Shown here: positions 1-64,000 of the stretch, one piece after another
How the letters are laid out: each line of letters starts with the position of its first letter
How positions within the stretch are numbered: the stretch's first letter is position 1
NCBI GenBank assembly: GCA_930367205.1
Contig: OV884011.1
Coordinates: forward strand, 44,901,754 to 44,965,753
DNA from: Acanthosoma haemorrhoidale
Lineage: Eukaryota > Arthropoda > Insecta > Hemiptera > Acanthosomatidae
Direction of reading: 5' to 3'
Length of the DNA: 64,000 bases
Position numbers and translations under genes: made by a program
Notes under the pieces: model-generated
What the model saw: only the letters and a program-made list of their open reading frames with translations
Databases searched by the model: none
What the model was told of the DNA's origin: nothing

Positions 1-444
1 CTTCGTTATCATTTCATTAGTACCATGAAAGGACTCACGCAGTCTCAAATTTTATCAAAAATGGACGTTAGTAAAACATATTCACATCAACACCAGGCCT
101 CTTTTTTTATGATGCACTCTGGCAGGGTATAACTTCACAGACATTGTTATGCAGGTCGGTGGAAGAAGCCATATACTGCGTGTGCTCAAGCTAGGTCTTA
201 GTGTAATAAGTATTTTATTGAAAGAACATAGCTGCTTATTATAGATATAGGATTGACCTTTAAACAAGTTAAATAAAATGTAAATTCTTTTGCATTGTTA
301 GTACAATTACATTATGGTTCATAATTACACATACGATTAGACTAAATACTAAATCAAGTACTTTGCCAACTGAGCAAACTACGGATTAGAATCCCCGGCC
401 TTGCATATCTTTGTTATATATTTAATAGATTAGATTGTTTAAGA
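1..444. other. Unassigned AT-rich flank
   Basis: No open frame of coding character and no recognised repeat. The stretch ends at the left target-site duplication of the Jockey element. Confidence 0.4.
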
Positions 445-766
445 GATGATATATTAATCCTTTATTGTGCTAAAATTACAATCTGCCTTTTATAAGGCAA
501 TAAGTAATTAAGATAAATGCTCTCATTCATACCATATTTACAGTTCATCATTCACTCGCTCATTCATACAATATTTACAGACAGCCCAGAGACCCCCCAA
601 ATCCACCGCGAAGAGAAAGCGGAGTCTTGGGAAGTCCCCCACGCTCCTCCGTCAGCCGCGTCACCGGATACTAGCCAGTGGAGGCTGACCAAGAGCGCGA
701 GAGTCACAGACGCTCAGGACATGATTGGAGAAACTGGCCATTGCCAGGACTCCCACTGTCACGCGT

Positions 767-3456
767 TTATAGCAGGTCACGAGGCCACTGCCGTTTCAGT
801 CTCCGAGGAGGATTATAGGGATGAGTGGCGCAGTGCAATGACTGTGCTACAGGATTAGGGTGGTTGGAAAGGCTACTGTGGAATTTCATAAACTTGGAAG
901 GGATGAGTTCTAGAATGTAGGGTATGTTAAGGTCGTAATGAAGGGTTTTGTTGCTGACATAATAAGGGGCATTTACTATTGTTCTCAGGACTTTTGATTG
1001 AAAGGATTGGATACGCTTGATGTTCGACTTTTTTGCTGTCCCCCATAGCTCTATTCCGTATGTCCAGATTGGTTTAAGTATAACTTTGTAGATTAGTAGT
1101 TTATTTTCTATTGAGAGATGGGATGTCCTTTGAAGTAGTCTGTACAGTTGTCCAAAGCGTCTGTTTAGTTCTTGTCTTTTTAGTCTCGTATGTGGGTTCC
1201 AGGTCAGTCGTTTGTCAAGATGGAAGCCTAAGTACCGTACTGTCTCGGATACAGGGAGAGGAATAGAATTAAAATAAACTAGTGGACAAGACTTGCGACA
1301 AAGGGTGAAGGTAATGTGGGAGCATTTTGCTTCATTAACTTTGATCCGCCATTGATTGCACCAATACTCGATCTCGTCAAGGTGTTTTTGAAGGTTATGG
1401 GATGCTATGTCGGGGTCTGGGTGGGATGACAAGACTGCAGTGTCATCTGCAAATGTGGCCAAGAAGGTATTGGGAGTAGAGGGGACATCAGAGGTGTATA
1501 GGTTATAGAGGATGGGGCCCAGGACACTGCCCTGTGGAACTCCTGCACTTATGGGATAGTAGTTAGAGTATTCTAAACCACAGCGGACTTGGAAGAAGCG
1601 GTTTGAAAGGTAGGACTGTAGGATTAGGAAAAGGGTCTGTGGTAAATATCTTTTGAGCTTGTAGAGCAAACCTGCGTGCCAAACCCTGTCAAAAGCTTGA
1701 GCTATATCGAGAAAGGCAGCAGTGCAATACTGTTTGGTTTCAAGGGCTGAGGAGATGTGATCAACAACGCGAAGGCCTTGTTGAGCAGTGGAATGTCGTT
1801 GGCGGAAACCAAACTGGTGTGTGGGAAAAAGGTTTTTGGATTCAACAATTGGAAGTAGACGTTTTAGTAGGAGTTTCTCAAATATTTTTGAGAGGATAGG
1901 GAGTAGGCTAATTGGACGGTAAGATGAGGCTTCATTGGGTGGTTTACCGGGTTTGGCGAATAGGACAATAATGGAATGTTTCCAGAGTAGAGGAAAGTGC
2001 GTCGTTCGGATAATGCAATTGTATATATAGGTTAAAAAGATTATGGCTTTAGGAGGAAGCTGTTTGAGAATTTGAGGAGTAAGGAGATCATATCCAGGGG
2101 ATTTTCGGTAAGGTAAGTTTTTCAGAAGGTATTTGACCTCAGAGGGATTAACGGCTTTTGGTGGAAGAGAGAGAGGAATAGGTGAAGTGAGGAAATCTTC
2201 CACAGTTGTGCTGTGAGTATGGCTTTGATGAGAAAGGTGAGGTGTGAAAGTATGGGTAAGATGCAGAGCAAATTCCTCCGACCTATCCCCATCCGAAGCC
2301 GCCCAGGACCCATCATCACGACGGAGTGGACGTGAAACAGGTTGATACTTTAGGATTTTTTTGGTTACATTCCACAACGAGTTATCCCTGGTAGACAGAG
2401 AGGAGAGGTAGGAATTGAAAGAATCGGAACGGAAGGATGCCAATCGCCGCTTTACCAATCGGCAGTACTGATTGTACGAGCGGCGATCAGCAGGATGTCG
2501 GGATCTTTGCCACACTGTTCTGGAGCGGCGTTTGGATTGGATTAGGTCTTTGAGATGCTGAGGTAAACGATTATGATTATGGATTTTTGGGTGACGATGG
2601 GGTGACGATGCCTCCCAAGCCGACCTCTGGACCAGAGTAGTGAAAGAATGCACTGCATCGTCTAGGTCTTGGAATGTTTTCAGGGACAATTTGAGGTTTA
2701 CGGACTCCGTAAGAAGCTGGCGGAAGTGGTCCCAGTCAACTGGGCCCCTAATAAATGAAGGAGGAGGCAGTTTGTGAATTGTCTTAGGGAAATGGTTAAT
2801 AATAAAGGACTATGATCAGAGGAGAGGTCATCGAGGCGCGTGAGTGAATAGTTAAGTGTTCCTAAATTATTGTAAAAAAAGAAGTCAAGGAGATCAGGAT
2901 TTCGGTTGAGATCAGATGGCCAATAGGTGGCTGTGTCAGGAGTGATAGTGGAGCAATGTTTCCGTGTGAGTGCAGACAGCAAAGCACGTCCTCGTGTATT
3001 AGTGGATCTTGACCCCCAGTGTTGGTGCTTCGCATTAAAGTCCCCACCCACAAGGAAACGATGTCCTATGGAGTCTAGAAAGGAGATGAATTGGGAGTCG
3101 GAAATGGATTTATTGGGAGGGCAGTACACTGATGCTAGTGTAAGGGGAAAAGTGAAGGTGGTGATTGACACTGCAGTGGATTGAAGGAAATCATGTGCCA
3201 CCAGAGGAACTATGTGGTGGGATATGGAGTTATGGACAATGACAGCGGTACCTGCATGAGCTGTTCCATCTGGGTGATCAGTTCGATAAGTCTTGTACTG
3301 TCGAACAGTAAATGGTCGTTTACTCGTTAGTCTTGTTTCAGTAATGAGAGCTACGTCGATGTTTTTGTCGTGGAGTAGTGCTGTCAGTTCGTTAGTGTGG
3401 GTGCGAACACCATTCGCATTCCAAAGGAGAATGGATAAGGAGTCGGAAGGATCCAC
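767..3456 (-). pseudogene. Jockey ORF2: endonuclease plus reverse transcriptase, one frameshift
   Basis: ORF2 encodes the protein that nicks the target and copies element RNA at the site. The N-terminal endonuclease (3456 to about 2790) shows LLWNANG at the start, ALITETRL, VGGDFNAKH and SSDHSPLLL, the order expected for APE-type endonucleases. The reverse transcriptase (about 2690 to 767) shows YRPISLLPILSKIFEKLL, GFRQRHST, FLDIAQAFDRVW, GVPQGSVLGPILYN and the catalytic FADD box. No RNase H follows, which fits the Jockey clade. Compared with the copy at 40.4 kb, one base is missing near 2781. This shifts the endonuclease frame into a short false tail and separates it from the RT frame, so the copy is not coding-competent as read. 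Confidence 0.9.
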
Positions 3457-3794
3457 TTATGGATTTTGTTTAACGGGGATAAGGTAGGAGACAAGATTTG
3501 TAAGAAGGGAAATGAGAGGGGTAATTAGGGTTCTGAACTCTGTAAGGAATGAGGTTAATAGGCTAGTAAGATCCGAAGAACTTGAAGGTGGAGGAATATG
3601 CGAGATGTGTGGTTGAGGATGGGATTGAGCTTGAGGGTTAACGGGATGAATGGAATGCTGGGAAAGGTGATCTTGTGGACAGGGAGTGGGCGGTGCTTGT
3701 GACTGCTCTCTGTTACAAACGGCATCGGCAAAAGAGACAAAAGGCCTCAAATTTCTGGCTGGGCCGCTTCTTGCTGCAAGTTTTTTCTCTTCTG
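3457..3794 (-). pseudogene. Jockey ORF1 (gag-like), C-terminal part
   Basis: This is the downstream remainder of the RNA-binding ORF1 protein. The frame is open from the 5' truncation near 3794 through the motif RPFVSFADAV (typical of the region after the zinc knuckles in Jockey gag) to a Leu/Ser/Thr-rich tail ending in VKQNP. The stop lies immediately before the ORF2 start at 3456, as in tandem Jockey reading frames. The N-terminal half and zinc knuckles are absent because the element is 5'-truncated. Confidence 0.75.
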
Positions 3795-4197
3795 GCTGTC
3801 GACGATGATATATTAATTATATTCTTGTTCATTTCTCAGTAAAATATGCCTTTTAAATTTTAGATCGATTGAACTATTTTCATTAACACAAACGTAGAAC
3901 ATAAATACATACGAAAGACAATTGCTTTGTACTGAGAGTGTATAGCCTCTCCCTGCAAGCTTGGCAATTAAGTTATTGTGATTGATTGGTAGTTCTTAGA
4001 ATTGGACAAAAGTAAAAAAGGTACAGATTTATAAATCACTAATAATAAATTCACTATGTGAGCTTACTTGAACTGGTTTTGTGAAATATTTATCGCAGGA
4101 CATTTCTAAAGGTTGACACATTTGTTCAAATATCATATTTAAATATGGAAATAAATGATTAGACAGATGTTCTATATTCAGATTTGAAGTAGATGGT

Positions 4198-5251
4198 TGT
4201 CGGGTCGTGGGGGGTGCCTAGTTACCCTAGCCCTGGTGACGAAGTGAGGGTTGATTAGGCTATGACCTGGACAATCGTTTCATGACGGTCTTACTATCTG
4301 ACTCCATATTTGATGGGCATGTGCCCCGACAAAGCACTATGTTCAGGAGAAGAGGCACAGGGTAGGTTTATAGGTAGATTATGTTGTCTTGGAATGACCA
4401 CGAATTCACACTAGATGTCTAAGGGTAGGCGAAAAACGTCCAGATTCCAAAGGCGAGTGTGAACCGGAGAGAAGCAGACTGGATTGTCGCGGGAGACGCT
4501 ACTAGGTAAGTTTGCAGGGCCACGGAAACCGTTGTCCGCGAGGGAGAGGTCTCCCCCAAGGAGCTGCTAGTTTTAGCGAGGTTGAGGCAGAGAATACCAC
4601 TAGGAGAGTGTGGGGTCTGACGAGGCCAGACTAAAACATACAGAGGCTAGGAGAGAGAGATCCAGAGGTTTTCATAAATGAGAAGGCCAAATCTTGAAAC
4701 ATCAGTGCAGCTGCAGGTCCACCCGTCCAAGAGCCGTTGTTAGAATGATTTACAGGACAAAACCCGGCTCTATTTATAGTCAGTAGTGGCTGTCAGTAGC
4801 CAATTATCTGGGGTATTATTCTGACCAACCATACCAGGGTTGCGATGACGCTTTGTTCTAGGCCAAGTTCTTGAACATCAGTGCAGCCGCAAGTCATCAG
4901 TTAGCTAGTCGTCGGGAGAATGATTTACAGGCCCAAACTGCGGGTCTTATATACCCAGCTGGCTTCGTAAGTAGCCAATCATCTCCGGTTTTATTGTACC
5001 CAATGCCAGCTCAGTATGCGGTGCCTCTTTGTTCTTGGCAGCCCTAGGCCTGGGTTGCTTTACTACCTGCTGCGGGTAGCGGGTGACCCAGCTCCTATAA
5101 CTAATTGACTTGCAGCTGCGTCTTTATTGTTTACAACATTTACAATGATTTATGGTTTGGTAATGTTATTTACATTTGTTTTAAATTAATTCACAATATA
5201 TATAAAATAGAGTATAGGGTGATTTATCTTATGTAGTTAGCGGTCGCTACA
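4198..5251 (-). mobile_element. Solo LTR (subfamily A), directly upstream of the first secreted-protein gene
   Basis: On the minus strand it begins TGTAGCGACCGC at 5251 and ends GACCCGACA at 4198, so it has the TG...CA ends of an LTR. Flanking 5-mers ATGGT (4193-4197) and ATTGT (5252-5256) differ at one base and could be an aged target duplication. The 3' half matches the LTRs at 13.5, 21.4 and 56.2 kb. Two minus-strand TATA boxes sit in tandemly duplicated segments (about 4684-4860 and 4861-5035). No internal retroelement coding is next to it, so it is a solo LTR. Confidence 0.8.
5201..5207 (+). promoter_or_regulatory. Candidate TATA box for the first gene, inside the LTR
   Basis: TATAAAA lies in the run ATATATATAAAATAG, within the U3-end sequence of the solo LTR but reading on the plus strand. 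A start site about 30 bp downstream would give a leader of about 65 nt before the ATG at 5298. A minimal ATG-TAG pair at 5231 could lie at its 5' end. An alternative is an upstream 5'UTR exon joined at the acceptor-like TTTTTCAG near 5264. Confidence 0.35.
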
Positions 5252-5297
5252 ATTGTATTTTTCAGGAAGAAGAAAGGATAGGTGTGGACAATTCGTC

Positions 5298-6508
5298 ATG
5301 ATCATTATGGAAATGTTACCTCCAACTTTAAGCTTGGTAATATTGCTGGGAAGTGCTCCATCTATTTTTTGTTATTCTAGCACTACAGAGAAGCTGGGTA
5401 ATTATAATCAGATTTTGTTTAACGGTAGATATACCAAATATTCAAGAAATAACCAATGTTGTTTAGCTAAGTTAAATCTGAAATAGTTTCAAATAATGCA
5501 ATCCATTGTTTTTTGTCATTTCTAGACCTCTCCATATTTGATGAGTGGCTTCCAAGCACCAAGCAACCGGCCTTGAATTCGCCATCTCTTCGTCCAGTTG
5601 CCCAACATGAAACGACTCCTTTCGCAGAGTACTCTCGATCATTATCACCTTTTCGTAGAAGCGATACCTCTTCGTACCCATCCTCTCTACCACTACCTCA
5701 TGGGCTCGGTCATCTGCCTTCCTATCCACTGATGCCATCAAACCAAGGTTTATCTGCTCCCTCGGCTCCTTTCTTTAGTCACAGCTATCTCAGTTCCTCT
5801 CCAGATTGGCCTGCACCAGCGCTTGTCTCTCACTCCCCCCAACAAGGTCAAAGAGCAAACCAATTTCCAGCAGCGAACGGTCAGCCGGCTTCATTTTATT
5901 CCCTTTTACCGCCTGTTTCATTATCTCCTCTTCCATCGTACCAGAGTAATTCTTATAATCCGTCGAATCCATTCATTTCCAATGTTCCACAATCTGTCCT
6001 TCCAGTGCAAGGACTACAACCACTTGATTCAATGGAAGCGAACCATTTAACACCGCCAAACGACTATGGAGCTTTAAATCCGGTTGCCTCATTTTCATTA
6101 AGAAGTAACGATCCGTATGTTTATTCACAGCCAGTAACTTCGTCTGTATCCTACTCACCTCCAGGTCAAATTGTAGCCTCCTTTATCCGCACGTATGATC
6201 TGCCCCTAGTTCCTCTGGTTCCACCTTCATTGTTACCGGTGGTTGATGGTTCATCGCCTGTTAATTATTTCCATCCCCAGTCTCCCGATGACTCTACAGC
6301 TGCTAGATCGTTTGCTTCATTTTCTATGCAACCTAACGCTCCTACCATACCTTCATTTGGGTTTCCCATAATTTCCAATCCTTACAATCCTTTTTCCATG
6401 ACGTATCATGGGTCACGTGCAACTTTTACCAATAATCTACCCTCTTCATTTTCCAACTATCAACGGAATCCAAGAATCAATAACCACCCAATTTATTACC
6501 ACAAGTGA
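5298..6508 (+). CDS. Secreted Pro/Ser/Asn/Tyr-rich low-complexity protein (two exons, 360 aa)
   Basis: Exon 1 is 5298-5397 and exon 2 is 5526-6508. The 128-bp intron is GT-AG and splits a codon after its first base (phase 1), giving an Asp at the joint (KL-D-LSIFDEW). Exon 1 gives a hydrophobic N-terminus (LSLVILLGSAPSIFC) of signal-peptide type. The mature chain has almost no Lys and many Pro, Ser, Asn and Tyr. It carries a loose repeat: ASFSLRSNDP near residue 220 and ASFSMQPNAP near 297. It ends INNHPIYYHK. ATTAAA at 6536-6541 is a likely polyadenylation signal. No known domain was recognised. I infer an extracellular structural or matrix protein because it shares the exon plan of the four genes downstream. 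The ATG at 5298 was chosen because upstream in-frame codons reach into the LTR without another ATG; ATGs three and five codons on are also possible. Confidence 0.8.
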
Positions 6509-6541
6509 AAATATCAATGTAGTGCCAGTGACTTTATTAAA

Positions 6542-9500
6542 TTACTTGGGAAGGTAATATTATATATATACGTTTATTTATTTATAGATGTACCTGTATA
6601 CTAATTTTAATATTCAAATTTAAATATAATTAATAAAATACCTAACAAAACTATTGGATTTATATCACCTGTATCCCCAACAGAAAGAACAATCGGCTCA
6701 GATGTAATATTTAAGCTATCCGAAGTACAATTCACACACACAGCTGCATCTTTTTTTTTTGTTGCGAATATGACCAGCTGTGTAATCAAACACTGTTGTT
6801 AGTTAGTCAGAGGACAAACACAGTGACCTAAATTTACACCAGTGACCGTGAATTGACAAATGTGACAGAAAATCCAAGTCTAAGTTTGTGTTTCTTGTAT
6901 GGATTACCACATCTTCGCTATGATATATAACTCTTAAATTATTTGTTATATAGACCTAGTTTCCTGCTATCCTTTGAAACTTAACTTGAGTTTTGTAAAT
7001 AAACTTAATTATTTCATAATATTCCCCCAATTCTTTAAAAATTTTCTTCTTACGAATTAATATATAAAAATATAGCCTGTAACCATATTCTAGTTCACTC
7101 TCCTCCTCTTGGACCTCCTCTTTTGTATCGGTCCCTTCTACCTCTTCTTCCCTCTCCTACCTGTGAAATTCTCCCCATATTTTTTCAGGTGAGCAGAATA
7201 AAGCCATCTGAAAACATTATGAATGAAAATGTTAAGTAGTAAGATGTAATTGTTACTACAATAAAGCACTCATATATCATAATGTATTGAAATAGTTTAA
7301 ATAAATGAATAATTTACAATTAAATATCATTTTAAAATATTTTATCTTTACATAGTGTAAAATTTTAGTAATCACATTATTTATGCTAATATTTATTAAG
7401 AATTATAATAGAAATAAACGCTTACCTCAGAAAAAAAAAGATAAACTCAAAGGTGTGACGGTCCAATATTGTCCTTTAATCTCACAGCGACCAAATGGTG
7501 GCAGGAACAAAGTTTAAAACACACTGAGGTAGAGTTGAAGAAAGGATCGGAAGGTACTGCAAATGTAAATAAAGAAACGTTGAAGCATGCTTGGACAAAA
7601 ATGACCCCGCACGCCCAGTTAAGGGTTAATGAGAGTATTTGTTACTTTCACGTTACATAGCCGTCTTTTACATCCCACCTCTCCCAGCATCTGACATTGT
7701 AAGGTACCTCATCTACCACATCGACTAACTTGGAACCCACACATGAGACCCAAATGACGAGAGCTAAATTGCTGTTTTGGACTACTATATAGACTTCTTA
7801 ACAGAAAATCTCACTTTTCAATGGAAATAAAAATATTGAGGCATAAGCCACCCTAAAATCACTACATACATGTGAATTCTGTGTTTCTCATTAAAATTCC
7901 TTAGAACCATAGTCAATGCTTTCTTCTATGTCACTAATAATAACCTCTATACCATCGTGTATTTGCTATCTAGTGCTAGTTTCTGACATTCCCTCTAAAT
8001 TTTAAAGGCCCTTGAAAAAGAACCCAAACATCCAAATCCCATAGCTAGGTAGCTATCTAGTCCTTATATTTACTTTAACCAACTGGGATTCTGGGGGCAT
8101 TTTTTTTTTAGTTTGGAGGGTTTACAGTTCTGGTGTTTTCTCTGTCACCACTAATACAATGTACCAGGATGTGGCAGGAAGGTTATTGTGGTGTTTCTCC
8201 CAAATTCTTGCTTAATCTTCCTTTGCTGAATCTTTCAGGGGAATTATTGAATGTATGCACATTGTAAATACATCATGAATGAATTAGTAAATGCAATATT
8301 TCAAATATGACATCAATGAGGTCATTTATCACAATTATTCATTGCCGTATCAGGGCAGATTTTAATGTTTTTTCAAGCAAAACAAAAATGTTTTAATTAG
8401 AGGCACTTTGGCATCGATCAATTAAATAATATCTTTTTGAATCAAACAATAAAATGAGACAAGATCACATAGCTATTACAGTTAGTTTTATAATTCAAAT
8501 ACTATCTATCTTATAATATATATTACTTAATTTGTTTACATTAATATAACCATACAAAGAATCAACCTCTTCTTAGCTATATAATAGGCGATAACAAATT
8601 GAGCAATAAATAAATATTTGTGAGATTTATTAATATAATTGTGATAAAATCTACACCAAGACCAATGTCGATAGCAGTCAACATGTGTTAACTGGACACA
8701 AATTAGAATATTAACAGTAAACATAAAGTAAAGACAATATGAATAATAAACTAACGACTAGTCTACAGTCTAATACCTCACCTACTGTACATAATTAATG
8801 AGGCAGGAAGTTTGCCTATGGCATATGTAATTATAGAGTGTGATTCACTATTTAAACACTATCAAAATGTGACAATATCTGATGTTGTCTATTGGAAGAA
8901 ATTCCTGGGGAACTTACAATGCATTATAAATATTAAGTTTTGTTGGAACGGTTTTACAATTACTTATATTAAAATGGAAATACGCAGTAAAAACATGAAA
9001 TCATCTAAGTTTTGAAAATATGTAAAGAATATTGAATACATGCTGGGGTGTGCCACAATTCATCATGTCTTCGTTAAAATCAATTATCCCTTGAGTCCGA
9101 AGATTCGGAATGTGAAGTGTAAAAAGACTCTCCTCTATTTAAGGGAGAAAAGCTAACATGCCTCCCATAATACCGTTTTTATGTTATTTTTTTTTTAGAA
9201 CTTGTTAAACAACGTTACGATGAACTAGTATCATCAGTAGTACAGGGATTACACATAACTGTTAATTATCATTGACAAGTTAATTTTGTACTGCCAAATT
9301 ATTAGCTATCGATAGCGCCTTAGGTCTGTAAACATAAAACATACTTGCTGTAGAAGTATATCTAGAGGTCAGTCTTTGATGTGTGGTGGAACTGAAATGG
9401 TGCACTGGTACATATTGCTTTGCACTACATAGACTATGCACTATGTAATAGCTAATATAAATAATGGTTAACACCAGAAAAATGTTGAATCACTCAAGGC

Positions 9501-9885
9501 TTCTAAGTATCATCAGTATAAAAAATTTTTTTACAATACACCTCAGATTTAAAGGGATGATTCCATTTCTCGGATCTACATTTGAAAAAGTCTACATATG
9601 CTGGGAATTGAACCTTCTTTAAAACAAATAAAATCTAGCAAATAAAAAACCTTCCATCTTTTGTTTTCTGAACATTTCTACTATGTTACTCGGAATTTAA
9701 TCTAAAAATCAACATATCCATTGGGTAGGGAGAAACAATAGCGGTATTAACTAAAATTTGAATTGATTTATCGAAGAAATCAATTAAGTCGAAACTGACA
9801 GCGACCAGAGCAGAAATCCAGCTGAACAAATAAAGCAAGTTATAAGTAGTCAACAGGTGTCAGAATCCTTGTAATTACCATACAG
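6542..9885. other. Intergenic AT-rich region
   Basis: No supported gene. At 7098-7165 there is a pyrimidine-rich stretch that reads as Pro/Leu-rich on plus (PPLGPPLLYRSL) and Arg/Gly-rich on minus (GRRGRRDRYKRGGPRGGE then stop). Either could be a scrap of a low-complexity secreted-protein exon, but neither has a fitting phase-1 acceptor. The rest is AT-rich with short homopolymer runs. Confidence 0.4.
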
Positions 9886-9894
9886 TATATAAAA
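9886..9894 (+). promoter_or_regulatory. TATA box of the Ala-rich repeat gene
   Basis: TATATAAAA lies 53 bp before the ATG at 9939. Spacing predicts transcription start near 9915 and a short leader of about 25 nt. Confidence 0.7.
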
Positions 9895-9938
9895 AGGGAA
9901 CAGTTCAATCTTGGTTATGGTCAAAAAGAAGGTCCAAC

Positions 9939-12753
9939 ATGTTACTAGCTGCAGTTTTGTGCGTAGCCCTGCTACAGGGGCCATCAGCATCAGCCATCGG
10001 CGCTTCTACTGAGCTTGGTATGTGAATTAATTCATAAGACGCCATAACAGTAGGCTGATACACTAAAACTAATACATATTATCCCTAATTTACAAAAACA
10101 TTCTGAAGAATTATTATTGATAATTAATGAGATAATTTCATTAAAATCAAAATGGTAGCAATTTTAACTAATCATTTATATTTTAACAGATTACGAAGTC
10201 CATACTCCACGTCTGAGTGGAATATATAGCACTCTCAAACCGACCCTGGCATCCTGGTTGGGAATACAGGATCCAGGAATCCACACTCCAGCTGTTACCG
10301 GACTTAACCCATGGTACCTGAGCCAAATTTCATCAGCGAATGCCGCTGCTCAGTCTGCTGCAAAGATGGCTGCTTTAAACGCTGCTAACATAGCAGCAGT
10401 TTCTGCTCCTGCAATTAGGAAGTGGTCTTCTTCACCATCAACATTTCTTAGATCACAACTTACTCCATACCTACACATTTCAGAGCTTAATGCACCTGTT
10501 AAAGCCGCCATTAGAACATACTCTTCCGAACCATCTCTAATTCTGAGTTCCCATCTTACCCCATCTGTCCATACTACAGTACCTGTTACAACCGATGACT
10601 CGTGGCTATCTGAAAATGTTGCCGCTGAAATCGCAGCCACCAATGCAATTAATCACGCTGCAACTCTTAATGCCGCCAATGAAGTAGCAACTAATACTGC
10701 TGCAAATATTGCTGCCATTAACACTGCTAATTTAGCTGCAATTTCTGCTCCTGCAGTTAAGACTTGGTCGTCCACGCCATCTTTACTTCTGAGATCACAT
10801 CTTACTCCATCTGTGCATGCTACCGTACCAGTTGTACACACTCCAGTAGCTGACCAATGTAACTCATGGCTAACTAATCAATATGAAGTAGGAAATACTG
10901 CCGCTTGCAATAGAGTAGCTGAAATTGCAGCAGTCAGTGCCGCCAAACATGCCGCAGCCATCGATGAAGCTAATAAAGCCGCGGTTGTTAGTGCCGCCAA
11001 TGAAATTGCGGCACATTCGGCTACTAATATTGCTGCCATTAACACTGCTGATTTAGCCGCAGTTTCTGCACCTACAGTTAGGGCTTGGTCTTCCGCACCA
11101 TCTTTACTTCTTAGATCACATCTTACTCCATCTGTGCTAACTAACTATTATGCACTAGCAAAGGGTGCCATTTCCAGTGGAACAGCTAAACATGCCGCCA
11201 TCAATGCCGCCAATGCAGCTGCTGCTATTAATGAAATTAGCCAAGCCGCAACAGTTGATGTTGTGAATCATGCCGCAGTCTTAAATGCTGCAAATCAAGC
11301 CGCAGCAATCAATGCCGCAAATAAAGCCATTGCTGTTGAAGCTGCTAATCGTGCTGCAGCCATAAATGCTGCAAATCATGTCGCAACAATCAATGCCGCA
11401 AATCAAGCCGAAGCCATCTTTGCTGCGAATCAAGCCGCTGCTAATCGTGCCACTGCTATTGATGCTGCTAATCGTGTCACAGCCATCAATGCTGCAAATG
11501 AAGCCGCAGCAATCAATGCCGCTGCTAATCATGCCAAAACTATCAATGTTGCCAATCAAGCCACTTCATTTGCTATTGCTAATCGTGCCGCAGCCATCAA
11601 TGCTGCAAATCAAGCAGCAGCAATCAATGCCGCAAATCAAGTAGCAGCAATCAATGCCGCCAATCAAGTTGCTGCTAATCGTGCCGCAGCCATCAATGCC
11701 GCAAATAAAGCCATTGCTGTTGAAGCTGCTAATTGTGCTGCAGCCATAAATGCTGCAAATCATGTCGCAACAATCAATGCCGCAAATCAAGCCGAAGCCA
11801 TCAATGCTGCAAATGAAGCCGCAGAAATCAATGCCGCTGCTAATCAAGCAGCAGCAATCAATGCAGCCAATCAAGCTGTTGCTAATCGTGCCGCAGCCAT
11901 CAATGCTGCAAATCAAGCATCAACAATCGCTGCCGCAAATCGCGCAGCAGCAATCAATGCCGCAAATCAAGCAGCAGCAGTCAATGCAGCAAATCAAGCA
12001 GCAGCAATCAATGCAGCCAACCAAGATGCAAATCAAGCAGCAGCAATCGATGCCGCAAATCAAGCAGCAGCCATCAATGCTGCAAATCAAGCAGCAGCAA
12101 TCGATGCCGCAAATCAAGCAGCAGCAATCAATGCCGCTGATAGTCAAGCAGCAGCAATCAAGGCAGCCAATCAAGCAGCAGCAATTAATGCAGCCAATCA
12201 AGCTGCAGCAATCAATGCAGCCAATCAAGCTGCTGCTAATCGTGCCGCATCCATCAATGCTGCAAATCACGCAGCAGCAGTCAATGCCGCAAATCAAGCA
12301 GCAGCAGTCAATGCCGCATATCAAGCAGCAGCAACCAATGCAGCAAATCAAGCAGCAGCAATCGATGCCGCAAATCAAGCAGCAGCCATCAATGCTGCAA
12401 ATCAAGCAGCAGCAATCAATGCTGCAAATCAAGCAGCAGCAATCAATGCTGCAAATCAAGCCACAGCTGTTAGTACCGTTGTTCAGGCAGTACCTACCTC
12501 AATTTTCAGTGACACACTAGTACGGTCAGTACCTAGAAGATTTTATCATCCATTACCTACCTCTGTAGTACGTACTAAACCTAGCAGGATTTATCACTCA
12601 GTATCTACTCCTTTTGTTTCATCACATCCAACTGTATCATACCCATCCAGATTAACTTCATCAGGTAATCCGTTCTTCGGAACTGCTGTAAGTCAGTACC
12701 TAAGAAGACCTTTTATCCGACCATCATCTGTTAGGCCTTTGTGGTCTTATTAA
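9939..12753 (+). CDS. Secreted Ala/Asn/Gln 9-residue-repeat protein (two exons, 880 aa)
   Basis: Exon 1 is 9939-10017 and encodes a signal peptide (MLLAAVLCVALLQGPSASA). A 172-bp GT-AG phase-1 intron follows, then exon 2 at 10190-12753, joined as TEL-D-YEVHTPRL. The first third (about residues 60-350) has four diverged modules with the core [KTA][WY]SSxPSLLLRSHLTPSV near residues 104, 137, 218 and 324, separated by Ala-rich spacers. Residues about 350-790 are a long array of a 9-residue unit, consensus A-A-A-I-N-A-A-N-Q (27 bp), with occasional insertions of AANRA type. The last 90 residues are repeat-free and rich in Pro, Ser, Tyr, Arg and Val, ending RPLWSY. AATAAA is at 12778-12783. Low-complexity frames in the other phases of exon 2 are shadows of this repeat. 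No family is recognised. An extended alpha-helical structural polymer is an inference from composition. Confidence 0.87.
11170..12465 (+). repeat. 27-bp coding tandem repeat array
   Basis: Degenerate tandem copies of a unit like GCAGCAATCAATGCCGCAAA followed by TCAAGCA, read as AAINAANQA. The most homogeneous part is 11930-12465, where synonymous variation is low. That suggests recent unequal exchange or slippage at the 3' end of the array. Confidence 0.85.
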
Positions 12754-12789
12754 ATGAACTACATGTCAAAAGTTAAGAATAAACTTTGT

Positions 12790-13492
12790 CTGTAAAATAT
12801 GTTGTTTTTTATTTTACCCTTTTCATATGTTGCATTTACAACTATCAAGAGAAAGTGAAATATAAATTTCATGAGAATACCCAAATGAATTATAACAACA
12901 ATTAGTAGATAACAAGAAATTTTCTCATAAAAAAAATGCGCACACTGGAAGAGACGAATCTTAATAAAATGTTTTTTTCAAACTTCCTTGTGGATGACAA
13001 ATTGTGGATTCCTTCAATGCCAGAGGAAAACATCTTTTCCATTGTGGTGTAGAACATAGTCATCAAGTTGAGGATTTTGCTCGATATGAATCTCATTGAC
13101 ACTCAAATACATGTAGAGATTTTGAGTAAAAAATACCACCTTATAATATACTTACACACGATCTACTAACCACCAATAAACATATAAGTATACCCCAAAA
13201 AATATAATATTTGTATATAGCCCAAGCATAACGATTTTTGGTAACATTTTATTTCGAGTGTGGTTTGTTACAACATAGAATCAGGGACCAGTTTAAAACT
13301 GAGCATGCACGAACGTTACCTGCTCATGGATTTAGAACATGCTGGAACGCATTTTCCAATGACAGTTGACTCTTTTAGAAGGTTACTTTACTATTACTCA
13401 AGAAAACAACTTACTTGTTTATGACACGAACTGGAGTTGTTTTGTTGGACTGTAAAAACGCTTATTATTTTTTTTAGTAGAGAGCTTTTGGT
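12790..13492. other. Intergenic, nothing recognised
   Basis: AT-rich sequence without coding signal or recognised repeat. Its last bases enter the 31-bp direct repeat that flanks the next LTR fragment. Confidence 0.4.
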
Positions 13493-14068
13493 TTTAATTT
13501 TTAATTTAATGTGTAAAATATATTGTTGTGGCCACCTCTTAATTACGAATAATTAGAAGTTCCCCTCTTCTCGGCCCAGAAAATATCGATCCATGTTTCC
13601 TAATTTTAATAATAAAGCTTATGACGTCAGTCAGAGAGGGGGGGGGAGCTAGTGGGGGAACCATCCCCACCACGGCTGGCCTGCCTATATAAACGCCCTG
13701 CTTTAGGGCAAACGATAGAACGAACCGAACCGGCACTTAGAACACTGCTCTCTCTGCACTGGCGCTTGCGCCTCTACTCAAACCATGACCTTCTCATTCA
13801 ACTACCTCTGCATCTTTCTTTCCTAACCTCGCTATGTTTTAGTCCGGTGTTGTCAGACCCCAACACCTTCCTAGTGGGAATCTCTGCCTTCGTCTCGCTA
13901 AAACTAGCACCTCTCCCTCGCGGACGACGGTTGCCGTGGTCCTAAAAACTTTACCTAGTAGCGTCTCCTACGGCAATCCAGTATGCTTCTCTGCGGTTCA
14001 CACTCGCCTTTGGGATACGGACGGTTTTCGCCTACCCTTTAATTTTTAATAAAATGTGTAAAATATAT
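13493..14068 (+). repeat. 31-bp direct repeats bounding the LTR fragment
   Basis: Left copy 13493-13523 and right copy 14038-14068 both read TTTAATTTTTAAT, two variable bases, then AATGTGTAAAATATAT. The left copy ends exactly at the first base of the LTR. Confidence 0.8.
13524..14037 (+). mobile_element. LTR fragment (subfamily B), 3'-truncated, between 31-bp direct repeats
   Basis: Begins TGTTGTGGCCACC like the LTR at 56155 and matches it through the TATA box (TATATAAACGCC near 13686), the CTCGCTATGTTTTAGTCCGG block and the CACTCGCCTTTGGGAT block. It stops abruptly at 14037, before the last 240 bp or so of the LTR. It is bounded by near-identical 31-bp sequences at 13493-13523 and 14038-14068 (29 of 31 matching). 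Confidence 0.8.
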
Positions 14069-14487
14069 CAAATATGTAAATTGTACAACGTAAAATGCAG
14101 TTGAATTAATATTTTCTTCGTAGAAAAATTAGTATACATGCCGCTTTTTAATCACTTTTAATTTATAATTAAGGCTAAATTTATTTATAAATTAAAAACG
14201 TTACAATTAACCTCTAATAATAAACTTTTTCAACGATTAATAGTGTTAAACTGAATGCTCAAATATTAATAGACAGAATAAAACGTCTATTCACTTGACG
14301 ATTTTTAATTTTTCTTTTTAATTATAATTTTAATTGAGGTAGTAAAGAGTTACATTACTTAAATTAATTCTAACGACATTTATAACCTTCTTAAGAGAAT
14401 GAAAAGAGAGGAGAATATTTGCGCATGTCTCTAATTAGTCTCTAATAAGTCCTTACTCCAATCCTCAAATCGTATTGACAAACTGTT
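14069..14487. other. AT-rich spacer
   Basis: Very AT-rich; no coding signal or recognised repeat. Confidence 0.35.
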
Positions 14488-14541
14488 TTGAAACTAGGTT
14501 TTGAGCGTGTTAGGGTGAGAGAGGTGGTGACCACAGTGGTT

Positions 14542-14826
14542 ATGGACCAGCTTTCAACATCCGTGGACGAAGTCCGACATTTAGCATCTCCATGGGAGTC
14601 CATGGAAAGGCAGAGAGGTGGGGAATGTGGGAAGTCAGGCCCACCCCCGAATACGGAGACAAATCAGCCTGGAAGCCCAGTAGAAGGACTATCCAGGGTG
14701 ACTCATATACCCGCACTAACACTACCAGAGGCATACGTTACTCTTATGAACGAGGATGGCTACAAACTCGGTGAGAGCAGGAAAAAGAAGAGGAAGAAAA
14801 AAAAGGCTCCGCAAAAACCGACGTAA
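14542..14826 (+). CDS. Unrecognised 94-aa frame with Lys/Arg-rich C-terminus
   Basis: The stretch is richer in G+C than its surroundings, which suggests coding or mobile-element origin. From the ATG at 14542 it encodes an acidic/polar N-terminus (MDQLSTSVDEVRHLASPWES), a Pro/Gly-rich middle and a basic tail (RKKKRKKKKAPQKP). There is no signal peptide, so it does not belong to the secreted family. It could be the start of an ORF1/gag protein of an unidentified retroelement or a chance frame. No promoter or polyadenylation signal was identified. Confidence 0.25.
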   Translation: MDQLSTSVDEVRHLASPWESMERQRGGECGKSGPPPNTETNQPGSPVEGLSRVTHIPALTLPEAYVTLMNEDGYKLGESRKKKRKKKKAPQKPT

Positions 14827-15042
14827 AGGAGCTCGCATCCAAGCTGCCTTTGAATAGATAGCACCATTGAGGGTAACCATTGAGATATAATGAAAAAACT
14901 TCAATCGAAAGATCTCAATAGCTCCTGCAGGATCGTTTATCTAAAGGCTATTTGAAGAGGAATTATTCAGACTGTTTGGATTATTGCTTTCAAAAATGTA
15001 ATATAAATAATTCTTTGAAAGGAAAGGTTCCCTTTGTAACCT

Positions 15043-15236
15043 AATACAGCTAGAATAGATACTATTTACATTTTTTCAAACTTAACTAAAATAATTCAAT
15101 TTAATTAATACAGCTAGAATAGATAATATTTACATTTTTTCAAACTTAACTAAAATAATTCAATTTAATTAATACAGCTATAACAGATAATATTTAAATT
15201 TTTTCAAACTTAACTAAAATAATTCAATTAAATTAA
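15043..15236 (+). repeat. Three tandem copies of a 64-bp AT-rich unit
   Basis: Units start at 15043, 15107 and 15171, each beginning AATACAGCTA and containing TTTTTTCAAACTTAACTAAA. The first two are almost identical; the third has several changes. The array abuts the 3' end of a Jockey fragment. Confidence 0.85.
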
Positions 15237-15239
15237 TAC

Positions 15240-16030
15240 TTCTTTACTGTGGTAAAATTAAAATCTGCCTTATTAGACGGCAATAAGTAATTGTGAGAAA
15301 TGGTCTCTTTCATACCATATTTACAATTTTCATTCCTCGCTCATTTATATAGTATTTACAAACCGCCCAGAGTACTCCTAAATCCACATGGCTTTCACCT
15401 CCTTCGCATACGAAAGAGAAAGCGGAGTCTTGGGAAGTCCCCAACACTCCTCCATCAGCCGCGTCACTGGATTCGAGCCAGTGGAGGCTGACCAAGAGCA
15501 CGAGAGCCACAGACGCTCAGGAGTTGTCTGGAGAAACTGGCCATTGCCAGCCAGGACTCCCACTGTCACGTATTTATAACAGGTCACGAGGCCACTGCCG
15601 CTTAGGATTAGAGGTATGCCTGGCGCAGTGTATGTCTGAGCTAGGGGATTATGGTGGTTGCATAGTTTACTGTAGAATTTCATGAGCGTGGAGGGGATGA
15701 GGTCAAGAATGTAGGGTATATTAAGATCGTTATGGAGGGTTTTGTTGCTGATGTAGTAAGGGTATTTACACCTGTTCTTAGGACTTTTGATTGAAAGGAT
15801 TGGATGTTCGACTTTTGCAGTCCCCCATAGTTCTATTTCGTATATCCGAATTGGCTTAAGTAATTTATTTTCTATCGAGAGATGGGATGTCCTTCGAAGT
15901 AGTCTGTACAGTTGTCCAAAGCGTCTGTTTATTCTTGCCTTTTTAGCCTCGTGTGTGGGTTCCATGTCAGCCTTTTGTCGAGGTGGAAGCCTAAATACCT
16001 CTTGGTATTAGGAAGAGGTTGGAATTAAAA
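15240..16030 (-). mobile_element. Decayed 3' fragment of a Jockey element
   Basis: The minus strand matches the 3' part of the elements at 0.5 and 42 kb. Blocks such as NRRFGQLYRLL, RTSHLSIENKLL and NKTLHNDLNIPYIL are followed by the shared 3'UTR with AAAATCTGCC near the end. It has internal deletions (the IYKVILKP segment is shortened) and frameshifts, and is more diverged than the other two copies. No target duplication was found. Confidence 0.85.
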
Positions 16031-18400
16031 AAACTAAAATACTGCAAAGAAGGTTTCACCTTATTGAGTTCAAATAGTTCTAAAATCATTGAAAAAATAA
16101 AAATGGTTTTACCACATTTCGTTATTGATCACAACATTTGTGGCTTCGGCCACAGAGGACAACATTATTCTCTATATATTATTTATTTTTGAAAATAATT
16201 TTTTTATTGTTTTTCTTACATTATGGAGCGTATTTCGAATGCAAAAATATAATTTTGTATTAATAAATTAGAAACATTACTGGCAGCCAAACCGAAAAAA
16301 CACGAAAGGGTTATTAAAAACAAACTGACATTAAAAAACTGCAAAGTATAACGCAGTAAACGTTTCTGTTCGAACAAAAGGAGTTTCCGCGAATGTGTGT
16401 GCCTTCGTAAGAACGAAGCTCTGTGCTTTCCCAAGTGGTATGCAGTTCCAACCTGCCCATACAAACTTTAAACTTTTTAATTGACTCAGTAACGAATATG
16501 TAATACATTACATTCCCAGAAATTGAAACAGATTTTTTTTTTCGGGTACTTGTCAACTGCACACACTCCAGCGCTGGATCTAGCCCAATAATATCTGTCT
16601 GATTCTGATTTGCGTCTTCATTGGGCCTGTATCCAGGATAAGCTTTAGATCTTTTGTACCTTCATCAAGGTTCACTTTCATTAGTCTACTTTTTGATTGG
16701 GGAATTTGTTTCCAGTTCATGAATTATCCCCTAACTTGCTGCTTACACTTCCAGGTGCTCTCACCAACCTACCCTCCTTAGTATAGGATCGCACAATCTT
16801 CTATAAGGTATCCTCTTTCTTTGACTCTCAATGATTCCAAGGACTTCACCCTTTCTCAGATCGCCCAACAGCTAATGTGAAGAGGCTCTTTCCCGTTCAA
16901 TCATCTCATGTTCCACATTCCATATTGAATTAATCTTTTTCCTTGTCAGGTCTAATTCCAAAGTATCCGTCCAGCTCTGTTACTTTTCTAGACATGTAAT
17001 ATGGTGTATCTCGAGTTGGTGAGTAATTGGCCCACGGTACCAAAAACATGGTGGTGGGGCTGCCACCAAGTATTCCAAAGGGCACCGTGAGGATGTCACT
17101 CAGTCGGCGTTGGCAGAGAAAGATGTGCTGAGATGCTCAGGCGACCAGGGCAACACACTCATATTCCAATACTCACTAGTCCGTTTCTTCAGTGGTCCCC
17201 TTAACCTCACTATTCCCTTCACATTTAATTAACATATTACTCAAATGGATGAAAATTTTTTTTAATAACAATAACATAAGCTAAATTACGATAAGAAGTA
17301 CATAATTGTCGAAATCTAAATTAAGTTTATACTTTATGAAAACCGAATGTAGTCAGTAATTGTTTGTATATAGAAAGGAAAAATAGTGAGCCAAATGTTC
17401 CTTAGATTAACTATTACTAACAGATAGGTATGTTTATAAACAGCTAAGGCACTGTAAAAATCTTATCAATGAATACCACGACATTTTGGACTGGTGCGGA
17501 AGCGCATATAATATGTGCAGCATAGTATGCTACAAAAGGCATCACGTTAGGATATAATGAAATTCTTTCATATCAGTCAAAATGCAAATCAAACAGTGAC
17601 TGAATACTACCTACATTATGATTGAAAGGACGTGCCCAAGATATCAAAGCATCACTAGGAAACTATAACGCAAAATAAGGTAGAATTTCCATCACAAATA
17701 TATTACGTTTAAAGTCATACTGACTAGGAATGATCACAGTCAAATATATCGATATATGACGGGATCGCGAATAAGTGAAATTTTCCTGTCAATGGGTGAT
17801 CAGTCTGATCCAGTTAAATAATCTTGTAGAGGAGAGTCTTTTAAACAACTTTATTATGAATAACAACCAAAACACTGGTATATATAAAAATATTAATCAG
17901 TTACAACATTAGAACATACTGTGTGGAGTGTCTAGGCACAAGTGGGTGTCTGGGTCTAAGCAGGAAAAAAAAAGGGTAGGATTTTAGGAAACAGGAAGGG
18001 GTTGCTTACCAACAAAAACAAGGGTTCTGCTCAAGAACCTTTCATATTTTATTCCATTTCAAAACTATCCAGCCCTTGAAATATTCGGACAGTTAGGAAA
18101 AACTCACAACCGGCACCCAGAAAAAAAAAAAAAAAATTACATGAGATTACTTAAGACATTGAGCAATAAATTTACTCGACAGTTAGCTGATAATGTTTTA
18201 TTTGTATATTGAGATCATTTACTGTTTGGTCTCTTGTAAATGTATCAGCTCTGATCATATTGATTTTATATATTTTAATTTTCATTGTTTGTTCCCCACA
18301 GGTAGGCTTAGCTGTTACGACAAATATTGTATGGACATGTGCATCATTATTAGAGCAACTGTTAGCTCAGGTGATCCACCGACCAAAGCAAATAATAGGC
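16031..18400. other. Intergenic region
   Basis: No supported gene. About 16560-17200 is less AT-rich than its surroundings and may be an old repeat, but no family was recognised. Homopolymer runs occur near 18120. A TATATAAAA at about 17880 has no associated reading frame. Confidence 0.35.
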
Positions 18401-18403
18401 AGA

Positions 18404-18410
18404 TATATTA
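18404..18410 (+). promoter_or_regulatory. Candidate TATA box of the VPQT-repeat gene
   Basis: TATATTA lies 52 bp before the ATG. An initiator-like TCATTCAGG at 18431 is about 30 bp downstream, giving a leader of about 20 nt. Confidence 0.55.
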
Positions 18411-18455
18411 CAGGTGGAGTTTGCCCATGCTCATTCAGGGACTCAAGAGAGAAAC

Positions 18456-19640
18456 ATGAAGGTCTTAACATTATTTGTCGGCATCCTCATAGTGCAGTGC
18501 GCTTTTGCCGGCTCCTCTTCCTCTTCGTCCTCTTCTTCGTCTGAGGAGAGTGGCAGCAAGAAAAAAGGATCATCAGGCTCTTCTTCAGGTAATGAGTCCC
18601 AAAAACGGTGGTAAAACCCTCCAAAAATTGGTTTTGGACAAATAGTGTATTTATATATATTGTATGATGTGAATTATATATGAGATTCCATTTCTAAAAA
18701 AAAACGTTATTTACTTGCAGGTGGTAAAGTTGTGGAAGCTGAGGCAAAAAAGAGTGAAAAATCTAGCCAGTCCCAGAAGGTCAAAAAAGAAACTGTGACA
18801 GCTGTTGTGAAGGAACCCGAAGTTGTTATAGAGAAAAGGCCAAAAACTGTAGTGGTTGAAAGGCCAAGCCGAACAACCGTCGTTGAAGAGTCTACTCCCG
18901 AGGTGGTCGTCCGTAGACCAAGAGTGATCGAATACGTCACAGAGGATGACTTCCCTTACCCAGGATACCCAACTATTTCCAGATCGCCCTACCAAGGGTT
19001 ACCAGCCTATCGCCAAGTATACGGACCTTCATACTTACGGAGTCAACTCTCTTACAGGCAATCTCCCTTCGAGCTCGGACAAGCAGGGCTTCTTCCTCCT
19101 CTCTATCGCCCTTCTTATGCCTACCAACCAGCTGCTTCTTACCCATCATTGCCAATTAGGTCCCTTCCTTACAGCTACAGTTCCTCTTTTGTATCTCCAG
19201 GACCACTCGGATATCCTCAACTCCCAGTCAACATCGGCTCGCCCGCTGCTGTTTCTGTAAGTTATCCTCAAACCATTGTTCCACAAACTGTTGTTCCACA
19301 AACCTTCGTCCCTCAAACCGCTGTTCCACAAACTGTTGTTCCACAAACCTTTGTCCCTCAAACCGCTGTTCCACAAACTGTCGCATCCAGCCCACTCGCC
19401 AGTGTCAGAGTAGCAACCGCCCCAGGACCTTCCCAAATTAGTTATGCCATCAGCCCCCTTGGCGTTGCACCATCAGTCAGTTATACAACTTCTTCAGTTC
19501 CTTCAGCTGTTTCTGTACCTTCTCCTCTTAGTGTAAGAACAACTCTTGGCTCTCCATTAGCTTATTCTTCACTTTGCTCCAGACTTCTTTCATCATCAGT
19601 CCTCAGGTCACTGCCAAGTTACCATCCCTGTTTATTTTAG
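18456..19640 (+). CDS. Secreted protein with poly-Ser, Lys/Glu and Pro/Ser/Tyr regions and VPQT repeats (two exons, 350 aa)
   Basis: Exon 1 is 18456-18588 and exon 2 is 18721-19640, with a 132-bp GT-AG phase-1 intron joining at Gly (SSSG-G-KVV). The signal peptide is MKVLTLFVGILIVQCAFA. The mature N-terminus is a run of ten Ser, then EESGSKKKGSSGSSS. Residues about 48-120 are charged with a Val/Lys/Glu/Arg pattern (VVIEKRP, VVVERPSR, VVVRRPR). Residues about 120-225 are Pro/Ser/Tyr/Leu-rich. Residues about 225-262 repeat VPQT[VFA], and the C-terminus is Ser/Val/Pro-rich. AATAAA is at 19687-19692. No conserved domain was recognised. The charged block followed by a Pro/Tyr block suggests a cross-linkable matrix component; this is an inference. 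Confidence 0.86.
19275..19385 (+). repeat. 15-bp coding repeat (VPQT)
   Basis: Units of GTTCCACAAACTGTT type (VPQTV, VPQTF, VPQTA) repeat about eight times. Groups of three alternate in the order V, F, A, so a 45-bp higher-order unit is visible. Confidence 0.85.
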
Positions 19641-19959
19641 ATAAGCAGTATGCATAATTAAAGTTTGATTAAAATTGGAAATCATGAATAAAACTTAAAA
19701 ATATGTTTTCCATTTTATTTTATATTATTACTATTTACCTATCACAATTTAACAATGATTTTTCACTAATTAAAATAAATTGTACATCACTATTTTTTAA
19801 ATATTACTTTTTACCCATTCTTCCCCAATGTTCAAACATTAAATTTATCTTATGGGAGTGAACTTCATTTAAGCCTGCACTGTCCGCATGAACAAAATGT
19901 TTGTATTATATTTCAGAAAGAAGTTTTTACTCTCTTATAAAAATATCTATATTCGAGGG

Positions 19960-20345
19960 AGGTAGAGAGGGATCGAGAAAGTGTGAAATTCCAGAGGGGA
20001 TGAGTATTGCTGAACCAATAAGGGCACTGCCTTCTGAATGACAAGCTAGGCATTAATTTACAGTGTAATATATGGTTAGATGGGCCTCTGTTACTAGGGT
20101 GATGCTAATGTTTTTACTTTGCAGTAATATTGTAAGTTCATTCGTCTATGCTGGAGCTCCATAGTAGAATGTGCAGAGGTTTATAGGAAGGGAGAATCGT
20201 GAACTTCTGTAGCATTTCTGTAAGGGGGATAGTCTTGGGTTGTATGTGTGCTACAATTTGGATCAGATAATAGCTGTGAAGCTGTAGAATGAGTCAGGAG
20301 GAAGAGGGATTGAGATTAGGTAGGCTGTTGGGGTATGGTGACCAA
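19960..20345 (-). mobile_element. Decayed Jockey-type endonuclease fragment
   Basis: The minus strand contains frameshifted pieces matching the endonuclease N-terminus of the 3.4-kb copy. LVTEAHLT aligns with LITETRLT, and SAILIPSGISH with TAVIVHNSISH. Stops and shifts occur throughout. The upstream part (20180-20345) may be the ORF1 end. It lies just downstream of the VPQT-repeat gene and has no coding capacity. Confidence 0.6.
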
Positions 20346-20820
20346 GTTGGTTACCCTAGGTGCTCCGTAACCTGCGAGAGCACGTTACAGATTTTAACGT
20401 TATCCCTCCGCTCGATATGAGCATATAGCCTGGACGTGTCCGACCTGCCGTCACTGGTCAACGAGGAGAAGAGATTCTAGGCGTTCCGAGGATTCATTGG
20501 GGGAGTGGAGGGAGCTCTAAGGCATCGGGCACTTCTCAATTTCCAAGGGGGTGAGCAGCCGTGCCTTCGGGAAGGCTCACCCGATGACAACGTTGTATCG
20601 CCGGTCGGATTGACATATAGAATAATATAGGACTTAGAAGTATTTAGTTACGATATAAGTGTAGATGTAAGTTTAGTTTTTAGTTTTAGTTTAGTTTAGG
20701 ATTTTGTAAATAGTAGATAAGGTAAATTGTATATAGGTTAGGTTAGTTCTACAATTCCTTTACTAGTATTAAGGAAAAAAAACAAAAAACAGATGAGATG
20801 AGTATTTTTTTTCTTGTTCT
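20346..20820. other. Unclassified G+C-richer repeat-like segment
   Basis: Contains CCGTGCCTTCGGGAAGGCTC, with an inverted CTTCGGGAAG core, and other G+C-rich stretches unlike the host background. Probably the UTR of a mobile element; the family is not recognised. Confidence 0.3.
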
Positions 20821-20824
20821 GTGA

Positions 20825-21003
20825 TTTATTTTAAATAAATGAAGTATGACAGAATAACATAAGGTGCGTTGAAGGTGCAACAAGCCCATTGCACCGGAAT
20901 ACGCGCACCATAGGCGACGTACCCCCATGATCACGCTTGAGTTGCTTGTGGGAAAACCCCATTTGAGGTTCAGACCTCAGAAAGAGGGGGAGAAAAAAAA
21001 AAT
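20825..21003 (-). mobile_element. SINE-like dispersed repeat, copy 1
   Basis: Its reverse complement matches 63795-63965. Shared blocks are TGGTGCGC, GGTGCAATGGG, TTCAACGCACCTTA and TTATTCTGT. Length of about 175 bp without coding capacity fits a SINE. A tRNA-like head was not demonstrated. Confidence 0.65.
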
Positions 21004-21433
21004 GTATATTTATTCCAACATACTATTGTTTCAAGTGTTATTAGGTGCTATTTGGGTGATTTTTTGTAGTATCATGGGTGCTATCTTATTTACTGATATT
21101 TCTAAATATTTAATAGGTGTATTATTATAATTTTGTAAAGAGTGTAAGTTTCAATGGGGGAAAAAACAAGAAAACGTGATTATGTCTGTTTTGTTTTAGT
21201 GGTAAATTAATCACATAATATGATGAATATCTTATGTTGAGTACTATACGTCAAGTAATTGACTTATGTCAGCCAGACCCTTTTGTGTAGGATGATAGCC
21301 CTAAATAACACTTAAAGAATATATCTATATATATTTGAGCTAGTTTTTCTTTTTAATTAAAGTGTAAAGCTTTCATGAAAAAAAACACACCATTATGAAT
21401 ACTTTATGCCACATTATCTCAAAACACTGTTTT
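21004..21433. other. Spacer
   Basis: AT-rich; a short hydrophobic frame at 21003-21130 lacks other coding support. Confidence 0.35.
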
Positions 21434-21438
21434 GTCAA

Positions 21439-22333
21439 TGTAGCGACCGCTAACTACATAAGATAAATCACCCTATATTCTCTTGTATATATATTGTAAA
21501 CAAATGTAAATAACATTATCAAAATATAAATCATTGTAAATGTGGTAAACAATGAGCATGCAGCTGTGAGCCAATTAGTTATATGAGCTGGGGCACCAGC
21601 TGCCAGTAGCAGGTACTAAGCGACCCAACCCGCCGAGAGGCCCTTACCCGGGTCACGTATCGGTGACACATCTCTTTGTCAGAGAACAAAGAAAACCACA
21701 TACTCAACTGGCATTGGGTACTACAAAACCAGTGCTGATTGGCTACTGACGAAGCCAGCTGGGTATTTAAGACCGGCGATTTTGTGCCTGTATATCATTC
21801 TCCTGGCAACTAACTGGCTCGTGGCTGCTCTGATGTAAACTCTGAAACTTGGCTTCTTCATTATGAAAACCTCAGCATCTTTCTCTCTCCTCACCTCGCT
21901 ACGTTTTAGTCCGGCGTTGTCAGACCCCACACCTTCCTAGTGGGAATCTATGCCTTTGTCTTGCTAAATCTAGCACCTCCTTGGGAGAGACCTCTCCCTA
22001 GTGGACAACGGTTGTCGTGGCGCTGCAAGCTTACCAAGCAGTGTTCCTCACGGCGATTCAGTCTGCCTCTCTCCGGTCCACACTCGCCTTTGGGATCCAG
22101 ACGGATTTCGCCTACCCTCAGATACCGAGTGTAATTCGTGGTCATTCCAAGACCACACAAACTACCTACACCACCTACCCTATACCTCTTCTCCTGAACA
22201 TAGTGCATTGTCGGGGCACATACCTATCAAAAATGGAGTCAGATAGTAAGACCGTCATGAAACGATTGTCCAGGTTATAAACTTAATCAACCCTCACTTC
22301 GTCACCAGGGCTGGTGACTTAGGCACCCCCCTC
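21439..22333 (+). mobile_element. Solo LTR (subfamily A), 3' end shortened
   Basis: Begins TGTAGCGACCGCTAACTACA, the same terminus as the LTR at 5251. It continues with the shared 3' half (TTTTAGTCCGGCGTTGTCAG, CACTCGCCTTTGGGATCC, CCCTCACTTCGTCACCAGGG). It stops at GGCACCCCCCTC without the terminal ACCCGACA of the other copies. GTCAA flanks both sides (21434-21438 and 22334-22338), which may be a target duplication. The missing end implies a small deletion or a variant terminus. Confidence 0.78.
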
Positions 22334-22575
22334 GTCAATTAAATCACCCTTTTATGATAAGAAAACTGTTGTTTCATCAAGTTTTGAGGTATGCTAAATG
22401 AATACCAAGTTAGAAAGATTTCATCAGGCACATTATTTTTTTTGTAAAAGTTAATTATTAGGTAAAACATTCTCATGTTATTTGTACTTTGGTAGAATTT
22501 TTTTTTGTTGAAAAATTTATTAAAAAAAATAAAACGCTGCATAATTGCGAAGGAATGACCATGCATTAAAAACAA

Positions 22576-22882
22576 CTGTGAGAGCAGTAATTTTTTCAAG
22601 GAATTATACTTATAAATTTGTTGCTTCTCTAGGAAGTCAAATGCTTGTATTTCTTCATATAAGCCACTAGGCTCAAATGAAGTAAAATTGTGAGTAGCAG
22701 ATGTGGATCCAGCAGGAGAGGCAGTGGCAGGGAGGAAGCAGTGGTAATGGTGGAGGAAGTGGATGTGGTGGTGGAATTGGATCTAGTAGAGGAAGTGGCA
22801 GTGACTGTGAGAGCATGAGTCATTTTGTCAAGAAATTATACTAAAAGTATGGTTGCTTTTTTAGGAAGTCAAATGCTTGTAT
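22576..22882 (+). repeat. Direct repeat of about 75 bp flanking a Gly/Ser-coding scrap
   Basis: 22576-22650 and 22804-22882 both run from CTGTGAGAGCA through a shared AATTATACT to TAGGAAGTCAAATGCTTGTA, with scattered differences. The offset is about 231 bp. Confidence 0.65.
22700..22844 (+). pseudogene. Scrap of the Gly/Ser-rich secreted-protein gene
   Basis: From 22728 the plus frame reads QGGSSGNGGGSGCGGGIGSS and on to a TAA at 22842-22844. About 50 bases (22753 onward) match the exon-2 start of the Gly/Ser/Tyr gene near 27890 with few changes. Immediately upstream the Gly/Ser pattern (GSSRRGSG) is in another frame, so a frameshift is present. No signal exon was found nearby. I infer a partial, decayed duplicate located 5 kb upstream of the intact gene. 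Confidence 0.65.
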
Positions 22883-22895
22883 GGACCAGCTGGAT

Positions 22896-23353
22896 ACCTA
22901 GGTCTCCATATAAACTTCTATAGGAATGCGCTATAGAAGAGGAAGCTTTTCTAAAATTGAAACAAAAGTATAATAAATTGAGTGATGCTAAGATTAAAGA
23001 GGGAATTTATCACAAGCACTATACTTTCAAAGGGTGCTTGAAATAAATGAAAAAAAAAAAATAGCTTAGAATGCTTTTAAAATTGTGTGTCAAAACTTGA
23101 GTGCCACAATAGATCATGAGTTTATAAGCAATTGTTGAAGGATTGCTTTCTTCATATAAGGCATTAGGTAGTGATATTCACAAAAACTTTACTTTAAGCA
23201 CAACCATTTGTATTTTTCCCCCAGCAGTTTCAGGTTTACATCACCTACTTCCATCAGGAAATAGCTAAAATGAAAACAAAATTAACTGGAAAATGGACAG
23301 TTCAGCGGGAGAACGCTGAAGAAGAGTATACAAGGATAAAAACTATTCACTGA
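22896..23353 (+). pseudogene. Decayed copy of an uncharacterised arthropod gene family
   Basis: Three plus-strand blocks read like one protein broken by stops and shifts: LGLHINFYRN, then AFLKLKQKYNKLSDAKIKEG to a stop at about 23042, and YFHQEIAKMKTKLTGKW through ENAEEEYTRIKTIH to a stop at 23351. A repeatedly occurring, unnamed arthropod protein family carries a KxSDAKIKEGIF-like motif and later a GERFHQDI...GKW motif in this order. That match is from memory. There is no intact reading frame. It may be a processed or transposon-carried copy. Confidence 0.45.
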
Positions 23354-26183
23354 TGAGGCTTATTTTTTTATCAAATTTAATTAAACATAAAAAAAGTCAC
23401 AACTAGTATATTTCACCCAATAAAATAACTAAACAAATGATTTCATATTTTTTTGTTGTTTTTTTCCCCAACAAATTTTTCTCAAAAACGGTGGCTAATG
23501 GAATTTGTTTAACTTTGGGTTCAAATCTAGCACACTTAAACAAATCAGGCAAAATTTTCCAAGGGAGAGAAAAAATTTATAGCTCATAATGTGCCCCGCG
23601 TTTAATTTAAATGCCACATAGAATATTTGAAAATAACCACATGTTACCTATTCCTTTAGGGCAGTTGCGAAATTAACTTGTGTTTCTGTGGTTTGCTGAT
23701 AGCATTCATTGTCCTTGAATATTTTAGGTGGTCAGCACTTGTGCAAATACACCTGCCAATATTTGTTTATTAATTTTTATTCAACACAGATGTCAGTTAA
23801 TGTACATTTTGAATGACATTCATATCAACAAAATTTTTAAAAAAATTATAAATAAATACATAATTATTCTGGAAAGTAAACCAAATGGCAAATATAATAC
23901 ATAAATAGAGGGGTTTCTACAATAAAAGACAAATGTTTTTTATTCTCTGAATATACCTCTCAAAAAAATAATCTATTATGCAATATTTAATTACATGTTA
24001 TACATATCCCGTTAGCATGTAACTTCAAATGTCTTCAATTTGTGCAATCCCCCTCCCTTCTTGAGTCCTGACATTTATTGATATCAACAACAGAAATCAG
24101 GTATTATTTTTGTACAAGCTATTTACAATTTTTATGACTTGTAAAGATGATTTTCAGTAGCAAGGATGGTTTAAAAAATAAAATAAAGTTTTTATATTTA
24201 GTTTTAGAGTAGGTTCTTAACAACAATTATTCAAGTACCTCTTGTGAGTCCCACACTTATGCCTCTCAATATAGTTTCTTCACTTTTAACACCTTTATTC
24301 ATTGTTTACATATGTATTTTTTAAAAGTATAATTTATTAAGTACAATTGAGGTAGACAAACATTTTTTAAATAATGAAAAAAAGTGCCGAGTTTACCGGT
24401 CATTGGGTCAGCTAGTAAAGGACTGCAAACAAGTTGGATTCAAGCAATAAAAAAACTTCAAACAATAAAACTTGTTATATTGAATCAATGAATTTTCCCA
24501 ACAACAAGTAATCACTGTAGTGTTTCAACATCACAACATGAAAGGTAACACATTTAAAATAAGGTTAACACACATTCAAAGTGAATAATTTTAACAATTG
24601 TAAAAAAATATGTGGTGCATACACATTTAACAATTTTATCTTATTCAGTACATTGATGATTACTGCTGATTTCTATAAGCTTGGAGACGACAGTAAAGGG
24701 GGCTATTTCAGCTTAGATTAAAATTGCCTACTAGCTGCTGTTGTAGATAGTTGACGAAATAAACAGATTTATCAAAAAAATACTAAGATTACCCTGCAGT
24801 TACAGTTGTTCAAAAAATTGATTTTGCTGAATAAAACCCAATAGAAATTTAATTAAAATATTCTTCTCTTCTTCTTTATGATCCTCCTTAGGGCTTTTTA
24901 GTTTGAATCGTTGATCTAGGCGAGCTTTTTTGCTATATGTTGCCGGCGCCATCATGGCACTTCAATGCTTATCTTTTTGCTCACCGATTCTAGTCATGTG
25001 GACCATCTAAGGGTAATGACACATGTGTTGGTTTTGATTGAAGTGTTATTGAGACGGTATCATGACAAACGTATCGGTATTCGGTAGAGGTGCTTTGAAC
25101 CCCTAACCGAATCGGTTTTCCTGCCAGGTGGTTCAGATCCTTCGGTCCGTTATCATTCGTTCACTAAAGTTTAATGACCCCTCGACTTGATTTTTCCTCT
25201 CAGATAGCCTTGGTCAAAATTGAATGTGTGTCATTGCCCTAAGGCACACTCATCTACTTTCCTATTGGTGTGCCTATCATGAACTTTCTGGACAATCTGT
25301 TCTCCAAAGATCCTTCAGCTATTTCTTCTCTAAGTTATTCCTCAGGGCTGTGATTTCCAGTTTATCTCATTTATGTCTGATGTGGAAATGTCTCTTATAC
25401 TTTTTCCTTCTACTATCCGGACGTAGTACACTTCAAAGGCAATTATTCTGCTCAAGGGATTATTCAGAGTTATCCAACTAATTCAATAAAAGGTATAATG
25501 GGTTAAGTTGAATCGAGGCATACTCTAAAATTCATAAAATAATACCTTTTAAAATTAGTGTCAATATTACCTTGAGTGAGTTAAGAACACAATAGTAGGA
25601 ACATGATGTTTTACCATGTTGCATGGTAAAAATTCATGACTCCATAAAACCTTGGGGAAAATGGCTATTACTCAGAGTTTTTGAAGTGCAGTAGGGTTTT
25701 TGTTGTTGATAGATAATTATTCCTGTTTACAGCCAGCCTTAGACCAACAGTCCCCAGTCTAGAATTAAGGAAAAATTCTAAAATTGAGAAAATGCAATCA
25801 TTTGAAGATCTTTCTGGCGACCACCCAACCTCAAAGAGTAAACAAGATACCTGATGTTCAAATAGGTTAAGGGAACTTTGATCTATGTAGTTAGACATCT
25901 CCTTAGAGTTATTATTGGAAGGAGTAGATCCTTTTAAATTTAACCATTGGGCCTCTTTGGATTGTGATAGAACAGATAACAGGTCAATCTGTATCTAGTT
26001 AACCTCATTCAACATGGCTTATGTCAACACTTTTTAAAAGTGAATACAGATATCTATTTGTAGACCTACCCAAATAAATGCACATAGCTAATAATGCATG
26101 AAGCATAAGGAACCTACACTAGGATATGCATGATGTATAAGTGTACACAGGTGTCAGTCAAACTGTCCAATGCAATAGTTTTG
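23354..26183. other. Long intergenic AT-rich region
   Basis: No supported gene. About 24940-25450 is less AT-rich and has short frames but no recognised homology; it may be an old repeat. Confidence 0.35.
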
Positions 26184-26191
26184 TATAAATA
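26184..26191 (+). promoter_or_regulatory. TATA box of the Gly/Ser/Tyr gene
   Basis: TATAAATA lies 44 bp before the ATG at 26228, predicting a very short leader. Confidence 0.65.
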
Positions 26192-26227
26192 CTATAGAGA
26201 ATAGGTCAAGAAGTACCTCAACCAGAG

Positions 26228-28670
26228 ATGCAGAGGAACACACTTGTACTCTTGCTGTGCGCAGCTTGCTTCCAAGCTACCCTAGCCACTTACGGTGAGT
26301 ATGAATGCCATGTCTATATCATACCAAAATTCAAAATTTACTGGAATTTAATAATTTATTATAAATAATATTTAGGGATAAAGATTTTAAATAAATATTA
26401 AGTTATATTTGTAAAAACTATTAAGCACAATAAAACTGAATAGATCAGGTGACTTATTTCTCAGTTTTTTGGGGGGTTTTCTCTGTTTTTTTAAAAAATC
26501 ATTTCTTAATCAAAACTTAATCTATTCGGAACAGTTTAAATTTCAATAATCTACCATATTCTTTGTTGCAGTTTGTTTATTTGAAGTTTAATATAATAGC
26601 TCACTAAGCACTAGCCTGAATACTTACCATGATTCATGGTAGTATAGTATAGATTCATGAAGGAGGCAGAAGAATAGCCAAACTTTCTCTTTCCTGACCT
26701 ATTAATTCTGAATTTACTCTTGTAATTAGAGCATAAATGATTTCAATTTATTATTTATAATTAAATCTATATAGGGAAAATTATAATATGATATATCACC
26801 ATAATACATTGTAGGGTACAAATATTCTATTTAAAAGCAAATTTTGGATTTAATTCAGTACTTGTAAAATAAACCATTTTCTTTTCGTTCAGTTTATTTC
26901 CTTTTTTTTTTTTTTTATTATTGGTCCTGTATGGCAATAGATTAAATTTTAGTAAAAATTAGAAATATTTTTGACTTTTTATAAAATTGAATCTAAAGTA
27001 TAAAACAAAAAATACTCTTGCATTATTATGATCTATTTACACACTTTTATTTACGGACAAAAATTAGGATAAATGTGAGTATAATAAAATTGCTGAATTG
27101 TTATAGGTCCTTATAACAATTATAAATTATTAAAAAATTATGGAGTCTTGGTATTAAAATTTTACTAATCATCCCACCTTGTAAACCCTTGTTATTAAAT
27201 AATACAAATAACTGTAATCAGGTAGTAAACATTTGTGAATCATATGTTCAATTAAAATTCAAAGCCATCATTATTTAATCCTTGTAATTATATGGAAATG
27301 AGGAAGAAGTGTTTTTATCTTTGGTAGGAGATGAAAATATACAACATAATTAGTAGAAACTATGGTAGATAAGTAGGTTATTGGATCATTGGAAATGCAT
27401 GATGTTTTTGAATTCTATGAAGTGAGTCTTAGATGGGGAGTGCTAAATAATGGGTTAATAATAATACTGTAAAATCGCATTCATTTTTTCCCAGTTACCA
27501 GCAATTAACATCAACTCACTGTTTGCTATTTCCCATAGAAAACACAAACAAAGATACATTATACCATTGCAAATCTTTTTGTTTCAAAGACAACAAAATT
27601 ACTTGCATGGTTTAGTCCAATAAAATTAATAGTAAGTTAAACACAAATTTCTTCCACCTCTTTTCCATACGATGATATTTTTTTTAATAATTAAGTGTTC
27701 TTGGCAAATTTTATTTTTTAAATAAGGTTCTATGGTCATATTTATTTTCAGAAGCTCTGCTCTAATGAATACTTCTATTATAGGGTATGAAAAGGTAGCC
27801 AAAAACCAAGGTAGCGGATGCGCTTCCAGCAGTGGAAGCAGTGGCAGCCAAAACTGTGGTTCTGGAAGCAATGGCAAAGCTGTGAGTGGAGGAAGTGGAT
27901 ATGGTGGTGGAAGTGGATCCGGTAAAGGAAGTGGCAGTGGATCTGGTAGCGGCAGTGGTTATGGTGGTGGCAGCGGTTATGGTGGTGGCAGTGGTTATGG
28001 TGGCGGTACTGGTAGTGGAAAAAGCAGTGGATCAGTAAGCAATTGTAACACTGGAAACGGAGGAGGCAGTGGTTATGGTGGCGGAAGTGGATCTGGTGGC
28101 GGAAGTGGATCTGGTAGCGGAAGTGGATCTGGTGGTGGAAGTGGATACGGTAGCGGAAGTGGATACGGTAGCGGAAGTGGATCTGGTGGTGGCAGTGGTT
28201 ATGGTGGCGGTACTGGTAGTGGAAAAAGCAGTGGATCAGTAAGCAATTGTAACACTGGAAACGGAGGAGGCAGTGGTTATGGTGGCGGAAGTGGATCTGG
28301 TGGCGGAAGTGGATCTGGTAGCGGAAGTGGATCTGGTGGTGGAAGTGGATACGGGGGCGGAAGTGGATACGGTAGCGGAAGTGGATCTGGTGGTGGAAGT
28401 GGATACGGCGGTGGAAGTGGATATGGTGGTGGTAGTGGATCCGGTGCTGGAAGTGGATATGCTGGTGCCAGCAGTAGTGGGAAAAGCAGTGGATCTTCAA
28501 GTAGTCAAGATTGTAACACCGGAAGTGGAGGAAGCGGTGCAGGCAAAGGATATGGTGGTGGAAGTGGATATGGTGGAGGCAGCGGCTATGGTGGAGGCAG
28601 TGGTAGTGGTTTTGGCAGTGGCAGTAGTAGCGGATCTGGCAAGGGAAGTTACGGATCAAAAGGCTGCTAG
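26228..28670 (+). CDS. Secreted Gly/Ser/Tyr-rich protein with sparse cysteines (two exons, 317 aa)
   Basis: Exon 1 is 26228-26294 and encodes MQRNTLVLLLCAACFQATLA, a clear signal peptide. A 1,489-bp GT-AG phase-1 intron follows, then exon 2 at 27784-28670, joined as TY-G-YEKVAKN. The alternative acceptor at 27752 would hit a stop after four codons, so 27783 was chosen. The mature protein is almost entirely GSG, GGGSGYG and GSGSG units. A 68-residue segment is tandemly duplicated (about 96-163 and 164-231). Cys residues are rare and spaced: about 34, 46, 110, 178, 266 and the last residue. Three of them are in the motif CNTG[NS]GG. AATAAA is at 28700-28705. It resembles Gly-rich silk, cuticle or cement proteins only in composition. 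The spaced Cys could cross-link chains; this is an inference. Confidence 0.87.
26295..27783 (+). other. Intron of the Gly/Ser/Tyr gene
   Basis: Donor G|GTGAGT, acceptor TATTATAG|GG. Extremely AT-rich with poly-T near 26895. It is much longer than the other four introns (73-172 bp). No recognised insertion explains the length. Confidence 0.75.
28001..28408 (+). repeat. 204-bp coding tandem duplication
   Basis: Copies at 28001-28204 and 28205-28408 are nearly identical and in frame (68 codons each). They begin TGGCGGTACTGGTAGTGGAA and include the AATTGTAACACTGGAAACGG (NCNTGN) block. Confidence 0.9.
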
Positions 28671-28705
28671 ATCTTTGTCACATCAATTGCAAAAGAAATA
28701 ATAAA

Positions 28706-31700
28706 AACATTTAAAATTTATATTGGCTTTCAGATAAGAAATGAAAATTTATCAATACATTCAATAATACATCTCCATACATTAAAAAGGAAAATTTGCA
28801 ACAATATTAATAAAGTGCTAGTAAAAGAATGATGGTTGTAATTATTGCATTTTTGTAATTCAAATATTTATTGGATCCCTAAATACTATTACTATTTCAA
28901 ACAGTAATAGTAGAAGCCCTATACTGCCCAATTCCCTAGAACCCTAGACCTTAATAAGAATATATTGATTATTCTTACTAAAATATTCTAAATAAATAAC
29001 TCTTAAAATTAACAATCCCAAAACAAAATATATTAATCATCAAGTACTCACTTGATTTATGAAAATTAGCTTATGGGAAATATACCTTTTTCAACTCTGG
29101 AATAAAAAAAATCCATCCTTCATAAACCTAAAATATAGTTCTATAATAACTGAAAAATGTATACAATTATTAGACTTCACCCATTAAATCAACATAAAAA
29201 TAATATTACAACTGATTGAAATATTTTCACCACATACCACTAGATTACAAGTTTTAAATTTAAATTGATACATTTAATACATATCTTTAATTATTAATCA
29301 AGTGATGTTGAGTGCTTATAGGAGGGCTTGCCTATATCATTCAAAGTCAGTCTCTACAATCAGCATTCCTCCACAAGATAACCAATGCTCTCTTCTAAAG
29401 TACAACCAAAACTCCTCTGTGACCTAAACATCCTTTTTATCCAAAATCTAGTCACCTTCTGTTACCAGAATTTATATTCCGTCAGGGGGCCTGATAACCT
29501 GATCCCTATACGAATACGATGCTCTGATCTCATCCTTGGTAATCAAGAGTGTTGGATGAGATTGCTTCTTAACCTATAATCATTGTGTTTACAAGTAAGC
29601 TCATATAGCTACAAGTGAATTGGTTTGGTTAATGAGCTATATTATATATTGTAATTATTATGCCCCCTCCATAAAAAATTAACAAGAAAATAACATCATA
29701 ATACTGCTGATAATACTGTACTATCATAAATGAAATTAAAAATATTGTACATAGTTTAATAAATAAATCAACTGATCTTTAAAAAAATTCAAGAATAAAT
29801 TTGAAGGAGCTAAGATGAGATTTAGTGGTTTGAAGGAATAACTGTGTAGGAGACAATCTATGAAGTAAAAACACCAAAATAAATAAAATCTAATTGATTA
29901 CTCTAATTTCTTTATTTGATGATAAAACTTTGATAAAAAAAAAACCAAAACTTCCCGAAAGAAAAATATGTAAATTAGATCCATGCTAATACAAACTCAC
30001 CCTAACTCGGAATTTATTCATTTTAGAAATTTTACAGGTAAATGTGATGTATTGATCAATAATTAGTGACTATTATTATTACAAATTTCAGACTTCCTCA
30101 GAATTCTCTGGGAATGTTCACCTACCTGGACTATATTAGTCAAGGGTTAAGATCAGATAACTGAATTGCTAAATTTTCAAGCGATGCTGGCAGTTCCCAA
30201 GAGTACTGCTTCCTGAACCCTGTGAAGTATTATCTTCGTCAGTTCCAGCATCCAGATGGATTCCAGATTGTCCTTTGGGATCAATCCATTTCAGGAAATG
30301 ATGATGGAAAAATCCAACAACTCTCCAATCTATAGATTTGCCTTAATTCTCCTGTGAAATCCTGGAATTTTTGTTTTTTTTCAGCTACGACATTTAGCAA
30401 TTTATTTGTCATCCTTAGACAAATTATTATTAACCAATAACTTTGCACTTTTACACTAATATAATATAACATTTACCCAGAGACAATTGTTATACAAATA
30501 GGTAGATTCCTAAAGACTGTCAGTAAATGAAGAGACTGGGCAGTACTGTGGAAGAATCATAAAATAACATTTTTTCCTGATCTCGAGAAAACCAAAATGA
30601 AAGTTCTAAACCTCAATCTTCGTGCACGTGACAGGTGATTTTCTAAAGAGTGTTAAGCCATGGGATTTTGTATTTGTTACCTGCCCCAAATTTTAATCCA
30701 AACCAAAATAATTCGGCAATTCATGGTTCTTACTTGGAAAGTTTAAGAACTGCCTATTCCGTTGGAAAATACTTGTGATTTATTTATTATACTTATGTGA
30801 TTAATTTATATTAGTTGGGTTGAAAGGTTATGTAGCAAATACTAATAATTAGTAACAAACAGGTATCGAAACAGTTTCACTGCAGTATAAAATATAACAT
30901 ATGAATATCAGTAACAATCATAAATATTTTATTGTACTGTTTATTAGAATAAATAACATGCATGATTGAAAATATTGCTGAAACAACATTAGATATCTCA
31001 CCTCAGTTGCGAAAGGATTTCTAATTTTCATAAGTAGAGGCAAACTAAGGAAATAATATTTTATATTTAAGAAGAGTAGGTTGTACAAAATACAAATATT
31101 ACCTAGTTGGGAAGGAGTATACTACTTACTGTTTTAAAATTTGAGACACTAGTAGTTTCAGAATTATAGTGATGTTTATTCAAAAGAACACAATCCTTTT
31201 TTGAGACATCAATAATTTTTACACAGCTTTAAGCTATAAGCATAATATAGTATGGCCGTTGGCTCAAGACTTTTCACTTTGGAGGATGTGTAGGATTTAT
31301 TCATATTTCATTGCATCAAACCTACTATTTTATTAATATGTAATTTATTATGATTTCGTTCATGAAAGACGGAAGACAAGTTTGTCATTAGGCCAATCAG
31401 ATGCGATTTCAAAGGGTTGAAAATCTTTTTTCTCTCCATATTAGTCGTTGGTTAAGATGTTGAAGGAAATAATAAATATTATAATCAAGCAATAGACTTA
31501 ATTGGGTCTTAGAGATCAGTAGTTTAATAGCAAGATTGGCGACATATTATACTTCAATAAATATTATGTTTAAACACAGCTAATCTACAACTCAGTAAAA
31601 CAGATATTTAATTAATCATAAACTGTCTTCTCATAACTCTCTTCTTTACAAATATATAAGCAAACATTCAAAATAGTATGTTTTTATTTGAATTATTTGT

Positions 31701-33521
31701 AGAATATAAGGTTGACAGTATTTGCACAAGTGAAGTTTGCATATAAATATTTTCTGATAATGCCATGAATTCAAATGTAGTGATAATGTATTTATTTCCA
31801 GCAAACAAATGAGTGTGATGTAATTGATTGAGTTTGTTGACAATAACATCTTTGTCCAGCTAGCTTTAGCATTTCTTCACTTTATATGAAGAGGAAAGCT
31901 ATGCGATTTCGTTTACAAAGGCTCAAAACGTAAATAATGAAGTCATTTTTGTTTAATTTCTCAATCAATATTGTATTTTAATTTATTATACCATAGTGAT
32001 ATTTTATTTTGGATAGTAATTAACTTTTATGTATAATAATAAAGACAGACAAGCAATTAACCATGGTCTTGGCCTTAATACAGCTTGAAAATAGGACGCA
32101 GGTGGCTCAGGCTTCAAGGACAAGCCATATAACTCTCGATGTCGGAGAGACAGAATAAGAGTTAATGCAGGGAAAAGCCAGGGGTCGGGTCCAGGATGAC
32201 TCGTTAAATAGGAAGGCAATAGGACACTTGCCCTCAATACCCTGACTGACTTCTATGGAGGACATGCTGGTTGGAGCTAGAGGAGAAGACATCTTTTGGG
32301 CTGAGGTGTAGAACATTGTATTGAATTGGTTCTCCCTGTTTCACAAGCATTTTCTCTAAAGGGGGTGGGTCTAGTAGGGGTTATCTCAGTCTCGTGAGGG
32401 TAGATGAGTAGCTACTTGAATAATGAAGCCAAACCTGGTTTAGAAAGCCAAAATAAAGTTTGAGAGGTAATAGTATAGCGCCAACCTAGGCCTTATTTTT
32501 TCATCTTTTCATGAGGTGCAGGCTAAAGTAATAAATTAGTTAAAATGCGACAATGATAATAAATAAAAATATGCCTCACAATGCTGTAAAAACTGTAAAC
32601 ACAATATTAACTATTTTAATGATTTTTTCATGATTATAATTTGCTACATCATAAAAAAAATCAAATTATTTAAGTTTATTTTTATGGTGGAGTTTTTCAT
32701 CGCGTGTAACCTTCAAGAAAAAGTTCATATCTCTAGATCAAACAAGGTACTTAAAATCTACTGGAATAAACCTTCAGAAAGGCAAATAGAAAGGATAAAA
32801 AGTTCAAAATGAGGCCTCTAGAAAAAATAATAGACTTTCAGATAAATACTTGTTTACAAAAAGATCATTGCTATAGCAAGGGGGAGATTAGGGGGTATAT
32901 ATCCACCCTCTTTAAACATGTTTAATTATAGTAATTATTGGTTAAATAGAAGCAATAGTCATAGGGTTCAAATTTTTATTTTTAAATGACTTCCATCAGT
33001 TTTAAAAAAAATATTGATATTACTGTTGTTTTCAGAGGATTAACAAGACTTAATAGTTTTAGATTAACTAGAATTTCTAAGAGTATAGCTAGTTCCATGG
33101 ATGTCAGTGGGTACAGGGCGTTATGATTTTTTTAAAATACTTCTGAATTGAAATTAGGTTTTGGGCTCAAATCCAAGCTCATTTTTTCCCATTAACCAAT
33201 AATTATAAAAATTCACACCAATCAGATCACATGCCACAACTAATGTTTACTATTATTTCTTTTTTTTTACATTTTTTCCCCAAAGAAAAATAATACTAAT
33301 TCTATATTGAAAATTCTTTGCTACAGTGTCTGTAAAGATCCAAAAAGAATTTTATGTATATATGGCATGATGATTTTTTTTCAGAAACTCATTTGCATCT
33401 TAAATAGAGGTTCATATTATAATTTGAATTTGTAATGCAGTTCAATGTGCTCTTTAAAGAAAAAAAAAATTGTTGTCCATTAGTACGTAAGTAGGGTTAA
33501 TATTTGTACAAGTGTCAATTG
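28706..33521. other. Long intergenic AT-rich region
   Basis: No gene supported. About 30090-30330 and 32050-32400 have more even base composition and broken frames on both strands. They may be decayed coding or repeat sequence, but no family was recognised. Confidence 0.35.
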
Positions 33522-33529
33522 TATATATA
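33522..33529 (+). promoter_or_regulatory. TATA box of the short Gly/Arg gene
   Basis: TATATATA lies 68 bp before the ATG at 33590, predicting a leader of about 35-40 nt. Confidence 0.6.
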
Positions 33530-33589
33530 GCTGGGGGAATATCTGAACGACAAGAGTGCCCATTCTTGTTTTCAGAAAATTACACCACA

Positions 33590-33899
33590 ATGAAAAAGAT
33601 AGCCGTGTTTTTTCTCTTGATCATCTGTGTCCAGATGTGTACAGGATTTTTGAGCTGTAAGTCGTTTATCATTAATTTAAAGGACATTTTATTTTAGGTT
33701 GTTTAAAAAAAAAAAAATTTGTTTTCTAGGGCTCAAAGAGAAGAAGGAAGAGAAGAAGGCGTCAAAGGAGAAAACTAAAATAGTATACGTGGATAGACCG
33801 GTTGAAACCAGCAAAAGTTCTAAAGGATGTGGAGGGGGTGGCAGAGGGGGTGGCAGAGGTGGTGGTCGAGGGAGATCAGGAGGTCGGGGTAGGTGTTGA
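33590..33899 (+). CDS. Short secreted Lys/Glu then Gly/Arg-rich protein (two exons, 78 aa)
   Basis: Exon 1 is 33590-33656 (MKKIAVFFLLIICVQMCTGF, signal peptide) and exon 2 is 33730-33899. The 73-bp intron has donor GTAAGT, acceptor TTTTCTAG and phase 1, giving a Trp at the joint (LS-W-LKEKKEEK). The mature chain has a charged block (KEKKEEKKASKEKTKI), a linker IVYVDRPVETSKSSK, then GCGGGGRGGGRGGG ending GRGRC. The linker resembles the charged region of the VPQT-repeat protein (VVVERPSR). A terminal Cys is shared with the Gly/Ser/Tyr protein. AATAAA is at 33999-34004. It could be a basic linker or RNA- or polyanion-binding secreted peptide. It is too short for a domain call. Confidence 0.75.
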
Positions 33900-34004
33900 T
33901 AATGTTCTCGTGAAAAAAAAAAGACTACTTTCCTTTTGTTAATACAAGAACAGAAATTCAAAAAGTGATGCCATTAAAATCAGGTACATTTCAACAAAAT
34001 AAAA

Positions 34005-37000
34005 GATGTCTCATCTACATTTTAATACAATCAGTGTACATATTTGAAAGATAATAGAAATAAAATATGCTTATTGATGCTTTTTCTGTTGAGATTTTTA
34101 ACCTTACATTTCAGGTACTCTTGTTGTATGCTAAATGTTTTAATTTTTAAATAAAACTTGTGGTACTTATGTAATAACCCCTACCTTTTTTCTTGTCTTT
34201 TACATCCAGTTGAATGAATCTTAGATTGATATTAATGTTGGTATTGAATATTATGAATTAAAATGTTCTTCCACAGCAATAGAACTTCGGAGGGTACATG
34301 AATTTTTTTCCAATGTAAGCACAACACTCAAATAAACAATAAAAATTGTTGCCATGAATAAAAACAGTTTATAAAGTCTGTTAGCCAGATTGTTTATATT
34401 TTAATGATTAATACACATGCTTATACCCATTAAACTAATTTAAAGATTTCTTCAGAATGTAAGAATTTTGTCATACACTTGACAAAATGTAAATTTTATT
34501 TTAGTTTTTTCTTCCAACTGCATCCTCTCTTCCTGCCGATCTGGTAGTTACTTGCAAAATAAAGACTTTGTTGATCTCAGATAACAAAAGTTGATTATAA
34601 ATCATTGGTTGATGATGATAAAATATTCTTATTACAAATTATTGTTAAAGGAAAAAGTAACAGAGATTGGTGTGCTGTTGTAATGAATCTGCATAAATTA
34701 ATGCTATGTACCGATTTTTTTATGTAACTTTGTGCCACACTTTCACACTCACAAATAGATACCAGCACGATTAATGCAAATCCCGTAGTCTACTTTTTTA
34801 ATTGATTGTAAGAATTTAAAAACATCCACTCAATCACTGAAATTTCTGAAATCTGTTTCAGCACAGAAAAACATGGGGGGGGGGTCTACGACCTACCCCA
34901 TTTGAAGTAGGTGGGAACAGTCAGTTTGAAGTTGGAGCTGAAACAGACTACTAGGAATTGCTACAATTTCTAAGTTGGTGAGATGTATATTGAGAATGAT
35001 AATCACTGCTTGGAAACAACCTCAGTACTTCAAATGGTAGTGTTTCAATGTACTGAAATTGTAATTAAATAAAATGATAATTAATTACATATATAACATC
35101 CAAGTTATATCTGCATAGTATAACTGTCTGAGGTGTCAATAATCATCAGGTTATCGACCTTATTACCATTATTGTTATTATTACCATTTTTAAATTGTTA
35201 TGCAGGTATATTATTCAAAATTGGGCATTTAAAATCAGTTTCAATTTCAGACTTTCTGCGGGCAATGGGTATTTAATTTTATATCATCACTAAATATACA
35301 GTAGATCCCATTGTCTAAAAAAAAACTTTCTTTTGTGGTATTAAGGGGAAAAATGGTTCCAAGGGAGTAAAACTCGTATATATATTAATTCCTTGTATTA
35401 ATAATAAAATATTTGTATCAATAATAAAACCATTGGTCTTTCAAAGACTACTTTACTAGTTCAAATAGATTATTACATTAGATATAATTTTTGTTTGCAC
35501 TTTATTATTTAAGAAAGTTATTTAAGGTTTCCAAAAATCTCCATTAGAAAATTCATGTTTGGTTTTTTTGCATGATAATTATGTTATTCAGTAATATAAT
35601 AGTAAAATTAAAATAAATGAATAGATCTCAGATATAAATTATAATAAAAAATTGATTTCTTTATTTTTTAGACCTCTTCAAAACTTCAAAAATGATATTC
35701 ACTAAAAAATAGAGACTAATTTTAAGCCCTGAGGATGCCTTAATGATAAAAACATAGAAAGTTTATGAGTTACAAAATTTAGATAAATCATTCTCAATAA
35801 TAAGCAAATAAAGCTGTCTATAACAATCAAGAATCAATTATGCCTGGACCATAGTTACTTTCCTTTTATTTTATCATTATCTTGCAGGATAACATTATTA
35901 TCATTTGCAAAACTACTCTTATAATAGTTCCACTAATGAAGAGTTTAATATAAAAGTATAAAACCATGAGAATGAGTTAAAATCAATTTGTATGAGCTTT
36001 TATTATCAAAAATATAGAATCAGTATAAACTATTTTCATATTTGTAATTTATGATTTTAAATATTGTAATTAAAAAGGATTTTTTTTGTTCCGGTCACAT
36101 TACGGTCAATTCCATACTAGCTGAATAATAATTTGACCAAATTATGCTACTATAGTACATAATAATAACAGTCTAAGCGTTATTTTTGTCGAAATTGAAT
36201 CTTTCTGAAATTTCTTTTTATTGCATGGTTTTTTTAAAAACTCTTTTATCAATTTCTAGTCAACATTTTACAAATTGCAGCTGAAATGTCTGTGCCATAA
36301 TAATGATAATAAATTAATCAATGTAACCAATATTTTTATTTTGACTTAAGAGCCCATTTAAAAAAACAATTATAAATAATATATAAATGAATTTGAAGAA
36401 CAATTGAGTATTAAATTTGTTACATGAGGCTAAAACCACTATTGCATAACTTTAATATACCTCATTTGATAACATTAATTAATGATGATCATGAGATACC
36501 AATTTATAAGAATTTATACAAGATATCAATTATAAGTAGAATTAACACAAACCGAGAAGAGTGTACATACATGGTTTAGTAAGCACTCTTTGCCACAGAA
36601 AAAAACACAGGTAATATTATATTTTTACAGCATGTGGTCCTTAATGATGGTATAGAAAACATATAATTTGCAGTAATAGTATAATACATTGTTAAAAAAC
36701 GTATCCCTGAAAATATGTGTTTCCGGAGTTTCTTAGTTGTTCCCCAGAATCACAGATATAAACCATAATATTACACTTTATATTGGACCGATTCCATGTT
36801 TGCTAAAATATTTTTACTTTCTTATTTATAACGAGGAAAATGAGATTCAAAAAAAAATTGTAAAGAATAATAGTTTATTTTATAATGTTTCTCAATCTTT
36901 TGGTTCTACAAAAGTTCTAGAGCATAATTTTGAGTATTTCAAATGTATCATTTTAATATAATTGGCTAGAGAGTTGTATCTAATTAAAATAATGAAATTG

Positions 37001-37438
37001 TATTGATAGATGCAAAGCTTGATCTGGCCATGTGATATACTGTATATTACTGAGATTAAACTCATGTTTTGCGCCAGTTTTTGTAATCAACATTCAAAAA
37101 TATAACTGTTTAAAATAACAGCATTAGTTATGAAAGTAAAAAGACATACTTAGCATACTAAAATGAGCAGATGAAAAATATAATACACAACAATACAAAA
37201 TATTAATATTATCGAATTAATGAATATCAACATTTGCCAATCTCATGGTAACTCACCATTATAAATGAATTAAAAAATAAAGTTAAAAATATATATATAA
37301 TAAATTGTTAAAATAGCATAATATTAACAACTCATGATTATTTACTGGGGTAGAGGGGGGGAGGAGGAGGTAGTTGGTATATACTTTGGTATAACCCTTG
37401 GATCAAAATCTATGGAGAGAAACACTTAAGGCTCAATC
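34005..37438. other. Long intergenic AT-rich region
   Basis: No gene supported. Short frames (for example 36737-36961) lack coding character. Confidence 0.35.
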
Positions 37439-37439
37439 T

Positions 37440-37796
37440 GGGCTTAAGAAGAGACCTTTCATGGACATTTATTCCGGCTGATGTCCCGAAGCCTATTATT
37501 CAACTTATCAACAAGACAACTGGCACTCCTTTGAGAGGAAGAGTTTTCAAGGAGACTTCTATTCCCTGTGGACATCCGTTTGCTGACCTCCTTTGTTGGT
37601 TTCCAGGGATAACAAGTCCGATAACAACGAAGGAGCCTTCAAAACAGAACTTGTCATCGAGACAACTGGACGTCCTGTTTTTTGCCAAGGAAGAAGATTT
37701 CCCCTGGAGAAGTACCGCAAAGTTAAATCAGAGTTTTGGCAGATAGTTAAACAGGGAATATGCAGACCTCTAAGTGCCAATGGGCCAGGACTTTGA
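37440..37796 (+). mobile_element. Ty3/Gypsy pol fragment (protease-RT junction)
   Basis: The plus strand reads RRDLSWTFIPADVPKPII (end of the protease region), then FADLLCWFPGITSP, then after a frameshift ETTGRPVFCQGRRFPLEKYR and FWQIVKQGICRPLS. The last is the conserved start of Gypsy RT (TTGxPVxxxxRRLxPEK... GIxRPS). It is truncated and frameshifted. Confidence 0.8.
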
Positions 37797-37829
37797 AAAT
37801 GGTCGATAAGCTAAAATAACCTCACACAT

Positions 37830-38000
37830 AAATACAAACTGCTTACATACAAACAGTTACTAAACCCAATTTGGACACAAGGACTAGAACTATGGGGAAT
37901 ATCAAACGAATCGCGGTATTTCAATTCTAAGTCCTCAGAACAATCAACGCTCCTTTCTACATTACAAACTTATCCTTTCATAATGATTTTCATGTGTCAA
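37830..38000 (+). mobile_element. Jockey RT C-terminal fragment
   Basis: Plus-strand frame KLLTYKQLLNPIWTQGLELW aligns with KLLIYKVILKPIWTYGIELW of the two larger Jockey copies, followed by frameshifted FNSKSSEQST. It joins directly to the Gypsy fragment and is a non-functional relic. Confidence 0.75.
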
Positions 38001-38185
38001 AGGTTCTTAAGCTTATAAGATCAAGATTTTTGCCCTGGGAATAGGGTGGAAGGGTGTCTACATCCGGTGACAACACGAGTGAATAAAAGCTTACATCCCA
38101 ATTAATAATGCTGTAAACGCAAATTTTAATTTTTCAAATAAAGATGTTTACTTAAAATTATCGTCCCCAAAACACCTAACATATT

Positions 38186-38545
38186 ATAAGTATTCTTAAT
38201 AAGCACGCTGAGATCCATAATTCGATCCCCTTCATACTATGACACAATATGGTTAGGCTACAATTACTTTTTCATTACTCAGTAATTAACTTATATTAAT
38301 GAATACTTTTATTTTTAGCATCATTGAGGCATCAAGTGAAGCCTCTATGCAAAATAGCATGTCTATTAAAAAAATGACTGGTTGAGTTAAAGACAAAAAC
38401 ATGATTTTAATGACAGCTTTAATGGCTTTGTGTAATTACAGTTCAAAAATAAAAATGAAACGGTATTAATGAAGGCAAAGGGATCCTCAATTTGATAGGA
38501 AAATTGTTTTTAATTACCAAGTAATTAATAAAATAATAATACATA
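38186..38545 (+). repeat. Dispersed repeat, copy 1
   Basis: Shares collinear blocks with 51376-51715, including TTCGATxCCCT, TACTxAGTAAT and CTTTTATTTTTAG. These are followed by ATTGAGGCAT and ATCATGTCTAT-like segments, and both copies end near TACCxAGTAATTAAT. Non-coding and old. Confidence 0.55.
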
Positions 38546-40073
38546 ATATGCCACAGGACTGGTTTTATTTTAAGTACCATCAGGACATTAAATATATAAA
38601 AATAATTCAATAAAACTCAGGAAATTAATCAAGAGAAAGTAAATAATAAGATCAGAGAAACCATTATTTTCTGGGGTACTGTAGACTTAACTGTTTTTTG
38701 TTTTTTTAATTTGAAGCCTTATGTTTTTATATATGTTTCTGTCTGTTGTACTATTTTACTTATAAATAAGAAATTTTACTTCAAAATTTAATTTGATTAC
38801 ACGACAACATTTTTACCAAAAAACCTAATTAAAGGACATTATTAACTCATTCCCATTAATAATTAATTATTAATATATATAATAAATAATTATTAATTAA
38901 CTAATAATTATTAATAAACAAACAGTTTGGATTATACAGGTAGTTACGTGAATATTTAAATTGTTTTCTCCATTTTGGACATTTTAAAATAATAGCAATA
39001 TAAAAAAAAATACATCATGTTTTCATTGATGAATGCAGTGTTTTGCGATTTCTTTTTTCTATACCATCTTCAAGCAGTTTGCACTGGTTTTCATTTTTTA
39101 ATAAAAACCCGGCTCTAATGGTTCAAATTCAATGCTGTCTCCCCTTGGTGATTTGTGTCTTTTTCTATGATTTATATAAACTTTTATATTTGTATGCTGA
39201 TATTATTTAATATTACTATTTTATACCATAGCATGAATAAACGAGAAAAAAAATCTGAGGCATTTTCACCAATTAACTTATAATAAAAATTACAAGTTCA
39301 TGTTTTAATTTTATTATTTAAAATAGTCTTGATTTATTACTTGTTTTATTATTATATAGCTCTCAAAAAAATAACAAGGGAGGCAAAAATAACAGTGACA
39401 TAATATATATGTGATATATTGTTATGTTTTTATTTAATTTGATTAATTTAAATTTAATCTGAGGTTTATAGGTTCTTGTTAATATAAAAAGAAAACTCTG
39501 GCTAAAGGAAAATCAGATTTTACAAAATTCACCCTCATTTTATTTAAATACACAATCATGTCTGTGATACAAAACTACAAATTATTAAAAAAATTTATAA
39601 TTTACCTTAACATTATTAACTCTCAAATGGCCAGATTTACTAGTTTGTACATATTCTTCTTCTTGTTTCTTCACTTTAACTTTGTTTGCCATGCTGTCAG
39701 TAATATCCACTTGTATCTCTTCAATCCTTCTTTTCTGGATAAAATTCTTCTTCCTACTAATGTTTTTTCACATTCCAAATCACTATTAAATAAAAATTGT
39801 TCATTTTTCTTCAAATTTCACTATCTTTGCCTCATGCTTTCACCAATGGAACAGGACAACAATTCACTCTGCCTCCTTTTTTTCAACTCCCCCATTCTTT
39901 TCACTGGTCATCTGCCGCTCTTTTATGCCCGCTAATTTTTCAAATTAAAATTCAAATTTCACAAGTCAAATATCACAACAATATATGGTGATATATATGA
40001 TGATATAACAGTTTTATTATATTCAAGTGTATATACTTCAATTGTATATGTTGGCAATATATTTATACAGGAA
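38546..40073. other. AT-rich spacer with an ambiguous low-complexity frame
   Basis: A near-palindromic TAATTATTAA-rich tract lies at 38865-38925. At 39627-39935 the plus strand has a hydrophobic N-terminus after an ATG (MARFTSLYIFFFLFLHFNFV) but no shared exon structure. The minus strand there reads Lys/Glu-rich (NKVKVKKQEEEYVQTSKSG). Neither is supported as a gene. Confidence 0.3.
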
Positions 40074-40133
40074 CTTTATTTGCAATTGGATGTTATACTG
40101 CTTCTTGTAACTACACAGAGAGCAAGGAGATTC

Positions 40134-40352
40134 TCATTTGTGCCTGATAGTTCTCAGCTCTAGACCCTCTACCGTTTCACCTCCAAAGTCTTCACCACCT
40201 TCGAAGGCTCTTCTACCATCATTTTTATTAAAATAACCAGAACTGTTCCCTCCTCCATAACCTTGACCGCTTCCATAGCCTTGACCACCTTTGTACCCAT
40301 TTTCCTTACTGAACCTGTCACCATCCCCGTAGCCTTTACTGCCTCCATTACC
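40134..40352 (-). pseudogene. 3' part of a Gly/Tyr/Asn-rich low-complexity gene, interrupted by a Jockey insertion
   Basis: The minus strand reads 72 residues beginning GNGGSKGYGDGDRF, then GGQGYGSGQGYGGGNSSGYF, and ending LELRTIRHK with TGA at 40134-40136. An AATAAA (minus) lies about 55 nt downstream near 40075-40080. Upstream the frame meets TGA at 40353-40355 and TAA shortly before it, then the target duplication of the Jockey element. Beyond the element (from 42932 upward on the minus strand) the same frame is open and reads ASGKANYYNDN, a matching Tyr/Asn-rich composition. I infer one former exon split by the insertion and carrying two nonsense codons. No signal exon was confirmed. Confidence 0.6.
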
Positions 40353-40363
40353 TCAATCATATT

Positions 40364-42943
40364 AACAATTATCGAGGACGTGCTTTGCTGTCTGCACTCA
40401 CACGGAAACATTGCTCCACTATCACTCCTGACACAGCCACCTATTGGCCATCTGATCCCAACCGAAATCCTGATCTCCTTGACTTATTTTTTTACAATAG
40501 TTTAGGAACCCTAAACTATTCACTCACGCGCCTCGATGACCTCTCCTCTGATCATAGTCCTTTATTATTAACCATTTCCCTAAGACCAATTCACAAACTG
40601 TCTCCTCCTTCATTTATTAGGGGCCCAGTTGACTGGGACCACTTCCGCCAGCTTCTTACAGAGTCCGTAAACCTCAAATTGTCCCTGAAAACATCCCAAG
40701 ACCTAGACGATGCAGTGCATTCTTTGACTACTCTGGTCCAGAGGTCGGCTTGGGAGGCATCGCCACCCCATCGTCACCCAAAAATCCACAATCATAATCG
40801 TTTACCTCAGCATCTCATAGATCTAATCCAATCCAAACGCCGCTCCAGAACAGTGTGGCAAAGATCCCGGAATCCTGCTGATCGCCGCTCGTACAATCAG
40901 TACTGCCGATTGGTAAAGCGGCGATTGGCATCCTTCCGTTCCGATTCTTTCAATTCCTACCTCTCCTCTCTGTCTACCAGGGATAACTCCTTGTGGAATG
41001 TAACCGAAAAAATCCTAAAGTATCAACCTGTTTCACATCCACTCCGTCGTGATGATGGGTCCTGGGCGGCTTCGGATGGGGATAGGTCGGAGGAATTTGC
41101 TCTGCATTTTACCCATACTTTCACACCTCACCTTTCTCATCAAAGCCATACTCACCACAACGGTGGAAGATTTCCTCACTTCACCTATTCCTCTCTCTCT
41201 TCCACCAAAAGCCGTTAATCCCTCTGAGGTCAAATATCTTCTGAAAAACTTACCTTACCGAAAATCCCCTGGATATGATCTCCTTACTCCTCAAATTCTC
41301 AAACAACTTCCTCCTAAAGCCATAATCTTTTTAACCTATGTATATATAATTGCATTATCCGAACGACGCACTTTCCTCTCCTCTGGAAACATTCCATTAT
41401 TGTCCAATTCGCCAAACCCGGTAAACCACCCAATGACGCCTCATCTTACCGTCCAATTAGCCTACTCCCTATCCTCTCAAAAATATTTGAGAAACTCCTA
41501 CTAAAACGTCTACTTCCAATTGTTGAATCAAAAAACCTTTTTCCCACACACCAGTTTGGTTTCTGCCAACGACATTCCACTGCTCTACAAGGCCTTCACG
41601 TAGTTGATCACATCTCCTCAGCCCTTGAAACTAAACAGTATTGCACTACTGCCTTTCTCGATATAGCTCAAGCTTTTGACAGGGTTTGGCACGCAGGTTT
41701 GCTCTACAAGCTCAAAAGATATTTACCACAGACCCTTTTCCTAATCCTACAGTCCTACCTTTCAAACCGCTTCTTCCAAGTCTGCTGTGGTTTAGAATAC
41801 TCTAACTACTATCCCATAAATGCAGGAGTTCCACAGGGCAGTGTCCTGGGCCCCATCCTATATAACCTATACACCGCTGATGTCCCCTCTACTCCCAATA
41901 CCTTCTTGGCCACATTTGCAGATGACACTGCAGTCTTGTCATCCCACCCAGACCCCGACATAGCATCCCAAAACCTTCAAAAATACCTTGACGAGATCGA
42001 GTATTGGTGCAATTAATGGCGGATCAAAGTTAATGAAGCAAAATGCTCCCTCATTACCTTCACCCTTTGTCGCAAGTCTTGTCCACTAGTTTATTTTAAT
42101 TCTATTCCTCTCCCTGTGACTGAGACAGTACGGTACTTAGGCTTCCATCTCGACAAACGACTGACCTGGAACCCACACACGAGGCTAAAAAGACAAGAAC
42201 TAAACAGACGCTTTGGACAACTGTACAGACTACTTCAAAGGACATCCCATCTCTCAATAGAAAATAAACTACTAATCTACAAAGTTATACTTAAACCAAT
42301 CTGGACATACGGAATAGAGCTATGGGGGACAGCAAAAAAGTCGAACATCAAGCGTATCCAATCCTTTCAATTCAAAGTCCTGAGAACAATAGTAAATGCC
42401 CTTTATTATGTCAGCAACAAAGCCCTTCATAAAGAACCTTAATATACCCTACATTCTAGAACTCATCCCTTCCAAGTTTATGAAATTCCACAGTAGCCTT
42501 TCCAACCATCCTAATCCCGTAGCACAGTCTTTGCACTGCGCCACTCATCCCTATAATCCTCCTCGGAGACTGAAACGGCAGTGGCCTCGTGAACTGCTAT
42601 AAATACGTGACAGTGGGAGTCCTGGCAATGGCCAGTTTCTACAGTCATGTCCTGAGCGTCTGTGGCTCTCGTGCTCTTGGTCAGCCTCCACTGGCTAGTA
42701 TCTGGTGACGCGGCTGACGGAGGAGCGTGGGGGACTTCCCAAGACTCCGCTTTCTCTTCGCATGTGGATTCGGGAGGTCTCTTGGCTGTCTGTAAAATTG
42801 TATGAATGAGCGAGTGAATGATGAACTGTAAATATGGTATGAATGAGAGCATTTATCTTAATTACTTATTGCCTAATAAAAGGCAGATTGTAATTATAGC
42901 GCAATAAAGGAATATAATAATAATAAAAAAAAAACAATTATCG
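40364..42943 (+). mobile_element. Jockey-clade element, 5'-truncated, plus strand
   Basis: The body runs from about 40375 to 42932 and ends in an A-rich tail. It is flanked by AACAATTATCG at 40364-40374 and 42933-42943 (9-11 bp target duplication; the last two bases could belong to the element). It starts inside the ORF2 endonuclease domain and is closely related to the element at 0.46-3.8 kb, including the 3'UTR. Confidence 0.92.
40385..42602 (+). pseudogene. Jockey ORF2 relic with frameshifts and a nonsense codon
   Basis: The frame opens in the late endonuclease (RLDDLSSDHSPLLL) and passes without interruption into the RT N-terminus, unlike the copy at 2.7 kb. A 2-bp loss near 41158 and an indel near 41340 shift the frame. 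RT motifs GVPQGSVLGPILYN and FADD are present in the 41699-42016 segment, which ends at an in-frame TAA (42015) where the other copy has Gln. A further shift occurs near 42430. It is inactive. Confidence 0.9.
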
Positions 42944-43081
42944 TTATAGTAGTTGGCTTTCCCGGATGCTGTATTCCCTACAATGGATCCTGTTGGTCTG
43001 GATGGTCTATCCTGGATGGTCCTCATATGCAGCCGTCCAACATGAACTGACTCAAAGTGATGGCTGACACCCATTTATAGT
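42862..43081 (-). pseudogene. Possible 5' part of the interrupted Gly/Tyr/Asn-rich gene
   Basis: On the minus strand CTATAAATGG at about 43082-43073 precedes GAGTCAGTTC by about 30 nt, a TATA plus TCAGT initiator arrangement. The open frame then reads MRTIQDRPSRPTGS and ASGKANYYNDN up to the Jockey insertion. An acceptor-like ACAG|GA at 42990 would give phase 1. No signal peptide is visible, so the 5' structure is unresolved. Confidence 0.3.
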
Positions 43082-44590
43082 CCAATAAAAATGCATTTAT
43101 GCACCTATTCAAACATTTTTTTAACTTAAGTATTTATCTTCCGTTGTGATACTTTTTTTTTGCTGAAGGTATGTTAGATAGTCCGAAAAACAAAAAAACC
43201 TGGTCAACACACAACTAAACATTTCGTCACCGCTGGGAAAACTCTTCTAATGGATTATTCCTCAAGATTATTATAGATGAAAAAAACAAAAACGTTTTGT
43301 TAACTAGGGCATTGAGAACTTTAATTACGCAAAATTATTTTAAAATATTGATTACAAATTAATTAATAATTAGCACTTTGATGACTCATATTATGTTTAT
43401 TGGATGGGCCTTACTAAGTCTAGGCCATCCAGACTCGCTAGCTAAAACATAAGAGTTGTAAATCTATCTGGGTAATGGGGCATCAGAAATAGATGGGGGG
43501 GGGGGTCCATAATAGAAACACAATGTTTTAAATAAGTGAAATAACTATTTAATGCACTATAAACAGTAGAGTAAGTTAGCAAGAAGGCGGGCTCCTTTCA
43601 GACAATCTATGTACTACCAGGGAACACAACAGAACGAATGCACAGGACCTTCAAACGGACCGTCTAATTCAGGGTGCTGCCGCGAGATTAAACGCTTGTG
43701 GCGTATTATTGCATTTCCGGATCTGCCACGCCTACTCGGCTTTCCTGGTAATTTGCCGCGTCCCTGCGACTCTGTACAAGTAACTGTGCGGCTTCAGCTC
43801 ATAATGTATAAAAAATATTATCCCTGTTTAGGATTTTATGTTATACGTTGCTATATGAAATGCACTTCATAATTCATTTCAGTAATCCAATTAAAAAAAT
43901 AAAATAAGCATTTATATTAACATAATAATTATTTACATTATATCATTTATTTACAACAAAATGTTCAAGTAAATGAACGATAATGACAATCATGGCATGA
44001 ACATAAAAAACACATAATAATAGAAACTTATAACACGAAGGAGTAAAATATAGAAATAATTTAAGAGACAAAAGGTGTCTGCGAAAGGTTCAAGACTGTC
44101 AGAATATTTTAAAAATCAAGTTCTCCTTGACCAATAACAATAGTGGTAGTTATTTGATATCATAAATAAAGTAAACACTGGCAAGATCACAATTGACAAA
44201 TGTATTATACCAGGCAGAATTCAGGCGACGCACTCATGCTGCACGCCATTACATTAGGCACCTTTATACCAGGAAAATTTCAAATGTAAGGCCAAGTTAT
44301 TGATCAATGTGTTTCCGTTACCTAGGTCTTCCTCGTCCTGCACTGCCACATCGGAATCCGAAAAGAAGCAGTTCACTATTTTAACACATCCTATCGGTTA
44401 GCCCGAAAAGGGACAGCGAAAATATTATTGTCGTACCTCGGCAAGTCTTATTTGATTCCGAAAAGCAACTGCCTACAAATACCAACAAACACACCATCAA
44501 TCAATTGTCATTCCCTAACATTGAAAATAAATAAACACTTCATTCAATACCATTTTAAGCCAGGCAACAGAACTAAAACATTTAAATTTG
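43082..44590. other. Intergenic region
   Basis: No supported gene. About 43600-43810 is G+C-richer and has an open frame (87 codons) without recognised homology; it is possibly mobile-element derived. Confidence 0.35.
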
Positions 44591-44591
44591 A

Positions 44592-44800
44592 CTGCCGGGT
44601 CATCACGGGGAGGTCTAGTTGAGCCCTGGTGAAGGAAAGCGAGTTGAATACTGAGCTATGTCTCTATATCGGTGCTCTCCGGCAGTGCACTATGTCCAGG
44701 ACAAGGCCTAGATTCCTAGGCAGATTACGTGGTCTTGGAATGACCACGAGTTCACCCTCGGTTTCTGAGGGTAGGCAAAAACCTTGATCGGATTATCAGC
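44592..44800 (-). mobile_element. LTR 3'-end fragment
   Basis: In reverse complement it matches the 3' part of the LTRs at 4.2 and 22.2 kb (TGGTCATTCCAAGACCACG, GGACATAGTGCACTG, final ACCCGGCA). It sits directly downstream, on the minus strand, of the Gypsy integrase relic, so it is probably that element's 3' LTR. Confidence 0.65.
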
Positions 44801-44869
44801 TTCGAGTTTATGAGTATGAAAAAGAAGAATATTTCGTGAATGAGTCGATAAAGACAAAAATATAGTCAT

Positions 44870-45740
44870 CAAAATCGCTTTTTCCACTTAATTTCCTCCG
44901 ATATCTAAATGAACGGTGTACCGAGGTTCAGGAACGGTAGACATCGGGTGTAATCCTTGTGTGACCCCGAATCTCGTTTAGCCATGTTACATGTCACACA
45001 GTTCGCAACAAATTTCCTCACACATTGAGACAACCAGTAATGATTATATACAGCCTCTAAAGTTTTCTCCCATCATAAATGGATGTTATTGACAATGGAC
45101 CGTCAAAGGGAGTGTGGTATAATAGGGAAGCACTCAGTACTTGAGTTACGCTGAATTTCCCTACAACGTACACCAGATCGTATTTCATAAATATTCTAGA
45201 TTTCATCGTCTACCTCTTCAGAATTTAATTTTAACACAATCTCAGAAATTAAAGGGTCTTTATGTTGTTCAGCAAGAATCCAACGAGATGAACCTTAAGG
45301 TAATGCGACTGGTTAGTATGGATAGAAGATTCTAATACTTTCCTTATTCCTACCTATTTCCGTCTGCATGGCCTATCTGTATGAACAGCCGTGGGGATGT
45401 CTGTACTCTCCGTGTAGTACATTACTAGGGCTGTCCAGGGGTCTGCACATACCGTCTGTAACCTCATTCCCAATTCCTGTAGTATTATCCGGTTCTACTG
45501 TTGTATTCTCGAGGGCATTTCGACTAATAAAATCTACATAGGAATAAAATATTTTTTACTCTGTGAAGCTATTAATGATAAACAATCCGTAATTACCTCA
45601 GCGATATCCGTTACGAAAATTGTTAAAATATTTAATGGCATTGACTACTGCCAGTGTTTCAAGATCATATGAGTGATATTTCGATTCCTGAGGTGTCGTG
45701 AGTTTTGTGATGGTGTGAACAAGTGGAGGGGGTCTTGAGC
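44870..45740 (-). pseudogene. Ty3/Gypsy pol relic: RNase H and integrase zinc domain
   Basis: On the minus strand, 45720-45575 reads TTPQESKYHSYDLETLAVVN followed by AIKYFNNFRNGYR, the conserved Gypsy RNase H C-terminal block. At 45110-44900 it reads EKTLEAVYNHYWLSQCVRKF and VANCVTCNMAKRDSGS, the second half of the HHCC zinc-binding domain of integrase with its CxxC. Stops interrupt both. The RNase H, integrase, LTR order matches a Ty3/Gypsy element on the minus strand. Confidence 0.8.
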
Positions 45741-46629
45741 AGAGCTGTATAGCTGCCTTGTGACTTCATGGAAGTCACTGATGGTCCCCTGTTATTTTTA
45801 CGTAAGCAACAGCATCCTTCCCAGTCCTCCCTGCTTCCCAAAGTCTTATCCTTTTCTTATACATGTATGTCTCAGCTTTAGCCCCAGACCCCACTTGCTC
45901 ATAGACATTCAAACTAGTATGTTGTAACTCTGTAACTCTTAATATTTGTATATACCAGTGTTTTTCTTTTACTTTGTAATAAAGCTTTTCTTTTAAAAGA
46001 CTTTCCTCTACAAATATTAATTAACGAACAGACACCTGACAGTATACTCAGTAAATTCAAGGCAGTTGACCATATAGAGATCCCTCATTTGGCAACGGAC
46101 ATCGAGACCACCCCAATAAGGTGAGAAGGCTGATGCAAATACCTCTGCAAAGATTCCCCACAGGACAGGAGTTCACCGATATTGGGTACTGATCTATTTC
46201 AATAGATTTTTACCAGGGAAAGAAATTCGTTATATATCTGAGGAAGTATAAGGAAGAAAGAAAGCTGGACTTCAATGAAGACATCATTCATTCGGGACCT
46301 GCGAACTTCAAGTCAGAAAAGAAGACGGTTCGTTGTCAAGCCAAGAAGACCCGAAGAAATATTCTCTACATCTGTGAGTAATTATAAGAGAATTATAAGG
46401 ATCTGGGATTGTTTGGCTACCATTCTCACGGACAGGCTAAGAAGGCTCGAGGCAATATTAACAGAGCTGGGACTGTTCACTTGATGGTGCATTCCAACGC
46501 TTTACGTAGGTTATAAAGAAACAATAAATTTAATATAGACCACACGGAAGACTTCGTCAACAGCAATGAAGACTTTAAGGTATTATTTTTGCATACAATG
46601 TAATTTTATATTTTTATTTTTATGACAAG

Positions 46630-48460
46630 AACAGGCATAAGAGATATTTTAGATAGAAACAGACACATTAACGAATCAGAAAGGGCTCTTAACGACTATT
46701 ATATGGCTAAAGAAGACTATGGACACCTTCCACACTATAATGGTGATCCGACTAATTTAATAACATTCATTAAACCACTAAAAACATGATGTTTGACAGT
46801 ATGTAACGAAACAATCACTAACAGAATACATAATGAACAAAGACTCATACAAATAGCTCTTTCTGGACTCACTGGCGACGCACAACAATTATACATGCAT
46901 GAAGATTTCTTATCAATAAACGACTTAAAATTACATTTCGTAAATCACTTTAAGGACAGTCGGACAGCATCACACCTACAATATGAAATCTCTCAGATTC
47001 ATATGTACAGAAACGAACACCCAATTGACTTCATTGATAGAATCATCCCACATCAAATGCTAATATAGAACCGTATAATGATTGACAGTTCTATCTGTAA
47101 TAAAGAACAAGAAATCTTACCACAAAAGGCACTAATTGTAGACAACGTTCTCTGGAATTTACCATTAAGACTTAAGGACGTACTCAACCATCTTATTATT
47201 AACGACCTGGTACAAATGAAAAACGTTTTGTGTAATAACTTTAGGATTATAATGAGAATAACAACCTAGACAAAACAATTATAGGAGAAATGACTATAAT
47301 GTGCAACAATTTCAACCCCGACAGTACCAAAACAACTATAGACATAATTTTAAACAAAATAATGACTTTCAACATAGCAATAACAATCAGCAACGTTATG
47401 AACCCCGACAGAACTTTAGAAATAATCAATAACGACTTAACATTCAAATACCTCAACAAACATCATTCTCATCACAACCCTTCAATCCACATTCACAAAA
47501 CACCGTGTCAATGCGAAGTGTTCGAAATAACGAAGTGCATCGCTTAGAAGATGAACCTCGCCCACTAGAACAAGAGAACGAAACAACGAAACAGATAGTT
47601 AAAGACTTGGAGGACAAACTTGAACATTTTTTTTTTTGGCTAGGCGAACCACAACCTGCCTCCAACATCAACTAAAACTAGTAAAAGAAAATCCATCATT
47701 TACTGACGTACTCGGAGACAATTCGTTAGTAGACACTGGGCCAGCAATTAACTAAATACACCCATGTTCCGTACCCGTAAGTCGCAAGGATTTTCGAAGA
47801 TTCTGAAATTAAGTCGGAAGATTTCATAGTGGTAACACCAGCTGGTAGCGACAATGGCAATGGCTCAGTCATTCTAAATTTGGCACCAAGACTGGGTTTG
47901 ACTCGTGATCTATTAGTTAAGTTTAAAATCTACAACTTTGTGGCAAACACGAAATATTATTAGGGATGGAAACAATGCCAACCATTAGAAACAGAGATTA
48001 AATTGGAAGCGAATAATGAAATTAAAATTAATAAAATAAACGTAATAATTAATAATGGCCAGATAATATATAATGAATTTTCATTTAATATAAAATGAAA
48101 AAGAACTAGAAACTCTTGTAATAGAGAACATATAACTAAAGATAATAAAATAAAATCATCACATGACTTAACCTTTTTATAACTTGACGATATGGAAACA
48201 GAAGAAGACAAAGACAGATTAGTAGAAGCAACACCTAATGACTCAAAAGTATACAACCAAATTTTACAAGTACTTAACCCAGAAGCCATAGAAGATGAAG
48301 TTAGTGTAGTAGCTACACAGCACTCTCAAGACTGTACTAACGAACAGATTTTATAGCTCCTGACGACAAAGGAATAAATGTTGAAAAAATCAAATATTTA
48401 TACAACGAGGAGAAAAGAACATTGTTACCACATTCTCCCTTCATTATTTTGTTTAAACAT
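46630..48460 (+). pseudogene. Ty3/Gypsy gag and protease relic
   Basis: The plus strand at 46793-47068 reads LSGLTGDAQQLY, LKLHFVNHFKDSRTASHLQY and EISQIHMYRNEHPIDFIDRI, a gag capsid-like core. An Asn/Gln/Arg-rich nucleocapsid-like stretch follows at 47280-47450. At 47725-47750 LVDTGPAIN is an aspartic-protease active-site motif, with LLGMETM (47960) as the later conserved block. Stops and shifts are frequent. A TTGGCAACGG near 46091 may be a primer-binding site, with a possible LTR upstream to 46090. Confidence 0.75.
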
Positions 48461-48656
48461 TTTTCATAAATACGATTTAGTTCACAACTGAGCCTTTGAC
48501 TAACTAGTTATTTTTATCGTCCATTTTGAGATAAAATTTGTGATAATTATAATACATACATGAACTACAGAACTTCAACACTTACTGTCTGGCACTAAAC
48601 TCTCTAGGTAACTTATATCAGAATTTTCGAGCTGGGTATAAAAAAAAGTTTTACTG

Positions 48657-48990
48657 AGACTACTTGTAACTAAAGGTAGTATGATTGGTTATATACTCGG
48701 GATAACCAGTAAAGACGTTAAAACTAAATTCTGGATGAGAAACGAGACCCGGCTGATAGGCATAGTGGAGGTGGTCTTGAAAAGGGAGTGAAAATGGGTT
48801 ACCCACTTCATCAGGAGGAAAGAAGACAGTTGGACTATGAGAATGATGGAGTGGACACTGAGATAGCACACTAGAGCAAGAGGGAGGCTAGCCACCAATC
48901 GGGTAGGGGGATGAGAGCCACACGAGGAGGTAGTAATATGAGCAGGATGGTTGACTGCCGAGAGGAGTGGAGAATTGTGGGTACAACAAT
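48657..48990 (-). pseudogene. Pro/Ser/Tyr/Phe-rich frame resembling the first secreted-protein gene
   Basis: The minus frame from about 48985 reads YPQFSTPLGSQPSCSYYYLL, meets TAG, then continues as PTVFFPPDEVGNPFSLPFQD and onward to YPEYITNHTTFSYK with stop at 48660-48662. Composition matches the Pro/Ser/Tyr-rich proteins of the cluster. The C-terminus (ITNHTTFSYK) aligns with INNHPIYYHK of the gene at 5.3 kb in the same position before the stop. No signal exon or polyadenylation signal was identified. It may be a broken paralogue; chance cannot be excluded. Confidence 0.4.
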
Positions 48991-51900
48991 TAATAATTAA
49001 CAGTCACTTGATGTCGGTAACATGTGATGAATAAATACTGAATAAAACGGCTTAACTATAAACTAACTAAATTCCTCAGCTAATTGCCGATTTAGCATAT
49101 TGTTTTTATAATTTTATTTTTTCAATTAAATTTTTGTTTGTTGGAAATAAGAGATTACTACATAAAGATTAAATGACATTGGCTCTGACGAAGGTGGAAT
49201 TATCGGCCACTTGATACAGACTTGTCAGAGGTGCGCGGAGGGGTGGCGGTGACTGGGGGCGGACGGCAGAACTAACATCCAGAGGGCCTCAGTCGACTCC
49301 GACACGAGCCAGAGGACACCCCGCCTGGAGGCTCCAGGGGAACACGACACAGCAAGTAAGTAGCACGGCCCTGGGCAGCTAGCCGGTCTATGGATTCGCT
49401 GGAGTGGATCCATGGACAAGGGTGCTAAACGGCAAGGAGGCGCCCCGCCTCTAATGTAACCATAAGGAAAACTGATGACCACTTTGTCTAATATTAGAGT
49501 GGAAAATCAATGACAATTTTTCATCTTCCGTTATGTTAAATTGAATTTCCAAAAATAAAAAAAAAAGAATGTAAATAGTTAAAATATTGGCATCATGTAA
49601 CATCAACATTTTATTTTATAATTGTCTCCATGGATTGGTTTCCGCATTGACCCCTTCTCTATCATTTAAGGAATTTCTTTTTATTCCTTTTGTGTTACGT
49701 TCTTGAAAGGTCCCATAACGGTAGGGGAAAATTCAAACTTTAAATGTTAAACAGTTACTTAGTAGAAGTTTTAAAAGTTTCCTTACTTCCCGTTCTTTAA
49801 CTTGAACCGGAAACTAAACAGCATATTTTGGCGTGTTGTGGAATGTACCTTCAAACATTAATATTTCAGATTGATGGGATAAATTTTATTTTTTAATTTC
49901 TGGTTGTGGGTTAAGGTAAAATAAATAACGTCCTATTTTTGTCTTTCTTGAAGTTATTTATTCCTTATTCACAAGCGATTTTAGCAGCCTATACTGCCAT
50001 TTTCAAATGCTTGGAATGGCTACCGTAGGCCATACCTACATGAATACAGTCAAGCAGGTAGATGAGAGACTATTATTCTTGAAAAAATTATAAATAGGTG
50101 AAATATTGTCAACATTTTTATTTATGTTTTCTTATTATGTCAAAGATGTCAAGGAGAAGCGGTTGAGTTAAAACAGCTAAGGGACAGGGATTTTTATTTC
50201 ATAAAGAAACCAGACATACACACAGAGTTGGAAGAAGTGATTCACTTATTTTTCTTACCTGTAGCTTCTCATTTCGAACATGACAAAAAAAAATTGTTCG
50301 CGGAATGTATTGAAAGCTTCGTAGGATTTTTTTTCGATGCGTATTTTGTAAGACGAATTCCGCTTTCATGAATTTTGCTTTGTTTTTTATTAAAGGAGAA
50401 AAGCATCATCAATCGATAATTTATTCAATATCAAAATACGTGCTAGTTTAGGTAAAAAAACTCTAATTTACTCAAATGCAAGTGAAAGAAAAAAATCATC
50501 GCGTGTATACCCACATAGGTTACTTGGTTTTCCCCCAAATCCTCCCTCCATTGTTATGTTGATGGTTTTAAGCCCCATCATATCGGAGCTGCTCGCAACG
50601 AAATACTCTAGTCGGAGTGATAATGGTAAGATTACTTCTTAGGTATTTAGCTTTTTCAGGTAAGAATCGACCATGGGCTGTTTTAGTCCCTTCATAATTC
50701 TTTCCAGCTAGTTAGGCTCACTTAACCAATGCGCTTGATTAGCTGAATCTATTTTTACAAACTATTATAAACAAAAAAAAATGTATTAAAAATCGAACCG
50801 GAATGTGGCTATATCGCTTCTCGAGAAGTTCCTTAAAATTTTGTCTGGAGAAGCCTTAAGAAAAGTTAGTTCGGGAAGAGAGTCTAATATCAGTCCGCGG
50901 TGGCATTAGAAAGGAGAGCCCTTGTTTCCAGCTAAAGAGTTTGACGTTCAGAGAAAAGTTCACTTAGCCGCAATAGTTAGGATGAAATTCTACACTGCCC
51001 TTTTTTTTATTTAGATAATTGAATTTCGGTGCCTCGAAGTATTCTTTGAGTTGCTGCTTGAATTTTCGTCATTATAACTTATCTTCGCTTAAGTTTTAGA
51101 CGGGTGAAAACAAGTTTCGGGCAGTTGACCTTACCATTTCAGCCTTATATAAGAAGAATTGTAAGCGACATACAATTATATTTACAATAAAATATAAGTC
51201 GTAAAGAATGATCGTATATATGGGGGCATCAGTGACCCATCCTTGTAGGTTGCCATGCCCTAAAAAGCGAATTCCCCACAGGGTCATTGGAAGAAGTTGT
51301 ACAACAAAATATCAAGTCAAGGATGAAGCAGCACATTAATTCATTTTTTTTCATAAGCTCCATTACTTATCTTCATATTGTTAATCATGACGACTAGATC
51401 ATTAATTCGATACCCTACTTAGTACGATAGGAACATTATTTTTTAATTACTAAGTAATCGATTAATTACTGTTTATTATTTTACGAATGGCTGCTTTTAT
51501 TTTTAGGATAATTGAGGCATAAACTGAAACTTCTTTGCAAAATATCATGTCTATAAAAATATAAATAGTGGGGGATTTAAAGTTCCCAACTCCATGCTAA
51601 TGACTTAATGCCTGAAAAAAACAAATTGTTAATTATGAAGTTGAGACCTTTAATAGGATACCTTATTGAAAATCATGGGCAAATACTTTTTTGCCAATAC
51701 CTAGTAATTAATCAATTATACTCATTCACGTTTTATAGGGTAGAAAATATTTTCATGTAGTCTCAATATTAAATGTGATCTCCATTTACACGAAATTTTC
51801 ATGATTAATTGAAGATGTGTCTTGTGCGTATGATGTATTTGTTAAGATAACTGTTTAACGGTTCAAAGATCATGGGTTCCATTCCTAAGTCAGACAGTAA

Positions 51901-53369
51901 TTTCGATATCGCTTTTATAAAAAAATATTTTTTTTTATTCTTTCAACGCATTGTGCTAGGTTCCGTAAAGAAAAGTTTACAATTATACAGACAGATAATG
52001 AAGTGCTTGTGCTCTTTAATTCGTCAAAGGGTTTCTGAACTGGGTTGATTATTTTAAATGTCAGGCGTAACCCTTTCTCCCTCTCCGGAAATCAGTTTTC
52101 AAAAGCTGTCTAATCAAGAAGATGGCCTTTGTTTTCGAAATATTTATGTTAATTAAACAGGTCATACTTATGCATTATGTAATCGTTTTCTACTAGGCGC
52201 TTTCAAAATTGATTTTTGATCCAGTCCAGGGTCCATATCCTTAAAATATTGTTTTCATGTAGTCTAGTAAATAATAAATTTCGTTGTGAATAAACAGTGT
52301 ACTTCAAGATCCACGAAAAAATGAATCCTAATCAAAAATGTATCTTTGTAAAACTTTTAGTGTGAATTTATGTATTTCTTGAAATATCGACTTAGGTTGA
52401 TGACAGATGTTCATGCGTCGGGCCCTAGATAGTTAGATTTCAGTTTTTCAGTATGCGTTCAGTAATGCACAGGTCTCTTGCATCTTCTAATCAGCCCAAA
52501 CCTGTGACAATTGATGAATACCCTCATGAACATACATCAACTGAAACCTATATCACAACATATACATTCACTCAAATCTATGTTAGTTTGAAACTTTTTT
52601 TTTAAATTTAATATTAAAATAATATATATAATATAAAAAATAAAATCATATTAAAACTTTAGTGTAATGTACCTTTGTTGAATATCGTCATTCTTCCTTA
52701 AATAATCAAGGAAGTCATAGTTTTTTAAGGGATTTTAGTATAAAGTTCACCGAGGGTTCTTATACTCTATGTATTGGACTATAAAAAACGCAATCTAATT
52801 ACAATTCAGTACTACTAGATGTACTTGAAACATCATTGAAACGTCCAAATCTATAAGAACTTTTTGAAAAATTTCTAGCTTGTAATTAATAAAAATTTGA
52901 CTGGATACAAATTAATAAAATTAGTTATGGCGATGCCACTAATCCTTGTTGCAACAAGTTGAATAAGCGACTTATTTAACTATTGGTCAGTTAGAAGTTG
53001 TTACATCTGGGTAGTCAAAGTAGTAATATTTATTTTTTTATATAAATAATTTCTATATAAATCTACGATAGATATCCCTCCGCGAAAATTCCAGGGTTAG
53101 GATCCACGAGGAGTGGAGGGCATATGTTAAGGTTTTGTCCATTAGTGCTCCGATGTGCTAAGTTGTAATCCCATTATACTGAAACTCCGTCTAAAATATG
53201 TCTTTAACAGTATTTAAAAAACCATTAGTAACTTATGAGCCGTAACTTAAATTAATTAGCTAATTTAAATTAAAAAAAAAAACGATATCGACTTGATTCC
53301 TATTTGTTTTTTTCCCCCAGCGTATCCCCGGGTATCATGTATGAATGATACATGGTATCATGTATGTGT
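48991..53369. other. Intergenic region
   Basis: No supported gene. About 49200-49460 is a G+C-rich island with no recognised content. The remainder is AT-rich with homopolymers, apart from the dispersed repeat at 51376-51715. Confidence 0.35.
51376..51715 (+). repeat. Dispersed repeat, copy 2
   Basis: Collinear with 38186-38545, same orientation. See that entry for the shared blocks. Confidence 0.55.
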
Positions 53370-53675
53370 TGTATCTTTAAAAATACTTTTAAAATTCAAG
53401 ATTAATGGTATCATTTTTAAGGCTGCTATCGTAGCATACTGAATGCCTCTTGGTGGCGTTACTTTATTTCCTGTATAAGCTAACCGGTTGGGGTATGCCA
53501 GATATTTTACAACGGTGTAAGATATGTGCCGAGTATGGATGAATGCGCGGTTCCAGTGGAGTGCATACCATCTCTTAGTCCTCAGTCTAAAGTGGGAGCA
53601 TGGCATCCCACAAGCTATTCCTGCTTTAATCCACCAGTTAAGTGAGAAGGGGAGTTTCCTGCTTGTCTTAAGCCT
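53370..53675. repeat. Dispersed repeat of about 310 bp, copy 1
   Basis: Very similar to 55814-56136 and in the same orientation. A minus-strand frame is conserved in both (RTKRWYALHWNRAFIHTRHI and VVKYLAYPNRL). It could be a fragment of mobile-element coding sequence; the family is not recognised. A tRNA B-box-like GGTTCGAATC lies just downstream near 53732. Confidence 0.8.
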
Positions 53676-53739
53676 GTATGATCTTGCAGCCAAGGCTCAC
53701 GCACCTAAGTGATTTATATACGAGACACACTGGTTCGAA

Positions 53740-55813
53740 TCTTGAAGCAGAAGATAAATTGATCGTTAACTGTAGAACTGTATAATGTTTTGTACAATCG
53801 GATACTTCACTCTTTCTATACCGAGGAAAATCACGCTATGGACAAAAAACATACTCAACTCAAGGAACGGTAGCATTGTGAATTTTTTTTCTAATGAACA
53901 GATCACTCTTCCATACATGAGTATGATATGTCCTGTTATTCTCAATCTTTAACGTATCGAAATGAACGAGAGGTTGATGAGAAAGGCCCAAACGTTAAAA
54001 CAATGGTTGAGCGAAACAAAAATTATACGGTCTCAAAATACAATTTATTATAATAGTTCTTATTTTTTTTCTCGAAAAGCAGTCTTTCAATAAGTCTCGA
54101 TTGAACTTGAAACTAACATAGCTACACATTGGTGTTATTCGCCGTTAAAAAGAGCACGAAATAACCTGGGGAACGGATAATCCAACATGTATGCAACTGC
54201 TGTTGGTTAACTCTATCTAAGGTTATTACTTTGAATTACTTCCTTAAATGTTTGACGACACAACTAGATAGAAAGCTACACAGATTTATTTCCACAATAT
54301 ATGAAGGGTCCTTCCCCCCCCCACATATATAGCTACGTCAGTTATGGATTAAATTGTGTTTTTAAAACAAGAAAAAACGAAATAAAGAAGGTCTACGTTT
54401 TTTCCTTTAATGTTTGAGTAAAAAATACATTATTTTATCAGTTAAACCATCTCGTTAATGGCTGAAATATTTACCAAAAAAAACTAACAAAAAATAACAA
54501 AAAACTACATTAAGTATCCGATGTCTAGCATTAGCTTTGAAAATATCTTTGAATTTTTTTTTCCTTTACCACGTTTAGTGTGTCCTTAACTATAGGAAAA
54601 CAAATGAGCTAAAAGCTTAGGTTAGATTCTAAACATATACAGCATAAATTAGGCCATTTGAAGGTATACATCTCAAAAATCAAATAAATTTGATCAATTT
54701 TGATTATCCAGTACCTTCTTCAAAGTAGGGCCCCTCATTGAATAATTCATTTAGCAAATTCGGATTATATGAAACTGGGTGAGGGGAGGTTAGAAGTTTT
54801 CGAAAATTCCTGAATCCTGTTTCGCTAGCCGTTTTTTATGATAAAAAAAAGTTGTGCTTTCATCTTAAGCTTATTGTTACTAAGGTTCTTACTGCTTCCA
54901 GGGCTGTATCTACTGGCTTTAAAATATATTGTCAAATTTTGGTGGTTCGCTCATTCAAATTAAATTTTATTTTTGTTATTATATTATTATAATATTTATT
55001 TATTAAATAAATAAATAACGCTATCACGAGAACAGATCTTGTGTGTAGTAGACCGAAATACCTTTTTAATTTAATTTCCATGACGAAGTGAATCTAATAA
55101 TATCCCTGCTGTAATCAGTCAGTACGTAATCGAGTGGGTGTTTTTATCGAGCTGTAAACAAAGCTATGTAAGCAAAAACTACTATAAGCTAAAAACTAGT
55201 CCTTCGGTCTGAAAGGATGCCCCTGCACATTAAGAGAAAAACGGCATATTTCAGTATTTTAATTTATTCTTAACAAATACAATTCAAGTTCAGTGTGATG
55301 GAAGCAATTAAGGGCACAGTTAGGTCTATGGTAACAACGACTTTGTAATTATACTCCTTATTCTTTAAGGGTTTACTTTGAATTCAGCATTTTTGGAGCA
55401 TGAAACTGTCATGACAATTATGACTCTCTAGAATATACGAGTTAAAGTGACCTGGTTACCAAGGAAAAGAGCTCTGATACCGTCTTGTTGAATAACATCA
55501 TAAATACGTGGGATCGGCTGCGTGGGCTGCTAAGTAAAACCTTTAGCTTTAACTGAAAGTTTTTCTTTTTTTTTCAACCATTTCTTTTGTTGAATTTCAA
55601 AACTATATTTATTTCGATGGGAGTTTATTGTTAGCCTGGAAATCATACATGAGTGGATGCGTTTGCTGGAAAGTCGGGTTAAGCTGATGAAAGACGTGAG
55701 AACTTTACCCATTAATAAAAATATTTCTTTCATCAGTCTAAGGCGATTTCCCAACAATTACAGTCATCCATTTATTAATTTAGTTATCTTTTTTTTTGCT
55801 CCAATCCTACCCT
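53740..55813. other. AT-rich spacer
   Basis: No supported gene or recognised repeat between the two copies of the 310-bp repeat. Confidence 0.35.
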
Positions 55814-56136
55814 TGTATCTTTAAAAAATACTTTTAAAATTCCCGATTGATGGTCATTTTTAAGGCTGCTATCGTAGCATACTGATAGTCGTTGGATAGA
55901 AGGTTGCCTCTCGGCGGCGTTACTTTATTTCCTGTATAAGTTAGCCGGTTGGGGTATGCCAGATATTTTACAACGGTGTAAGATATGTGCCGAGTATGGA
56001 TGAATGCGCGGTTCCAGTGGAGTGCATACCATCTCTTAGTTCTCAGTCTAAAGTGGGAGCATGGCATCCCACAAGCTATTCCTGCTTTAATCCACCAGTT
56101 AAGTGGGTGGTGTAGTTTCCAACTTCTCTTAAGCCT
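55814..56136. repeat. Dispersed repeat of about 310 bp, copy 2
   Basis: Matches 53370-53675 with a small insertion near 55886. It ends 18 bp before the solo LTR. Confidence 0.8.
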
Positions 56137-56154
56137 TTAATTTATAAAGCATGG

Positions 56155-56943
56155 TGTTGTGTCAACCTCTGAATTACGAATAATTAGAAGTTCCTCTATT
56201 CTCGGTCCAGGAAATATCTACTTATGTTTCCATATTTTAATAATAAAATTTAAGATGTCAGTAAGAGGGGGAGAAGCTATTGGGGGAAATAGCTGGAAGG
56301 AGGGAACCCCCCTCCACCATGGCTATATATAACCGGGCCGTCTTGGGGCAGTCGCCAGAACGTACAGAACCGGGACTTGGAACACTGCTCTCTCTCTCTA
56401 GCACTGAATTGTGCGCACTGGCGCTTGCTGCTCAAACCATGGCCTTCTTATTCAACTACCTCTGCATCTCTCTCTCCTAGCCTTGCTATGCTTTAGTCCG
56501 GCGTTGTCAAACCCCACACCTTCCTAGTGGGATTCTCTGCCTTCGTCTCGCTAAAACTAGCACCTCCTTGGGAGAGACATCTCCCTCGCGGACAACGGTT
56601 GCCGTGGCCCTACAATCTTTACCTAGTAGCGTCTCCCACGAGAATCCAGTCTGCTTCTCTCCGGTTCACACTCGCCTTTGGGATCCGGACGGTTTTCACT
56701 TACCCTTAGATATTGTGTGTGAATTCGTGGTCATTCCAAAACCACATAAACTACCTATAAACCTACCCTGTTCCTCTTCTCCTGGACATAGTGCACTGTC
56801 GGGGCACATACCTATCAAATATGAAGTCAGATATTACAGTAGTAAGACCCGTCATGAAGCAATTGTCCAGGTCATAGCCTAATCAACCCTCACTTCGTCA
56901 CCAGGGCTGGGGTAACTAGGCACCCCCTCGTGACGACCCGACA
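56155..56943 (+). mobile_element. Solo LTR (subfamily B), complete
   Basis: Starts TGTTGTGTCAACC and ends ACGACCCGACA, so TG...CA ends are present. Flanking 5-mers CATGG (56150-56154) and CACGG (56944-56948) differ at one base, a plausible aged target duplication. A TATA-like TATATATAACC lies near 56323. The 3' half is shared with subfamily A. Confidence 0.85.
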
Positions 56944-56948
56944 CACGG

Positions 56949-59130
56949 AAATTCAATTAGAAAATTTTAATCTCAAGTAGATATGAATTGAGATAGCTTG
57001 AGATTGAAATAGGAAATTTAATTCTTATTAGTGATTTCACAGTTTCGTGTTGTCCAATGTGTGTTTCGAAATGTCCAACAAAATTTCGTTGAGTGAAATA
57101 ACGCTAAAATACGCTTAAACCTATGCTGAATTAATATTGGGCAACAAGCTGAACAGAATATCTTGAATATGTCAGTTCTATACTGAAAAAGTCTATTCTT
57201 ACATAGTTTCCATTTCTAATCTACTGTTCTTGAGAAGCCCTTTTTCCAACTATGGGTTATTTTATAAAATGTTTAAATGCTGCTTGGGGAGTTGCCTCTG
57301 CAATAGTGGTTTATAAATGCCAGTTTTTGCCTGTAAAACATCTATAAAACAGGCTCGAAAATAAGGAAACAAAAGTCTCTCGAAAAATCCGGAAATGTTA
57401 AGATATGTAAACGAAATATTAGCCTTAATTATATCTATTTAATAAATACTTTTTTTTTTAGCCACTGAGTACAGCGATTGAATTTCTCAAAGCATTATTT
57501 GGTGCAAAATAATTATTTTCGTCAGATAAATACTGACTTTCTTTACCTTCCTATACTTTATCATAAATACTCACAGCTGATAAAAGTATAAATCCTTTTT
57601 TATCTAGACAAAACCATTATTTGTTCACTGCTGTAGGTTTTTTGGCAGGGTTTGAAGTTTACTATATATTCGTGAATGAACCATTAAAAAATCTATAAAA
57701 ACTAATTAGCGTAATATACAGTGGCTGATAGGAGGGGCCATAATAGAAGGATCAGCTGCTTGTCGTACTGGTTTATTGAGTGTGGTCGTTGACAAATTAA
57801 TAAATTGGAAAGCTTAAAAGATTTGGCCTGGCACTGGTAAGCTATTGAATTTTCATCACTCGCAAAGCCTTTCGAAAGCAAATTATCGTATGAAATCTTA
57901 CTCGACGTTAATTAAAATTATTTGTTTGATCTAATAATGACTAATTATCTTTTAACATTTAAGGCTAGCTGAGCTAAGGATAGGAGTCTCGCAATTTGCT
58001 ATTTTTTTCTTTACATCGAATATCACTATTATCATACCGACTAATATTATATGAACTGAATTGTATATTTTGAAATATGCATTAACAAAATAAAGAACGG
58101 ACATAATAGAGATAGAGACCAAAGACTTCACGTGAGTTATATAAATACGTGAATTGTAGGCTAAAAATACTCAATTTTATTTGTTACTGACAATTTTTTG
58201 AAAATTAATAAACATATTGACAAAAAATATATTTTAGCTGTCTTCTACGACATTAAATACTCCATTTATTATTTATATTTGTAGCTGAAGTTTTTAGAAT
58301 TCTGTAAGTTCTATTAGCGTCTTATTAAAGCTCCCGCTTTTAATTAGTTTTTAACAAAGGAAAACATTCAGAACTTTCAATCGAAAATTGCTTTTGAGCT
58401 GTGAATATAGAAAGCTTAACAATTAGAAAACTGACCGAACTTTTTCACCTTTAATTTACTTTCTTAAACTTCTCGTCATTGTATTTTAACTATTACAGGG
58501 TATTGTTTTTATATTACTCAATTGTTGAACAACTCATCATGTTAAGAGTATTTTTATATTTATAAAATTACTAGTATTACCTCAATCTAACCTTCCTCTC
58601 TCTATGTTAAACAGGAAACATACAGTCTAATGCATTGGCTAAAAGAACATTGCATATCAGGCATGGTGTGCTCCAAGCTTATACGAAAAGTTTCCGACCT
58701 AACAAAGCTTTTATTTATTTTATTATCATCTTCTTGTTGAGGTCGGAAACTTTAAAGACCACCTGTGTAGTCATCAATGACACTGTCTTCTCACAAATTA
58801 TCATATTTATTTATTATTCTCAAGGGCCATAACAACAAGGAAAGTTCATCAGAATTAAATAAAACTTCTTTGGTAAAAAAAATATTTTATTTGAAAATTC
58901 TTTACTGCACAATTTTCTTTCGTTGCTCATTCATATATTATCTACAAACTATTTTTGTACTAAAATATTTTTGCTTTGGATTGGTCAATTTTTTTTATGA
59001 ATAAATATGTATTTTTTTTCAATTAGAAATGTCAATATAGAGGATAGTAACCCATAATCCTTAATTCAATTAAAGGACTGTCGTTCTCAATGTTTACTTT
59101 CCATGGAATTAAAAATGTTTATTTAGTGTC
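56949..59130. other. AT-rich spacer with a short hairpin
   Basis: No supported gene. Perfect 14-bp inverted arms AAAGTTTCCGACCT / AGGTCGGAAACTTT lie at 58687-58700 and 58740-58753 with a 39-bp AT-rich loop. They may be a small inverted-repeat element fragment. Confidence 0.4.
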
Positions 59131-59203
59131 ATATGCGTTTTGGTGCAGCAAATTTCTTAGTTTTTAGCTTCGATATTTTAATTTTCTCAATTTTAAGTTT
59201 AAA

Positions 59204-60175
59204 AATGCCTCTTCGTGCTGAGGATGTTGCACGTGGTGTGGCACTTATTGATGATGGACGTTCCATTAGATATGCAGCTAATGCCATCGGAGTTCCCTAT
59301 GAAACTCTACGTTTTCGAGAAACGAGGTCTTACCATAGACGGCCTAGGGCAACAGAACCACAGGATGACCGGTTTCTTACTTTAAGAATTTTACGAAACC
59401 GGCACCTTACCGTTGTTCAAGTGATTCATCAGCTCCAAGAAGTTCGAGGTGTGCAAATTTCTGAACGTACTGCTCGGAGAAGATTAAATGAGTATGGACT
59501 AATGGCTTTTCGTCCAGTAAGAGGACCAGAATTGACCAGTACTCACAGAGTTACATGGCTGGCTTTTGCTCGAGAACACAGTCATTGGACTATGGACGAA
59601 TGGTGTGCTTTACAGATGAATCTAGATTTTCTCTACGATCTCCAGACGGGCATGAAAGGGTGTGGAGAAGAAGAAATGAAAGGAATGCAGCCTGTAATTT
59701 CACCCAGAGACAAGCTTTTCAACGTGGTTCCTTAATGGTATGGGCTGGGATTTCAATGGAGTGCCGCACGAAATTGGTTGTTGTTCGTGGAGGGTCTTTG
59801 TCGGCCACTCGCTATGTAGATGAGATTTTGGAACCTCATGTGTTGCCTATCCTCATCGAAATCAGCGATCATTCATTTCTAATGCACGATAATCCACGTC
59901 CACATGTCGCTCGCATAGTACAGACGTTCCTTCATCAGCACAACATTGAGGTCTTAGCCTGGCCAGCACGTTCTCCAGATTTGAACCCTGTCGAGCATTT
60001 ATGGGATAACCTCGGAAGACGAATAAGAGCGCGTTCATCACTTGCAGGACCTTGAAAGGGCCCTTCGGGAAGAATGGGCTAACCACCAGCAAAGGGTCAT
60101 TTCCCGACTGGTGGAAAGTATGCCAAGGCGTCTTCAAGAAGTAATAAAGGCAAGAGGAGGAAATACGTGCTATTA
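59204..60175 (+). pseudogene. Tc1-like transposase with two frameshifts
   Basis: The protein would bind the element ends and catalyse cut-and-paste movement. The ATG at 59204 starts MPLRAEDVARGVALIDDGRS, a helix-turn-helix paired-like N-terminus (SIRYAANAIGVPYETLRF), followed by the second DNA-binding helix (ISERTARRRLNEYGL). The catalytic core is in the next frame: FTDESRFSL (first Asp), MHDNPRPHVAR (second Asp) and SPDLNPVEHLWDNLGRRI (Glu), consistent with a DD34E spacing. One frameshift falls near 59605 and a second near 60045; after it the C-terminus LERALREEWANHQQRVISRL runs to a stop near 60175. Matching terminal inverted repeats were not found. Confidence 0.88.
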
Positions 60176-60199
60176 AATGAACCTTCATTTAGGATAAAA

Positions 60200-61030
60200 A
60201 GGTTATTTTTCAATTTTTTTTTCATGTTTCTTAGCAGTTTACATTTTGATTTTAAAATTTTAAACAAAGACTCATTTAATAAACGTTAAAAACCTTATTA
60301 AAGGTAAAAAAGATTTCATAAATTCAATAAATAATAAGTATTATGTACAATTACCATGTATTATATACAAATACAATTTTTTTACAAGTGGTTGGAATTT
60401 TTTGCCTGTCAGTGTATATAAAGTATATAATATTTTTATCAATAAAAGAGACCACAAGCTTATAGCATCGTTAAATAAATTAGCTATCCTTTTTTTCTAA
60501 TAAATTACTGGCCTCTAATTTTTAGTGTTCTATATGTTCTGCCCTCAAACGCGGCATCACCCCCCCCCCCCCCAGAGTGTTTTATGAATTATTCAGCCTA
60601 CCATTGCTGGAAGTGTACATTCTTATTCTTGATCTATTGAGGATACGGCACATTTTTATGTTGATAGGACATGATAGGAATGTATGACAAGGTAGCACAG
60701 CTTACAGGTTCTCAATTCATTCTAGTTGTCCTCGAATCGTGGACAATCTCCCTATAATTTTTTTTCTTTCCAGGTGTGGTAGATCCAGATTCAGCAAGAA
60801 GAAGAGGTCACATATGGATCCAGTTGACTATGAAAACATTTTTGCTTTTCTATGGCTAGAGCGGGAAAATGAACTGCGATGAGAGAATATGTTAGAATTG
60901 GAAAATTTCCTGTTTATGACATACTGATATTCATTATTATTCCGATATATTATAAAACAATTGGCACGCCTATTAACCCCTAATTCTCATCAAGATGAAA
61001 CCAGCTAAATAAAAGCTTTGCTCTAAATGG
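60200..61030. other. Spacer
   Basis: No supported gene. A run of C lies at 60560-60573. The sequence TTTTTTGCCTGTCAGTGTA near 60397 could be the right end of the Tc1-like element. Confidence 0.35.
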
Positions 61031-61385
61031 TCAATATACATGTTGGACAAATGGACTTAGTAGGTTATTCCGATGGATAGACTTTTGTTCTTTTGGAACC
61101 AGTGGCACTGGCCCGATTTTACGCACTAATGTCAACAGTTTGAGAGTGACCTCAAGAACTCCAGCTCCAGGCATTAAATAATACACCCCCTTAAGGGGGA
61201 TGCTAGAAAACAAGTTAATGACGTCGAATGAGACACACAATCTCTGAAGACGGTTTGTCCTTAATATGTTCAATACTTAAATACTTAAACTGTCTTGACG
61301 ACTTTATTTTTCAGTGGGGGCAGATGTAAAAGTTGCAATAGGCCCTAAAGGAACACCGCCCTTGTAAAACTTTCGGTGTGCAATG
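61031..61385 (-). pseudogene. Penelope-like element RT fragment
   Basis: The minus strand reads HRKFYKGGVPLGPIATFTSA, then a stop, and LCVSFDVINLFSSIPLK. These match the Penelope-type RT blocks (KxHKxxxPLRPI...SxP and the LVSFDVxSLFTxVPL core containing the first catalytic Asp). Only this short central portion survives. Confidence 0.7.
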
Positions 61386-62052
61386 AGTATCTGAGACATA
61401 TCAACAATCATATTAAATTTATCATACAACTAGATAACAATCGACGTATCAATTTTCTTGGCCATGATAAATGGGAATAATAATGAATACAGCATGATAT
61501 ATATACCAATGCTGACATATGCGCTCCCCAGAATTTATTTATTCACTTTAAATATAAAACAGCTATGTTTAGATTTGAAAAAAAATTAATAATGTAATTT
61601 AATAAAGATTTATTTCTTTATAATCATAAATTTTTGTTGTTATTGTTGAAGCAATTGATAAAGAAGCGTGAACTAGCTTTTATCAATTGATAGCATCGTT
61701 GCGTGTAACGACTAATAGGTATACAAACATTGTTATTGACGTGCACTTTATATGTTATCTTAAAGAAATTCGTACGATAGGAAAATAAGGGAAAAGAAAC
61801 AAACTGTCCCGGAAAATTCAAATCAATCAAACTAAGCGTGCAAACCTTTTCCAATCGGATGCTGAGATTATTTCTGAAAAATTGATAAGATTTCGTTCCG
61901 CACGGCCTGTTTCTCTCTAGGGGACTCTCCTTTGATTTTATGCATAAACCAAATAGAAGAAAAAAAAAGTTCTTAAATCCGAAAGTTTGTCTTAAGATTT
62001 ATGGTATGAAGTGAGGATTATTATTATTTGTAGGGATGTGCTCACTTTAAAT

Positions 62053-62054
<2 letters not shown>
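61386..62054. other. Spacer
   Basis: AT-rich; no supported gene or recognised repeat. Confidence 0.35.

Positions 62055-62113
<59 letters not shown>
62055..62113. repeat. (TA)n microsatellite
   Basis: About 29 consecutive AT dinucleotides. Confidence 0.95.
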
Positions 62114-62120
<7 letters not shown>

Positions 62121-63794
62121 CCGTTTCACTCAATTAAATTTTAAACACAATATGACTGAAAAACATTTTCGAAGAACACTTTGACAAATAAAACTCAGGT
62201 AAAAAATAAATATACTCCAGGGTTTCCAAATTAATCTCTACAAATAAACCAAGAACCGAGTATAAACAGTGCTGAGCTGTTTGGTATTTCATGGAATTTA
62301 ACATCACTCACAGGTGAACAGACCATGATTGTAATTTTATCTTTCAAGCGGCTAAGGCCAAATACACAAACGGAAAGTAGACAACTTTACCGTATGAGAA
62401 ATCATAGAAAAAAAGATTAGATATAGAAGGAAGGCTTATGTAATGACACACATGACAACGATACTTAAGAAATGAGCTGATGATAGCAAGGTGCAACATA
62501 GTACAACTGAGCAATTGTAATGTAAACCATGAAGTAGATGCCAAACCCGTATTTGTGGGCTGCTTCAAGTAGATAAAACATCGAAAGGATCTGGACCTTT
62601 CCATAGAATATATCACTGTTTGAATTAATTATATAATAATTAATTATAATGACATATATAGACGTATAATATTGAAGTCAGCTGAACTACATAGAACTCA
62701 CATGTGACTTGATTTATAAGCCAAATTAGCATAAAGCAATAGCTGGTGGAACCAATTTGAAATAAGAGTATTTAAGTAAGTACTGTGGAGTTTGAATTCA
62801 GTTTATTCGGTATCGATTTATTGCAAAATAATATTATATTTAAGAATTGAAACTCTTTCAAAATATTTTCAGAAACTGGGAGGAGACTCGAGATATTTTA
62901 TATCTTACATTTAGAACTCCACAATCATAGCACACAATATCATCATAAGTAAACTTTCTTACTGTTGTTGGCTTTGTTGCAACAAAGATCCAAGCACCTC
63001 CAGCCATCTCGATCTCTACCAAGGGGGCCATTAATCCTTTCGAGGGCTACTCTCACCCCCTTCAACCGTTCCTTTCCACGTTTTTCTGGTCCTTCCGAGT
63101 TCTTGCGGATTCCAGTCTTAGATGTTTTTTGAGTTTCTTTATGATTTGGTTGATCCATCTCCATTATAGCAATCACTTACCCAACAGATAATATTTATTA
63201 TACGCTTTGGCCAGTGGTTGACAAACAATCGTAACGTGATAGTCTTGTTTTTCTCATTTATTTAATAGATCCAATCCGAAAATTGACTTAAAGATTTACC
63301 ATTTGGTTCTTATCAAACTAGAGGGCATAGCTGGACAAATGCATAATTTATTTTCTTCAGCCAGCACTTAATGTTGACTAAAGCACTCTTCTCCTGACTT
63401 ACCTACAATGCTTCCGAAGTAGCATTTTCTTAGCAATGCACGATCTAGAAGCAAGATAAACAATGTGGGTATGACCTTGTCTTTTATCTTCTCTTGACAA
63501 GGAAAGAGCCGAACTCCCTGGACAGCTTTCCATCATAACTCCTAACTTACAAACTATTGACTATCCTAGTGACCCTTATTTGGACTCCTTCCAGAGCAAA
63601 TGTATCTTACTTTCACATGGGAAGGAATCAAATGTAGTCCACAAATGTTAGAAAGAATGAACTCTTCAATTTAATAGATGCTCTGCTCGCTGATAACGCA
63701 CACATTGTTAATGGTATCAACATAATTTCTGTTTTCCGCAATCCACCTTGTTATTTTTATTGATTTTGGTCTACATATTCTGCAAAACCCTTTT
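62114..63794. other. Spacer
   Basis: No supported gene. A minus-strand frame at 63147-62943 has a polar, Lys/Glu-rich sequence (MEMDQPNHKETQKTSKTGIR) after an ATG but no other evidence. Confidence 0.35.
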
Positions 63795-63965
63795 TTTTAT
63801 TGTGTTTTTCCCCCTTCCTGAGGATGAACCTCATACGGGGTTTCATCATGAGTACGCTTCGCGTACGTTGCCTGTGGTGCGCATATTCTGGTGCAATGGG
63901 ATTGATGCACCGTTCAACGCACCTTAGTGTTATTCTGTTTAGTATCTTTATTTAAAAGTGGATTC
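63795..63965 (+). mobile_element. SINE-like dispersed repeat, copy 2
   Basis: Plus-strand counterpart of the repeat at 20825-21003 with the same ordered blocks. It starts after a T/C-rich stretch. Confidence 0.65.
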
Positions 63966-64000
63966 TGCAATAACCAGCAGCAAACTTTTCAAAGCACTGG

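Follow-up and report, generated by a model that had tools for sequence, protein, structure and literature searches.

Two-exon genes for secreted insect proteins

A gene with a short signal exon and one further exon is a known design, represented by the Sgs glue genes of Drosophila and by fibroin heavy chain (FibH). The Sgs family (Sgs1, Sgs3, Sgs7, Sgs8 and Eig71Ee) is described with two coding exons, a short first exon, a phase-1 intron and a signal peptide; the intron splits the signal peptide at residue 10 (the Sgs1 exon is 28 bp), Sgs1 and Sgs3 carry a long repeat region, and the family has a C-terminal motif, IRXC[L/V]C (PMC10835880). FibH of moths and caddisflies likewise has two exons, a short signal exon (39-45 bp) and one long repetitive second exon (7-29 kb); the gene is mostly single-copy with conserved N- and C-terminal domains, and FibH of moths and butterflies is rich in Ala, Gly, Ser, Pro, Gln and Asn (PMC11241164).

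Closer by taxonomy are secreted materials of true bugs. Chorion and egg glue proteins of Heteroptera are made by follicle cells and are located in the eggshell or glue. The heteropteran chorion proteins Rp30 and Rp45 are of low complexity. In Rhodnius these two are the major eggshell proteins (PMC13409908). Salivary sheath proteins of stink bugs originate in the principal salivary gland and are present in the sheath (PMC3935659), and a stink bug swollen-crypt mucin combines a PTS-rich domain with a chitin-binding domain (PMC9095716).

The five gene models

The window, the whole stretch of 64,000 nucleotides that was analysed, holds five neighbouring two-exon gene models (G1 to G5), read from the sequence and all on the plus strand. 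One LINE in it marks the host as probably a heteropteran.

5298-5397, plus strand: G1 exon 1, signal peptide, ending in phase 1; alternative ATG at 5313
5526-6508, plus strand: G1 exon 2, Ser/Pro-rich, 326 codons plus stop, no tandem repeat
9939-10017, plus strand: G2 exon 1, signal peptide
10190-12753, plus strand: G2 exon 2, 853 codons plus stop, Ala/Asn-rich, 9-residue AINAANQAA-type repeats
18456-18588, plus strand: G3 exon 1, signal peptide plus poly-Ser
18721-19640, plus strand: G3 exon 2, 305 codons plus stop, Ser/Pro/Val-rich, one short PQTVV-type 5-residue array
26228-26294, plus strand: G4 exon 1, signal peptide
27784-28670, plus strand: G4 exon 2, 294 codons plus stop, Gly 49% and Ser 29%, 6-residue repeats; alternative acceptor at 27727
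33590-33656, plus strand: G5 exon 1, signal peptide
33730-33899, plus strand: G5 exon 2, 55 codons plus stop, Lys-rich, then a Gly/Arg tail with terminal Cys

From G1 to G5, the first exons measure 100, 79, 133, 67 and 67 nt and the introns 128, 172, 132, 1489 and 73 nt; the predicted proteins have 360, 880, 350, 317 and 78 aa and end in ...PIYYHK, ...RPLWSY, ...YHPCLF, ...GSKGC and ...GRGRC. Every intron is GT-AG and in phase 1, and falls after residues 22-44, 3' of the likely signal-peptide cleavage site. The original prediction of a 67-133 nt signal exon, a GT-AG phase-1 intron and one second exon on the plus strand is confirmed in all five models, and the sequence supports its picture of clustered, same-strand, low-complexity and putatively secreted gene products.

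How does this plan compare with those already described? Like the Sgs genes, all five models have two coding exons, of which the first encodes the signal peptide and is followed by a phase-1 intron. Unlike them, the introns do not interrupt the signal peptide at residue 10, and IRXC[L/V]C is absent from the C-termini; Drosophila belongs to another insect order than the probably hemipteran host of G1-G5, and the likeness is one of gene plan, not of sequence alignment. With FibH the locus shares the short signal exon and the single repetitive second exon, a likeness drawn from the description of FibH and not from its sequence; it differs in the longer first exons (67-133 nt vs 39-45 bp), in smaller size and in having five dissimilar proteins. 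The Rhodnius chorion proteins are likened to G1-G5 here by their description as low-complexity eggshell proteins of a true bug. The swollen-crypt mucin differs from them, as no chitin-binding domain was found in Pfam scans of G1-G5. No family was encountered to which the five genes belong as members.

Repeats, reading frame and relatives

The second exons had been called repetitive. Measured by TRF arrays this is fully so in G2 and G4 and partly so in G3, where the sole array of exon 2 lies at 19265-19381, and in G5; it does not apply to G1, where TRF finds no tandem array at a score as low as 30. The claim that the mature proteins are unlike one another is correct for all pairs except G4 and G5, whose Gly tracts give a significant alignment (equalled by 0 of 200 shuffles). 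A KTxxVxxxRP-like stretch that might have related G3 to G5 was considered and dropped, as 61 of 200 shuffles scored as well (trimmed pieces: 16, 18 and 22 of 200). The signal exon is shared as a gene plan and not as a homologous sequence: among the 10 pairs compared the best, G2-G4, is a match of promoter sequence and was equalled by 6 of 200 random pairs.

Changes between repeat units support selection on the reading frame of G2, G3 and G4. Synonymous changes account for 49 of 115 changed codons between the 27-nt units of G2, 35 of 63 between the 18-nt units of G4 and 14 of 22 between the 15-nt units of G3, with 0 of 1000 simulations as high in each case; unit pairs below 60% identity were dropped, which left 30 of 46 in G2 and 26 of 41 in G4. 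In the diverged 185-nt repeats of G2 the excess is not clear (16 of 69 codons, 158 of 1000 simulations). A codon-preference test, in which each gene was scored with a model trained on the remaining four, favours G2 and G3 (0 of 1000 nulls reached their value) and leaves G1, G4 and G5 unsupported (292, 998 and 807 of 1000).

A first, strict scan for spliced models returned the exon-2 open reading frames of G3 and G4 only. The donor threshold was loosened afterwards, and a second scan, which required 100 or more codons in exon 2 with the stop included, returned four frames, those of G1-G4 (phase-1 models only, plus strand), against 0, 1, 0, 0, 0 and 1 in six windows simulated under a first-order Markov null, which does not mimic low-complexity DNA. 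At 150 codons or more with looser sites there were six (G1-G4, plus two phase-2 models that run into LINE frames) against 0 in six windows. At 50 codons or more the count of 28 is at chance level (18, 7, 22, 8, 30 and 14 in simulated windows), and G5, with its 55-codon exon 2, is therefore not established as a spliced model.

Are there relatives elsewhere? G3 had none at E<=0.001 among 7993 candidates scored from a large protein collection, a list that poly-Ser words may fill. Pattern matches in genome and viral contigs (104 and 18 for G3) and in genome contigs (29 for G1) included no relative by tblastn, which says little because these collections hold prokaryotes and viruses. Pfam gave no family at cut-off for G1, G3, G5 or the second exons of G2 and G4. 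Sub-threshold matches of G5 (YxzE, 8.4e-5, 23.9 bits, cut-off 40; GRP, 1.1e-4, 23.2 bits, cut-off 30; five weaker ones besides) and of G3 (one, at 0.36) are taken as composition, as is the one PDB chain matched by G2, the only protein compared with PDB (9e5c_0q, 4.7e-10, across the repeats). A single-sequence AlphaFold model of G2 exon 2 has helix over most repeats, at a mean pLDDT of 46.9 that is too poor for fold searches.

The upstream element and the nature of the secretion

The upstream motif CARGTG is present at -80 to -88 in four of the five genes, a sharing equalled by 1 of 300 random five-position sets. The longer ACARGTGTCA occurs in three of the five, at -86, -81 and -82 (2 of 300). 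The motif was spotted by eye before testing, and random sets equal the sharing more often when the words are shorter or looser (63, 14 and 74 of 300).

9841-9893, plus strand: G2 promoter module TATAAG..CAGGTGTCAG..TATATAAA
18368-18373, plus strand: G3 CAGGTG at -88
26136-26189, plus strand: G4 promoter module TATAAG..CAGGTGTCAG..TATAAA
33508-33529, plus strand: G5 ACAAGTGTCA (-82) and TATATATA (-68)
4206-5251, minus strand: solo-LTR-like repeat, ending 46 bp upstream of the G1 ATG

A TATA-like box at 44-68 bp had been reported for four genes. It is found in G2 (-53/-51), G4 (-44) and G5 (-68/-66), and in G3 only if TATATT at -52 is admitted, a weak word missed by a stricter pattern. G1 is the exception: the shared element is absent, a repeat occupies the promoter, and the only TATA-like word, at -101 to -97, lies within a repeat. 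Co-regulation, also part of the original prediction, gains some direct support from an element it did not include, placed at a similar distance in four of five genes.

The locus is best read as encoding a structural or adhesive secretion. We consider it rather probable that at least four, and probably five, lineage-specific genes of a hemipteran, probably a heteropteran, are clustered here, encoding secreted structural proteins that would form an extracellular coat or adhesive, and mostly driven by the common element. A material of several components can reasonably be proposed from the composition of the proteins and from the likeness of their gene plan to that of Drosophila glue genes and fibroin heavy chain. 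Expression of most of the genes in one tissue would depend on ACARGTGTCA, or on the CARGTG core alone, placed 5' to a TATA-like word; the ER would remove each signal peptide, and the low-complexity mature proteins would be secreted together. The long Ala/Asn chain of G2 may form a helical rod, G1 and G3 might supply Ser/Pro-rich chains, and G4 (Gly/Ser/Tyr-rich) and G5 (Gly/Arg-rich) would add chains ending in Cys. These could associate extracellularly, and cross-links would most likely involve Tyr and Cys. Which material might this be? Egg coat or egg glue is our first guess and salivary sheath our second. Leafhopper brochosome proteins and spittlebug froth (PMC10607721, PMC10889267) were set aside as the LINE points to Heteroptera, and not on sequence comparison.

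More tentatively, and with odds that we place somewhat against it, the locus might be a clade-restricted, co-regulated set for a whole multi-part extracellular material of a true bug, its proteins without described relatives and joined by a common promoter module rather than by protein homology, further members having been lost to decay and transposon insertion. Were the genes co-expressed, a single locus would provide the parts list of an undescribed insect coat, glue or sheath; a promoter element in common, not protein similarity, would mark the components; and they would serve as markers for orphan low-complexity genes, a class that is often overlooked in homology searches.

Could the genes instead encode cuticle? 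Cuticular protein genes are clustered, of low complexity and TATA-driven, and their products are secreted exoskeleton proteins; G2 has SAPAV/HTPAV-like words, which we take to resemble cuticle repeats. One source names AAP(A/V) for CPR proteins and gives mosquito CPR genes two exons in 55%, a TATA box with initiator in 93%, tandem arrays and low-complexity flanks (PMC2259329), and G1-G5 are similarly arrayed, apparently TATA-driven, of low complexity and of two exons. CPR first coding exons, however, are 3-36 nt long and mostly interrupt the signal peptide, with introns mostly of phase 0 (PMC2259329), vs 67-133 nt, phase 1 and an intron after the signal peptide here, and Pfam scans of G1-G5 revealed neither the R&R chitin-binding consensus nor another cuticle family. 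A cuticular origin appears unlikely. We think it equally unlikely that unrelated secreted genes became neighbours by chance. Introns near signal-peptide cleavage sites tend to be phase 1, so that the plan could reflect a general tendency, and signal exons without common sequence and mature proteins that align only in Gly tracts agree with this. The upstream element at similar distance in four of five genes, the single strand and the low complexity of all five argue otherwise, as does the fact that, among the listed open reading frames between G1 and G5, no further host gene was recognised.

The secretion reading also has to be set against a decaying locus, in which some members are pseudogenes or spliced otherwise than modelled. 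The solo-LTR-like repeat at the G1 promoter, the missing codon-preference support for three genes and the chance-level scan for G5 point in this direction, as do two further features.

22698-22844, plus strand: decayed G4-like Gly/Ser stretch, with 18-nt units at 22748-22798
40134-40352, minus strand: possible sixth Gly-rich exon (72 codons), adjoining a LINE insertion

A signal exon for a sixth gene at 44497-44437 (minus strand) was dropped as being at noise level in the spliced-model scan; neither an Rfam match at gathering score nor a tRNA was found. Decay of the modelled genes is nonetheless quite improbable: the second exons of G1-G4 are open across 294-853 codons, and G2-G4 have retained the synonymous excess between their units.

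Gene models and coding evidence

The original prediction was of five co-regulated genes for secreted repetitive proteins of a multi-component extracellular material. The five two-exon models, each with a signal exon, a GT-AG phase-1 intron and a low-complexity exon 2, are present in the sequence as proposed, but the observation is only partly confirmed, because G1 is without repeats and G5 is at chance level in the scan.

5298-5397 and 5526-6508, plus strand: G1, Ser/Pro-rich protein
9939-10017 and 10190-12753, plus strand: G2, protein of 33% Ala and 12% Asn in 9-residue units
18456-18588 and 18721-19640, plus strand: G3, Ser/Pro/Val-rich protein
26228-26294 and 27784-28670, plus strand: G4, protein of 49% Gly and 29% Ser
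33590-33656 and 33730-33899, plus strand: G5, Gly/Lys/Arg protein

A strict scan of both strands (exon 2 of at least 100 codons) gave six signal-exon-plus-donor candidates, with exon-2 ORFs for G3 and G4 only. A second scan, set after the strict one, had a loosened donor threshold, a required cleavage-like site and the stop counted in the codons. At the same minimum of 100 codons it gave four ORFs, those of G1-G4, with phase-1 models for all, and six Markov windows gave 0, 1, 0, 0, 0 and 1. A minimum of 150 codons combined with relaxed sites gave six ORFs, of which four were those of G1-G4 and two came from phase-2 models that run into ORFs of a LINE; none of the six nulls gave any, and G2 had 33 phase-1 and 11 phase-2 models here. 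At 50 codons the yield of 28 ORFs lies within the null range (18, 7, 22, 8, 30 and 14), and G5 therefore rests on composition and promoter, not on the scan.

Could the locus be decaying, with some members pseudogenes or spliced otherwise than modelled? The scan leaves acceptors unfixed, as many internal ones pass in G1, G2 and G3, and G4 has an alternative at 27727. Synonymous codon preference, tested per gene after training on the other four, fits G2 and G3 (0 of 1000 nulls as high) and does not fit G1, G4 or G5 (292, 998 and 807 of 1000). Beside these stand the repeats themselves. Exon 2 of G2 and of G4 carries tandem arrays over much of its length, G3 has one array (19265-19381) and G5 two short ones; the array search located none in G1. 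Changes between neighbouring units were compared with random substitution in 1000 simulations, using for G2 and G4 only neighbours of at least 60% identity (30 of 46 and 26 of 41 pairs). They are synonymous in 49 of 115 changed codons in the 27-nt units of G2, 35 of 63 in the 18-nt units of G4 and 14 of 22 in the 15-nt units of G3, with 0/1000 simulations as high in each case. One long G4 pair has a weak excess (9/24; 16/1000), and two comparisons of diverged 185-nt G2 repeats show no clear one (16/69; 158/1000). Such a decaying locus appears quite unlikely.

Upstream elements

Three of the five genes have ACA[AG]GTGTCA within 130 bp upstream, at -86 (G2), -81 (G4) and -82 (G5). The motif was noticed before its statistical test, in which 2 of 300 random five-position sets had any 10-mer equally common (one mismatch, six bases slack); equal sharing is less rare with 8-mers (63/300), 9-mers (14/300) or 10-mers with two mismatches (74/300). 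CAGGTG lies at -85 (G2), -88 (G3) and -80 (G4), and CAAGTG at -81 (G5); a 6-mer comparable to CARGTG, AT-only words left out, occurred in 1 of 300 random sets. G2 and G4 also share TATAAG-N-CAGGTGTCAG-N-TATA, a pattern built from both and found nowhere else in the window. AGGTGTCA alone is not enriched in the window (31 matches with at most one mismatch, 42.8 expected). A third exact copy lies at 35131-35138 (plus strand), with no gene recognised behind it.

The G1 upstream region is without the motif. A solo-LTR-like repeat, with TG at one end and CA at the other, occupies 4206-5251 and ends 46 bp upstream of the ATG; it may have displaced an older promoter.

Known gene plans and the likely product

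Phase-1 introns are generally common near signal-peptide cleavage sites, and the shared phase is for this reason weaker evidence of kinship. The plan itself is already known, as far as the cited passages describe it, from Drosophila glue genes (two exons, phase-1 intron; PMC10835880), fibroin heavy chain (first exon 39-45 bp; PMC11241164) and mosquito CPR cuticle genes, where the intron cuts the signal peptide in 86% of intron-bearing genes and first exons are 3-36 nt (PMC2259329). By the features in those passages, G1-G5 match membership of none of the three families.

G1-G5 are probably regulated together and secreted as parts of a single extracellular material. Past the likely signal peptide, G1-G5 have 0, 3, 2, 6 and 2 Cys and 19, 14, 20, 20 and 1 Tyr, respectively, and G4 and G5 end in Cys; these residues could form cross-links. 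Rhodnius chorion, in the passage cited, hardens by dityrosine (PMC13409908). An egg coat or egg glue would rank before a salivary sheath, and a sheath before cuticle. A single-sequence model (pLDDT 46.9) gives a hint that G2 may be mostly helix.

Mobile elements and the extent of the cluster

767-3456, minus strand: jockey-like LINE ORFs (Pfam RVT_1, Exo_endo_phos)
40375-42933: second LINE copy, with 10-bp target duplications (40365-40374, 42934-42943)
near 59.2 kb: Tc1-type transposase
4206-5251, 21439-22334, 13804-14038, 56458-56931, 44717-44783: solo-LTR-like repeat of about 1 kb, whole or partial

Transposons and introns mark the window as animal DNA, and as that of an insect. The cluster may formerly have been larger. 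A decayed Gly/Ser stretch at 22698-22844 (plus strand) resembles G4 (24-residue ungapped match; 0/200 shuffles as good), and a Gly-rich open stretch of 72 codons at 40134-40352 (minus strand) directly follows an AG whose position would fit a phase-1 intron; both matches to G4 reflect Gly-rich composition. The second LINE copy, about 20 bp beyond the latter, possibly lies inside the intron of a sixth gene.

The LINE protein search gave 6651 of 7944 scored candidates at E<=1e-30. Among the best 120 of these 6651, the closest is a protein labelled Pantoea sp. Taur (76%), with two unnamed records at 74-75%; the next named are the heteropteran Ranatra chinensis (56-58%) and then aphids (about 48-52%). 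A reverse transcriptase-like protein with this label is, in the passage cited, among host sequences misassigned to bacteria (PMC7643828). For the stink bug Taurocerus edessoides, a passage of another report describes its Pantoea as sequenced under the name SoTe (PMC8032781), and 'Taur' would stand for this bug. Judged by this one transposon, the insect that carries the window is probably a heteropteran and possibly a pentatomid.

An AT-rich 64-bp unit occurs in three tandem copies at 15042-15239, and a 235-bp direct repeat (53444-53678 and 55905-56139) has 94% identity at a spacing of 2.46 kb.
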